From Tribonema minus (taxonomy: Eukaryota > Sar > Xanthophyceae > Tribonematales > Tribonemataceae): 64,000 bases of DNA. The translations under genes were made by a program, and so were the position numbers. The stretch is from positions 682,001 through 746,000 of the forward strand of contig JAFCMP010000468.1 in the NCBI GenBank assembly GCA_017506865.1, written 5' to 3'. The notes below the pieces were generated by a model, which was given only the letters and a program-made list of their open reading frames with translations, was not told the origin of the DNA and searched no databases. Of this stretch, positions 1-64,000 are shown one piece after another. Each line of letters begins with the position of its first letter. Position 1 is the first letter of the stretch.

Positions 1-3000
1 CGTCGGCGTGCGGCAGCCGCCAGCCCACCACGGCGTGTCCTGCGCGTGAACGAGGCAGCAGCAAACAGCAGGCCATTTAGAGCGCTGCGCACACGATTAC
101 GAAGACCACTGCGCAGGCGGCGCTGCATGTCAAGGCTCGCGTGAGCGCCTCGAGCTCCGTGCTGAGCGCTGCGCACACCATCACGTTGAGCGCTGGGCAC
201 ATGGTACCGCATCTCGGCGCTGCGCTTGTGACAGAAGTCGGGCTGTCGCGTGGCCGTCGACGGGGGCGAACCCTAACCCTACCTGTTGCTTTTACTTTCT
301 AACCCTAACCCTAAAGGGGGCGCTCTAACCCTAACCCTAAGCGGCGCCGCGACTGCGGTCGAAGACCGCCTTGAATCTCGCCGTACGAGAAGGAGGCTGC
401 GGCGTATTTGATGCACGTATGAGGCGGTCACTCCTTGCAGGAGCGTGCTGCGCCAAAAACCGATGGAACGTTGCCCGGGGACTCGCCGCTTTCTACACGT
501 TTCATCCACTTTCTAAAATGTCCACTGCTTGAGGTAGCTGCAGCCTGTGGAAAGCCCGCGGCTCTGACGCGTCGCTCCGCGCGGTGACATCGCGGCACAA
601 GGCCGGTGGCGCGCAGGCGCTGCGCCGCAGCTGGCAGCAGCGCCACGCTCACAAGTTTAGCTCAAGAAACAGGCAGCGGTTCAAGCCCGTCACTGGGAAG
701 AAAGACGGCCTTGCCTTCTGCTGCAGCAAACAACGACTTGAAAGGCGACCACATCGAACTGTAGATGGTGAACCATTTCCACCTAAATGGACCTCTACGG
801 ACTTTTTCAAATTCGTTTCCATTTGTGCAAAAGCGTGCAGGCGTTCGCAGTACTCGACGCTCTCGCTCTGCGCACCTGCTTCGTGGATGGCGGTCCGCTG
901 GCGCTCGTGCGGCTTGACCAGCTTTGATCGCTTCTCCAGGCCGTTCCACACCCTGCCGCCGCACGCAACAGTGAAGTGCAATGACATGCGTTAGCATTGC
1001 CAACAGAGACCATGGACCGCCCGGTGGGGAACGGACGTGGGGCGGGCGCAACGACAGTACGCAACGAGGTGCGTCAGCATCGCTACCAGAGGCCACGAAC
1101 CGCAAGGAGGCAAACGGGTGCGAGGAAAAGACTGCCGTCAGCATATCTCAGGCTCGTCACGCATACACTCAGATTTGAATCGGCGGGGTGTGCAGTGCGG
1201 GTCCTGTGGGGTGCAGGGGCACACACAGGTGGCCGCTGCCGGACACACGTTGGGCTCAGTGGGTGTTGCACATACTTGGAAAAAAAGAAGCATATGTATA
1301 CTTGTGAAAGTACGCACATTTGAAGTACATGTCAGGGTTCGCGCTATGCGAGGGAGGCATGCGAAGCAGGCAACAGTCGTGCGCTAGAGTAGTATGCTCC
1401 GCTTGCGCGACGGCTTATGTGTGCATGAACATCTTCGCTCTCGGGTGCGTCTAGCTTTGAAGTCGAGTGTATACTTATGAAAAGAAACAAAAGATCGTAT
1501 AGTGTAGATGTCAGAGCACGAGTCGTACGCATGCATGCACGTCTCTGCTCGGGTTATGAGTGCCTCCCGACAGAACCCGTGGCTTTGCCGCCAGTCAAGT
1601 AACAGAACCATAAAGCACGTCGGTGGTACTGTGCACGCACAAACCACATGCGACCGAACGAGGTGTGTCGGTAACACTGTGAAGTGTACATCATCATGAC
1701 AGGACTTTAGGCCCTTCCGTGCATGTTGCAGTATTGAGCGTTGCCTGTCAAAGGCATTGCTCAGGTGGCTGCGCAAACAGTCACCCTGACCACAAACCCT
1801 AACCCTGACCCTGACGGCAGCAACAGCTGCAGCACAGTCGTACCCTAACCCTTGACCCCAACCGTTACCCAACCAAACCGCGCGAGCGGTCACCCTGACC
1901 CTGACCCCTAATCCTGACCTCAACTGCAGCAAAACCTTCAGCACGGTGGTACCCTAACCCTTAGCCCTAAGCCCTAACCCTAGCAAATACCTGTCGATGG
2001 CATTGCTCAGGTCGCCGCGCGAGATGGCGTCCGACCCCGCCTTGGCGGCGGACATGGCGGCCACGTTGCACACTTGCTGCGCACGGCACACGCGCGCGGA
2101 CGATCACGGGTGTCAGCAGAATAGAGAAGCGGCACTTTGTTGCTGTTGTGTGGGTGTGTGTGTGTGTGTGTGTTGTTTCAACACTTGCGGGCGCGGGTGC
2201 CGCACGGCAGGTGCGTGAGTAGAGAGGCAGCGTTCGGTTTGGTGTGCGTTTGTGTCACTTTGTCGCTTGCGCCGGGACACGCTTGATAAGCCCGCATTGC
2301 GGTCGCACGTGCGGCATTGCAGGCGCGTGCGGTAGGCGTGCGCACGGATGTCTGCTCGCGCATGCGGAACGCCACTGCAAAGCCCGCCCACGCAGCACCA
2401 GCGACTGCGAACACCAACTTTAAGTGCTGTCACTGCCACCGACGTTAATGGGGCCTCCATAGGGAGTGAGTGCGAAGCATATGCATACATGCGCAGGCTG
2501 TGCCTCCTAATACAGTTGACGTCTGCTTCCGAAGTGGTTTGCACCGCTACGCGCAGCTGCGAAGTTGACAAAGGCACGGAGGCAAAGTCAGATCCCCCCC
2601 CCACCGCCCGCCCCCGCCAGCCGAGGCTCAATGGCTTGGGGCGGAGCGCATCTAAACGCCACGGAACAGCGCCAACACAGGACAGGCCTAGTTGTGCACC
2701 TGGCCCCATTACACAGACGTCAGAGTCTGGGGACGTGCGCAGTCGCTTCGCAGTGATTTGAGGTTGGCGAGCAGCAGAAACCTTGCCACATAACACAGAT
2801 GTCAGAGCCTGGAGACACGGGCAGTCGCTTTGCGGTGATTTGGCCAAACACAAAAGTGAGGGTAGGTAGGCACACGTACCTCGATGTCGGCGCCGACAAA
2901 GCCCGGCGTGAGTCCCGCCAGCTCCCCCGCCATGGCCCACCGCACAGCCTGTGAACAGCGTGCAGACACGGAGGGGCGTGGCCGTGAGCGGTCCGCAAGA

Positions 3001-6000
3001 GTGGTCATCACGCGCGCATTGGCGTATATCGCATCAGCGCTGCCGAAGATATCAATCAGGATGCGCCGTGCGTCGCAGGACCCTCCAGACCGCAATGAAA
3101 GGCGCAAGGACCATCCGCATGCGCCATACCACCAGTCACACACACACACACACACACACACACAGTCTCCCTACTTCTCTCTGTCATGCTCTCTTTCTCT
3201 CTGCCTCTCTCTCATCGACACATCCAGATGCACTCCCTTCACGCACGCACGCAGCAGGCGACGCTCCGCACCTCGGCGGAAGGCGCGCCGTCCGCGCGCC
3301 CCTCGGCGGCGCCCGCGGCCTCCGCCGCCGCCGCCGCCGCCGCGCGCTGCGCCGCCGCCGCGCGCCGCCGCAGCGCCAGGTGATGCATCGCCAGCGGCGC
3401 GAGCGGCGCGCCGATGAGCACCAGCGCGATACGGCCGCCGACGCGCAGCAGCTGCAGCGGCAGGCGCCGCGCGGCGGAGCGTCGCATGTTGCGGTCGGCG
3501 GCGGTAGTTGTTGAGGTTGGCATCGGCGCGGCGGCGGTTGCGGTGGTGGTGAGCGTCGCGAGCGCGTTGGCGGCGGTGAGCGCGCCGGCGGCGGCGGCGG
3601 TGGTCTGCGCACGGCGCAACGGCGCATGGGCAGGGGGGAAGGAGGGGGGGAGTTCAATTTGACGCGCGACAAGGGGAGCGCGGAGAGGGGAGGAGTCTCG
3701 AATGCGGCATCTGATGGAGGCCGCCGCTCCACAGTGAAGGTCGGCACAGAAAACCTCAAGGGGGTCTCGGCAGTAAGGGCGTGATCGAGCGCCGTCACTG
3801 AGCCGCGGGAACCCGTCTCTCGAATCAAAGTGCAGAGGGAGACAGCGCACCGCAGTGCGCGGCACAATAATCCCCTTAGGCGCGGCCCTCCCCCACTGCG
3901 TGCAGAGCGCGGCTTCCAGGGCTCCCAGCAAACTTCCGGCGTCGCCAGCAGTCATGGCGAACCGCGCTTTACCCATGGACTTTCGACGGGGGCGAACACA
4001 GTATGCGTGCTATTGACATCGCTGGTGCTCCTTACCTGGTCAGCGCCAGAGCGACTAGCGGCGGCGGCGGCAGCGGCGGCGGCGATCGCGTCACCTACAA
4101 AGCAACCGCATCGCACAAGACTACACGCAGCCTTCGTGCAGCTACCAATCGACCGCAAAGCTGCCATGCGCCGTGCGTTCAGCGTTGCGTTCTTCTGTCG
4201 CACCTGGTCAGCGCCACCGCCGGTGCCGGTGGCGGCGGCGGTGGCAGCGGCGGCGGCACTGGCGATCGCGCTGAGCGTGTCGGCGTCCGGCGTCACGCTC
4301 ATGGCGGCCAGGTAGCGCGCGAACAGCTGCTGGCGGCCGAGCCTGTCGGGCGCCTCCACCTCCACGGACGTGCCGAAGCGGCCCGAGCGCAGCAGCGCGG
4401 GGTCGAGCATGTCCTGCGCGCGCAGCGTAGTAATTCACAATAAATAAGCATAGTAATTCATGATAAATTCATCTATGAATAAGAGATGGGTAGCGAGCGG
4501 GTGGGCGGCGGCGGCGGTCGATGTGAGCAGGCACGGACGCTCGCGAAGTTGACAGATGATGTGACTTCAAGTTTGAGCACGTCCTTGCGTGCAGCGGGCG
4601 GCGGCAGCAGCAGCAGCGGTCGATGCGAGCAGGCTCAGACACCCATGAAGTTGACAGGTCATGGAACTTCAAGTTCAAACGAGCGAGCAGGCGCGGGCAG
4701 CGGCGGCAGCAGCGGTGGACGTCAGCAGGCAAGGATACTCAGACACTCGTGAAGTTGACAATGTAAATTCCAGTTCTGTAACTTCAAATTTGAAGATGTC
4801 GCGCGCGCGCGCTCGCCGCGCGGGTGGTGGCGGCGGCGACCGTGATGCTGTCGTTGGACGAGAGCCAGCCCACGGCATCTCTCTGCCATGCTGATGCCCA
4901 CACAGGGGCACTCCTGAACTGGTCAATGTTGAGTCGCATGCACCTTCAAGTTCACCACTGTTGGTGGCGGCGATGACTACGGTGCCGTTGGTGGGCAGCG
5001 ACGCGCCAGCCCTCGCATCTCTGTTGCGCATGTGCTGTCAGAGCAAGTACTCTCAGAGTATGTAACTTCAGGTTCGGAGTCGTCTGCAGCGCTCTCACCC
5101 CCCGCGGTTCGTGGTGGCGATAATCACGATGCCGTCGTTGAACAAGAACCCGCCAATCTCTGACATCTCTGTTGCGCAGGTGCTCTAGAATGTATGTAAT
5201 AACCGATAACCCCTCCATCTCTACATCTCCGTCGTGCTGATGCCCCGTTGAGCATTCATTCCTGAAACTGGTCAATGTTGAATCGCATGCAACTTCAAGT
5301 TCAACATGCTCTCACCCCGCCATTCTTGGTGGCGATGACCACGATGCCGTCGTTGGGCGAGAACCCGTCCATCTCTGACATTTCTGTTGCGCATGTGCTG
5401 TCAGAACAAGTACGTAACTTCAAGTTCAGAGTCATGGCACCACGCGCAGCGGCAGCGCTCTCACCCCGCGGTTGGTGGTGGCGATGACCACGATGCCGTC
5501 GTTAGGCGAGAACCCGTCCATCTCCGCCAGCAGCTGCGTGAGCGTGGACTCGCGGTCCAGCGCCAGGCTCTGCTGCCCGTTGGTGCCGCTGCTGCGCCGC
5601 TTGCCGACGTAGTCCAGCTGCCGTTGAGGAAGGGGGGCGAAGACGGCAGCCGCAGGCGCGCAGCGGTGATTGAGACAGGTGCAAAAGACGTGGCGGAGCG
5701 CTTCAAGGTACAGGCGTTGACATGTAGACTTGGTGCAATGTGCTGCTGCGCCGCTTGCCGACGTAGTCCAGCTGCCGTCGAGGAAGGCGGGCGTGCAAGA
5801 GTGGAGGCACGGCGATTGAGACAAGTGCAAAAGATGTGGCAGTGTGTTACTAAGTACACTAAGTGTGGAGTACGCTTTGAGCAGTGAGCGCATTGGTGCC
5901 GCTGTTGCGCCGCTTCCTGACGTAGTCCAGCTGCCGTTGAGGAAGGGGGGCGAAGACGACGGCGGCATGCGCGCAGCGGCGGTTTAGAGAAGTGCATGGT

Positions 6001-9000
6001 GACATGGCAATGTGCTACCAAGTATAGGCGTTGAGGCGTACGCGTTGAGCAATGTGCCCGTTGGTGCCGCTGCTGCACCGCTTGCCGACGTAGTCCAGCT
6101 GCCGCCGCGGAAGGAGGGCGAGCAAGAGTGGAGGCACGGCAATTGAGACAAGCGCAAAGGACATGGCAGTGTGCTGCCAAGTATACGAATTGTAGCGTAC
6201 GCTTCGAGCAGTGAGCGCGTTGGTGCCGCTGCTGCGCCGCTTCCCGACGTAGTCCAGCTGCCGTTGCGGAAGGGGGGCGAAGACGGCGGCGGCATGCGCG
6301 CAGCGGCGGATTAGAGGAGTGCATGGTGACATGGCAATGTGCTACCAAGTATAGGCGTTGAGGCGTACGCTTTGAGCAATGTGCCCGTTGGTGCCGCTGC
6401 TGCGCCGCTTGCCGGCGTAGTCCAGCTGCCGCCGCGGAAGGGGGGGCGAGGAGGACGGCGGCACGCGCGCAGCGGCGGTTTAGACAAAGGCGCGACGACA
6501 TGACGAGGTGTGCACATCTACATGTACATGTATAGATTGAAAGATGCATATGTACGAATGTATGAACGCATGCGGCTGCCATCAGAAAGGGCCGAGGGGA
6601 TACCGCGCACACGCGGCGCAGAGCGCGACGGCGCGGGGCAGCACGCGTACAGGCATACAGCAGCACGACGACGCGCGAACGCACGCAAGGCGCTTCTGAC
6701 ATGTGCCTCTGAACGAGTCTCGCACTGTGCAAGTGTCGCTACCACTGTCACGAACATGACCGCGACTGACGCAGCGCTCACCTCAACGATGAAGACGATG
6801 GCCTGCTTGCGAACGCGCACACAAGCGCTCTCTGACATATGCCTGCACGAGTCTTCGCACTATGCAATGGTCACCACAGCTCTTGCAACAGCAGCTTAGG
6901 GTTAGGATTTAGGATTTAGGGTTAGGGTGCCGTGACGCAGCCGCTCACCTCGTCAATGAAGATGATGGCCTTCTTGTGCTTGCGCGCCGCGGCGAACTGC
7001 TGCTTCACCAGCGCGACGCCCTGCCCGGCGTACATGCCGTTGTAGTCGCTGCGCAACAGCGAAAGGGGGGGAGGGGAAGGCGGTGGGGGGGGCAAGGGGT
7101 AGGTTCAAAACACCAGATGATGTCAGCGTCCAGTAAAATGAAATGCAGCCAGGTGGTCCTGGTGATCACACACGTGCTGGCAGAGGTCGAGTAGCGCAGG
7201 GCAAGGACAGCCTCAACTGATTCTAGCGCTGCCGCGAGTGGGGTAGCGGCAACTTCAATTGCAACTTCAACCAATGGCTGTGCTCGGCGAGATGGCGGCC
7301 TCTGCATAGTGCGATGGAAGCAGCAGCGGCGCACGCACGCGCGCTCCTAGTACATAGCTGGATTGCAGCAGCGGCGCTGCGGGGTGCCATCAATAACGAG
7401 GCGGGCGTGACACACAACCACTCTGGAACCAGAATGCTCTCGAGCTAGTTGCAGCTAGGTGCACGAGCGCGCCTGACGGTCCAGAGAGAGGACGACCGCA
7501 GCGACCAATCAAACAAGCAGGTTGCGCTCGTGGCTTGAGCGAGGGATGGTAAGGTGGACGACGACGGCTGTTCCATTGGCGACGCTCCGCACGAGTGCAG
7601 CGACTGCGGACACACGCACTCTTGACGTCTGCGACGCTGAAGCAGGGGAAAGCGACCACAACAATAGAAGGGGGAAACGCACCTGCCACAGGAGTACAGG
7701 AAGGGCACGCCCGCCTCGCCAGCGCAGGCCTGGGAAGCGAGGGGGGGGGGGGGGAAGCAGCGGCGACGCAGCGAATGGTGTCAGCTGTGAGAAAGGCCTG
7801 CGGGCTCATACGTGCCACACTCCGTTAGCGAAACAGACGACTGGCATCGGCGGGTGCGTCGGAGGATTGACGAGGCGTCGCTCACTGCGCACGCGTGACT
7901 ACGCACGCTCAGCAACACGAGCGGCCTAAACAGTGCTGACCATTGCAGAGGCCTTTTCGAATGCTCGGCTGACAGGAGGGAGGTGGAAGGGGGTGTCACG
8001 GTTCACAGGCAGGGTGGGACAAGATGCGGATGAAAGTCAACCGCCGTCCAGCGAGCTTCGAAAACGGGAGACTGAATGCGGTTATTGGAGTGCAGGCGCC
8101 AGCAACATCATCGTGTCCGTCATTGTAGTCATCGGCAAGTGGCTGGCATGCTGGTGGCACCTGATCCATAAGCATGAAAATCGCATCAGCTACACCGAGT
8201 CACAGTACGCAGTGGAGGCTCATGAACCGAGCAATCTGATACAGAGCACACGCTCAGGAACGAGTCCATCGATGCAGCAGATTACTTCACTGCGCCCGCA
8301 CCTTGGCCAACAGCGTCTTGCCGGTGCCGGGAGGACCGCATAGCAGTATGCCCCTGAGAGTGATGTTGGAATGCAGCGTTACACGAGGGGGGGAGGGGGG
8401 GGGGGGGGGAGGGCAGTGAGAAGAATGAAATGCGATGCTGTGCGCTTTGTTTCGGTCATGTGCTTTTTGCCTATCTGAGAGTCTTGCGCTGTCAGCGCCG
8501 CTTCCCGTGTGTGTTGACGACGTGGCTGACGAGACTCTCACATGAAGAACTCCAAAGGTATACTCTGAAGTACGGTCGTCAGTACAACAAATGTATACGA
8601 GTCCATGAACTACACCTGTACAACGCGGCACGCCTCGCCTGGATACGGTGGCGAAGGCCCTGGCGCATTGCTCCGACAACTGCAGGATGTCACCACCAGC
8701 TGGCGCAATGTGAATGGAGAACTATATATGTGTCAAGCTGCACACACACATACACGAACAGACGCATACGCTCAGGCGGCTTGCCTCACCTGAGCACGGT
8801 GGCGCCCAGCTTGGCGTACTTCTCCAGCGACTGCAGGCACTCCACCATCTGACACGAATAGGAGCCCCATAGACTCCAAAGTACTCGCTCATAAATGAAA
8901 AAAATCAAAGCATATACTTCGAAGTTCTTGTATGTAACAAGTCCAAATAACTGCATATCAGTACATACACCTGTACAACAGCGGCGCGCCTCACCTGGGG

Positions 9001-11816
9001 ACGGTTGCGCCCAGCTTGGCGTACTTCTCCGGCGACTGCAGGAAGTCCACCACCTGGCGCACCTCTTCCCTGGCCTCGTCGCAGCCGACCACGTCCTTGA
9101 ACGTCACGGGCTTCTCTGCGCGCGCGGTAGATTGCAGCGTAGCAATAGGGGGAGGGGGGGGGGGTGAGGTTGGGGACGACAGGTTGGGGACGACAGTTAC
9201 TGGCGGTTGCTGACCCCTGGCAATGACTGTGAAACCCTGGAAGTCGCCCTAGATGGACTGGCTACTACCAGGCTTCAATGGAGTGGATCAGGCTATCTTG
9301 CAGCGCTTGCTGCGTCTGCATTCATGACTTGAAAATCATGGACTGATCAAACATGAATTATGTTGGATTTCCTGCTGTCACCACGTCACAGTATTGGCTC
9401 TCGAGTTGCTCTCAGCGCGGCTCCATCAATGGCCCATCGCGGCGCCCCTCACAGCCCTGGGCACTGGAACCTGCCACTGCTGGGGCATCATGATTATTGT
9501 GCGCATGGCCCAGCCGCGTGGGGGTATGTGTACACGCGTGCCTGCGCTGCCAAGGGCGAAATGTGGCTTCAAACCATCAAACTATTATGCAAGGGCTTAA
9601 GTCAGACCCAGCGTGCTAGCACATTCTTGCTAGAGGCGCATGTTGCGAATGGGGGCGAGACATGGCAAATCCCTAGCCTGACAGACACTCCGGAGTATGC
9701 AAGTAGTAATCAGCCCCGGAGAGAGCTGCGTACACGCGCTAGGTACTCCCTGATGCTGTTCGCACAAGTCAGATTCATTGCCCCCGCAATACCACTGACC
9801 TTGCCCCCGCTTCTTGGCTTGCTGAACGCTGCCGCCGGCAATGAACCGCCGCACCAGCGCAAGGCCCGCCTGCGGAGCGCACAATCGGCAGGAGGCGAAG
9901 CGCACATGCGATTGAGTTCTCAGCGTGCGCCTCATCATGCAATATACATAGCTCGTGACCTAGAGCTCTGCGATCTTCTGATTTGTTTCCATGCGCGCAT
10001 ACACCGCATCTAGCGGATGCGAGGGTAGGCCCGCTGCGACCCCCGGTTACGTCGCGAAGCAGAACGCGACGTGCAGCAGCAGCGAGGTGCACAACAGGGC
10101 CAGAAGGTATGCGGAGCACTGACGCAATCTGCAATTGAAGTGCGCGCTGCTGCGGCGCGATGGCGCGGCGCTCAGCACATGCAAGCGCAAGGCACCTCTG
10201 GCGACTGCTACACTGGCAGTTACGCAGCATCGACTCGAGGTGTGTGCGCAGCAGTGCGACTCGCCATGCGCACACGCGCTCAGGTGGCCATGCGCGAATG
10301 GAGTGCACTGGTGACCATCAAGTAAAGTGGCGTGAGATGTTTGGCGGCCATTCGATGCCGACACGTCGGCCACGTCATGAGCTCATCTGAGCTGCGATAT
10401 GAGCTAGGGGGTGCTAGAAGGAGGGCTGCTTGTCGCGCGCTATGGCACACTGCTCGCTGTGGTGTTGCCTATCAGCCAAGAGCGCACTCCCGGCCTTCAG
10501 CGGCAGCGGTGTAAGGCATCCAGAACAATGCAATAATTGCCCAACAACGCATGAGGAGGAGCTACTTGGTGAGCTTATAAAAGCAGGGGGGGGGGGGGGG
10601 CTCCCGGCAGGCAGGTACATGAACATTCCACTGCGCAAATAGGTAGTGCATCTAGCCCTTCCTAGCAAAGCAGACTATGATTTGTGTGCAATAGCTTCTA
10701 ATTGCGTGCGTTTGGCGCTGCAAAGTGCGTGCCGCAGATGCTGCTCGCACGCACCCATGCAAGCCGGCACTCCCCGACCGCCCGTGTGAGGCTTAAAGTA
10801 ACGTTGATCGTCGTGGGATGGGGCGAAGCGGAGTGCGACAATACACACGGGCTGCCCCGTAAAAGACACGACGGAGCACTGCTACGGCGATCGGCGCGCG
10901 CACTCACCATGGACCCCACCGCCGCGAACATGTTCGTCAGCAGGACGTAAGGGACGTTCACGAGGAGCGTGTTGAGCAGGTGTCGCCGTACGAGCGCCGC
11001 CGTCACCTCCGGCGGCATCTGATAGGTGGCAAGCACTGCCTGCATCTCCACCTCCGACGCCGGCGCGGCGCTCCCGTACTGCTGCGCCGCCGCCGCCGCG
11101 CTGCCGCTGCCGCCGCCGCGCTCCTCCCGCTCCTGCTCGTCGCGCGCGGCGGCGGCCTCCGCGTCGCGCGCCGCCTGGCGCTCCTCCGCGTGCTTGACGC
11201 GCTGCAGCAGGTCGAGGACGTCCGCGCGCGTGGACTCGGGGACCCTGTCGAAGACGTACCCCTTGAGGCTGTTCCTGTCCTCGGCGGGTAGCTGGTTGAA
11301 GCCGTCCTGGACGCTCTGGGCGGCAAGCCTCAGGAGCTCGGCCTGGTTCTCGGGGCTGATGGACTGGTACGCGTCCTCCACCATCTCCAGGCTGACGGGG
11401 CCGTCATCTCCGAGCTCAGCGGCCTCGCTGTCGGCTGGTGCGGCTTCAAGCAGGTCATCGCTGGCGACGGCGCCATCTCCACTGACATTGTCGAGGCGAG
11501 AAGCACGGCTGGAGTGAGAGCGCGTGCTGCTGTGAGACTCCGTCACGTGGCCAGCGCCAGCGCCGCTGCCACCGCCAGACTTGGGAGGCACTCCATCCTC
11601 GTCATTAATGCTGTTGCCGCCGCTTGTCTCTTCCTTGATGCCATCGCCCACTGCACGGCCAAAGGCACCCACAGCGCCAGGAAAGCCACCCAGCCTGCCA
11701 CCGCCTCTGACTCTCCGCAGCAAAGCCAGCTCACGCGCTGAGGGAGCTGGCCTCGCTCCACCGGGACAGCACAAGGCGAGTCCCACTGCAACAAGTGCTA
11801 AACCTCGCTTTGTCAT
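1..11816 (-). CDS. ftsH: FtsH-family AAA metalloprotease, m-AAA-like, C-terminus beyond window
   Basis: ATP-dependent membrane zinc protease that extracts and degrades membrane proteins. Exons in transcript order are 11816-10908, 10128-10051, 9869-9800, 9115-8995, 8353-8302, 7729-7683, 7048-6949, 5617-5465, 4413-4204, 2948-2880, 2076-1991, 952-876 and 39-<1. All junctions are GT-AG and all phases agree, giving about 670 residues. Exon 1 starts with a hydrophobic signal-like leader and ends in a hydrophobic segment (NTLLVNVPYVLLTNMF). The AAA core has VTFKDVVGCDEA, Walker A GPPGTGKT (about residue 400), Walker B IIFIDE (about 457) and LDPALLRSGRF in the second region of homology. The M41 site AIHEAGH is split between the last two exons and is followed by AVVGWRLPHAD, which resembles mitochondrial AFG3/paraplegin. 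Oddities are an aberrant pore loop (MYAG) and an Ala-rich insert after the SRH. The leader suggests plastid targeting, but mitochondrial targeting is possible. The 10128-10051 exon is the least certain: it keeps phase whether used or skipped. Confidence 0.88.
270..340. repeat. Interstitial telomere-like CCCTAA repeats
   Basis: Three short clusters of CCCTAA units lie at about 270-285, 300-312 and 327-340, in the intron before the last visible FtsH exon. Confidence 0.85.
1743..1775 (-). repeat. Exon echo of FtsH exon 2076-1991 (3' edge)
   Basis: The minus strand repeats the last ~30 nt of the exon, covering LSNAIDR with a few changes. It lies inside the next intron. The copied junction reads GACAG followed by GC rather than GT. 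Confidence 0.6.
1792..1985. repeat. Degenerate telomere-like repeat block
   Basis: CCCTAA, CCCTGA and CCCTTA variants recur between the true FtsH exon 2076-1991 and its echo. Confidence 0.75.
2695..2860. repeat. Tandem duplication in an FtsH intron
   Basis: About 60 bp at 2703-2760 (cagacgtcagagtctgg...) recurs at 2795-2850 with scattered changes. Confidence 0.6.
3138..3215. repeat. CA and CT microsatellite
   Basis: A (CA)n run at about 3138-3163 is followed by a CT-rich tract to about 3215, inside an FtsH intron. Confidence 0.9.
4031..4092 (-). repeat. Exon echo of FtsH exon 4413-4204 (3' edge)
   Basis: A second copy of the Ala/Gly-coding end of the exon with its donor (CTGACCAG then GTAAGG) lies about 170 bp downstream in the following intron. 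Confidence 0.7.
4812..5400 (-). repeat. Four tandem echoes of the 3' half of FtsH exon 5617-5465
   Basis: Copies near 4812-4890, 4950-5030, 5096-5180 and 5310-5400 repeat the part coding for EMDGFSPNDGIVVIATTNRG. They share the downstream intron motif CATCTCTGTTGCGCA, so the duplicated unit spans the exon-intron border. Divergence rises with distance from the exon. Confidence 0.75.
5738..6450 (-). repeat. Five tandem echoes of the 5' edge of FtsH exon 5617-5465
   Basis: Copies near 5738-5800, 5893-5945, 6055-6115, 6217-6275 and 6382-6450, with a period of about 160 bp, repeat the acceptor side of the exon (LDYVGKRRSSGTN). They also repeat upstream intron sequence, including the CGGCAG acceptor region. 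They lie in the preceding intron. Confidence 0.8.
6766..6825 (-). repeat. Exon echo of FtsH exon 7048-6949 (3' edge)
   Basis: The copy repeats the Walker B-coding edge and the donor, GAGGTGAGC (minus strand). It is part of a larger tandem duplication, with 6690-6800 resembling 6820-6960. Confidence 0.7.
6893..6930. repeat. Interstitial TTAGGG-type repeat
   Basis: A cluster of TTAGGG and TTAGGATT variants lies about 20 bp from FtsH exon 7048-6949. Confidence 0.8.
8632..8852 (-). repeat. Two echoes of FtsH exon 9115-8995 (3' half)
   Basis: The copy at 8786-8852 keeps the coding for LEKYAKLGATV and a CAG-GTGAG donor. The copy at 8632-8710 is more diverged. Both lie in the intron after the true exon. 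Confidence 0.75.
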
Positions 11817-12022
11817 GGCGCGCTATGGAGGGAGCCCCAGCCCCGGCACCTGCTGCCTTGATGCTCGGACTTGGTCAGCTAAAGCCGTCTGTCAGTGGCA
11901 ATGCGTGTGTGGCCTCACCCGCCGCCTCCAAGTGTCAATCAGGTCACTTGCCGCGCCCTTTCATCTCTGAAGTTTGCCAACTGCTCTCCCAAAAGAGACG
12001 CGCCGCGGCCAGATCGACGGAG
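11817..12022. promoter_or_regulatory. Putative bidirectional promoter of FtsH and SmpB
   Basis: Only 206 bp separate the divergent start codons of the FtsH gene (minus) and the SmpB gene (plus), so both promoters must lie here or overlap the first exons. No clear TATA box is seen. The function is inferred from geometry. Confidence 0.5.
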
Positions 12023-12585
12023 ATGCGGTGGCTGCTGCTGCTGGCGCTGGGGGCTGCGGACGTGTCTGCATATGGTGCTCTGGGGAATAGAGCAGCAGCG
12101 GCAACAACTCCTGCAAGCTCAGTGCACAGCACAGCTGCTGTTGGAGCAGGCGCAAGGCGACATACACAGCTGGCTGCAGGGAATAAGGCAAGTGGCGCTC
12201 GTTCTGAGGCCTCTGGTACCTTGCAGCTCATGAATTTTTGCCATCAGTGCTGTGTGCCTCGAAGTACTCAGCTTGTCGATGTCCACAGCATTTTGCCTGG
12301 TAGCTGCAACTTAGTCTAGATGTGATTCAGTTGGGAAGTGAGATATGTATTGCTATAGTTCTCACCTTGATGACTGAAGCCGTTGGTGGTTGCCTGCTGA
12401 CATGGTGCTAGTCGTGGATGCATCTGCATTCCATGTGCATACCTCTTCTTGTCGGCTCATGATCATAGCTGCCTACAGCTGCAGCCTGAACCATCAGATG
12501 CTTTGCAAGAACCCATGTTCAGCCCATGAGAGCAAGTATTGTCACCTGCACTCCGCGCTTGATGCGTCTACTTCAAACATCGCAG

Positions 12586-12626
<41 letters not shown>

Positions 12627-13175
12627 ACTGCTGCCGCTGCTGCTGTGAGCTGGCGCTGACAGCACCCAATGCCTGACCCTGCTGCACACGCGCCGGCACG
12701 CGCGCAGGCCTCCAAGGACGGCCCCTTCAAGGTCATCGCCAAGAACAAGCAGGCGTACCGCAACTACGAGATACTGGAGACCTTCGAGGCGGGCATCGAA
12801 CTGCTCGGCACCGAGGTGAAGAGCGCGCGCGGCGGGCGCTGCAGCATCGACGAGGGCTACGCGGCGGCGAAGCGCGGCGAGTGCGTGCTGCACGGCGTGC
12901 ACATCGCGCCGTACGCCACGAGCAACGCGTACGACCAGCACGAGGCGAAGCGGCCGCGGCGCCTGCTGCTGCACAAGCGCGAGATCAAGCGGCTCGAGGA
13001 CATGACGACGCGCGCCGGCTACACGGCCGTGCCGCTGACGCTGTACTTCAACCACAAGAATTTGTTGAAGATCAGCGTCGCGCTCGCGCGCGGCAAGAAC
13101 GAGCGCGACAAGCGCGACGACATACAGCAGCGCGAGGCCAAGCGCGACCTGCAGCGCGCCGTCAAGGCGTGGTGA
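12023..13175 (+). CDS. smpB: SmpB, SsrA (tmRNA)-binding protein, organelle-targeted
   Basis: Partner of tmRNA in rescue of stalled bacterial-type ribosomes; here it would act in the plastid. Exon 1, 12023-12187 (55 codons), begins MRWLLLLALGAADVSAY, a signal-peptide-like leader. Exon 2, 12708-13175, holds the whole SmpB domain: KNKQAYRNYEILETFEAGIE, LLGTEVKSARGG, RPRRLLLHKREI and the C-terminal DKR of the basic tail. Both exons join in phase 0 to give 210 residues. The intron uses a GC donor (AAG-GCAAGT) and a CGCGCGCAG acceptor. An in-frame ATG at 12669 would give a leaderless, unspliced product, but I prefer the spliced form because it supplies a targeting signal. Nuclear SmpB genes are known from algae whose plastids encode tmRNA. 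The domain call is firm; the exon 1 link is an inference. Confidence 0.9.
12592..12648. repeat. CTG/GCT triplet repeat in SmpB intron
   Basis: A run of GCT triplets lies about 60 bp upstream of the acceptor of SmpB exon 2. Confidence 0.85.
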
Positions 13176-14220
13176 GGGTCCGCTGTGCAGTACGAGCACC
13201 GCACGTCGACTCGTTCTTGAAGTCGAAGAATGGGAGCATCTCAGTGGTGGGACACCACGGAATGTTGAGACGAGGGTCGTCACCGATAACTATCAACACA
13301 GGGTGCCGCCGCGCTGCACGCCAAGTCACAACAGGGCGCAGAGCCAGAATGTTGGGCGCGCCGCTGCTGCCATGCAGCACAGCAGCTGCAGCGTCTGCAC
13401 GCACTCAACAGTGCAGAGCTCGTGACGCAGCCAGCGCGCAAGCGCACCAGCACCCGTGTACAAAGCGCGCAAGCTCCTGACGGTCTCTGTGATGACGCCC
13501 ACCACATGATGAAATTGATAATCGACTCGCACTTCCGCCAGCGTTCTCTCGTCAACTCACTGCTTGTCTGATTGTGTACAGCTTAGTCTACTGGAGGTGC
13601 TGCAGCTCCTGTTCGTGGCGCCCTGTGCGCGTGAACTGTTGCACTATGCGGCTGTCCTTGACTGCAAGGCCAGCCGATGGCGACGGTGTTGACCTATTCA
13701 TGCCTGTTGGCATTGCCACCAAAGGTACAGCTTCAAAGGCGGCCATAGCGCTTCAAATGCGGCCATGGCGATGCATGAGTGCGACGCTGATCACTGGGGC
13801 ACCATGACAGCTTGGCGCAGCCTGTTCGTCGCATGAGCAGAAGTCTTACTATGATTGACAACACGCGACTGAAAGCCCCCATTTGCGCGCAACAACATTC
13901 GCTGTTGCCTACGGACAACTTCTACAAGCAACAAACCACCAGCTGCTGCAGACATCAACTCCTCTCAAGAGGGGCGGGGCGGACCTTCAACGTTGCAGCT
14001 GAAGTGGAAAGAGGGGAAAAAAAGACCAAACCAAACCAACCAGGGCAGAGGCAGAGATAGACATACTCCTGTGGCAGGCAGACGCGACGAGGGATGATCT
14101 AGTCACTGCCGCCTTCTATCACTCAGACACTTCCCTTCAGACGCCAAGCAGAGGTCGCGCCCTGCTGTTCGCGTTCTTCCAGAACAGAAAGCGCAGCTAT
14201 CACTCCGTCTGTTCACTCCG
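13176..14220. other. Intergenic stretch, no supported gene
   Basis: Only short open frames without family resemblance or matching splice signals are seen. Confidence 0.5.
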
Positions 14221-14227
14221 TCTGCTA

Positions 14228-14436
14228 GCACCAGAGATCAACGACGATGACCTCCACGCGCTAAAGTGGGCACACGGCAGTAACTCCCGTCTCTGGCGGC
14301 ACAAGGGCACCAGCTATCGCATTGTGCCAGCCATCTCAGGGTTGACATCTGGCATCCTTCCACCGCCGGAGGCGCAAGGTTCTTCTGTCTGGGGTGATAG
14401 TCGCTGCCGTGTGAGCACTTGAGCACCTGCATTGCC
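14228..14436 (+). pseudogene. Ankyrin-like fragment, partly palindromic
   Basis: The plus strand at about 14250 reads DLHALKWAHGSN, which resembles the helix LEVLKWAR.. of the ankyrin gene at 53607-54642. The stretch at about 14380-14430 reads the same motif on the minus strand (VLKCSHGSDY), giving a small inverted duplication. It appears to be a degenerate gene fragment. Confidence 0.45.
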
Positions 14437-14617
14437 AGGGCCCACAAAGTGCATGACCTTGCAGCTGGCGATGGTAGCGATGTCATGGCCGACATCATGC
14501 AGCTGGCGATGTCATGGCCGACAGCATGCAGTTGTGGGTATATCAGCGGTACACTCACATTCTTTCTAGCACCGTAGCTTAGCGCTGCTATGTAGCACCA
14601 GCGAGGAAAAACTTGCT

Positions 14618-14733
14618 GAACGACAACGACCTCCACCCGCTAAAGTGGGCACACAGCAGTAACTACCAGCCCAGGCAAAAGACCCGGCGTCTCTGGCGGC
14701 ACAGGGAGGGCGCCAGCTCGAAACCAACCCAGG
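14618..14733 (+). pseudogene. Ankyrin-like fragment next to hAT insertion
   Basis: The plus strand encodes LHPLKWAHSSNYQPRQK, an ankyrin-helix-like motif. It is an inverted copy of 15545-15637. It is interrupted by the transposon that starts at 14735. Confidence 0.45.
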
Positions 14734-14734
14734 T

Positions 14735-15449
14735 CAGGGTTGGCAAGTCGTAATTAGGGGCACCCCTAATTAGGCCCCTAATTGTAATTTAGTAATGAGG
14801 GGCTGGCGATTTGCCCCTAATTGCCCCTAATTGCCCTGAATTGCTTTTCAGCTCCCGGAGCCTCAGAGCCCCGGGGCTCAGCCCCCCTCGGCGACTGCTG
14901 AGCATGCATGATGACGTCATTGCGCGTCGACGAAGCAGCAGCACTCACGCAGAGCAGCAGCAGCAGCAGTGTAGCAAGGTTCAATGGCTGACGATGAGGC
15001 AGACGGTGATGATGTGGAAGTGGTTGGGGCAGCAGGCGGATCTGCGAGCCGCAAGGGCTTGAAGCCCAAGTTGGGCTTGTGGCAGCTTTTTCGCGATGGT
15101 GGCATGAAAAACAAGAGCCATCATCGCTTCCGCGCATGTCCGCACTACCATGACTTGCAGCGCCCCCCTTGGCACCATTATCACAGTCATCATTGGCACC
15201 CTCGATGAGTTTGTAGCTGACGAGGGGGGTGTTTGAGCAGAGTTGCCAGTGCTAATATGACATCGTCACTGAAAAAATACATGCAAATTAAAGCTTTTAT
15301 GGTCAGTTTTGTTTCAAGTGTCATGCCCTGCATCTTTGCTAGTTTTTGCTCAGCAGCCCCTAATTAGGCCTAATGAAATGACCCCTAATTAGGTGCTTAG
15401 GGCTAATTAGGGGTCAGCAACCCCGCTAGGCCCTAGCGTGCCGACCCGG
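14735..15449 (+). mobile_element. Short hAT-like DNA transposon, probably non-autonomous
   Basis: The left end, CAGGGTTGGCAAGT, has the usual hAT look. The right end, read inward on the other strand, is CCGGGTCGGCACGC, matching at about 10 of 14 positions. The flanks carry acccaggt (14727-14734) and tcccaggt (15450-15457), an 8-bp target duplication with one mismatch; 8 bp is the hAT size. Subterminal CCCCTAATTA motifs recur at both ends in both orientations. At ~715 bp it is far too short for a transposase. Confidence 0.6.
14984..15208 (+). CDS. Small ORF in hAT-like element, possibly a BED-finger remnant
   Basis: This is a 74-residue frame from ATG to TGA. It has an acidic start (MADDEADGDDVEVV), a basic middle, then GLWQLFRDGG and FRACPHYH. 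The spacing W..F followed by C and H pairs recalls the BED zinc finger that opens many hAT transposases, and the C-terminus is His-rich. It may be the captured transposase N-terminus or a chance frame. Confidence 0.35.
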   Translation: MADDEADGDDVEVVGAAGGSASRKGLKPKLGLWQLFRDGGMKNKSHHRFRACPHYHDLQRPPWHHYHSHHWHPR

Positions 15450-15459
15450 TCCCAGGTGG

Positions 15460-15660
15460 CTTGTGCACCCTGAGGTGGCTTGTGCACAAGCCACGTCAGA
15501 GTTTCGAGCTCCGATTTAATGCCATCATTGCTGCACAAAACACCTCTGGGTTTCGAGCAGGCGCCCTTGTGCCGCAAGAGATGCCAGGTCTTCTGTCTGG
15601 GTTGGTAGTCGCTGCCGTGTGCCCACTTGAGCAACCCGCAGGCTCCCTGCGTTCGCGGCC
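15460..15660 (-). pseudogene. Ankyrin-like fragment, inverted partner of 14618-14733
   Basis: The minus strand reads MLKWAHGSDYQPRQKTW and, further on, LETLTWLVHK, both ankyrin-helix-like. It has no start codon or splice context of its own. Confidence 0.4.
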
Positions 15661-16034
15661 ACGTAGGTGATCAAGAGGGTCTGGCCAAAAGCAGCCGCAT
15701 GCAGTGCTCGCGGACCAAGCAGTTGACAACCACACCGTCATCTGTGGACACACGCAGCGCCAAGGTCATCGCCGTGCAGCGTCTGCAGCAGCAGGACCAC
15801 AGCTGCTGGCGTACGCGCTCCGAGCCGAGTTTGCAATGTCGCTGGACGACAGTGTGACACAGGCACCGGCAGCTTCCGTGTATATGCTGCAGGTGCTGCA
15901 GGGCAATGAGCTTGGCGCTGAGTGTCTCTAGTGCGCGCCGACGCGCACCTCTGTCGTAACCAAGCTGGCACGTACGTACGGCTGGCGTGGCGACGTCACC
16001 GAATGTTTGTGTCAATTCTTGACCTTCTTCACAA
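15661..16034. other. Intergenic, no supported gene
   Basis: I see no conserved domain, repeat or RNA-like structure here. Confidence 0.4.
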
Positions 16035-16530
16035 AATGTTCACGATGTTGTCGACAGATTCAAATTCAGCACAAGAAGATCTGCACGGCACTTTGAAAAG
16101 CTTCAGCTGAACATGAGAACTTACTTGCGATGAACCTTCAGATGAGCTGCAGCGGCACTTGAAATCCCAAATGCAAGGGTCTGGTCACCCACAAGACTTG
16201 TGATGTGCCTTGGGACAAATCTACTAGGTTTTCAAAGGTCATGAGTGTAATGGCAGTACAGTGAATCGCTAGGCAGTACAGCAATGCAGTACTCGGTGTT
16301 CACGATATACATGACATCGTCAAAGAGATTCAATTCGTCACCCAGGTGCAGCGCACTTCGAAAAGCTTCAGCTATAGCCATGGATGACCTTCAGATGAGC
16401 TGCCGTTGTAGTGCCACTTGACAGTGCCAAACCCAAGGGCTGATCACTCACAAGACTTGTGATATGCCTTGGGACAAATCCAACTTGGTCTCCATTCAGG
16501 CCAATATGTCAGTTCGTCCATGTGTAACGG
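16035..16530. repeat. Imperfect tandem direct repeat upstream of the LINE pair
   Basis: The unit at about 16035-16260 (ttcacgat..., gaaaagcttcagct, ccttcagatgagctgc, caagacttgtgat) recurs at about 16298-16500 in the same order. The spacer motif agtacagtgaatcgctag resembles the sequence just after the LINE at 22355. Confidence 0.6.
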
Positions 16531-16539
16531 TAGTACACT

Positions 16540-16816
16540 GGGCATCGCCCTGGCGCGCTTACGCTCGGCACTGTCGGCAGCGCTCCACATGGCGTACTCT
16601 GGCCGTGTCATGACACACATGGCAGAATCCAGGGGGGGGGGGCACATGGAGGAGGACGTAGGGGAGGACCCCGAGATGCCATTTGGCGGCGGCGGCGTTT
16701 GAGTGGTTGTCGTTGCGACACTTTCAGACTGTCATACGACATGTAGATTCCTTACAGCTAGATGCCAATCATCTGGGCCTTTTCGCGCCCTGAGCGAGAA
16801 TTAATAAAAAGTACAA
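16540..16816 (+). mobile_element. 5'-truncated copy of the LINE
   Basis: These ~277 bp match 22082-22352 almost exactly, with only one or two substitutions and a 1-bp difference seen by eye. They comprise the last ~54 codons of the LINE ORF, its stop and 3' UTR to AATAAAAAGTACA. Truncation from the 5' end with an intact 3' end is typical of target-primed reverse transcription. Confidence 0.85.
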
Positions 16817-19800
16817 GTAGAGTAAATATACTAGTAGGCCTCCACGAGATGCGGATAGGTATGTAGCTGTAGCATGTAGCACCATGGCGTAGCAGAGATC
16901 ATGAAAAGAATATCATGGCGGCGGCGGGAGGCCCGTATTGCCAACTCTGAATCAGCGCAGAAATGCAAGGAATCCGATCTAGCGTGCGCACAAGCGCAGG
17001 ATATTAGCACCAGTGCTGCAGATGGCAATGGCGCTTGTCAACAGGACGATGGCACGAGTGGCAGCAGCAGAGCAACTGGAGACGGACGCGCAGCGCACAA
17101 ACGCAAGAGGGTACAGAATGACGGTTGGTCAATTTCCGATCAAACAGGCGAAGGGGAGCACACGGGCGGGCAAAGTGCAGTCAAGCGCTCTAGAACAGGT
17201 CATAACAGTCTGGAACAGCAACGTCTGATGCTAGACGACGAAGCTGGAGGTGGAGGCAGTGCGGACCCGGAGTACAAGTGCAACTTATGCGACCTCGTGG
17301 TGAAGAAGGGCATGTCGCTGCTCTCGTTACAGCAGAGGTTAAACGCCCACATCGCGGCGAAGCACCAGCGCAAACACCACAGTGGGACAGCAACAACGTT
17401 CCTGGAGCGCTCCGACCTCAGCACGTCGCACTTGCAAACCATCTACACCGAGTGTGCCTTGTGCAAAAACCTGTTTCATGCCAACAAGACATTCAGAGTG
17501 GACAGCAGCGATGCCAGCGCGGGCAAGCACTGCCGCAAATGCAGGCCTATCACTTCACCCGCTGCAGTGGCGGCAACATTGTCAACAACAGCATCAGCAG
17601 CACCACTAGCACCTGATGCATCGACGGCAACAGCTACCACGTCGCTGCCACAGCAGCAACCGGCGTGCACACCCATCGGCAACCCCTACGCAAAGGGACC
17701 AGCGCACGCGCAGCAGGCACCTGCTGCTCAGGCTGGGGGCAGCAGCTCCTCCGGCAGCTCAAAGAGGCCGGAACGCGGGGGCAGCAGTGCTACACGAGGG
17801 GGTCGGGGTCGCAGTGGAGGGCGCGGACGTGGCAATGGAGGACGCGTTCGCAGCGGCAGCAATGATGCAGACATCAGCAGTAGCAGAGCGACTAGCGGCA
17901 GCAGAACCGGAGGCGGCAGCAGCAGCGGTGCCGGCGGCGGCAGTGCAGCCGGTACTAAGGACAGCGGCGCTGGCAACGGCCGCAGCAGTGATGCCAGCAG
18001 CCGCAGCGGCGGTGCTAGCAACAGCGGCAGTGGCGCGCGAACTCAAAACGGCCGCGGTGGCCGTGGCAGCGGTCGCAGCAGCGACAGCGGCGGACGAGGC
18101 TGTGGTCGTGGCGGCCGCGGCGGCGGCGGAGGGGGCCCCAGAGCGGCAGGTGCGGCGACAGCAGCGGCAGCGCCAGGCCCTGCAGGCGCAGCAGGTGGGG
18201 CAGGTGGGCTTTTCACGTGGACCATCTCAACTCCCGCAGTCGCAGCAGTGCTTGACAGCATCAGCCTCGATGAGCTGTGCAAGCTGCAGTTCGCGACAAC
18301 TAGAAGCCTTGCTAGACCACGCAATCGTCGCTATGTGGGAGCTGCACTGGAGAACGCAGCAACACATCTGTTGGCACACACAATGACGATGTTCGTCAAT
18401 GCGGCGCGGAAGCCAGATTCCGCAGGGCGGGTGCAGCGACTGCAAAGATCCACGATTCTACTCCACCTCATGCCATCACTCATCACCTCCACCGATGGCG
18501 CACCTGGCATCACTCGCTCCGACAGAATCAGAATGTTGGCACGCGGTGAGCTTGACCGGTTGGTGCCAGCGCTCCTCGCACACGCGCGTGCGCACCGGCG
18601 CTGGCGCGCGCGCCAGCAAACGGAGGCAGCGATCAACGCCTACGTCCTACAGTGCATGGGCACACGGGGGGGGCTACAGCAGGCAGCGCGTTTCCTTCAG
18701 CCCAAAACGGTGGCGATACCTGATGATGACTGCTTTGCCGCCATGCAGTCCAAACACCCCCCCGCTGCGCCAGGGGAACAACTCCATGAGCTATCCGGCA
18801 TGGTTGATCAGCTTGTGGCGAAAGCAGCCGACATGCCAGCAGAACTCAGCCTGTTACAGGGGGAGGGAATTGAGCCAGAGACGGTTGCCAAGCTCATCCA
18901 GCGAGCAAGCCCTTACAGTGGAGCAGGCCCATCGGGGCTGCGCTACAGCCACCTGCAGGATGCGCTACGCACAAGCTGGGGACGGCATGAGTTTGCTGCT
19001 GTCCTCACACGGTGGCTTCAGACCGTTATGCGGGAGGCTGCGCGGCTGCCGGATGCCTTCTGGCAGTTGCATGGCGCGGGGCGCCTGACGCCACTTGCAG
19101 AACAACAGGAAGATGGTACAGCTAAGCAGCGGCCCATCGTTTGCGGCGAGGTGCTGCAGCGACTATGCACTTCGGTGTACGTGGCAGACCGCAAAGACTT
19201 CCTGGCGGAGCTCCTTGAGCCAGACGGGCAGTATGGGGTAGCCGTTTCAGCAGGAGCGGAGAAAGCGGCCATGGCCGGCAAACTCGCGTATGAGCTCGGT
19301 CACTGGCAGTTCATGCTGGACCTCAAGAATGCCTTCAACATGGTGTTCGTCCTGGCGGCAGCGGAATGGGTAGCAGCACAGCTGCCGGACTTCCTCGACT
19401 ACTTCATCGGCACATACGTTCGCACTCGGCCACGCCTGCTGTTCCAGCACGTTGACGGCTCCACGCGCATCATCATGTCTCAGCGCGGGTTTAAGCAGGG
19501 GGACCCCGCGGCACCGATGCTCTTCTGCGGCGCCATTGCTCAGTGCTTGAAACGGTTCAATGAGGCGGCGGCTGCGCAGCGCGCGCGGAGGCGGATGGGC
19601 GCCTACATGGACGATGCCAACGTCCGAACAGGCGCTTGCACGCTGACTCAGGATGACATACAGGCGGTGGCGCAGCTCAAACAACACTTTGCGGAGGTGG
19701 GGCTGGAGCTAAACCTCACCAAGTCACGCGCGCTGCCTGGCAGGGGGCATGTGGTGACAGACCACGAGCGGCAACTGCTGCAGCAGCTGGGCGTTCAGCT

Positions 19801-22353
19801 AGTGGGGGATACGGATGAAAATCAGAACCGTGGAGCTGTGTTGCTGGGGGTGCCGGTGGGCCACAGCAGCTTTGTGGACGCATGGCTGCGCAGGGAAGCG
19901 GGTGCAGGCGGGGCAGGGGCTCGATTTGCAGAGCGATGCGCGCGCCTGACATCTCCGAGGGCTATGTTCAGGTTACTGCGCTACTGCGTGGTGCCTCGCA
20001 TGACGTACTGCCTGCGCACAATTCCCACTACGCAGACAGCGCCAGCCGCCAAGGAGTGGGATCGGGTCACGCAGTGGGTGCTTGAGCACTCAATGGGCCT
20101 GCAGCCACCAGGCCAGACCTGGCGCCAGTTTGAGCAAAGTGGGGCCCACTTCCATCTGGCAGCGCACGGCCCAGCCTTACAGCAAGCGCGACTCCCAACA
20201 CGGCATGGCGGCCTTGGCATTACCAGCGCCTGCGACATCGCTGATGCTGCGTATGTGGCGGGCACGTTGCAAGCGCTGCAACCAGCACTCTCTGGATGGG
20301 CGGGGGTGCTGCAGCAGGCGGCTCCTCAAGCGGCTGCAGACAACGCTGCTGAGGATGCGGCAACACAAGCGGCACCGGCAGCAGCGGCAGCAGCACCAGC
20401 ACCAGCAGCATCAGCAGCGGCAACTGTTACAGCGGCAGCGGCGGTTGCCAGTGGAGGCGCGACCGCTCCGGCAGCGGCAACTGCATCAGCGGCTGGCCGC
20501 GCTTATGGCGCAGCCATTCCGGCAACACACGACGCAGCTGCCGCTGGATCAGGGGCCGCGGCGGCAGCACAGGCGGCACCAGCGGCAGCAGCAGCAGCGG
20601 CGGCGCACGGCGCAACTACTCCGGCGGCAGCAGCAGCGGCGGCAGCAGCAGCTGCTCCAGCATCAGAGGCTGCTGCAGCAGCGGCAGCACATGTTGCACC
20701 TCAAGTGGCCTCGGCGGCATCACTAACTGCAGCATCAACAGCAGCGGCTGCGGGCATAGGCAATACAGCTGCTACAGGCCCTACTAGCCTAAGGGCTGCT
20801 GCAGCACCTGCAACAGGAGCAGCGTCGGCAGGCGGCGCCGCAACCGTGCCGGCTGCGACAGCGGCAATGGCGGTGGCAGCGGCCAATGCGGCAGGTGCTG
20901 CACCAACACCTGCGGCAGCAGCAACACCACTGGCAGCAGCAGCAACGGCAGGCGGCACAGCTGCAGCACCAGCGCACGCAGCAGCGGCAGCCGTCAATGC
21001 AGGCGCTGCGCGTTCCACACCAGCAATGCTACAAGGCGCAGCAGCAGCAGAGGTGGCGCGCCTGCCCCTCATGCGGACGATCGCCACAGCTGCCACATCT
21101 CTACGTGCAGCAACAGGTGACAAGCTGGAACATATACTGCCACCAGCGCTAACGCCACTGCAGCAGCAACCACCTACGCAGCAGCCGCCGCTGCGGCCGA
21201 CAGCAGGTGGTGGCACTGGTGCGGATGCTGCTTGCGTACTTGACGCCAGTGCTCTGCAGTTGCAGTGTAGCCTGAAGCGCCCCAATCAGAGTGCGCTTGC
21301 AGATGCCGTCGCTACCGAGCTTGCAGATAAGGTGGAGGCGGACCTGCAACAGCTGCCGCAGGGCACGCAACGCACGCAAGCACTTGCTCGATTCCGGTCG
21401 CAGCGCCACATGCACTCGATCGGCATGGCATTCCTCAACGAGCCCATGTACTCCACAACGGCTTCGTTCGATGGCCTATCCTGGCAGCTGGCCGTCAAAC
21501 GCGCCATCGGAGTAGAGGAGCAGACGGCAGGCTGCAAGCTGTGCGGGAAGTCGCCGGGCGGCACCCTGCATGCACGGCTGTGTCAAGCGCCACGCGTCAA
21601 GGCGCACGACACCATTGTCCACAATAGCGTCAAGAGGGCCACGCAGCGCCTCCTGCGGCAATACCTCAAAACGGGACTGGTGGACGAGGACTACACGCCG
21701 TTTCTGGGGTCCGCCGGGCCGCCGGGGAGTCGCAGGATGGACATCGTGCTGCCTGCCGACGCCTTCCCGGTGACCGGCTACGACGACCCGACACGCCACC
21801 TACCGCTCATGGTGGACGTTACCTGCTTCGAGGCACAGGTGGCGTCGCGGGCGGCGAAGACTGCAGCAGACCCCGAGCGATGCTGCCGCGACCAAGAGGC
21901 CGCCAAGACTACCCACTATTCTGGTCATTATGATCAGAATTGCTACAAACTTGCCACATTGGCAATAGGGTCATTTGGCAGCATCGGGGAGCAGGGGCGG
22001 AAGCTGCTGGAGGCTGTGGCGACGGAGTATGCCAGCAGGATGTCAGTGCCCGGAGGAGCGCGCCCTAAAGCTCTCAAGGGCATCGCCCTGGCGCGCTTAC
22101 GGTCGGCACTGTCGGCAGCGCTCCACATGGCGTACTCTGGCCGTGTCATGACACACATGGCAGAATCCAGGGGGGGGGGGCACATGGAGGAGGACGTAGG
22201 GGAGGACCCCGAGATGCCATTTGGCGGCGGCGGCGTTTGAGTGGTTGTCGTTGCGACACTTTCAGACTGTCATACGACATGTAGATTCCTTACAGCTAGA
22301 TGCCAATCATCTGGGCTTTTTCGCGCCCTGAGCGAGAATTAATAAAAAGTACA
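16817..22353 (+). mobile_element. LINE with restriction-like endonuclease (R2/NeSL/CRE grade)
   Basis: A single intact ORF (16901-22240) is followed by a ~110-bp 3' UTR ending AATAAAAAGTACA. The left boundary is not fixed: it lies between the end of the truncated copy (16816) and the start codon. No LTR is present; the flanking similarity is the 3' end of another copy. The open ORF and near identity of the two 3' ends suggest recent activity. Confidence 0.85.
16901..22240 (+). CDS. LINE polyprotein: zinc fingers, reverse transcriptase, endonuclease
   Basis: The 1779-residue ORF begins at ATG 16901. The N-terminus has a C2H2-like finger (CNLC... H...H, about residue 126) and a second Cys cluster (CALC... 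CRKC, about 187-207). Residues about 280-413 are a Gly/Ser/Arg-rich linker. The reverse transcriptase shows RPIVCGEV, motif A LDLKNAFN (about 806), motif B GFKQGDPAAP (about 864), motif C YMDD (about 901) and LLGVPVG. An Ala-rich stretch of about 250 residues follows (about 1130-1390). The C-terminus has a CCHC knuckle (CKLC...H....C, about 1545) and then RMDIVLP and LMVDVTC, with a downstream Lys/Tyr pattern, fitting the restriction-like endonuclease of R2-type LINEs. No apurinic endonuclease domain is seen. Such enzymes nick the target and prime reverse transcription there. Confidence 0.88.
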   Translation: MKRISWRRREARIANSESAQKCKESDLACAQAQDISTSAADGNGACQQDDGTSGSSRATGDGRAAHKRKRVQNDGWSISDQTGEGEHTGGQSAVKRSRTGHNSLEQQRLMLDDEAGGGGSADPEYKCNLCDLVVKKGMSLLSLQQRLNAHIAAKHQRKHHSGTATTFLERSDLSTSHLQTIYTECALCKNLFHANKTFRVDSSDASAGKHCRKCRPITSPAAVAATLSTTASAAPLAPDASTATATTSLPQQQPACTPIGNPYAKGPAHAQQAPAAQAGGSSSSGSSKRPERGGSSATRGGRGRSGGRGRGNGGRVRSGSNDADISSSRATSGSRTGGGSSSGAGGGSAAGTKDSGAGNGRSSDASSRSGGASNSGSGARTQNGRGGRGSGRSSDSGGRGCGRGGRGGGGGGPRAAGAATAAAAPGPAGAAGGAGGLFTWTISTPAVAAVLDSISLDELCKLQFATTRSLARPRNRRYVGAALENAATHLLAHTMTMFVNAARKPDSAGRVQRLQRSTILLHLMPSLITSTDGAPGITRSDRIRMLARGELDRLVPALLAHARAHRRWRARQQTEAAINAYVLQCMGTRGGLQQAARFLQPKTVAIPDDDCFAAMQSKHPPAAPGEQLHELSGMVDQLVAKAADMPAELSLLQGEGIEPETVAKLIQRASPYSGAGPSGLRYSHLQDALRTSWGRHEFAAVLTRWLQTVMREAARLPDAFWQLHGAGRLTPLAEQQEDGTAKQRPIVCGEVLQRLCTSVYVADRKDFLAELLEPDGQYGVAVSAGAEKAAMAGKLAYELGHWQFMLDLKNAFNMVFVLAAAEWVAAQLPDFLDYFIGTYVRTRPRLLFQHVDGSTRIIMSQRGFKQGDPAAPMLFCGAIAQCLKRFNEAAAAQRARRRMGAYMDDANVRTGACTLTQDDIQAVAQLKQHFAEVGLELNLTKSRALPGRGHVVTDHERQLLQQLGVQLVGDTDENQNRGAVLLGVPVGHSSFVDAWLRREAGAGGAGARFAERCARLTSPRAMFRLLRYCVVPRMTYCLRTIPTTQTAPAAKEWDRVTQWVLEHSMGLQPPGQTWRQFEQSGAHFHLAAHGPALQQARLPTRHGGLGITSACDIADAAYVAGTLQALQPALSGWAGVLQQAAPQAAADNAAEDAATQAAPAAAAAAPAPAASAAATVTAAAAVASGGATAPAAATASAAGRAYGAAIPATHDAAAAGSGAAAAAQAAPAAAAAAAAHGATTPAAAAAAAAAAAPASEAAAAAAAHVAPQVASAASLTAASTAAAAGIGNTAATGPTSLRAAAAPATGAASAGGAATVPAATAAMAVAAANAAGAAPTPAAAATPLAAAATAGGTAAAPAHAAAAAVNAGAARSTPAMLQGAAAAEVARLPLMRTIATAATSLRAATGDKLEHILPPALTPLQQQPPTQQPPLRPTAGGGTGADAACVLDASALQLQCSLKRPNQSALADAVATELADKVEADLQQLPQGTQRTQALARFRSQRHMHSIGMAFLNEPMYSTTASFDGLSWQLAVKRAIGVEEQTAGCKLCGKSPGGTLHARLCQAPRVKAHDTIVHNSVKRATQRLLRQYLKTGLVDEDYTPFLGSAGPPGSRRMDIVLPADAFPVTGYDDPTRHLPLMVDVTCFEAQVASRAAKTAADPERCCRDQEAAKTTHYSGHYDQNCYKLATLAIGSFGSIGEQGRKLLEAVATEYASRMSVPGGARPKALKGIALARLRSALSAALHMAYSGRVMTHMAESRGGGHMEEDVGEDPEMPFGGGGV

Positions 22354-22729
22354 GTGAACTGCTAGATACTGTACATCAAATCCGGTATCCAAGCTCCTAG
22401 GGCACAGCGCAGACTAGGCTGCTGCGTTGACGCAAGCTTTTCGATTGCATAGGCAACCCGGCCTCCCTTGGGCCTTTATAAATACAAGTCCATACGTACA
22501 TCAAATGCAGTACTCTGCATCGCTAAAGGAAGCAGGCCATGCAGTGTCAAGCAGCGTCAACTCATGGTGAAGGTACGTGCTGACCCCAGATACGCTAACT
22601 GCACTAACGTGGGCCGCCGCCTTCCCTGCATCTAGATAGATGTCCATTTTTGCAACCTCTAAGCGGTAGGTTGCCCTACCTGCACTGCAGCGAGGGCTTT
22701 GGCTTCCGCACAGTGCCCCTATTTCGCCT

Positions 22730-22947
22730 GTCTATGTAGACTTGAAAGCCGTCAGCTGCCGCCTGGGCCTCGCAGAGATAGTCAATGGACACACACAGGA
22801 GTGGGTGATGATTTCGAGATTGAACGCAAGAGTTGTTACCAGCGCAGCCGCTTTCCCGCTACTCTCCAGCCCAAGACCCCGCGCCTGCTGCATCAGCGGG
22901 CGTTGAGGCCGCGCGAGCTGCCCCTGACAGTTGCCCAAACAGAGTAA
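22730..22947 (+). repeat. Cassette 0 (diverged) of the two-exon repeat family
   Basis: The segment cttgaaagccgtcag...gcctggg parallels the R block of cassettes 1-7. The stretch at 22856-22934 parallels block S: it reads PKTPRLLHQRALRPRELPL against MVLRLLLQRQALWLRELPY in the same frame. Confidence 0.6.
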
Positions 22948-24626
22948 CAGCGGTAGCCCAGGTCCTTGATCTGCACTGGCCACTTGTTGGACTGTGTCGT
23001 ATGTACGGAGCACCAGCGTTCGGGCGCTGTTTTGGCATCTCACAAGCACTTGTGTGTACTTCGGACGTGGCTGCATCTTGTGTTTCTGGTGCTAACATTA
23101 CCAGCGCTGGCATTCCTCTGATTCGTGCATGATGCTTACCATTGAGTGTACCTGCGTGTACGCCACTTTACAGGCACGGCATGAAGGAGTTTGCCCCTGG
23201 AGCTATTCGTACTCACGGCGCACGGCGGAGGTCTGGAGCCGCGACGCAGGTGTGCGATGAAACACTCATCTTCGATCTTGCCGGGCATATAACATCAGTG
23301 TGCGGCGCGAGTCAAACCTTGCGCTGAGCATTTCAGTACCCTCCCGGTTGAGCTACCGCCCGAGGCATGCGCTCCAGCAGCACGAGCGCTGCCAGATGGT
23401 TTGGTCCAGCCGTTTGACATGATAATGGCAGCAATGACATGACTTCAATCCGATCTTCACCCCCTCACTCGGTCGAGGGCGCTGTGTGCTGCTCGGCGGG
23501 GGCAGGTGACATGAGTGACGTTATAAAAAACGGTGTTGATATGCACTGTGGCCTTGTGCGCGCCAACACAACAGATGTGCGCGGCGCAAAGCAGCCATAA
23601 GCATTGCGCTCACTATGTGCTTGAGGTGGTTCAAGGCCGATGCGCCGTGACTTCATTTGGGGCCCAGATAGTGGTATGTGAACAGCAGCGCACGCAGTAG
23701 GCTGTTTGTAGTTTCCCAGGTGCTGTCCTCATTGTGCTCGGCAAAGACAAGCGTGGAATGCAAGCAACGTGCTACAGTAAGAAGGCAACACGCAATATGA
23801 AGCAAAGCCAGAACGATGACGTGTCGAATGCTATTGGAACCTCTGCGACTGGTGGCTCCTTGTATCGTTGTTGAAGCGAGGCCACAGCGGCAGGACGCAG
23901 GTGCACAGTGCCGCACGCACGCGCAGGCATCATTTACGTGCAGCGACGCGCGCCCGCAACATGGCATGTGAAGTACGACCTCCTCGCCCACAGACCATGC
24001 GCGCGTACGCATCACCTCCTGCGCCTCAGCGCACATGTTGCAGCTGCTCGACAGGCACGGGACGGCATGGCGGTCACTGCGCTGCAGAGAGTACAACAGA
24101 GTACAGTACGACAGACTGCAGTACAACAGCGATCAGTGTGAGGGACTACACTATTTTTCATCTTTGCTGGGCGGGCATGGCGCGATCAAATGTGATGCTT
24201 CTACTACTAGCGCGCTGAGCGCTACCGTGAAAGTTAAAGTTAGGCTCAGGGTTGGTTGCGCTGTCGTTCTTGCCGCAGCAACTGCTGCTGGCTCCCGGGC
24301 CTCGCTATTCTGACATGTGATTGTGCATGCGCAACACTGCCAGTTGTATTCATGCACTGATTCTACACAGCCGCTGTCTGTTGTGTACCATCATGCAGGC
24401 TATCGTGGCGCCGGCCGGCGCTGTCGAGAAGCGGCCTCGGCATGTGCAAGCAGCAGGCGTGAAGACTCGAAGATAAGTAGTTGTACAAATAATGCACTGT
24501 CATTGCCCTACTGTAGACTTTTGTACCTTGTGTCCTGTGCAGTCAATGCTACCTACTCCACCCTGACCCCCCCTGCGAGTAGCCTATAATGCAAGCCTTC
24601 CTAGCCCATAATGCAAATTTTTCTAG

Positions 24627-24890
24627 CCCCGGGGTAGGGCCACTCCACCTGCACTATAAGTGCGAGGGGCTGCTGGCTTTCGCGCGATGCCCGTCATTTC
24701 TCCCCAGGGGTTTGAACACCTTCAGGTGATTGCTTGGGACTCCGTAGAAGTTCAATGTTGAAAATGGTACCACCACATGAGTAGTACAGCAGTCCCTTCA
24801 CCTCCCCACTACTCCAGGGCATGGTCCTGCACCTGTTGCTGCAGCGGGTGTTGTGGCTGCGCAAGTTGCCCTATTACCTCTCTCAACAGC
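24627..24890 (+). repeat. Cassette 1
   Basis: It has block R with the double-hairpin leader. The R reading frame is disturbed after WDSVE. Block S reads GMVLHLLLQRVLWLRKLPYY without the usual terminal stop. Confidence 0.75.
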
Positions 24891-25140
24891 ATTAATTGTA
24901 GCGATTTCTTTAAGGCCCTTGACCGCATCATGAGACAGGCAAACCCTACTGAAGTCAGGGAACTGCTGACACTGGGAACTCAACCCCTACTGATGTAAAC
25001 CATAACTGTTGCCCTACAAATCCCAACGCTGCTCATATTCAAGCAAACCTCAGTCTCTCTTATTGTCCCCTTGTAGTGAAGTGCCATCGATTTTACGGTT
25101 GTACCTTAAAGTCCCTGTAGTTTACATTACAGGCCTTCCT

Positions 25141-25405
25141 AGCCCCGGGGTAGGGCCACTCTACCTGCACTATAAGTGCGAGGGGCTGTGGCTTTCGCGC
25201 AATGCCCGTCATTTCTGCCCAGGCTTGAGCGCCGTTAGGTGATCGCCTGGGACTCCGTAGAGATTGTCGACTCCAATTTCAGCACTCTGGCCTCAGGTTT
25301 CAGTGATATGCTACCCCTCTACCTCCAATCTACTCCAGGGCATGGTCCTGTGCCTGCTGCTGCAGCGGCAGGTGTTGCGGCTGCGCGAGTTGCCCTATTA
25401 GCGTC
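25141..25405 (+). repeat. Cassette 2
   Basis: Leader and R block are well conserved, but R carries an in-frame TAG (CGT-TAG where others have CGT-CAG). Block S reads GMVLCLLLQRQVLRLRELPY then TAG. Confidence 0.8.
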
Positions 25406-25753
25406 AGCACAGTGTGATTGTAGCAGTCTTGTTTATAAGGCATCAACCGCATAACGTCTATTTGATGTCAGGAAGCAATCTACTGAACCTAACCCTACTC
25501 ATGCAATGCACCACCAATATCAGGCAAACCCTAAACCTGGCACCAACTGTATGAATGTACCAACCATACTCACATCTGCATTGTTATCCTTATCTCTCAA
25601 ACTATGGCCTTGCAGTAATTCTCCTCTGAAAATGTTTTTGATGAAATACTATTTGCGTCAAGCTGACTTCCCTGCCGTGGTTCTACTCTGAAAATATGTT
25701 TGATCAAATGCTATTTTTGTCAAGCTGACTTCCCCTGTAGTCTTTACTGCAAG

Positions 25754-26016
25754 TCCCGGGGTAGGGCCAGTCTACCTGCACTATAAGTGCGAGGAGCTGC
25801 TGGCTTTCGCGCGATGCCCGCCATTTCTCCCCAGGTTTGAACACCTTCAGGTGATTGCTTGGGACTCCGTAGAGATTGCTGAGACTAGTTTGGGCACACT
25901 GTTCCCAGTTTACTGCAGTAGCAGTCTCATGAGTGGTAAATCTCATCCCAATTACTCCAGGGCATGGTTCAGTGCCACCGGCAGGCGCTGTGGCTGCGCG
26001 AGTTGCCCTATTAGCG
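25754..26016 (+). repeat. Cassette 3
   Basis: R reads FEHLQVIAWDSVEIAET. Block S is shortened but ends in the conserved LWLRELPY and TAG. Confidence 0.78.
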
Positions 26017-26285
26017 TACATAGTGGTATCAGTCTTACAAGGCATCCACCGTGTCACGCAATTTGAGGTCACGACAACCCTATCACTGCGACCTAAACCC
26101 TAACTCTACTCTAATACCAGGCAAACCTCTCAACCCTGGTACTACAGTACCAACCTTGTGTTTTTTTACCAGACTCGCACACATGTACCGAATTGTACCG
26201 TGATCACCAGAACTATTCCCCTGCAGTAACTGCTTTTTTTTAAATGCTATCTGCCTCAAGCTTACTCCCCCTGTAGTCTGAACTG

Positions 26286-26552
26286 CAAGTCCCGGGGTAG
26301 GGCCACTTTACCTGCACTATAAGTGCGAGGGGCTGTGGCTTTTGCGCGATGCCCGTCATTTCTCCCCAGGCTTGAGCGCCGTCAGGTGATCGCCTGGGAC
26401 TCCGTAGAGAGTGTTGACGCCATTTTCAGCACTCTGGCTTCAGGTTTGAAATCCTTTCGGAACTACACCTCCAATCTACTCCAGGGCATGGTCCTGCGCC
26501 TGCTGCTGCAGCAGCAGCATGCGTTGTGGCTGCGCGAGTTGCCCTATTAGCA
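26286..26552 (+). repeat. Cassette 4
   Basis: R reads LERRQVIAWDSVESVDA and runs without a stop straight into S (LLLQQQHALWLRELPY then TAG), so R and S form one continuous frame here. Confidence 0.8.
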
Positions 26553-26779
26553 GTAGTCCGCTCATCACTTCTGAGATTGTCTGCTCATTGCTATTCAAAA
26601 ATCTTACTGCATGCTCTCTCACAAGTATGCACTATGTATTCATGAGCATTATGGCGCATCAGACCTGGGCGCATACTTCAACTTAAAGTATGATGTATCT
26701 GGTTTCTGCAGTGGTCTAGTCCGCTGAACCATTCATGATACTTAGGTTTGAGTTCGCCTGTGTGTACGCCCCTTTGCAG

Positions 26780-26860
26780 GCACAGTTTACGGCAATGGGC
26801 TCTGCGGCACTTCGCCACCGTTCATGGCGTGCAGCTGCCGGTGAGCAAGGCAAAAGCCAG
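26780..26860 (+). other. Exon-like tail segment of higher-order repeat 1
   Basis: CCCCTTTGCAG precedes and CCAG-GTGAGTTG follows an 81-nt open segment (AQFTAMGSAALRHRSWRAAA...). Its counterpart at 29768-29851 is 84 nt, also open and also bounded by splice-like sites. The length difference is one codon. Confidence 0.5.
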
Positions 26861-27726
26861 GTGAGTTGTTGATTCTTGAGCCGTGTACTGAGCACGAGGT
26901 TACTGCTTCTGCATCGACCATCACCCTGACTGAAACCTCAATCGCCTAGACTCATCTCTCCATATCCCCACCTGCAGCACAGCGGTCTTCTCTTGAGTTC
27001 GACACAGGGCCTTCCTCTCCTCTCATGTCTTAATGCCGACCCTTGCGCGTGCTATGGACATTGCTCAAAAAACAGCAAGACACAGCACACACAGTATACT
27101 TCTGATGGTTTCCTCAGTGTTGTCCTCATTGTGCTCAGCTAAGACAAGCGTGGAGCACAAAGCGAGTGGCGATCAAAGATTGACAGAACTGAATATGAAG
27201 CGAAGTCAGGACAATGACGTGTCGAATGATGCTCGGGCGGAACCTCTGCATCTGGCGGGCTGAATCACGGTTCAAGCGAGGCGCAGCTGCACAGTACCGC
27301 ACGCATGTGTCGTCTTGTCGATGATCAGGGTCTTTTGATGGATCATGACCACAATACACATCCACCCCCCCCCCCCCCCCTTTACGCTAGGTATAAAAGT
27401 GCGTTCAGTGGCCTAAAGTATTGACAACAAGATGGTACATACAGGTATCGTTCACGTGCAGCGCTGCGCGCCCGTACATGGCACGTGAAAGACGACCTTA
27501 GCACCACACAGGCCATGATTGCGTGTGCATTACCTCCCGCACCTCAGCACATGCTGCGACTGCTCGAATGGGAGGCACGGACAGCGAGGCGGTTGCCGTG
27601 CTGCTGCGAGTACAACAGTTTACACTACAACTGAGTACAGTACAACCGAGTACAATGTGCTGGGTCTGCACTCTTTGCGTATCTACTGGTAGAGTCTGGT
27701 GTGAGCGACTCTGGTGCTTCTAGGTG

Positions 27727-27815
27727 AAGGTTGAATTTAAGGTTAGGGTTACGGTTACGGTTTAATTTAAGGTTAGGGTTATGGTTACGGTTGGGGTTAG
27801 GGTTAGGCTCGGGTC
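27727..27815. repeat. TTAGGG-like degenerate tract
   Basis: GGTTAGGGTTACGGTTACGG and related hexamers are repeated. The paralogous place in copy 1 (24225-24255) keeps only traces. Confidence 0.8.
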
Positions 27816-28151
27816 GGGTGCAAGGTTCTGACCTAAGCAGCAGCTGCTAGCTCTTCGGTCTCCCTTTTCCGTCATGCGATCAAGCATGCGCAAACCTGCC
27901 AGTTGTAATCATGCGCTGATTCTCCACAGCTGCCTGTGATTTGCCATCATTAAGGTTTATTTTAGCGCTGGCACTTCCGAGAAGCAGCCTGGGCATCCAC
28001 AAGCAGAGGAAGTACACACACGAAGATAAGTACTTGTACAATCAATTCGCAGTTGTTGTGCTACTATAGGCCAGTTTGTATCATGTCATGTGAACGCTTA
28101 TTGCTTCACTCTGACCCCCCCCTGAAAGTAGCCTACAATGCAAGTGTTTCC

Positions 28152-28427
28152 AGCCCCGGGGTAGGGCCACTCTACCTGCACTATAAGTGCGACCGGCTGC
28201 TGGCTTTCGCGCGATGCCCGTTATTTCTCCCCAGGTTTGAACACCTTCAGGTGATTGCTTGGGACTCCGTAGAGATTGTCGACGCCAATTTGAGCACTCT
28301 GGCTTCAGTTTTTAGTAATATGCTACCCCTTACTCTACCTCCAATCTACTCCTGGACCAGGGCATGGTGCTGCGCCTGCTGCTGCAGCGGCCGGCGTTGT
28401 GGCTGCGCGAGTTGCCCTATTAACGTC
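28152..28427 (+). repeat. Cassette 5
   Basis: R reads FEHLQVIAWDSVEIVDANLSTLAS. A GT follows TCA, a short gap ends in ACCAG, and S reads GMVLRLLLQRPALWLRELPY then TAA. Confidence 0.8.
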
Positions 28428-28705
28428 AGCACAGTGTGATAATAGCAGTCTTTTAAGGCATCAACCGCATAACCTTACAACCCTTATTGAAGTCACTAGT
28501 GGACCTAATCCTACTCGTGCAATACACCACCAATATCTGGCAAACCCTAAATCTGGCACCAACCGTATGAATGTGTCAACCTTACTCACACCTGCATTGT
28601 TATCCTTAACTCTCAAATCATGGCCCTGCAGTAGTTCTCCTCTGAAAACACTTTCGGTCAAATGCTATTTGCGCCAAGCTGACTTCCCCTGTAGTCTGAA
28701 TTGCA

Positions 28706-28974
28706 AGTCCCGGGGTAGGGCCACTCTACCTGCACTATAAGTGCGAGGGGCTGTGGCTTTCACGCGATGCCCGTCATTTCTCCCCAGGCTTGAGCGCCGT
28801 CAGGTGATCGCCTGGGACTCCGTAGAGATTGTTGACGCTAATTCGAGCACACTGGCTTCAGTTATCAGTGATGTGCTACCCCTTGTAAATAAATACCAAT
28901 CTACTCCAGGGCATGGTCCTACGCCTGCTGCTGCAGCGGCAGGCGTTGTGGCTGCGCGAGTTGCCCTATTAGCG
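28706..28974 (+). repeat. Cassette 6
   Basis: R reads LERRQVIAWDSVEIVDANSS and S reads GMVLRLLLQRQALWLRELPY then TAG. The two are separated by a ~55-bp GT...AG segment. Confidence 0.8.
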
Positions 28975-29267
28975 TCGGCACAGTGTCATAATAGCAGTCT
29001 TATTTATGATAAGGCATCAACCGCATAACCCCTATTTGAACTCAGGAAGCAATCTAGTGATCCTAACCCTACTCATGCAATACGCCACCAATCTGAGGCA
29101 AACCCTAAACCTGGCACCAACTGTATGAATGTATCAACCTTCTCACACCTGCATTGTTATCCTTATCTCTCAAATTATGGCCCTGCAGTAATTCTCCTCT
29201 GAAAATACTTTAGATCAAATGCTACCTATTTGCGTCAACCTTACTCGCCCTGTAGTCTGAACTGCCA

Positions 29268-29534
29268 GCCCCGGGGTAGGGCCACTCTACCTGCACTATA
29301 AGTGCGAGGGGCTATGGCTTTCGCGCGATGCCCGTCATTTCTCCCCAGGCTTGAGCGCCGTCAGGTGATCGCCTGGGACTCCGTAGAGATTGTTGACGCC
29401 ATTGTCAGCACTCTGGCTTCAGTCATGAGTGATGTGCTAACCCTTAACCTACCTCCAATCTACACCAGTGCATGGTCATGCGCCTGCTGCTGCAGCGGCA
29501 GGCGTTGTGGCTGCGCGAGTTGCCCTATTAGCAG
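29268..29534 (+). repeat. Cassette 7
   Basis: R reads LERRQVIAWDSVEIVDAIVS and S reads CMVMRLLLQRQALWLRELPY then TAG. Confidence 0.8.
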
Positions 29535-29767
29535 CAGTCCACTCATCACTTCTGAGGTTGTTGTCTGCTCATTTCTATTCAAGAATCGTACTGCATGCTC
29601 TCTCACAAGTATGCACTATGTTATTATGTGCATTATGGCGCATCGGACCTGGACGCATACTTCTACTTGTAGTTCAATGCATCTCGTTTTCAGCAGTTGT
29701 ACTCTAGTCCTTTGAACCATTCATAAAACTTAGGTTTGAGTATGCCTGTGTGTACGCCCCTTTGCAG

Positions 29768-29851
29768 GCACATTCTACAGCGGTGGACCTGGACCTGCGG
29801 CACTTCGCCCGTTGTTGGCGTGCAGCTGCTGGTGAGGAAGGCAAAAGCAAG
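29768..29851 (+). other. Exon-like tail segment of higher-order repeat 2
   Basis: An open 84-nt segment lies between CCCCTTTGCAG and AAG-GTAAGT. It starts AHSTAVDLDLRHFARCWRAA. See 26780-26860 for the sister copy. Confidence 0.5.
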
Positions 29852-30040
29852 GTAAGTTGTTGATTATTGTGCCTTGTACTGAGCACGAGGTTACTGCTTC
29901 TGCGCCATCATTAACCGTCACCCTGACTGAAAACTCAATCGTCTGCACTCAACTCGCCATATCCCCACCTGCAACACAGTGACCTTCTCTGTAGTTTGAC
30001 AAAGGGTCGCTCACTCTCCTCTCATGTTTTCATCCCAATG

Positions 30041-32323
30041 CTTGTGCCTGCTACGGACGTTGCTCACATATTACTAAGTCTGATCACGTCTGTCAACACC
30101 CACTCTTGGGCCTGCCATATACGTTTTTATGTTGGTCGTAGCAGTGTAGCATGCGTTGCAAAAGTTCACGTTGCTCTTCACGTTGTGCTGCTCATTCGTT
30201 GAGTGACTGCCTGATCACACGAGCACATGCGGTGCTGACCAGCATGGCGCCTGTACTTGTTGCAAACAGAGGGTATCCAGCGCAGTTTTTTGTGTGTTCA
30301 GGTGATGCAGTACAGTGTACAGTACATGATACAGTCCCACAGTACAGTTTACATACAGTGTACAGTACTGCATGACGTGCATCTTGCCGCTGTGGGTTGC
30401 GATATAGAATCAGAGCATCCCAATCCCAACCTCACCCTCACGAGAGCAACTCAACTGCGCAGTCCAGCATAAGTGACACTGTCCATGCTCGTCGTTCTAC
30501 ATTTGACGTCCTTCCTACATGGCGTTGATTGATGCAACTGCACAATTGCACCGGCGGATGCCGTTCTTGTCTGTGCACCATGTTCAAGTTGTGTGAAATC
30601 ACAAAATCATCATGTGCTGCTCTCTGTGCGCTTTGTCTGGTCAGGCTGGATGCAGCGGCGCGGCCTCAGGCGCGCCCTGTGTTGAGCAAGCATCATCATC
30701 GCATCATGGGGGCACGGCTTCAATGCTCTGGTCGGAGCCGCACACAAAGTTGTGCGCGGGGGGGGCTCCTATCCCCTGCTGTGTCGACTGGGACATGAGC
30801 TTCAGGGCTCTATGTACACTTGTCTGGTCAGACTGGGTGAAGCGGCCTTAGGCACGCCGCGTGCTGCGCATCATCATCCTGTCTCGGGGGCACGGCTTCA
30901 ATGCTCTGGTCAGCGCCACACAAGTAGTTTTGGGCAAGAGGGGGCTCCGCCCCCGCTACGACCACGACGTGTTCTTCAGGAAGTGTCTTTTGAAGTTGCA
31001 TGGTTTCCTCGCGCGTGCTGACGTGAGACATCTGAATGAAGCCAACATGACAGCAAGAGAGAAGAGTGGCGCTGCATGTTGTTTTTTTCATTGTGCGATT
31101 GCGTCTCCAATGGAGCATCACCCTGGTGGCCTCACGCCCGACCGCCATGCAAAGCGTGCTATGTGGTGTCACCTCCAGCTTCCGTACATCTGCATGCTCA
31201 TATGCTGCGACAGGTTTTTGTCAAATGCCTTCAAGAAATGCTTTGAAGAACTTCAATCGTCTGTTTGCGATTTGGGACAGAGCACTGCAGCACATTCATT
31301 CAGCATTTGCACAGTTTTGAGTCTTGTTTTGGGTAGTGTGACACAGGTCAGGTGACGTACGCAAGTCTAGTCTGGGGCAGCTTCTGTTGCTTGCTGTGCA
31401 CAGTGGCAGCTCCGGCCTTCAGCTCTGTTGAGATGCCTGCCAGCAACGTGCTTACTAAGCCCGACCCAAAGTGCATACAGAACGCACTAAATGATTACTG
31501 CATCAAGCACACACTGTACCTTGGGGTCTTACCCCCAAGATGTGCGATCAACAGGTCCTTGAAGCATGGCATCTGCAGATCCCCGATTGTGGCACCCAGC
31601 ACATAGTGATCCGACAATCAAATGAGATCAGAGGCGGCAACTACACAAGAGCGGATCCGTTCAGTCACGATGCGAGCATTACTACGGCGCATACATGTGC
31701 CGCAAGCGGGGCTGTAGCTCCCTGTCTGTGCGCACGCCGACAACGCACTGCACCCGTGTGTATGACGCAACTGGCTCCAAATCTGGGTGTATGGCGTGCG
31801 CCTGATCGTTCACGTCAAATGGGTTCAGCTGGCTTGAAACCCAGACACTTGCTCCACTGCAGCAGGCATGCGACACGGGCACCATTAACAATGACTCGAC
31901 GCCTCTGTCGGCCCTTAGTGTGTAGCCAAGCTCAAGTATATTTGCGACTGCTGAGGGGAGGGGGGGGGGCGACTTTATGACCACTGCAAACACTGCAGTC
32001 AGGCAGCAAGCAGCGGACACCAACATGTGGTCACCAGTGTTTCAGTGGCTGTCCTGGGTCCATCTGTTGTCACAATGCCTAAAAAGACCCCAAAGACCGC
32101 TCTGGTCATTTCGAGGCGCGTGCAGCGCCATCAGCGCAACGCCTTACCGACAGCAATGACAACTGTCCGATGTGATGTGTGTTGCGATTTGTCCATGTAT
32201 GTACCGTGGAGCGCCGGCGCCGCAGACCCCGTCTACTGCCTCCAACGGCGACGGCCCTCACTTCTGTAGAAGCATACATGTCTACGCTTGCATCATTTTG
32301 TAATACTGCCGCCGCTACATCGC
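30041..32323. other. Intergenic, repeats but no supported gene
   Basis: Holds a palindromic cluster of ACAGTGTACAGTAC motifs at 30300-30370. About 30640-30800 is tandemly repeated at 30825-30980 (sharing gggggcacggcttcaatgctctggtc and cttcagg). A G-run lies near 31958. No open frame shows family resemblance. Confidence 0.5.
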
Positions 32324-35300
32324 TCAGTCACCGTCAGCAGCCATCCCCCCGATCCCCTCCGTGCGGCTCCAGCTGAAGTCCGTCGCGAAAGGCGCGGCGG
32401 ACGCGCCGACGAGGACCGCGCCGCCACCGCCGCCGCCGCCGCTGCCGCCGCACGAGTGCCGCCGCTGCGCCAGCTGCTGCTGCGGCGGCTGCAGCCACTG
32501 CTGCTGCTGCCGCAGCGCGTGCGGCGCGGCGCTCAAGTGGCCGGCCGCGTATCCGCGCTGCTGCTGCTGCGCCTCTTCGTGCGCCGCTGCGGCACGGGAG
32601 GCCAGCCAGATGCGCTCCGCCTCGCGGCGCGCCGCCGCCGCGCGCGCCGCCTCCGCCGCCTGCGCCGCCGCCTGCACCCGCGGGCGTTGCCGCACGGGAC
32701 GGTGCAGGAGGGTGGTGAGCCTGATGCTGCGGCGGCTGATGCCGTGTGTATGGCTCTGCAAATTATCGCTCTGCAATGCGGTGATATCAAACCTCAAACA
32801 AAATCAGGAACTACTGTAACGAGCCGGCAGGTCTGTCGGCGGCAGCTGCAGCACCGCATTCCCCCCCGACGTCCCCCCGGGCCCTGCCCTGTCCGGCGCC
32901 GCTGTCCGTCACAGCGCTCTACGCTGCAAAAGCAAAGCGGGCACGTACCGTCACTCACAGCAGCACGCTGGCGCGCTTTGCACACATACACACCGCGCCG
33001 AGCTCACCTCTTCTCGCCTGCGCGCCTCCAGCACGTGCGACTTGGCCCTGCCGATGGCCGTCACGTGCTCGGCGTCCTCAAAGTCGCCGCCGCCGCCAAA
33101 CGCCAGTGGCGCGGGCTTGGCAGCATCGCCGGCGGCAGCGGCGACGGACGCGGGCGCGGCGGCGGCAGCGGCGGTGCCGGCGTCGCCCTCGCTGCGCCGC
33201 CGCCGCAGCTGTGCTCGGAGCTGCTCAGCCCTGCGCATGACAACGTGGTGGGGGACCGTATGGGTTCTCATGAGCGGTACTGCAGGCGGTATGTAAGGTG
33301 AGCATTGCGCTTGGCAGCAGTGCACTGCGACACACGCGCGCACGGGAAATGGCAGTTTTAAGGCAGACAAATGAAAACGGAGGCTCAGTGTCGCCCTTCA
33401 TGTCATCATCGCGTTCCGGTCACCGAGCACCAGGCTCGTGACTTGTGACCTGTGACTGAAATGAATGCGAGTTCTGCTTCGAAGTACATACAAGAACGGA
33501 AGCAAGTGCTGCTTCGCAGTACGCACGACAAGCTCTGTGCATCTATTGCGACTTCAGGATCGCAGCACGCGCGTGACCATCGCCGCCAGAAAGCGCGAGA
33601 CACCGCACTCACTTCAGAATGGCAATCTGCTTGCGCAGGCCGAACGCCGCGCTGCTGCTGATGTCGTCGCTCGCCAGCTGTGCCTCTAGGCGTGAGAGCT
33701 CGCTGCCACCGCCGCCGCTGCCGCCGCCGCCGCCGCTGTAGCCTCTACTGTGATCTAAGGCCGCCAGCCGCTTCTGCTGCACCGCCTGCAAGAGCGCGAG
33801 TGCAACGGCGCAGTCGATTCAAGCAAGCACAAAGCCAGTGCAGGGGCTCAGCAGCGCAGCAGCAAGAGCGCAGAACCAAATGTTGCCGTGGACGCCGCGC
33901 GCAGTGAGCAGCGGCGCAGCTGCGGCAGCCCTGCTGCTAGGCCGCCAGCGGCGGGTCGCGCTGCCGATGAAGAAGGTGCAGTTGGAGCGTGCGCACGGCT
34001 GCGACAGCAGCGGCGGTGCCGGCGCGCGCCTGCGCACCGCATGGCGCCACATACACTCATACAGCACGCGTTGCTCGGGCCATGAAGAGTTGAGCGCTGG
34101 CCACCGCGATGTGGGGGGCCCGCGTGGTTGCCAGCTGCAGCCGCGCGGGGCACGGGCGCTGCGGCGGCAGCACTTCAGAAACACAACTTCATGAACAGCA
34201 GCACCAAGCTGGACCGCATGCTTCACAAAGTAAGCCAAAGACAGCGTTGCTTGCGACGGGAGCCGGCGCGGGCACACGCATGCCACCCAAAAGTTGGGTT
34301 AGCGTTATGGCTAGGGTTGGAGCCTAATCCTACTCACGAGGTGGAGCCTCCATACCTCTTGCGCTGCCTCGCGCGCCCGCTGCGCCGCGGCCTGCCGCCG
34401 CCGCAGCTTGTCGCCCGCGCTCTCGTCCGCCACGTGCACAGCGCCGCCGCCGCTGCTCCCCGCGCCGCCGCCGCCGCCGCCGCCGCCGCCGTCGCCGCGA
34501 GGCGTACGGCCGCCGCCGTTTGCCACGCTGTGGAGCGCAGCGCCATTGTGAGCACTGCTGCCGGTGCTGCTGCCGCAGCTGGTCATGGATGCAGGCGCTC
34601 CGAATGCGGGCGCCTGCTGCGGCTCGGCCTTCCCCTGCCGCAGCTTGCGGTCAGGCGCGTTCCGCAGCGACGGCGTCCGTCGGTGCTGCTCCTCGGGACA
34701 CTCTTCGCGCTGCTGGAAGGACCTCCTGCGCGGGCCAGCGGCGGCGGCGGCCGCGTTGCGGGCGCGCAGCGCGCTGCTGCCGCTGATGCCGCCGCCGCTG
34801 CCGCCATCCGCGAGGGCGCGCACGAGCGCCGCCGTGTCCCCCGCGACGCCGTGCTGTCGCAGCAGCGCCGCCAACTGAGTAAGGGGTACAGATCGCGAGG
34901 GCGGGATGATGAAGAGGTGGCGGGGCGAGTAGGTGCGGCAGTGGCCGCGTCGTGACAGAGACGGAGGCCGCCCCGCTGGAGGCTGGGCCAAGTGCCGCGG
35001 CGCGTGCGCACGACAGACGCCGCAGCGCACGCGGTGCAAAACCGACGCGGCACGACGCACGGCAGGGATGGGTAGGTCCAGCGTGAGCATCAACGCTTGG
35101 CAAAAGTCCGCGTCAGAGCAACATGGAAGTGATCAACATCTGCTCCAAACAACGCTAGCCTGCACGGGTGGGGGGGGGGGGGGGGGGGGCAACGCAGCTC
35201 AGGCCTGGACCCTACTCCCTGAACTCTACAGCCCTCATGGCCACGCAGCAACATTACCCCAACGACTGCTCCCACGGCAATCTGCTGCTGCTGCCGAGGC

Positions 35301-35731
35301 CGCTGCCACGCACCTGGCGCTTGCGGAGCGCGAGTGGTATCGTCTCGTCGTGCAGCATGCTCTTGGCGAGCCGCAGCACCTTGGCCGACACCTCCACTGG
35401 CGCTGCCGACGCCACCGCCGCCGGCGCCACCGCCGCCGCAGCCGCCGCCGCTCTTGGCCGCTCCCCCTCGCTGCGTCGCCGCTGCCGCTGATGCTGATGC
35501 CGTTGCTCCGAGCGCGGCGTGCTGCCGCCGCTGCACACGCTGCCGCCGCCGCCGGCGGCGGCAGCAGCAGCGGGGCGTCGTTTGCGCTGCAGCGCGCCAT
35601 CTGTTGAGCCGTGATGCGGCTGCTCCTGCGCTTCCTGCCGCCGAGGCGTACTTGCGCTGCTCAGCTCTGGGTGCGCCGCAGCAGCAGCGCCGCCGCATGT
35701 CGCCCTGCCCAATTTCTCTGTCGAGCGCTGC

Positions 35732-35770
<39 letters not shown>

Positions 35771-38700
35771 GACGCCATTGGTTCCTCGTGCCGCAGCGCC
35801 GCGGTCTCCGTGCAGCGGCGCTGTCCGCGCGGCGTGCGACGGCCGCTCGCGGGGCGGCGCGCCGCAGCAGCAGCCTCAGCAGCGGCGCGTGCTGCGGGGC
35901 CGAGTGCGTCCTCCGTCCATGCATCGCCGCCGCCACCTGTCCCGCTGACATCTATGTCGGCACCCACACCAGCGCCATCGACCTCCGTCCGTTCCTCGCA
36001 CCCCTCTTCCATCTCCAAGCCCCCCTCCGAACCCCCAGCATCGCTCTCTTCAGACCCCTTTCCATCCCCCTCCAGCTCGCTGCCGCCGAAAGGCTCCGCG
36101 TCCGCGGCAGCAGTGCCGGCGCCACCGCCCGCCATCGCCGCGCGGCACCCGCCCGCGCTCATCCTGGCGGCGGCGGCGCAGCGGCCGGCGGCGACAGCCT
36201 TGCGCGCGCGCGCAAGCGCGGTCCGCGTGCTCGGCGGCAGCCGCGCCGCCGCCACGCGTTCCGCACGGCGCAGCTGCCGCCGCCGCGCCGCCGCCGCCTC
36301 CGCTGGGGTCACCGCCGCTGCCGCCGCCGCCGCCGCGGCGGCGATGCGCGCCTGAGGCGGGGGAGAGGCAGCTGAGGTCAGTACTAGACGGTGCAAATGC
36401 GCGAGTCATGCGTTGGAAGCAATGTGGTGGGCATGCCACTATTATTGTATGCGTCAGGAACTGGCGATGTGACACGTGTTGAGGTACTACTAGACGCGGC
36501 CCCGTGGCTTTCAGAAGCGAGTGCACGAGCGACAAAATGGCAAAGAGGCACTGCTGCGGGCGGCAGTGTCATTCTGCCGCCGCTGCTGCCCCTCGCGCCA
36601 CCAGCGCCGTGGCGCGCAGCGGGCCCCCGTATCGCGCAGCGCGGACGACAGGCCCAGAGCACTGGCGCATGCTTTCATGACTTGAATGCCGTATAGAGTG
36701 ACACATGCGTGCACGCACGCGGCATGCGCAGCACCGCAGCTGCGCTGCCGCTAGCTCAAGGCAGCGCGCAGCGGGAGCACGCTGCGGGCGCGCTCGCGCG
36801 GGCCCTGCGCACCTCCGGCGTGTCGGCGCTCGCCGCGCTGCTGCCGCCGCGGCCGCCGCTGCGGCGCCGCCGCGCCAGCCCCGCGACGTCTATCTCGCCG
36901 ACCACCTCTTTGACGACGGTGGCAGCGGCGATGTCCTCCGTTGGCCGACGCGTCACGCCCTGTAACACGCGGCGCGAGGTCAACGGAGGGCATGGTGAGA
37001 GCGGCAACAACCTGTGTTGTGTGAGGCGTTGGCACAGCGTGAGTTCGACGGCCGTACGTACGTGTGCCGCTGACGCCTGCGCTTCACGCTCTTTACGCGC
37101 GGCAGGAGTACGATGGGGGACGGTGAGAGCGGCCACGCTACACCCGACACAAGCGCTTCGGGGACGGTAGGGCGGTCGCCTCGCGCCGCGCGCATGTGGT
37201 GTGGGCCATTGAGGCAGCACCAATTCAACAGCAGTACGTGCGCGTGCCGGAGGCAGAAGGGCTTCCGCCATGACCATGCTCGCGTCCGAAGACGTCGAGG
37301 TGATCAGCGGTAGCCAAGGGCAAAGAGCCGTTCAACGTGCTCACGCAGCGTGTTGCGGCCGTGGGCCTGGAGCCTGCAGGGAGATCATCATGTGGCGACT
37401 TGGGGCGCCGCTGCCAGCCCCAGCCCTAACCCTAACCCTAACCCTAACCCAAATCCCATGTGGCACGCAGGCTTCCGCCTGGGTGTCGAGCGCCTGAATC
37501 TGTCCAGCAAGTCCGTCGTTGCAGCGCACGCGTCTCCGCAAGAGGGCGAGCAGCTGCGGCTGCAGGTGTGGACTTGACACACGGCAGCGGCGAGCGTGGA
37601 CGCTGGCGGCAGCTGCGCACAAATGGTACGTGAAGAAGCGCATGCAGTGCGCGGGGTGCGGCGCGCACCCCGCGCACCTACTGCTGCTGCGCCGGCTGCT
37701 GCTGGCCGTCCAGGACGCTTGCGTGCCGGGTCAGGGTTAGGGTTAGGGTTAGGCACACCCAGCGTACCTACCTACCCACCTACCTGGTGCTGCTGCTGCT
37801 GCTGGCCGTCCATGACGCACGCGTGCCGCAGTGTGCTCAGCGAGTGCTCCGTGTCCTTGCTGCGAGGGCGGGCGCGGAGGCACGCAGGCATTGCGCGCGT
37901 CAGAGCCGCGGTCGAGGACATCGTGGCACGGACGGAGCGCACGCGCAGCTCTGAGCGCTGCCTCAAGGCCCGAAACGCGCAGGTGAAGTGAAGGAGAGGA
38001 AGGGCGCGGCTCATGTGACGAGGCGCACGTCATCCGCGCAGCGCTGCTGACCGCGTCGCAACATGACTCACCGCTGATATTCATGACTCACCGCAACATG
38101 ACTCAGTGACTCGTGATTCACCCGTGACTCAGCGAGTGACCGCCCTGTACTGGCCGCCGGGAGACTCGCGGTAGGAGAGGGCGAGCGACTCACATGCATC
38201 TGTTGCCGCGTCAGGCGGATGGCAGCCGCATCATGCATGTAAGCAGGCATGTGCATGGGGGGGTCCGGCGTCTTGTCACCAGACCGCACGCTGCGTCAGA
38301 GGCGGCCCGCTGGCGTCGAGGCGGACACCGCGTCGCAACATGACTCACCGCTGTGATTCATGACTCACCGTGACATGACTCAGTGACTCATGACTGACCC
38401 GTGACCCATCGAAGCGGCAGAATCGCACTGAGGGCGCAGCGAACACATGACTCACTGACCCTCGTCTCATGACTCATTGACACGTGAGTCATCAGCATCG
38501 CCGGCGCGCGACCGCAACCCCCAGCCGCGTCCGCCGCGCCGCGCGCGGGAACCCGGACCTAGCGCCCTCGCCCGTCAGGCGCCAACGTCCTAACTTCAAG
38601 TCCTATGTGGAGCGTCACCTCCACAGCCCCCCCTGTAAATACACAATTGAGTGCGTCTCCCTCTCTCTCTCTGCTCGGACCTGACACCCCCGCGCGTCAC

Positions 38701-41700
38701 GCGCCGCGGGGGGGCGCGCCGCAGCGGCGACGGCCGTGCCTACCCCCCCCTGCGCGGCGGATGCCTACGTACCCCCGCGCGGCCCCCGCGCGCACCTACC
38801 TGGACGGCGAGACGGTGGCGACGACCGTCGTCATGGCGCCCGGCGCCACGAAGCTTGGCCGCAGCAGCGACGTCAGGCTGCTGCGGCGGAAGGGGATGAA
38901 CACGGCGGCATCGCGCGTGCTGCTGCCGCCGCCGTTGTCGCCGTCGCCGTGCTCTGCGGCAGCGGCCGCGGCGGCGGCGGCGCTTGCGAGCGCGCGCACG
39001 CAGTCCTTCAGGGCCATGAGACTCGTGTTGATCTGCGCGCACTCGCGGCGCCGCGCTGCGCGAGGGGGGGGGGGAGCATTGCAGCAGGGGGGGGGGGGGG
39101 GGAGGCGTATCTGGATGAGGACGCGCTCAGGGTGATTGTGTCGTGAAAGAACCGTCTGGCCACGTCAGCAATGCACAGGTCCAGTCACTGCTGCGCTGCG
39201 CGGGGGGGCGGGGGCGCGCATGGCGCGGGGGGAGGGAGCGCGCCTGGACATCAGCAATCACACAGCGCAAGTGCCGCTGCTGCCGCAGTCGCCAGCGCTG
39301 TGAAACGTGCGCACCACCGGCCGCCTCACAGCACGTGCAGTGTGGATGACTGCAGTGGTGCATCGCGTGCGCGGCCTGCAAGGTATTATCGCCAGGTCAT
39401 GCAGCTGCAGCGCCGGTCGCAGTCCGTCACGATACTGTACCGTGGAAAAACCACTTCAACCTGAAGCGGTGACACACCTGCGTCGTGCTTGTCAGAGTCT
39501 ATTCGCGTCTCCGTGCCGGCCAGGTCCACCAGCGTCAGCACGCCCTCGCCGCCGCCGCCGCCGCCGTCGCCGCCGCTAGCATCGTCGCCGCCGCTGCCAC
39601 CGCCGCAGCGCACGTGCATGCGGCACACGGCGTGCGAGCGGCTGCTGCGGCTGTGCACGCCCGTCGCCTCCGTCGCGCGCAGCGCGGTCGCGTGCTGCGC
39701 ATAGAGAAAGGCAGCGAGACAGACGCGCCGCGCCGCCGCCGCCGCACGAGGATGAGAGAGGACGACGCGACGCGGTAATTTCTAGGTGGTATGATGTGGG
39801 GCCGCCTTTTGCTGTGCGCCCACCTGCCAAACCAGAGCAGCGCTTCTTCTCACCGCGATGACGGTGACGACGTCCGCGGCCTCAACTTCAAGTACTCCAG
39901 TCTGCATACCTACCCACGCAGCAGCAGCGCTCGGGCTGATGCGACGACAGTGTACGACAACACAGCAGTAGACCCCGGACCGTGCATGCCTTGACATGAC
40001 ATAACTTCAACTTGACGTGCTCACGACCGCTTGTACTTCAGAAGTATAATGTATATGATGACAGCAGCTCTCTGGCTCACCCGATGACAGCCCACGACAG
40101 CGCAGCAGCGGATGCCATAGACTTCAAATTATCATGCTTTCACCCGCACACCTAACTGAGGCAATGCAGCGCGTTCTCACCGCGATGACGGCCGCGACAT
40201 CCGCGGCGTCGGCGCACGCGACCTCGACCGCGGGGTACGGGTGGACGACGCCGCATAAACTTCAACTTGAAGTACGTCCAACCGCAACTATTTCGTACCC
40301 TTCAACGCACACACAGCAGCAACACGCATTTCGCTCGGACTCACCGCGATGACGGCGACGACGCCCGCGGCATCGGCGCACGCGACCTCGGCTATGATGC
40401 CATATCTTCAAGTTGAATTACTGCCAACCGCGTACCTACCCACCCCCCAAAGCAAGCAAAACGCTGAGGCTCACCGCGATGACGGCGACGACGTCCGCGG
40501 CGTCGGCGCACGCGACCTCCACCGCGGGGCACGGGTGGACGACGCCTCATAAACTTCAACTTGAAGTACCTCCAACCGCAGCTACCTCGTGCCCTGGACG
40601 CACACACAGCAGCACGCATTTCACGCGAGCTCACCGCGATGACGGCGACGACGTCCGCGGCGTCGGCGCACGCGACCTCGACCGCGGGGTACGGGTGGAC
40701 GACGCCGTCGGGGCCCGTCACGAGGCGCAGCGGCGCGCCGCCGTTGAGCATGTCGCTGCACGCGTCGCCCGCGAGCTCCACAAAGGACACGGACACGCGG
40801 CCTGCGCGTTTGTACGCACGCGCATGCGCAGCGGCAAATGAGTTCATGGGGCGGGAGCGGGTGGTGGCACAGTGCGGCACGCACATGTGTGTACTTCGAG
40901 GGACACAGTGTATACTTGGAAGTGTTGTGTACTGCCGTTGAGCATGTCTCAGCGCGCGTCGCCCTGCGCGCGCACGCGTGCACGAGCAGAGGCAAACGAT
41001 TTCGTGGGCCGGGAGAGCGGGTGCCGGGCGCCATACAATGCAGCACGCACATGGGTATACTTCAAGGAACATACTGTATACTTTTTGAACTTCATCCGAG
41101 CCCGTATAGTGCCGCTTTGAAGCGCCGCTGAGCGCTCCAAAGCATCGACGCTCCGGTACACACACACCCCTGCGCATCAGCCTCCGCTGCGCGCTCGGAG
41201 ATGAAGCAATGACCGCCAAACTCTAACCCCAACCCTAACCCTAACCCTAATGCTCATCCGAGCGCGTACAGTGCGGCGCCGCAGTGCTCAGCGCTCACCG
41301 CTGAGATCCTCGAACCTGCCTCCCGGCATCAGCCCTGACCCCAGCCCTTCAAGCGAGACCCAAAGCCCTAGCCCTGACCCTAGGTGCGGCGCATGCGCAG
41401 TGCTCAGCGCTCACCAGTGAGGTCCGTTGAACCTGCCACAGCAGTGACCGCCGAACTCTAACCCTAACCCCAACCCTAACCCTAACGCTCATCCCAGCCC
41501 CAACCGTCTGGTGCCGCAGAGGCAATCCCAGCCCTACCAAGTGAGCCCCAAAGCCCTAGCTCTAACCCTAATGGTGCGGCGCATGCGCAGTGCTCAGCGC
41601 TCGCTCACCGCTGAGGTCCTCGAACCTGCCGCAGCGCCGCTCCAGCAGCGCGAACGTCTCGCGCGCGGCGCGCGCGTAGATGGCCGACATGGTGTGCGTC

Positions 41701-43233
41701 TTGCCGCTGCCTGCGCATGCGCCGAGCCGCGGCGCGGAGAGGCGGGTGCAGCGAGCGCGGGAGCGGCGCACGGAGGCGGTAAGGGGTAAGCAAGGACAGG
41801 GGAACGGGAGGGTGTACAGTCATTGCTGCATAGCCTACAGGAGCGCTCATGCGTCATCGCAGCGCGGCGGAAAGTGAGCGCCGCGGCGCGGGAGAGGCAG
41901 CGACGGCGCAGTCTGCGCGACCATGGCTGCGCAGCAGGCTCCTGACACCGCATATGCTGCAGCGGGGCCCGACGCAGCACGTCTACGTCTCAGCACTGCG
42001 CTCGTCATGATCACCCCAAGCCCTAACTCTGACCTGAATGTGACCATTACCACCGGAACCCCCAATCCTCCCCCGCCCCCGCCCCTGCTGCCTAATCCCA
42101 ACCCTAGATGTGAACGTCAGCGCCGCGACCAAACCCCCCCGGACCCCTGACATCCACGTACGGCCGTCACAAAGACTCCAGACTGCAAAGCCGTTGCTAC
42201 ACGGCCGCAGCACGCACCTGTCTGCCCAAACATGAGGATGGTCGCAAAGCCGCCGCGCGCCGCGCAGCGCACCAGCGGCGCCGCGGCGCCCGCGTAGACG
42301 TCGTCGTCGCCCGCGCAGTCGCCGAAGACGCGGTCAAAGTCAAAGCTGCAGCGGCAGCAGCGGCAGCAGCAGCGGCAGAGGCACACACAGGAGAGGGTGG
42401 CGGCGCAGCAGCGCTGAGCTCGGAGCGCAGAGCATGCAGCGGATTGTGGCTGGGTCAGCGCGCGTGGGCGCGGCCGTGCTCTCGCGTGCGCCGCCGCTGC
42501 CTCCGCCGCTGCTGCCAGCGCACGGTCGACAGGTGCGATGCGTATGCGGCGGTTGCGGGCGCAGCGCAGACGCTCAGCGCTCAAGCTCTGTGCTAACTTC
42601 AACTAGGTAACTTCACAGCGACGCGCCCGCGCCCGCGCCCGCAAGTCGCCCAATCAGGTTGCAAACGCAACCCCCCTTTATATGCGCTGCTGGGAACACA
42701 ACTACGCCAGAAGTTGCACGCCCTAATGCACCGATCCGCTGTGCTGCTGTCCCCGTTGAGGGCATCCGCGGTCAACGCCAGGCATAGTGCAATAGTGAAT
42801 GTGCAGGTGGCGTATGCCGGGGGTCACGCAGTCCTGTATACAACAGACCTGTATGGTAGTACTCCAAGTAATATGTACTTCTATTCCCAGTTACTTTGGT
42901 GTGCACATTAGCGCATGATGGACGGCGCCGCGTCCACCCGTGGTGGTGCATGCGCATTTGAGGCGTGGCGGGATGCACGCCGTTTTCCAAACACCAGCTG
43001 TCAGGCAGCAGCGCCAGCGGCAGCTCATTGCGCACGCGCGTATGCGTAATGCGGAGCGGCGCGTGCAGCCGCGCGCGCACCTGTGGTGGTGCATGTGCAG
43101 GTGGCGCATGTCGGGGTGCATGCGCGCGTCGTGCACCGTCACGCGCCGCGCGCGCGCCGTCACCGCGTCAAACTCCCCCGCGCGCCGCTCGTGCTCGAAG
43201 CACGGCCGCTTGCGCACGCACACGCACACGGGC

Positions 43234-43264
<31 letters not shown>

Positions 43265-43315
43265 GCCGCGTGCCGCCGCGCTGCTGCTGCGGAGCAGCGT
43301 CGTCGCAGTCACCTC
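32324..43315 (-). CDS. Kinesin-13-like microtubule motor with long low-complexity tail
   Basis: Kinesin-13 motors depolymerise microtubule ends. Exons in transcript order: 43315-43081, 42345-42218, 41710-41609, 40801-40635, 39694-39478, 39055-38800, 37859-37784, 36959-36813, 36351-35314, 34874-34356, 33785-33613, 33230-33008 and 32671-32324 (stop). Every junction is GT-AG and every phase fits, giving about 1208 residues from 43315. The motor shows VCVCVRKRP, SFDFDRVFGD, GQTGSGKTHTM (P-loop split by an intron), HSRSSRSHAV (switch I), LVDLAGTE (switch II), INTSLMALKDC and DTEHSLSTLRHACVMDGQ, the last typical of kinesin-13. Gly-, Ala- and Asp-rich loops swell the motor. The tail has a 12-Gln run and Ala/Arg-rich coiled-coil-like stretches (AEQLRAQLRRRR, AARREAERIW). 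The N-terminus continues upstream: exon 43791-43577 joins 43315 in matching phase. Confidence 0.9.
35728..35772. repeat. CTG/CAG repeat coding poly-Gln in kinesin tail
   Basis: An uninterrupted run of about 13 CTG triplets (plus strand) reads as CAG codons in the kinesin frame, in exon 36351-35314. Length variation would not break the frame. Confidence 0.9.
36985..37260. repeat. Tandem duplication in kinesin intron before exon 36959-36813
   Basis: The block from ggtgagagcggc at about 37010 recurs at about 37122, with cagcac/cacagc...acgtgcg...gccg following in the same order. It may be a decayed echo. Confidence 0.5.
37422..37449. repeat. Interstitial CCCTAA array
   Basis: Four near-perfect CCCTAA units lie within a kinesin intron. 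Confidence 0.9.
37675..37730 (-). repeat. Echo of kinesin exon 37859-37784 (3' edge)
   Basis: The minus strand reads ACVLDGQQQPAQQQ followed by GTAGGTG, a copy of ACVMDGQQQQQHQ with its donor. The true exon lies 60 bp further on, separated by a TTAGGG array (37734-37754). Confidence 0.75.
37734..37754. repeat. Interstitial TTAGGG array
   Basis: Three TTAGGG units lie between the kinesin exon ending at 37784 and its echo, in the opposite orientation to the array at 37422. Confidence 0.9.
38040..38500. repeat. ATGACTCA-rich degenerate repeat
   Basis: ATGACTCACCG, GTGACTCAG and related words recur at 38063-38140 and 38338-38500 inside a kinesin intron. The word contains TGACTCA, the AP-1/bZIP core, but the tandem layout suggests simple-repeat origin. 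Confidence 0.6.
39850..40556 (-). repeat. Four echoes of kinesin exon 40801-40635 (3' half)
   Basis: Copies near 39850-39895, 40172-40262, 40335-40400 and 40476-40556 repeat the end coding VEVACADAADVVAVIA with the GCG-GTGAG donor. The two best copies also keep HPYPAVEV. They are separated by shared spacer motifs (acttcaacttgaagta). Confidence 0.85.
40930..41080 (-). repeat. Echo of the 5' side of kinesin exon 40801-40635
   Basis: ccgttgagcatgtc...gcgtcgcc and the upstream gggcgggagcggg...gcacgcacatg...gtatactt are repeated in the same order as 40741-40930, so the unit covers exon and intron. Confidence 0.7.
41220..41250. repeat. Interstitial CCCTAA repeat
   Basis: AACCCCAACCCTAACCCTAACCC in a kinesin intron; a similar block is at 41457-41486. 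Confidence 0.85.
41271..41431 (-). repeat. Two echoes of kinesin exon 41710-41609 (3' edge)
   Basis: About 41271-41320 and 41389-41431 repeat the segment around 41577-41640 (gcgcatgcgcagtgctcagcgctcaccg, aggtcctcgaacctgcc). It spans the exon end and donor. Confidence 0.75.
42800..42985 (-). repeat. Two echoes of kinesin exon 43315-43081 (3' edge)
   Basis: About 42925-42985 repeats gtggtggtgcatgcgcat..tgaggcgtggcggg and about 42800-42835 repeats atgtgcaggtggcgtatgccggggg. Both mirror 43081-43125. Confidence 0.65.
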
Positions 43316-43576
43316 CTGCGCAGTGACGGCGGCAAGTGGCGGATGACGTCTGACGGTAGTGAGAGCGCTTCTGCAGCATGCATGTGCCGAAAGTACCGAG
43401 AGCGCGAGGGGACGGCATACGCGACAGGCGATGGACGTCACCGCGGGGCAGATAACGTTATGCCTGCTCGTGCGCCCACAGGGGCCGGTGGCGTGAGCAT
43501 CGGAGGACGCGCGCGTAACAGCGGCAGCGGGCAGCTGCGGCGGCAGCTTTGGTGACGGCGGTGCGAGGCCGACTAC

Positions 43577-43791
43577 CATCGCACTGCCGGATGAGGGGCG
43601 GCAATAGCCTGGAGTGCGTTTCTGTGTAGCTTCTCAGCATCACGACGATGTCATGGGTGCCCAGCCCAAGCACAAAGTTTGGATGTTGCAGCAGGAGGTG
43701 TCCAGGCGTGGAAATGGGGTCAGGCAGTCCCGCACCCCTTGCCAGACCAGCATGTTCTACGCATGTGCGAGCCCGTTCGGCGCAAAAAACC
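43577..43791 (-). CDS. Probable upstream exon of the kinesin gene
   Basis: The minus strand is open and protein-like (HPNFVLGLGTHDIVVMLRSY and LLPPLIRQCDG). A CCTGCAG acceptor precedes it and a GATG-GTAGTC donor ends it. Its phase (1 nt left over) fits the 2-nt lead of the kinesin exon at 43315. I do not recognise the domain. It could instead end a separate small gene. Confidence 0.5.
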
Positions 43792-44554
43792 CTGCAGGTA
43801 TCGACAAACTGTGTTTCTTTGATCCACTTTGATCCACTTTGTTGAACAATTTCATGCCATCGCATCGCCACCACCGCGGTGGGCACTAGGTGAACCAAAA
43901 GTACAGCAACTCCAGCCGAGATGGCAGGGTTGAAAATGCAGCAAAAGCTTTAGCCCTTCCTGCGTGTCTACTAATTTACAGAGGAAAAACCCCTGGCATG
44001 TCACCAGGCAAGCCTGCACACGCGATTGGCGTGCATGCGTGTGCAGTTTGTCTTTTTGCAGCCACCAGAGAGATGCGGTTGAGCATTCTGAGAAGCCAAG
44101 AGCTCGCAGCGGCGTCCGCCCAGCCGGCATCATGATGAATATACTAGCACAGCCTTCAGCTTTGGCCACTGGGTTCGCCGACGTCTGTACAGGTCGCACT
44201 CTGGCGTGTCATCGAGCACGCTTGGACGGCATGCACGTTGTGGAGTGCCTTTTTTGACAGCTTGTTGGTGCTTGGCCAGGTCACGTGTACAGTCTGGGGA
44301 GGGACAAGCAGCTCTTTACATGGGGTCATTGTAGGTGCCGCTCCTTCGTTTCAGGCGTGACCAAAGTGGTGCTGCGGCACAGCTGCTAGGGATACTTGTG
44401 AAGGCCATCTGGCAATATTTGCCAAATACTTGGTGGTTGTGTCTGCTTCAGGCTCGAGACGTTGTTTGCACAACTATGCAGGTGCAACACTGTTCAGGAA
44501 AATCTGAAAGGTGCACGGATCTGAAGCACTGCTTCACACGTGTCGGGGACTTAC
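43792..44554. other. Intron or intergenic sequence, no supported exon
   Basis: No segment with both acceptor and donor and a phase that would link 44555 to 43791 was convincing. Confidence 0.4.
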
Positions 44555-44660
44555 CGTGCTTGCGCTGATAGCGAGCTATAGCCTCTTCAAAGAGGGCTCG
44601 ATGTTCGCGGCGAGAGGATCGCTTGTCCACATTTCTCACCACGCTCTCAGCTGCGCCCAT
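44555..44660 (-). CDS. Candidate first exon with N-myristoylation motif
   Basis: From ATG 44660 the minus strand reads MGAAESVVRN, then a charged helical stretch (REHRALFEEAIARYQRKH), ending at a strong donor CACG-GTAAGT. MGAAES fits the N-myristoylation pattern (Gly2, Ser6). It is divergent from AK6. It may start the kinesin transcript or a separate gene; the phase to the exon at 43791 does not match directly, so an exon may be missing. Confidence 0.45.
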
Positions 44661-45073
44661 GGCTCGCTAGTTTACCACAGCACCGTTCTCAATAGGCAGA
44701 CAGCCTGTTTTTGGATTGACGCGGGAAATAACGGAAGTTCTTGCGGGGCACAGCTCCTTAGCTTTCCTGTATCAGCTGATGTACGAACATGATGAAGTCT
44801 GATGCATCGCCGGCACGATTCTGCGCAGTAGTCCGGCAGCACTCCCACTTGTGGCGCTCACGTGCGGCCAGGTCACCACAGTTCAAGTGAAAGTTGAAGT
44901 ACAGATATGGAAGTGAAGTTGGAGAGGTTGAGGCGTGGTGTGTGCTCTCTCAGCTGTGGGTGGTGTGCTGCAGCAAGTGGCGCTGCGTAGCCCAGAATTT
45001 CGAAGCCAGAGGACTTCAAAGCTTGAAGGGTGATCTGAGGCGGGTGTGAGGCGACAGAACGCGCACCGAGAGG
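44661..45073. promoter_or_regulatory. Putative divergent promoter region
   Basis: 413 bp between the candidate minus-strand start at 44660 and the AK6 start at 45074. No core element is identified. Confidence 0.35.
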
Positions 45074-48000
45074 ATGGGCGGCCCCAAGGGCCCAAACATA
45101 CTGGTGACTGGAACACCTGGCACTGGCAAGGTGAGATGGGCTGACAGCTCGTGCTTTGACCGAGCGCTAGACGAGCAACATCGTCCAGTCTTAGCCAACA
45201 TGGTCACGTGGATTCATGCACCACAGTACATCGCTCGCGTGCCAGTGATTTGGTGATTTCAGAGCACATGCTGTGGTTTTGGTGCCATGCCTGCTGGTGT
45301 GTGCTAATACGTGCCAGAGAGCCGGCAAGTGTCATAGGAGAGGGGCCAGGTACAAAGTGCATTGCACTTGACCCAGCAGAACCCGCATGCATCCTGAAAA
45401 TTTTCGTGAAAAGGCCGCTGCAGAGCAGCGTTTTGAGCTGCAGAAGGATTGCCGCAGAGGCATGCACCGTAAGAAAACCAAGCAACGGTGAAAGTTCAAG
45501 ATTGTGACATGAAGAACGCCCTCGTGTTCATTCAAATCATCACATGAACGTGATCATGTCCTAAAACAGCGCTGATGCACACGGGGGCCAAGGCACTCGA
45601 TAGGTGATCCTTGCGCATCGAAGCAGTGAGCTCCTGCCACGCAACGTGCACTGGCCGTATGTGGCAGTGCCCACGGTCGTCAAGCGGTGCTCGATGACGT
45701 CACCTCCCGGTGCGCGCACAGGATCGCGCGTGCGCGCTGGCGCAATAGCCGATGCGCCGAGACTGGCGCATGCGCCCGCCGGCGGCCACATTGCACGCGT
45801 GCAACGTAGCGCCATCAGGACAGCACGAGCAGAACTTTGCATTGCCTTATAGTAGAGCACCTTGCAGTAGCGCCGTGTCGCAATTTGAGGCGTGCAGTAC
45901 TGCTTCGGCGTACTGAAGTATATGCACGGCTTGAAGTGGGGCGGCGCCGCAGTGCCGCGCGCGCAGAGCGCCCTGTCGAGCATAGCGTCCGTCGCTGTCT
46001 CAGTGCAAGGCCCGTACTTCGTCAATCCGTAGTGCGTGAACGCGGCAGCGGAGCGCCGCCACAGGCGCCGCACGCGCAGAGGCCTGAACATGCGCATCGT
46101 CGCAATGTCTCAACACGATACACACCGCTCCAGCACGCTGACGTGCCTGCAAGTTTTTGAAGCGGGGCAGTGTGCGGTGCCCAAACAGTGATGCTCACTT
46201 CTTCCAGCGCACTGAATCTGCACGAGTCGTGCCGCCTTTGCGTGCACCGCGCCGCCGCCGCCGCTGACCCGCACATGCTCGCATGCGCCTGAACCACACG
46301 TGATGCGATACTTCATGCCCCACCCATGTGCCGCGTCATCAGACGTGCACGTGCGCGGCGATCGCCGAGGCGACGGGCCTCGCGCACGTTGACGCCGGCG
46401 CCGTCGTGCGCGCGGAACAGTGGACTGAATCTGTACGAGTCGTGCCGCCTGCGCGTGCGCTTCGCCGCCGCCGCCGCTGACCTGCACGTACTCTCGCGCA
46501 CCTGAAACACACATGTCATACCTCATGCCCCGCCAGACGTGCACGTGCGCCGCGATCGCCGAGGCAACGGGCCTCACGCACGTCGACGTCGGCGCCGTCG
46601 TGCGCGCGGAGCAGTGCCACGAGGGGCGCGACGCCGAGTTCGACGCGTTCGTGCTCGACGAGGACAAGCTGTGCGACGCGCTCGCGCCGCGCGCCGCCGC
46701 CGGCGGCTGCGTCCTCGACTTCCACTCGTGCGACTTCTTCCCGGAGGACTGGTTCGACCTCGTCCTCGTGCTGCGCGCGGACACGGCGGTGAGTTCGCGC
46801 GCCTGCGCGCCGCGCGTACGTATGATCACTCCATCGCGCCTTATTTCTCGGAGGCGTGGTGGCTCCCGCACGTGACGTCAGCGGCCGCGGCCGTGTCCTC
46901 GACTTCCACTCGTGCGACTTTTTTCCGGAGGACTGGTTCGACCTCGTCCTCATTCTGCGCGCGGACACGGCGGTGAGAGTCGCGCGCGCGCGCCGCAAAC
47001 TCACAACAGCGCACTGCATCGCGAACCCTCTGTTTAAGATGGCGTGGCTGTCCCGTGCGTTGATGCGCGGGCGGCGGCGCGCGCGCGGCGGCGATGGCGC
47101 AGCCGAGGAGGGTCGCCGCGACTTGCGCATGCGCCGCCCGTTTAGGGTTGGGACCAGAGTCAGAGTTTGCGTCAAAAACACGCGTTGAAGTTGTGCTCTG
47201 GGCTAGGGTCGGCTCTTCCGTGGAAGAGCTTCGTTGGACGCTTTGGCGAGGGCCCTTCTCCCCCCCCCCCCCCCCCCCCCCGCCGCCGCCGCCTGCCGTC
47301 CTGACTCAGCCCCGCGGAGGGGTAGACGCGTGTGTGAAACCCCCCTTGCTCAGGCGCTCTGCGCCATCATCAGGTCGCCCTTGCTCAAGAAGGTCTCTTT
47401 ATACGTCACAAGCAGTGCGCGCAGACCCTCAACCCTACCGCTCATCATCTCTCCCCTGCTGCGCGGTATAGCTCTGCTCGTGCGGCCTTCGCCCAGTGGC
47501 GCCGTTTGAGCGCCGCGCACGCTCTCGGCCTTCACAGCGCCCCAGTAGATTCCCTGTGTGCTTTGCGTGGGGCGCCCGCTTGTGTCCTGCTCTTTGCGCT
47601 GCGTGCTTTGGGCCACGTGACGCGGTGGTGTCCTTGAGGGTTGTGCCCCATCCTGATAGACCATTATGCGGCCAGTGAGGCACCCCCCCCCCCCCCCCAC
47701 TGCTCGTGCACATCCTCTACAAAGTCGTCATGTGCGCTCACGCCTACTGCCGCCAGTGCATCGGCGCGGTGAGTCACCGCCCAATTCAACATGCCACATA
47801 CCTAACGCGTGCGTGCACGCGTCCTTGTTCTGCTGCTGCGGCGCCGCGCAGACGCTGTTCGACAGGCTCAAGGCGCGCGGCTACCACGAAAAGAAGCTGC
47901 AGGAGAACATGCAGTGCGAGATCATGCAGGTGAGGGCTAACCCTAATTCCAACCCTAACTCTAATCCTCTCAGCTCTAATCCTAGCCCCCTCGTGTTTCG

Positions 48001-49151
48001 CCTGTTGAGAACCGCTTTTTCCCGCTGGCACAGTGGCACACAGAGATCGTTCCGGTGAGGGCAGGGGGGGGGGAGCTTATCCTGCACCCTCACCCCAACC
48101 CCCTCAACCCAAACCCTAGCCCCTCTTGTGTCCACCTGTTGAGCGCTGTCTCTTGCCGCTAGCACTGCGCGTGCTCCGCGAACAGGGGCAGCGCTGCAAA
48201 GCTCACAACACTGATTGTACTTGATATGCGTAGATGTTACTGTGTAACAACACTGATTGTACTTTATATGCGTAGATGTCACTGTGTAGCCTGACGCACG
48301 CGAAGGACGCGAGCAGACTTGAAGTAGGGGCAGCGCTGCGGAGGTCAGAAGGGCGTCTGGAACTCGAGAGTGTGCGTGGACGTTGCTGAGCACCGTAACG
48401 CGCACGAGTGATACATGCAAACTCCAAGCACCACCAAGTTGAGGAATTTGCGACGGTGCCCTCCAAGTGCCTCAGTCATGTGGTCACGCCTGATTGGGAT
48501 CAGCGATTGCAGAGTGGCTGCGCTCCGCGGTGCTGCCCCGCTGGTTTGCGGTCAGGTCGCCTGCGCGCCTCTGTTTGTGAGCGCTGACGTGCATGAGCTC
48601 GCACGCTGTACCATCAGCCGCGCAGTTCCGACGCAGCATCCAGGTGCCCGCCAGCGCCGCACCGACCTTTCGCGCCTTGCCAGCACAGCTCTCTTTCTCT
48701 GTCGCTCTCCCTCCGTCTGATCCTGTAGACAGGTGTGCCCCGCTGGCTCGGTTTATAGTCTAGGGCTCTTGGGGCGAAATTGCCTCCTTCCCGCAAATTC
48801 ATGAATCCGCCTAACGGCCCAGGTGGCTGACCGCGAAAATCGATGCACAACCAGCTGAGATCTAGCTATACATATGTAGCACGAGGCACTTCGTCTGCAT
48901 GTTGACGTCCCCGGTGAATTCATGAATCCAAGCTGTTTCCGCACAGCGCCAACCCGACGGCCCCCCGTGAATTCATGAACCCCCCCCCCCCCCTCCCCCC
49001 CTCGCCGTCCCAGGTGGTGCTCGAGGAGGCCCACGAGGCCTTTCCGGCGCCCATCATCCACGAGCTGCAGAGCAACACGGTGGAGGAGATGGAGGCCAAC
49101 GTGGACCGCGTAAAGCAGTGGCTGCAGCAGTGGCGCGCCGATAATCCATGA
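45074..49151 (+). CDS. AK6: Adenylate kinase 6 / Fap7-like nuclear NMP kinase, complete
   Basis: Small P-loop NMP kinase and ATPase needed in eukaryotes for late 40S ribosome maturation; acts mainly in the nucleus. Exons 45074-45130, 46537-46788, 47852-47929 and 49014-49151 join in phase 0 throughout, giving 174 residues against about 172 for the human protein. Exon 1 carries the P-loop, NILVTGTPGTGK, with the next Thr opening exon 2. Exon 2 has HVDVGAVVRAEQ, EFDAFVLDEDK, CVLDFHSCDFFPEDWFDLV and LRADTA. Exon 3 gives LFDRLKARGYHEKKLQENMQ, and exon 4 ends EEMEANVDRVKQWLQQW. These align along the whole length of AK6/hCINAP. A C-homopolymer lies just before the exon 4 acceptor (CGTCCCAG). Introns 1 and 2 contain echoes of exon 2. 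I saw no missing catalytic residue. Confidence 0.95.
46205..46500 (+). repeat. Echo of the 5' part of AK6 exon 2 with upstream intron
   Basis: About 46330-46425 repeats the acceptor and first ~80 nt of exon 2 (TCTCAAIAEATGL, then GAVVRAEQ). About 46210-46300 and 46430-46520 are two copies of the preceding intron piece (ctgaatctg.acgagtcgtgccgcc). The unit is therefore ~220 bp and spans the acceptor. Confidence 0.8.
46885..46990 (+). repeat. Echo of the 3' part of AK6 exon 2, open and with donor
   Basis: It repeats coding for VLDFHSCDFFPEDWFDLV and LRADTA followed by GTGAGA, about 180 bp after the original. Only a few changes are seen (Val to Ile in LVLIL). The frame is open and a CGTCAG acceptor-like site lies just upstream (46879-46884). 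Confidence 0.85.
47700..47770 (+). other. RING-like exon fragment in AK6 intron 2
   Basis: After a C-homopolymer (47681-47699) the plus strand reads LLVHILYKVVMCAHAYCRQC and IGA, then a GTGAGT donor. The pattern C.H.YC..C recalls the second half of a RING finger. It is not needed for AK6. It may be a stray exon fragment or chance. Confidence 0.3.
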
Positions 49152-50884
49152 CGCCGCTGCTGCCAGGCAGCGCCCGCCCCCCCCCTTTCCAGCTTTCCAG
49201 GGGGGGGGGCGGGGGGGGGGAGGGGACTCTCTCAGGTCCAGCCTCCTTCCCACACACACATACACATGTTGGGGGAGGCAGCTCTTTGAGGAAACTCCCT
49301 TCAGGCCAGCGGGGGGGTCCAGCCCCCCCCCCCTACACACACACACATCATGGGGGGCAGGTTGCTAAGGTTGTATGCATCGGCTGTCGAGCGCCAATTG
49401 CGCGGGAGGTCGCTCTGTTGCGCAAGGGGGTCAGAACAGGTCCCATAATGGCGCGCAGGCCATGTGAACGATGCGCAGCTCAGCACGGTCGGATGCAGCG
49501 GAGCGCGACAAGGCCTGAAATCTGGAACGCGCAGCACAATGGAGTGGAGTCCCGTTGCGCAGCGGCGGCGCCGCCGTCCGCCGCGCGCCGCACCTCGCGT
49601 CAGCGCGAGAGAACGGCATGCACGTTGCCACGCTGACCTGCGCCGCTCGCGGGGGGGCGCGCGTTGATGTTGATGTGTACGCCTGCGTGGGTGTGCCTGC
49701 GCGCCGTCGCATATAGCGCGGCGGCATTGACGAAACCGTCGTTTACGTTGCGACACGCGCCCTGCGCCGCACGCGCAATCAGCCTGCTGGCAGCTTCGCC
49801 CGCCGCAGCGCTGACTCTCAATACTTACACCCTGTCCGCAGCGCTGATGTGCAGCAGTGCCCTGCGTGTGCTGTCTTCGAGGTTTCTTGGTGTGGCAGAC
49901 GTCTCTTCCCGCCCCTGGCCCTGCATTATCACGCTATCGTGCCTGTACGTACCGGTACGGCATGAGCTATATCATCTACAAGGTCTCGGCACCTGTGCGA
50001 CATTTTGCTGTGCGTACATGTACATACCGAGGAGGTAGGTTGCATCAACAGTGATGCTGTTGATAAAGATACCAAGTTACGTCACCATGACAATAATGCA
50101 CGCGCACATCTGCTCACATCAACAAGCGGCATGCTGCTCCCTCTGCCAGTATGGTCGATCCGTGCTTGTGCTGTGCTGCGCCAGCGCGCATTCTGCGATG
50201 CCCAGTGACATGACCACCTACATGCACCGAATGTGCATGTGGCCTGTGGGATGGTAGCACAATGCTCAAGAAGCATTCTAACTGCAGCACATGAGTGCTT
50301 TCAAGTTCTGATGGCGCCCCCATGGGCAGGTGATGACAATGTGCAGAGGTCAAGTGGGAACTGTGGGAACACTGTCACTTGCTCAAGTCATGCTCGAACG
50401 TACATGTTGACTGGCATAAGGTGCCTGTAACTGACAAGAAGACACAGCATAGCTTGGCTGACCATTTTGCTTTTGGCTGACGGGATGGCATGTCAGCAGC
50501 GCTGTGGTCAAGTTGATATGCCACTGGACAAGTTGCGGTGCACGTTGACTCACATTGTGAATTTTGACTACTGTGGATATGATACACTGTCTGACTCGTG
50601 GCCAATGACTGCAGCAGCGGCGACCACAGTTGTTGGTGGACGGCACTTGCGGCTAATCATCCCATGTCACCTAGAGCTCTGCGATCTTTTGATTCGTTTC
50701 CGTGAATAGCAACTCAAGCAGAGGCATGAGACACAACTGCTGCCAGCAGTGCGCAGAGCAGGCAAACACGGCAGTGCAGCATTGTGACAACACAAGTGGT
50801 AGAGCGTGTCGCCTGAAAATGCCAGAACAGTCTGTATGCAGACTCAATCAACAGTGGGATCTACATCAGCAATTGCCCAACAGC
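49152..50884. other. Intergenic, no supported gene
   Basis: Contains G and C homopolymers at 49200-49222 and 49318-49332 and a CACACA tract. No open frame has family resemblance. Confidence 0.5.
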
Positions 50885-52345
50885 CTAATCATTGCGGAAC
50901 TTGTGGCTGTTGACGTTGACCGTGAAGCTGCCGGCCAGCTGCAGCTGCTGGCTGAAACCACGGCCCAGGTGCAGTATCTGCAGCGCCTGCGGCAGATCTG
51001 TGAGGTAAGTGCACCCACTGAGCTCCAGCTCTGTCAGCGTGGGAGGCAGAAGCCTGTCGATGCACGGCTCTGGCGCATCGTCCGACGCCCCGATCGCCCA
51101 GTACACGAGGCACTCTAAACGCGCGGGCCAGCGGGCTGGCAGCGGCGGCGCGGGGCGGGGCATGTGCCAGTACAGCGACAGCGAGCGCACGCTGTCGGGG
51201 ACGTCCACGGCGTGGTGCGTGCAGCCATCTAGCACGAGCGTCTCGAGGGTGTCCGGCAAGGGCGGAATGCGGTGCTGGTAGCGGCGCAGCGTGAGCTCTC
51301 GCAAGCGCGGCGGCAGTTCGCCCAGCCGCTCTAGCTGAAACCCCCCCACCTGTAACTCGCAAAGGCCCGCTGGCAGCACGCGTGCGGTGACACTGACATG
51401 GCCTTCGTTCTCCACTACGAGGGACTCCAGGAGAGGCGGCAGTGGGTGCTGGAATACGATGCCTGACTCAGCGTTGTCCACGAGCACAAGTAGGTGACGC
51501 AGGCTCCGCGGCAGCTCGCGGAATACCCAGTCAACAGCTTCCGAGAAGCATGTTCTCACACTCAGCGACGATAGTCCTTCGGGCAACCACGGAATGGCGA
51601 TGGCGTCACCGCCATCATCTGAGAACGTGCAGAACTCTACGTCGAGTTCCGCCACTGCAGGCGACGACAGCAGCGGAACCAGGTCTGCCCAGCACAGCGT
51701 CCAGTCCAGGAGGCCAAAGTACTCGAGGTGTGGGTGGGACAGGCCCCACAGAGCTCGCACGCACGCGCGGATGCGGATGCACTCCGAATCAAGTGCGCGC
51801 AGACCGCACAAATGGAGTGATCGTAGAGTGGGCAGCATGGCCTCAACGATCTGTGCTGCCTCTTGGAGGAAGCGCTGCACCGCGTCACCGTCGTCAATGT
51901 CGGTGAGCAGAGGGTGGGGTATGTTCGCCTCGTCATGTATTTCCCTAAATGCACACAGGTACAGCCTCTGCAGGCTCGGTGGCGTTGGGCCCAGCTCACC
52001 CCTGAAGCCGTTCAGCTCCAGCTGCACCAGAGAGGGAGGCAGACTCAGGGGACGCTGTTGCATGCCAGTGAAGTCGCCGTCCAGCGTCAAGCACCGTATG
52101 CGCCTCCTGCTGATGTCCTCCAGGAGGCGATAGAGGATGACGGATTTGGTGCTGTCGGACACCAGGTGGACCTTGGTAGGTCCGACAAGTGTCGTGCAGG
52201 ACTCTGCTGAGGCTCCAGCACTCCTTTGGCAGCAGCCTGCGCCCCGCCATGCTGGTGAACACCATCCTCACGATCTCCTGCTGACTCGAAGAGCCCGTGG
52301 GGGTGAAAACTCGGATCCTGTCCTCCTCCATGGCATGGTCCATTG
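50885..52345 (-). CDS. Leucine-rich repeat protein of the LPxxLxxLxL (FNIP-like) type, with one frame break
   Basis: Likely a scaffold or adaptor for protein binding; no catalytic domain. It reads from ATG near 52345 (MDHAMEEDRIRVF) through LLPKECWSLSRVLHDTC, then VSDSTKSVILYRLLEDISRR and about ten repeats such as LPPSLVQLELNGF, LPPRLRELTLRRY, LPDTLETLVLDGC and LPPTLTELELSGC, ending NSHKFRND. The two parts lie in different frames that meet around 52165-52200, with no room for a normal intron, so either one indel (real or assembly error) or recent decay is present. The order matches its relative at 54996-56072, which is unbroken. The N-terminal LLPKE.W part may be a degenerate F-box-like adaptor region. 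The call as an LRR-type protein is firm; the role is inferred. Confidence 0.75.
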
Positions 52346-53606
52346 GCACCTTGAGGCTGCACAACAATCAAGATGTGTGGCAGAAAGCTGGAGTGATGAG
52401 GTGGCGCGGCCGCACGACGACTGAAGGCTCTGAACACTTGAGCTTTGCATACGTCTTCATCGTATCACTCACCTTTACACGTCGAATAATGATCTCTCAC
52501 CACTAAACTTCAAGTAGTAGCATTTCTTGAAGTTCTCATAGGTGCACGTCACACGTTGAACATACGTATGAAAGGTCTGCTGAACCTCAGCAGCTCTCTT
52601 CAGCAAGATTGCATGATCTCATGCGGAACAATCAGATAGGCACATGTTCATGACTCAGATATGCAGTTAGTACCATGGCGTCGCCATATGATTGCGTTTG
52701 TTCCGCCCTCTGTGTGTCGATGGTGCAAAGATCCTCAAGCTTCATCTGTCATCACACTTCAAGGCTTGCAAACCTGGACACGCTATTGTTTACCTTGCAT
52801 AGTGTCGTGCCGTATTGAAAAGATGATATACACGTGGTATTCAGCTCGTGTTGTCGCATGCCAGAGACATGCGGTCTCATGCCACTACATATTCAAAGTT
52901 TCATGCATGGTGAAGCTCGATTCGCATCGCCGCTGCTCACCTGAGAGTGGCACAGGACATGTCCCACTCATGCTGACTGCGTTCAACTTGACAGAATGTT
53001 TGGATGCACCACACTGTCATGCTGGACTGAGCGCTTTTTGAACATCAGGGCGTCATAAAGCTGTCCATGAAAAAGGAAAAACCCAGAATGGCAGACAGAC
53101 ATCAGACAGCCTTGAAGCATCACATATCCAGGTGACTTTCCGCGCCCCAAGCAAGGAATGTAAACATTGTGTGCTGCGATGCGTAGGAAGTGCTGGTCAC
53201 CACACTGCACCGTCAAGAAGCAGATCCGGCCGAGCAAGCACACTGTGGCGTATGCAGTGCATGTAAGCTATAAAGCGTAGCTGGGTGTCTGGTGCTCCAG
53301 ATACCGTTGCAGCATTATTCAGTCTCAAAGGGTGAACACGCGCTCTGCCTCGTTCATGTGACTTAGCAAATGTGCTTTAATGCGTAACATCCGCACATCT
53401 GTGTGCACGTGACAGATGACGCAGACCAGGCGATGCAGATGACGACAGAGACACCTTTTATATGCATAAAATGACATGTTTATGGATGGATTTTGCTGCC
53501 TTGCTGCATTGGTGCGATGTACCGACGTCACGCGAGGCTCGGCTGCACAAACCAAATTTGACCGTCTCCTGTAGCAACCTACAAGTGATGACGAATCTAA
53601 TCAGCA
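52346..53606. other. Intergenic, no supported gene
   Basis: AT-richer than its neighbours; no conserved frame or repeat seen. Confidence 0.5.
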
Positions 53607-54642
53607 CTACACAGAGCAATGCGCCTCAGCAGCATCCAGCCTGCGCCGCATGTACCTGATCCGAGCCCTGCATTGGTCGCTGCAAGGGCAGCCATTCGCC
53701 AGTGCCCACTCCGCCGTTGACAGCACGTCATTCCGACACGTCACAGCGGTAGAGGCGTATGTGAAAAAAAAAAGGGTATTTCGCCCGCCCCACGGGCAGC
53801 CGCGCGCGCGCAGCCACTGCAGTGTGTCGAGGCGGCCGGCCTCAACGGCTGCCGTGCACGCACTTGGGTCGAAGCGACGGCCTTCGTCCCGCAGCCACTG
53901 AAGCCCGTGCACGTGGCCTGCGCGCGCTGCCGCAGAGTACATGGTGGGGTGGAAGGGGCAGCCGCTTGCGTGTGCCCACTGTAGCTGGAGGCGGCCGTGA
54001 TAGGCCGCAGAGTAGCACGTCGAGTAGGTCCATGCGCAGCCGCGGCTCCGCGCGTACTGCAGGATGTGCAGGTGGCCGCCTGCCGCGGCGCCACTGCAGG
54101 TCTCCACGTTCCACTCGCAGCCAGCGCTGCGCGCCCACTTCAGCACCTCCAGGTGCCCTCCGCGAGCCGCCGCGGCGCATGTGCTGGAAGTCAAGTCGCA
54201 GCCGCTGGCGTGAGCCCACTGCAGCACCTCCAGGTGCCCTCCGCGCGCCGCCGCAGCGCATGTGCTCGCGTCCCAGTTGAACCCTTGGCCACCGCAGAAT
54301 CTCCCTGTGCCCGCGCTCAGCTGCAGCCTTGCACACCGCTACGTTTCCAGTCAGATCTATGCCGCGCTGCACGTCAATCGCGTGTAGATGCTGCAGCACT
54401 TCGAGAGGACCGTAAGCGGCAGCATGCTGCAGCAGAAAAATATTTTCCTTGCACCCGTATGAAATCGCCCACTGTATCAGGGGCACGGACGCAACCATGG
54501 CCCGCGCACTCGTTTTATTCCGTGATTGGGCCCGCCCCCTGTGCTGCATGGTACTGGCGTACAGCGCGCGCCACCCCGTGCTCACGGATGCAAGATGGAG
54601 GTAGTGTCCATGCGGCAAAAACTCGAAGACTCTTGTCCACAT
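53607..54642 (-). CDS. F-box/ankyrin-repeat protein with one frame break
   Basis: F-box proteins link substrates to SCF ubiquitin ligases; ankyrin repeats bind the substrate. From ATG 54642 it reads MWTRVFEFLPHGHYLHLASV, an F-box-like start, followed by short ankyrin-type repeats: LIQWAISYGC, LEVLKWARSAGCEW, LHILQYARSRGCAW, HGLQWLRDEG and LDTLQWLRARGCPW. The C-terminus is Cys/Arg-rich and ends at TGA 53607. The frame shifts near 54280 (HREILRW to GFNWDASTC), consistent with a 2-nt loss. A CCCTCAG acceptor just upstream of the ATG and an ATGAAG-GTAACG donor at about 54748 suggest a possible extra 5' exon (giving ..LLHEDMWTRV). Fragments of the same family lie at 14228-15660. Confidence 0.75.
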
Positions 54643-54995
54643 GTCTGAGGGCAAAAGCGAGTGGAGGTGTCAGAGTGCTACCTGACATGTATGACAAGCA
54701 CTTGCGCACGCAGGAGCGTCTGTCCAGCTGTGCGGGGTCGTTACCTTCATGCAGCAAATGAATGCTAAGATGCGAGGTTCAAATCACAAAGGATATCACA
54801 GCTTGGAGCACACATCTTACCGCGTTGCTGCTGGCTCGCTTCCACTTTGGCGTTACAAGAGGTTGTAAGAGCCAAGACATGGGCCCTCTTCCTGGTGACC
54901 ACCATCCTTCTTGCTTTGCCCCCGTTTTTCTTCGATCTTCATGTTTGAAGTTGTGGATGGGTTCTGTGACACAATTGCATGCAACGGGACACACA
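54643..54995. other. Divergent intergenic region of the ankyrin and LRR genes
   Basis: Separates the minus-strand ankyrin gene from the plus-strand LRR gene. An in-frame ATG at 54762 could extend the LRR protein by 78 residues, but that extension has no similarity to the relative at 50885-52345. Confidence 0.4.
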
Positions 54996-56072
54996 ATGGC
55001 ATCCCACCAGGAAGCAGGAGCAGGAGATGCGGCTAAGCGAGCACGCGCCAGCAGCGGCAGTACAAATGCTGCAGAGCCCGTGCTGAAAGTGTGGCGCCTT
55101 GCTGCTTCCCTCAACCTCCTTCCCAAAGAGGGTTGGGCTATCAACAAGGAGCTTGTCCGAGTGCGCAGCCGTTGCCACTTGCGTCTCTCTGAAGCTGTGC
55201 CTCAGGCGCTGATGCTGCCTTTGCTGGCTCTCGATCAGCTGGTGTCTTTGGAGCTGACCACCACCTCGAGTAGGCTGACCCCGGGCGGATATCCCCTTCA
55301 GCAGCTGCTGCCTCCTGGCCTGCAGCATCTGACTTTCTCCCAGATTCATGTGCCAGCGGATCTAGTGCTGCCCAAGGGACTGATGTCTCTTCGCATCCAG
55401 AGGTGGTGCATATATGAGCTGCGCGACGCCGACAGCGAATTCGCAGACGACATCTATGCAAGCCTGCCGGCTCTGCCCCCTGAACTTCAGTCCCTCACTG
55501 TTGCCTTCAGCTACATGTGTGACACATGTGCGATTCTGCAGCTGGGCGCGCTGCCCCCCTCCCTGCAATACCTTGAGGTCAGCATACCCGCCTCGAGCTG
55601 CTGGGCGGTGGTGGACCTCCAAGGTCTGCCGGAGTCGCTGCGAGTGCTGCGCATCAGAGACGGCATGTCCCCCGACAAGCTTGGGGCGCTGCCACCCCAC
55701 CTACAGGAGCTGGAGCTAGGCTCTGTCCGGAACAAGCAGCTCCCACCACTGCCACAGAGCTTGCGACGGTTTCGCTTGCGATGCCTCGGCTACGAGCTCA
55801 GCCTGCCTGACCTGCCGCCAGCGCTCGAAGTCCTGTCACTGGAGTACTACAGCGGGCCGCTACCGGAGCTGCCGGCAACGTTGAAGCAGCTTGGGTTGCT
55901 TGACTGCACAGTTCAACTCCCCCCTGTGCTGCCAGCAAGCCTGCGCTCTGTGGACTCATCGAACTACGACGATCCGGAGCTGCAGCTGCCAGGGTTCCGC
56001 CACGTTTACGGTGATTTCTGGGTGCGCATCGGTGAAGAGGGAGAGGCGAGCAGCACAGGGAGCGGGGCGTGA
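54996..56072 (+). CDS. Leucine-rich repeat protein, LPxxLxxLxL (FNIP-like) type
   Basis: 358 residues from ATG 54996 (MASHQEAGAGDAAKRARA) to TGA 56072 in one exon. After the N-terminal LLPKEGWAINKEL segment, which lines up with LLPKECWSLSRVL of the gene at 50885-52345, come regular 20-24-residue repeats: LPPGLQHLTFSQI, LPPELQSLTVAF, LPPSLQYLEVS, LPESLRVLRIRD, LPPHLQELELGS, LPPALEVLSLEY and LPATLKQLGLLD. This start was chosen over 54762 because the protein then matches the length and layout of its relative. No signal peptide or membrane segment is seen. Function unknown; a protein-binding solenoid is expected. Confidence 0.8.
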   Translation: MASHQEAGAGDAAKRARASSGSTNAAEPVLKVWRLAASLNLLPKEGWAINKELVRVRSRCHLRLSEAVPQALMLPLLALDQLVSLELTTTSSRLTPGGYPLQQLLPPGLQHLTFSQIHVPADLVLPKGLMSLRIQRWCIYELRDADSEFADDIYASLPALPPELQSLTVAFSYMCDTCAILQLGALPPSLQYLEVSIPASSCWAVVDLQGLPESLRVLRIRDGMSPDKLGALPPHLQELELGSVRNKQLPPLPQSLRRFRLRCLGYELSLPDLPPALEVLSLEYYSGPLPELPATLKQLGLLDCTVQLPPVLPASLRSVDSSNYDDPELQLPGFRHVYGDFWVRIGEEGEASSTGSGA

Positions 56073-58126
56073 ACTCGGGGGGCGGTGGGGGACCTTACAC
56101 TGCAGGTGACAGGGCAAGATCCCTCTGCCTGCCGAGTGCTTGTCTGTCGTTGCGGAAGTTCTGTAGACGAGACCAGGCGTCAACGAACAGAGTACTACGC
56201 TCAGTGCTGCTGCCGCTGGCGTGCGGTATTGCAGTTTGCGCGCGGGCAACAGCTGTAGGTGAAAATCTGCACTTGCGCACATCTTGGCCGCAGGCCTCCG
56301 TCCTGCAGTGCTGCACGCGCATGGTGCGCCGGATGCAACAGCGTCGCATCGCGCAGCGTGTACATGTGCAGGAGGTGCACATCAGTTTCAGCAAATTGTT
56401 GGTGTGCCGATGGCCATGCGGCAGCAGTCTGGAGGTGTCAGACTGTCCACATTTGCGCAAGCCTTGTGGCTCTTGCTTGTCCGGAGGAGATGCTAATTAC
56501 CAATGTGGGTGCGCACCGTTGCTGCGCCGTCCTGCACGTGTTAGGGCGTCGTTGTATCGATGCGTGCTGTATGGGTTCATGTCGTGCGCAATGTTCACAG
56601 TCATTTCGAACTGCACTTGGTGACGGCCGTAGCTCGTCCCCAGAGCATGGAGTCGTGCACACACTCATTGTGCTGACATCATTGCGTTGGGTACAGATTG
56701 AGCTGTGTTTCCCATTATTATGCTTCCCGATTAGGTTTCAACACGCGCGGCTCTTTGGTGAATGTTGATTGATGGTACATGTAACACGTACGTTTCAATG
56801 CACACGCTTCTTGGGTTAAGCAGCAATGTGGCACGAACCTCAAGACTTGTTGAACCAACACCACAGAGCGTTTGCTCCTCAACACATCCCCCCATCATAG
56901 GGTTTGCTGCCGCATTGCGGACCGCAATGCTCATAGTTGATGCTGACCACATGCATGCACTGGGACACATCCCTTTGACATCTCAAAAGAAACTCCCTCA
57001 GTGCTGCTGCATGTGATTTCAGGGAAGGCAATGTTGGCAGTGCTGCTCAGACTGGCGCTGGAATTGACAACTTCAATTGCAAAGGCTTGAAGTGCTCCTG
57101 TAGCTGGAACTGTCCGGTGGCATGTGTAATACATTGTGTATACTTTTTGTTCATTCCTGCTTAGGGCGCGAAAAGAAGCCCAGATGGCGGATATCCAGCC
57201 TGCAACCATAGTCTTACACGTGGCTTGTAATCATATTGACAGTGTATCAATGCGCATTGCATGTGTACATACTTCACAAATGCACAGACATCAGGCAATG
57301 CACTGCATTTAGGCCAGAGCACACACCCACCAGCTTGCTGTAATGCAGCATTTGTTGGTATATAGGAACACACATGCACGACTGTTGGGTTGAAGGTCTT
57401 GAGTACACACCTAATCTCTCTGCAGCACACACACAGAATCGCCTAATCGTGATCGTGGTGCACTAAGCAGAGCACGTCCGGCCAGGCATACAGGCACGCA
57501 TGCAAGTCAGTGACAGTCTTTCGGTCCACAGTTGCGAGCAGGATGCAAGACTAATGGGCATTTCTCAGTGGTGGAACATAAGCAGTGCTGGTGTACATGG
57601 GTCATGAACGCCTATGTGATGCTGTGTGCCATGCTGGCAAACTGTCATGTCGACGCACATGTGCTGCGGAGGCAAACTTTAAACAACATGCTTTGCAGGA
57701 GTCATGCGACTGGAATCAAAATTACTGAATTCACATGCATACAGGGCATCAACTCTCCCTGAGTCAAAGTGCGGTTGAGCATGACAGTTGCAAATGGTGA
57801 CACGGAGACACGCGGTTTAACGTGTGCAAACGCAGGCAGCAAGCACAACGCGCCTTCAGGGAATGGCAGGGCGCGTGCACGCTCTGGGCGGCAACACCAC
57901 AAAATGTTGTTCTTTCAAAGCAGAGTCTGCAACAACAACAGCAGCAGGCAGCAAGAGTGCTTCCCTGCCCCCCCGCACCTCCTACCCCCCTTCTCACATC
58001 ATCTGGCTCTCTATGACCGCCTGCGCCGCGCACGGCCGCAGCGCGATCGTCGCCGTCGAAACGGCGCCCGACCTGAGCGCTGACGCGTGCGCGCTGAGGC
58101 GTGCCACGGCGCGCGCGCTACCGCAG
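56073..58126. other. Intergenic, no supported gene
   Basis: Short frames only. The stretch 58014-58120 is GC-rich and open on the plus strand (MTACAAHGRSAIVAVETAPD) but has no resemblance I can name and overlaps the 3' flank of the PurKE gene. Confidence 0.45.
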
Positions 58127-61100
58127 CTATATGCCCACCGTGGTGGACTGATTGGACTTGGCGGCGAGGTACGCCTTCCAGCCGCTCGCCTCCATCGCCT
58201 CGGCCTTGGCGAGCACTTCTTGCTCCTGCTCACCCATGAAGTCGGCCATCTGGGGATTGGGGGGGGTAGGGGGGGGTATGCACTCTTGAGCGTCTAGCAG
58301 CCACATGATTGTATAAGTTCAGCTAAAGTCTACGCTGAAGTACTGCAATGCTGCAAGGAAGTGTGCATTCCAGGGACTGCAATTGTCACCTGAATTGCCA
58401 ACTGGCACCTTGTAACCAACTACGATGAGAACATGTGGCGTCCCGTGACCCCAATGTTGACGCCACACTCCCAAGGAACATGGTGATTGAGCCATTGCTC
58501 TGCAGCCTGCTCATCCACGCCAGGCATGACAGCAGAAGCGCCCGGTCGTCGCAGCTTTCAAGCGCTCATCAGAACCTTGCCCGCCTAGCGCCGCGACTTG
58601 CACTACGACACTGGCGCCCCCCCGATTGAGGCGGGTGCATCGACAATGCATAGGCGGACAATCGCTGCGTACTGCAGGTCGTGTAGACGTGGCGATACGT
58701 GATGGAGCGTCACACATTGAAAAAATAGACAGTCCACCCCAGATTGAAGCGGACGCATCGACACCGCATGGTCGCACGACCGCTGCGCGCTGCAGGAGTC
58801 TTGTAGACGCGACGATACGAGGTGGAGCGTCACATGTTGATCACTAATTTCCAAGCACGCGCGCTCACCTGCGAGAGCAGCTTGGCGTCGGCCATGCCCA
58901 GCATGCGCACCGCCAGCAGGCCCGCGTTCATCTGAGACAGCCGACAGAAAACAACAGCAACCCATGCGCAGAGGTGTGATGAGACTTGAAATGCGAAAAG
59001 CAACAGCCGCCCGCGCGTGCAGCGTCCGCGGGAGACGTGGGGGTTGCGCAGTGTGGCCGTCTGATCTTGAGCCTCGGCAGTGCGGACGACGCAGTGCACG
59101 GGCGCCTTTGTGCTGGTCACAGCACTCACTCGCAACTGGCTGCATGTTACGAGCAACAATCTTCAATTGAGTATGAGTGCTGAGAGCCGGCGCGGGTAGT
59201 GCCTGCCAGTGAATCGTCAATCGAGCGAGGCAAGAAGCAAGTCTGCATAGGCGGCAGGGACCAAGCGGGGTCTAGACGCACTGCCGTCGCCGCAGATAGA
59301 GGACGCCGTCCTGACTGAGGCCCCTCTGCAAGCTATAGAGTTAGCTGCAGTCCCATGCTGGAGGTTTTTGAAATAATGGGTAGACCGGGCACACTCACCG
59401 CAATGCCGATGGCGACCGTCGCAACGGCGGCATCTGCACACACGACGCTGCGCTGCCGTGCTCGCGCCGCTGAGCACTGAGGCTCACTCACTGACTCACT
59501 AGCTCACTCACTCCATGAGTCACACTCACCGCGTTGCCGATGGCGACCGTCGCGACCGGCACGCCGCGCGGCATCTGCACAATGCTGTGCAGCGAGTCCA
59601 CGCCGCTGAGCGTGGACGTCTTGACGGGCACGCCGATCACGGGCAGCGGCGTCATGGCGGCGCACATGCCCGGCAGGTGCGCGGCGCCGCCGGCGCCGGC
59701 GATGATGACGCGCAGACCGCGCGCCGCCGCCGTCTGCAATGATGCGACGCAGCATCGCGGCAGCGCGTGCGAGGTTGAGAGCCGCACTTGTGGTGGGGGG
59801 GGGGGGGGGCAAAGTGAGTGCGCTTGCGACGTCGCGCGACGTCGATCTCCATGGCCGTCACAATGCTCATGGCGGTGAGTGTTGTGCCGCTACAACAGGT
59901 GCCGGGCAGCGATGAGCGCAGCGCACCCGCCGCCACCGTCTGCGATGATGCGGCGCAGCAGCGACGCGGCAGCGCGCGCGAGGTTGAGAGGCGCGCGTGT
60001 GGTTGGGAGGGTGGGGGTGAAAGTGAGTGCGCTTGCGACATCGCTCGCTGAGACCGTTGCCATGCTTACCCAGGCCTCATGTGCGTTGGTGAGGGTTAGG
60101 GTTGCCCCTTGCTTAACCCCAGGGCCTGGTGCCGTACGTGCAAGGTGGCGTTGCGAGCTTGGCGACTATCTGCAAGTTGTCGGCAGCGCATGCGTTTACC
60201 CCACGCACTGTGCTTCGATTCACTATGAGGGCAGACTAGGCGGTGTGCAGCTGCCCCAGGTGCTCTCCTCCGCAATCCACCGCGACGGCACGTGGCGACA
60301 GAGGCGCGTCACCATACGTACTGCTGTTCCGCAGCTGCCCCGCGCGCGTACTATCCGCCCAATCGGACGCGGCGCGTGAACGGAGAGGCGGGCTCGCTTC
60401 GCAGCGCGCGCTTCGCGGCCTCCGCCTCAGCGCTAAGTACCTGGGAATAGGTGCCGAGCCGCGCTCACATAGGAGAGTCACACGGTGCGTAGCGTGCAGC
60501 GGCTCCACGTGCTCTCCACAAGGCATCTCAGTGGTACACGGCAACAGTGGTGCGTCGCGGCATGACGCACGACAGTCCTCTGCGCTCGGTACCTGGGAGT
60601 AGGTGACGAGGAGCGTGCGCGTGCGGCGCTGCTTCGAGAGATGTCCACATTCGAGAAACCTGTGGGGAGAAACCTGTGGGCACGTTAAGATGGCCGTGCT
60701 GGCACGTGTGGCCATCCCATGAACTCCTTCGCGGGGGCGGCTCACTCGGTGCGCAGCGCGCAGCTGCTGCATCGCGACAGTGCATGGCGACAGCGTTGCA
60801 TCACAGCATGAGACGTTCAAGTCCAGCGTGTCCTTGAAGTCCTCTGCACTTGGGTACCTGGGAGTAGGTGACGAGCCGCGCGGGCGTGCGGTGCGCGCTG
60901 ACGATGGTGAGCTCGTACGGCACGCCGAACCGCTCCAGCGCGTCCGCCGCGGCCTTCATCGTAGGCAGGTCAGAGTCGCTGCGCAAGAAGCGAGGGGCAC
61001 CGGGGGGGGGAATGCGAGTGAGCGGACAATACAAGGGGGAGGATAGAGGGGGGGGGGGCGGCGGGGGGTGTGTGTGTGGCAAGTGACACAAAGATCACAA

Positions 61101-64000
61101 TTAGCTCGTATGGCACGCCGAAGCACTCCAGCGCGTCCGCCGCAGCCTTCATCGTCGGCAGGTCGGAGTCGCTGCGCGAGGAGCAAAGGGCGGGGAATGT
61201 GGGGGGCATTGCTCGGAGATGAGCTTGGAAATTACCTTGCGTCGAAGTGTTTTGTGTGGGCAAGGATGCACGTAATTGGATGTCGGGCGTTCACACAAGG
61301 GGGGGGGGGGGCGTTTAGACATGGGGGGATGTTGAGACATAAGCTCACAATCAGGTTGTGTTGAAGTGTTCCGTGCTGGCGAGGGTGTGCATCATCGCAT
61401 GCCGGCTCGGAGGCGGCAGCGGCGCCGTTGACCGGTGGGAACAGGGCCTGAGGGGGAACGGAGCGAGGGCTAGAGGGGGGGGCAGCGGCGCTCCACACAG
61501 AGCTGGCGCATGTTCAGCGCACGCTCACAGAGCGTGTGTGCTGTCATTTGCTTCAGTATGCACGTCTTGCCCTCTCTCAGGAGCAGGACGCGTGCGGCTT
61601 GCGCCGTGCCAGCTGTGAGGGTTAGGGTTAAAGCACCACGGGTTGGTCAAGTGTTAGGGTTAGGGTTAGGGCTGCGACGCCCAGCAGCGTGCAGTTCTCA
61701 AACCCTACGTGCTCCCCGAGCCCTAGTTCAACACGACACAGACATGCCCTCCGTCGTGTCGTCACAGAATGGTCATAGCAATTGTCACAGCGGACGCGCT
61801 GTGTCCTGGCGCCCATAGCACGCGATGCTCGCAAGCATCGCGTGACGACGCATGCCGCAGTCCAGATGAGGGTTAGGGTTAGGACATCAGTCAAGAATGA
61901 TCGTTGAACACGAAACACGCAGCAGACACTGGATATGCTCGCGAGGCAGGCCCCTGTGCATTGTGAGGAGCACCTTGACGGACTCACGTTGAAGTTATTG
62001 TGTACAAGGGCGCTCTCTGGCATGGGAGCGGATGCGAACTGCCTATCAAGGGCGGCGTGGTACACATACATACTGTATGCGGCAGCTACTGTCATTGCGC
62101 ATGTACTGACATGCGAGCGGCTCATAGCGCTGACCTTCCCATGATGATGCCCACCAGCGCCGTGGAGTGCTGCTGCGGCGCGCCGTCCTGCAGCAGGCCG
62201 TACGGCGCAACGCGCGCGCGTAGTTCCTCCATCGTGTCCGCGCAGAACGTAATGTGCGCCATCTGCGGGGCATCACGAAAAGCGAGTGGCATGCATCACA
62301 TCGCTCTTCCATTTCGTGTTGTGAAGATGCGGGACATGCCGGCTTTTTGAGAGGCTATGCCGTGTCCGCGCGGGACGTGAAATGCGCCATCTGCGGCAGC
62401 GGCACCAAAGCGATGTGTCACGCGGTGAGCACGTCGCGATGGCGTTGCGCATGGCGCGCCAGTTGTGTGAACAGTGGAACAGAGCGAGTGTCAGGCACGC
62501 CGCCTGCTGACACACTAGCTGCGAAAGCAGAACCAGAACCTCCGCCATGTTTGCGCAGAACGAGATGTGCGCCATCTGCGGAGCGGCACGCGCTTCACCC
62601 TCATGCATTGCTTTCTCTTCCGACAGAGTGTAAAGTAGCGACGAGCACCGCGCATGCGTCGCGGACTCACCTTGCGGCCCTTGCGCGCCTCCGCCTTGCC
62701 GTACCAGTGGAGCGCCGCGCCGGGGATCGCCAGCGCCTTGCTCATGAGCGCCTTGGTCTCCGCCATGTCGCCGTTGCCGAGGACGTTGAGCATCATGCTG
62801 CGGGGGCGAACGGCGCGGCGGCAAGCGGCGGCGGCGGCGCGTGCGGAGGTGAAGTTTGTGAGCGGCTGGGCGTTCAGAGAGCACGCATGCAGCTGCGAGG
62901 CGCGCAGCTGCGCAGCAGCAGCATATGCAGCGGCGCGGCAGCAGCGAACGCAGCGGTGCGGCAGCGGCGCAGAGCAGCGCGTGCCGCGCGCACGACGCGA
63001 CGCGGCTCATCGTGGCCCCGTGCGACGCGCGCACGATTACGGGAGCAGGCGCTTACGCCTCGGACGCCCGAGCCAACCGCGAGGAGCCAGCGTGCCAGCA
63101 GGCTGAACAGAGCCTGGTTGGCAGCGCCGCCTCCGCCGGAGGAGACTCGAGCATCCGAGGCGCCGTGGATAGCGTCCTGTAGCGTGACGGGGCAAGTGTC
63201 CATTGTTTGCTGCATGCGCGCCACAGCGGCTTCAATGCTAGTTTGGCGCGCACCCCACTCGTCGCTCGCCTTCGCCCCCTCCGCTCGCGCTGCTGCCGCC
63301 TCGGTGAGCGCGCTGCGGCAAATGGCGCTCGAGTTTGCGATGCGACGGTGTCAATAGGAGGCCCTCAGGCGCGGCGGGAGGCGCCCCGAGGCACGGCCAC
63401 CCACGGCCGCAGACTTCAATGCGGCATCCAACAGCCAGCGTAACTTATACTTTCTTGTGGTCAAGACCTTCCATGAGCTCGCTGGCTGCACGAGCATTGC
63501 TACATGCGTGGCGGACCAGAGGGCGGCGGACGTGGCCAACAAGCTCCACAGGCCCGTAGACACCGTCGCAACCTTGAGCGCCAACTGCCACAGCGCCCTC
63601 ATCGAGGCGGCAGCAGCGCGAGCGGAGGGGGCGAAGGCGAGCGACAAGTGGGGTGCGCGCCCAACGAGTAGCGCTGAAACCGCTGTGCCCCCCCTGCAAG
63701 CGCGCGCCGCGATACTATGACGCGCTCTCCGCAGTGGTGCGCGAGCAGGTGGTGTGCGTGTCAGCACCGATCGACGCTCATACCTATGTACCACGCGCCC
63801 GCGCGCAGCCTCGTGCCGCCGAGCGGCAGCCGAGGATCGCGCGCAGCTGCATACACGTCACAGCCCGTCGCGACAGCTCAATACACACCTCTACATACAT
63901 GCATATATACACACATGCGTACCTCGCGCCCACGCGCAGCCGCGTGCCGCCGAGCGGCAGCCCTAGGATCGCGCGCAGGTGGTTCTCAAACTGGTCGCAC
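58127..64000 (-). CDS. purKE: Phosphoribosylaminoimidazole carboxylase (PurK-PurE fusion), N-terminus beyond window
   Basis: Purine synthesis enzyme of the ADE2 type: PurK makes N5-CAIR from AIR with ATP and bicarbonate, and PurE rearranges it to CAIR. Exons in transcript order: >64000-63923, 62797-62671, 62262-62135, 60978-60858, 59733-59530, 58931-58869 and 58249-58127 (TAG). All are GT-AG and all phases match. The PurK C-terminus shows [25 protein letters not shown] and [20 protein letters not shown] short linker leads to PurE, with [65 protein letters not shown] and [17 protein letters not shown]. The fusion order is that of plants and fungi. The PurE signature is complete, including the SDSD, HRT and [10 protein letters not shown] elements of the active site. 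Echoes of several exon edges crowd the introns. Confidence 0.94.
59395..59445 (-). repeat. Echo of PurKE exon 59733-59530 (3' edge)
   Basis: It repeats the end coding VPVATVAIG with its donor side, about 130 bp downstream in the next intron. Confidence 0.7.
59925..59990 (-). repeat. Echo of the acceptor side of PurKE exon 59733-59530
   Basis: It repeats cgtctgc.atgatgcg.cgcagca and gcgaggttgagag as at 59731-59782, covering the last intron bases and the exon edge. Confidence 0.75.
60230..60620 (-). repeat. Echoes of PurKE exon 60978-60858 (3' edge) and downstream intron
   Basis: gtacctgggaataggtg..gagccgcgc at 60437 and gtacctgggagtaggtgacgag at 60590 copy the donor and VTYSQ-coding end. The neighbouring caccgcgacggcacgtggcgacag motif recurs near 60280, 60530 and 60770, giving a unit of roughly 150-250 bp. 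Confidence 0.75.
61085..61185 (-). repeat. Echo of the 5' half of PurKE exon 60978-60858
   Basis: It repeats coding for [23 protein letters not shown] with its CGCAG acceptor and, further upstream, poly-C. The coding is intact over about 28 codons. Confidence 0.85.
61615..61885. repeat. Three short TTAGGG clusters in a PurKE intron
   Basis: Clusters at 61617-61628, 61652-61671 and 61868-61882. Confidence 0.85.
62345..62600 (-). repeat. Two echoes of the acceptor side of PurKE exon 62262-62135
   Basis: About 62365-62405 and 62545-62590 repeat the segment coding MAHITFCAD with the CCGCAG acceptor (read on the minus strand), plus flanking gcg.caccaa or gcggcacgc. Confidence 0.75.
63232..63681. 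repeat. Inverted repeat in a PurKE intron
   Basis: 63232-63355 and 63557-63681 are reverse complements over about 120 bp with high identity (shared core ggcggcagcagcgcgagcgg read from the right arm), separated by about 200 bp. The arms differ by an indel not divisible by three. Confidence 0.75.
63790..63850 (-). repeat. Echo of PurKE exon >64000-63923 (3' edge)
   Basis: It repeats gcgccc.cgcgcagcc.cgtgccgccgagcggcagcc, coding [12 protein letters not shown], about 130 bp downstream of the original. Confidence 0.75.

Follow-up and report, generated by a model that had tools for sequence, protein, structure and literature searches.

How does an intron come to hold copies of the edge of its own exon? 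The question is raised by four genes (FtsH, kinesin-13, AK6 and PurKE) in a window of 64,000 nt, that is, the whole stretch of DNA analysed, which is eukaryotic sequence with 60% G+C. A sequence-only reading had noticed short copies of exon edges, together with splice sites, in the neighbouring introns, and the sample consists of these four genes in one window, picked by that reading for showing such copies, here called echoes. The echoes are probably what remains of local DNA duplications, direct and often tandem, that straddled exon-intron junctions and later decayed neutrally as non-coding DNA.

Exon borders were placed by protein continuity and the GT-AG splice consensus, and all 19 introns between mapped exons are GT-AG. 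The AAA/FtsH exons have PDB matches, the best of them to Cdc48/p97, with FtsH chains matched too. The kinesin-13 exons match KIF2C, the PurKE exons match PurE and PurK, and the AK6 exons, on the plus strand, were likewise identified by PDB match. Two exons delimited earlier, FtsH 5617-5465 and kinesin 40801-40635, agree exactly with the mapped borders.

With 50-nt exon edges as queries and a threshold higher than any of the 520 scores obtained against introns of other genes, the own adjacent intron holds a copy of the edge in 15 of 38 cases (10/19 donors, 5/19 acceptors). No match was found in the other introns of the same gene (0/164), in introns of the other three genes (0/520), or in the intron at the exon's opposite end (0/30). 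The copies reported in adjacent introns are real and confined there. BLAST with a low-complexity filter recovers echoes at 14 of 38 edges (10 donors, 4 acceptors). Exon middles used as queries match in 2 of 12 cases, both of them 121-bp exons in which the echo extends to the centre or close to it, and no copy of a whole exon was found in introns of the four genes. Echoes have the same orientation as the source edge; inverted edges were seen in the own intron once among 38, against 15 direct. Adding by eye the echoes of the kinesin exon 4 acceptor and exon 7 donor brings the count to 17 of 39 borders examined; donor and acceptor borders, typed by hand, do not differ significantly (11/20 vs 6/20, p=.20). 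The 30 copies that were aligned comprise 20 on the donor side and 10 on the acceptor side, and their alignments bear out that the copies straddle splice sites. That echoes fill the introns is too strong a statement, as 6 of the 19 introns have no exon-edge echo.

In the FtsH gene, on the minus strand, the 3' edge of exon A (8995-9115) is echoed twice, at about 8776-8851 and 8611-8707, with donor sites near 8789 and 8638 and exon identity of.89 and.79. The farther copy (8611-8707), included among the 30 aligned, has GC in place of GT, and its score of 29 merely ties the best null score. The 3' edge of exon D (7048-6949) has one echo at 6766-6850, with a donor site near 6781. Exon E (5617-5465) is echoed at both edges, as had been claimed. 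Its 5'-edge array of five echoes (5574-6486) runs into the true acceptor at 5617, has echo acceptor sites near 6425, 6257, 6098, 5930 and 5771, and is built of a unit of about 160 bp within a 327-bp higher-order repeat. The 3'-edge array (4750-5464) contains four echoes with donor sites near 5315, 5098, 4955 and 4816, the last with GC replacing GT.

The kinesin gene is also on the minus strand. The 3' edge of exon K1, which ends at 43081, has two weak echoes within 42760-43014, with sites near 42937 and 42783, the farther of which lacks GT. Two echoes of the 3' edge of K3 (41710-41609) lie in 41205-41608, with sites near 41414 and 41298, and this array has telomere-like repeats inside it. K4 (40801-40635) is another exon correctly reported as echoed at both edges: the acceptor-edge echo at 40930-41083 keeps AG and has a deletion in its exon part, which was read by eye and falls below the automatic threshold, and four echoes of the 3' edge occupy 39840-40546, with donors near 40474, 40344, 40180 and 39853. 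The 3'-edge echo of K7 (37859-37784), at 37675-37728 and 102 bp off, was read by eye, the automatic alignment row having been left out as a self-match.

In AK6, on the plus strand, exon 2 (46537-46788) is the third exon for which the earlier claim of two echoed edges holds. The 5'-edge echo at 46205-46422 has an acceptor site near 46343, and the 3'-edge echo at 46887-46996 has a donor near 46973, with identity of 95% in the exon part and.73 in the intron part. In PurKE, on the minus strand, P1 (ending at 63923) has a 3'-edge echo at 63788-63862, 131 bp off, and the 5' edge of P3 (62262-62135) has two echoes within 62360-62621, with acceptors near 62575 and 62390. P4 and P5 are likewise echoed at both edges. 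For P4 (60978-60858) there is a 5'-edge echo at 61103-61229, with an acceptor site near 61171, and two 3'-edge echoes within 60400-60643, with donors near 60592 and 60440; for P5 (59733-59530), a 5'-edge echo at 59911-60047 with an acceptor site near 59939, and a 3'-edge echo at 59390-59473 with a donor site near 59398. Three further duplications, all on the minus strand, contain intron sequence only and are not exon echoes: a tandem duplication in FtsH intron E-F (4505-4776, unit of about 100 bp), a duplication in kinesin intron K6-K7 (38050-38412, 277 bp apart), and a tandem duplication of about 118 bp in PurKE intron P6-P7 (58619-58840).

The spacing of neighbouring copies has a median of 159.5 bp (interquartile range 143-187, range 102-327, n=32, with two values, 102 for K7 and 166 for the K4 acceptor, entered by hand). 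The description of the copies as tandem is clear only for some arrays. For FtsH D and E, for kinesin K4 and for AK6 exon 2, the stretch that aligns is roughly as long as the distance between copies; in many other arrays the intron half is no longer alignable, and several echoes are set apart by an unalignable spacer. The copy nearest the exon is the best preserved in five of the eight multi-copy arrays, so that the rule noted earlier holds less strongly than stated. Introns with an echo are longer than those without (mean 953 bp, n=13, vs 616 bp, n=6; one-sided p=0.011), as the suggested role in intron growth would have it, but this evidence is partly circular because the copies themselves add length.

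Direct orientation, adjacency, a border-spanning unit and re-duplication make up the anatomy of a local replication or repair error. The favoured explanation begins with local direct duplications, with copies about 100-330 bp apart, that straddled an exon-intron junction, as the alignments show, and that would have been born of a copying or repair error at the DNA level. Splicing presumably still removes the copies despite the echoes, and they would be tolerated for that reason. Once born, the copies decay as non-coding DNA, the exon half remaining recognisable for longer because only one of its two copies drifts freely. Some arrays were enlarged once more by re-duplication, with higher-order repeats of 327 bp and 294 bp. 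Borders may be favoured sites of error, perhaps because they break or stall more frequently; alternatively, the units may match replication or repair tracts of nucleosome size that begin in the exon, and the spacing of about 160 bp recalls tracts of this kind. Slippage or repair at exon borders, which the sequence-only reading had offered, is possible. Most likely, the copies are neutral remnants whose presence makes introns longer.

Among known systems, exon duplication can give mutually exclusive exons, a case that shares with the echoes tandem duplication with splice sites; echoes, in contrast, are non-coding and comprise no whole-exon copy. Zhuo et al. (2007) reportedly dealt with the origin of introns from tandem arrays and with human alternatively spliced introns, a system that resembles the echoes in having intronic tandem arrays linked to splice sites. 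Introner elements, described for instance in Amoebophrya (PMC7789003), share repeated intron sequence with echoes. Introners and other shared mobile elements were rejected as a source, as none of 520 comparisons placed an exon edge in the introns of another gene, a test limited to the four genes; whole introns were compared only in the self-search of the window. Among the matches listed in a literature search lying mostly outside subscription journals, no title or opening of an abstract describes pervasive exon-edge copies in introns.

It had also been stated that no named mechanism fits, and this does not stand, as tandem genomic duplication (PMC3443670) and repair-mediated proximal duplication (PMC2671141) are both named in the sources cited. 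Tandem genomic duplication is treated in the review as an accepted route of intron gain (PMC3443670), and Drosophila cases are given in PMC2891723. Tandem genomic duplication resembles the echoes in being a short tandem doubling of a stretch that bears a splice site and is tolerated via splicing. The adjacency and direct orientation typical of such duplication are found here (15/38 edges in the own intron, 1/38 inverted). However, in that route duplication of an exonic AGGT makes a new intron, whereas echoes enlarge existing introns, and each echo places exon sequence, with a splice site of its own, in the intron that borders the source edge. The 10 acceptor-side copies keep AG and lie 128-808 bp upstream of their own acceptor, not directly behind the donor, which does not agree with a duplication that creates an intron. 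The elementary step of local duplication is already known, and what is unusual is its density and its focus on exon-intron borders.

Of the alternatives, the one that survives best is repair-mediated duplication, in which a break within the intron is mended by synthesis-dependent strand annealing (SDSA) with DNA from close by, often an exon edge, as the template, and which leaves a spaced copy and not a head-to-tail one. We regard it as possible and on the whole doubtful. The size and distance of the echoes fit SDSA copies, with breakpoints that have decayed, and several echoes have the unalignable spacer that such copying would leave. In the human study of 2009 (PMC2671141), the proximal group of repair-mediated duplications lies within 5 kb and has a mean length of 162 bp and a median of 147 bp, the size range seen here; the human copies are, like echoes, proximal and short, sometimes with exon parts and splice sites, and two duplicated exons showed no coding constraint, as for echoes. 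Yet a partial exon with intron was the source in just 4 of 824 human cases (PMC2671141), so that exon edges are rare donors in man, whereas the copies described here are direct, repeated and located at borders. The same study left out copies at most 50 bp from their source as tandem, and describes an inverted case. In the four genes the 15 direct edges against one inverted among 38, the full tandem units in several arrays and the higher-order repeats all argue against this route.

Telomere-like repeats, which are attributed to break-repair insertions in primates and rodents (PMC7215372), were counted in favour both of this route and of the favoured explanation. The whole window contains 37 overlapping matches, against 0.04 expected, and short interstitial (CCCTAA)n blocks are found, for example, at 6896-6928, 37424-37453, 41227-41571 and 61616-61884. 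Among 12 intronic blocks, four start at most 40 nt after a donor and none lies near an acceptor (P=.002, in a post hoc test in which two introns without a mapped end were set to 700 bp). Some of the blocks themselves sit in duplicated units.

Local duplication favoured at borders has also to be weighed against plain neutral tandem duplication, uniform across the genome, with border copies just easier to see by virtue of their conserved exon half, which we consider rather improbable. Intron-only duplications do occur, and 22 of the 30 copies are better preserved in their exon half (8 in their intron half), both as expected from this reading. We sorted by hand the arrays of at least 40 bits from a self-comparison of introns, leaving weaker self-matches uncounted, and found 16 border-linked arrays (kinesin exon 4 acceptor included, exon 7 donor excluded) against 3 intron-only ones. 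A simulation of uniform duplication that includes the exon/intron asymmetry gives 27-32% of detected arrays spanning a border, about 30% against the 16 of 19 seen; even at an expected share of 35%, the binomial p is 1.5e-5. The simulation is a simple one, with uniform event age, unit lengths taken from the observed spacings, a nearly fixed exon, a comparable detection threshold, and whole-exon and within-exon events removed.

The second line of evidence leaves exon sequence aside. Of the 38 windows made up of an intron's first or last 50 nt, 10 have a duplicate within that intron, compared with 17 of 277 other windows (7/110 interior ones outside arrays and 10/167 elsewhere; Fisher p=4e-4), with a low-complexity filter applied and array regions excluded from the interior set. 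In an unfiltered scan that kept the arrays, a duplicate within the same intron turns up for 154 of 524 interior intron windows and for only 3 of 19 windows covering the 50 nt behind donors, no more than farther in, an observation that favours uniform duplication; outside the genes the count is 28 of 236. The filtered excess therefore rests on removing the echo arrays from the interior. The exon-edge excess is clear; the one on the intron side hinges on classing echo arrays as border events, a choice that we think is right. On the small scale of this window, the excess over other segments that the earlier reading wanted tested genome-wide is present both in the hand-sorted arrays and in the filtered windows, and is absent from the unfiltered scan on the intron side beside donors.

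The exon share of the duplicated unit, measured on the 13 nearest copies with known exon length, one for each of 13 borders, has a mean of 40% and reaches 62% at most (PurKE P5 acceptor). Under uniform placement these values have P=.002 and.013, and the units therefore seem to start near the middle of the exon. Uniform duplication fits the border focus poorly. Pure ascertainment via exon conservation was judged insufficient on the strength of the simulation and of the windows restricted to introns, with the unfiltered scan dissenting.

The decay of the copies bears on a further alternative, that echoes are functional as spare or decoy splice sites, or as poison exons, under selection, which we find very improbable. 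In the exon parts of the 30 aligned copies, the mismatch rate is.122,.129 and.150 for codon positions one, two and three (chi-square p=.34), and only 3 of 71 indels are divisible by three; with even codon-position mismatches and broken frames, the copies decay as non-coding DNA. The coding or alternative-exon reading was rejected on the same two observations, and the new alternative exons proposed at first find no support in the sequence.

The two halves of an echo differ in preservation. Exon identity 4-20 nt off the border is.865 for donors and.888 for acceptors, and intron identity 7-40 nt off the border is.68-.79. The exon half is expected to show about half the divergence of the intron half, because the exon is constrained and its copy is not. 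Substitutions alone amount to 18.3% in the intron half and 13.4% in the exon half, a ratio of about 1.4:1, nearer 2:1 when gaps are counted. Identity is 93-98% in the exon part and.63-.88 in the intron part for the kinesin K4 copies, for three acceptor copies of FtsH E and for the donor copy of AK6 exon 2, and in most of these the asymmetry exceeds neutral decay. Such copies may reflect gene conversion from the exon, or copying of little beyond the exon edge. They count against the favoured explanation, as do the modest ratio on substitutions and the eight copies with a better preserved intron half.

Splice sites are the part of the echo that speaks for function. GT or AG is retained in 27 of 30 copies, and 58 of 60 splice-dinucleotide cells agree with the source (one of the 58 across a gap only), compared with about.87 per site nearby, for a nominal p=.01. 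In the 12 nt around the acceptor, 118 of 120 cells match, half of the acceptor copies coming from one array. These levels hint at selection on the echo sites, a signal that is weak. Against function stand the three donor echoes without GT, donor positions +3 to +6 with an identity of.725, which is intron-level decay, the non-independence of copies within one array, and the lack of codon bias together with the broken frames. An assembly artefact of collapsed or stuttered repeats is of negligible probability, as the exon parts of copies differ by 2-35% with many indels, and spacing differs from array to array.

Beyond the favoured explanation of border-straddling local duplication lies a stronger version, speculative and in our judgement unlikely, in which exon-intron borders, donors above all, would be true hot spots of DNA breaks or fork errors in this lineage. 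Nucleosome-sized tracts running from mid-exon into the intron would be repeatedly duplicated, telomere repeats would be dropped beside donors, and introns would grow by layers of exon edge with spare splice sites. The questions touched are those of intron growth and of the origin of spare splice sites. If border-straddling duplication is as frequent as in these four unrelated genes, one genome would preserve a datable history of growing introns and offer a natural experiment on whether splice junctions are mutation hot spots, and gene finders that model exons by sequence similarity would be misled.

Several other features of the window lie outside the four genes. Scans of viral contigs gave no relatives of the sequence, and neither a tRNA nor an Rfam family at gathering score was found in the window. 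Local duplications are present at 1771-1987, 16082-16480 and 30619-30948 (109, 265 and 188 bp apart), with no exon recognised there by eye. At 24625-29532, seven copies of an element of about 250-275 bp recur at intervals of 0.5-1.9 kb as parts of larger local duplications of up to about 1.5 kb, and no clear gene is seen. A retroelement-like unit at 16540-22353 has a single frame of 1786 aa that includes a reverse transcriptase domain, and is flanked by 276-bp direct repeats, 99% identical, the downstream one overlapping the end of the frame. The frame at 12660-13172 on the plus strand encodes SmpB (SsrA-binding protein), with a signal-peptide-like frame seen by eye upstream, and is perhaps a nuclear gene for a plastid-targeted SmpB. 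The presence of SmpB suggests that the DNA comes from an alga whose plastid is of the red lineage. Long frames lie at 50888-52267, with FNIP/LRR repeats, and at 53610-54338, with ankyrin repeats, the latter overlapping an 81-bp tandem repeat.
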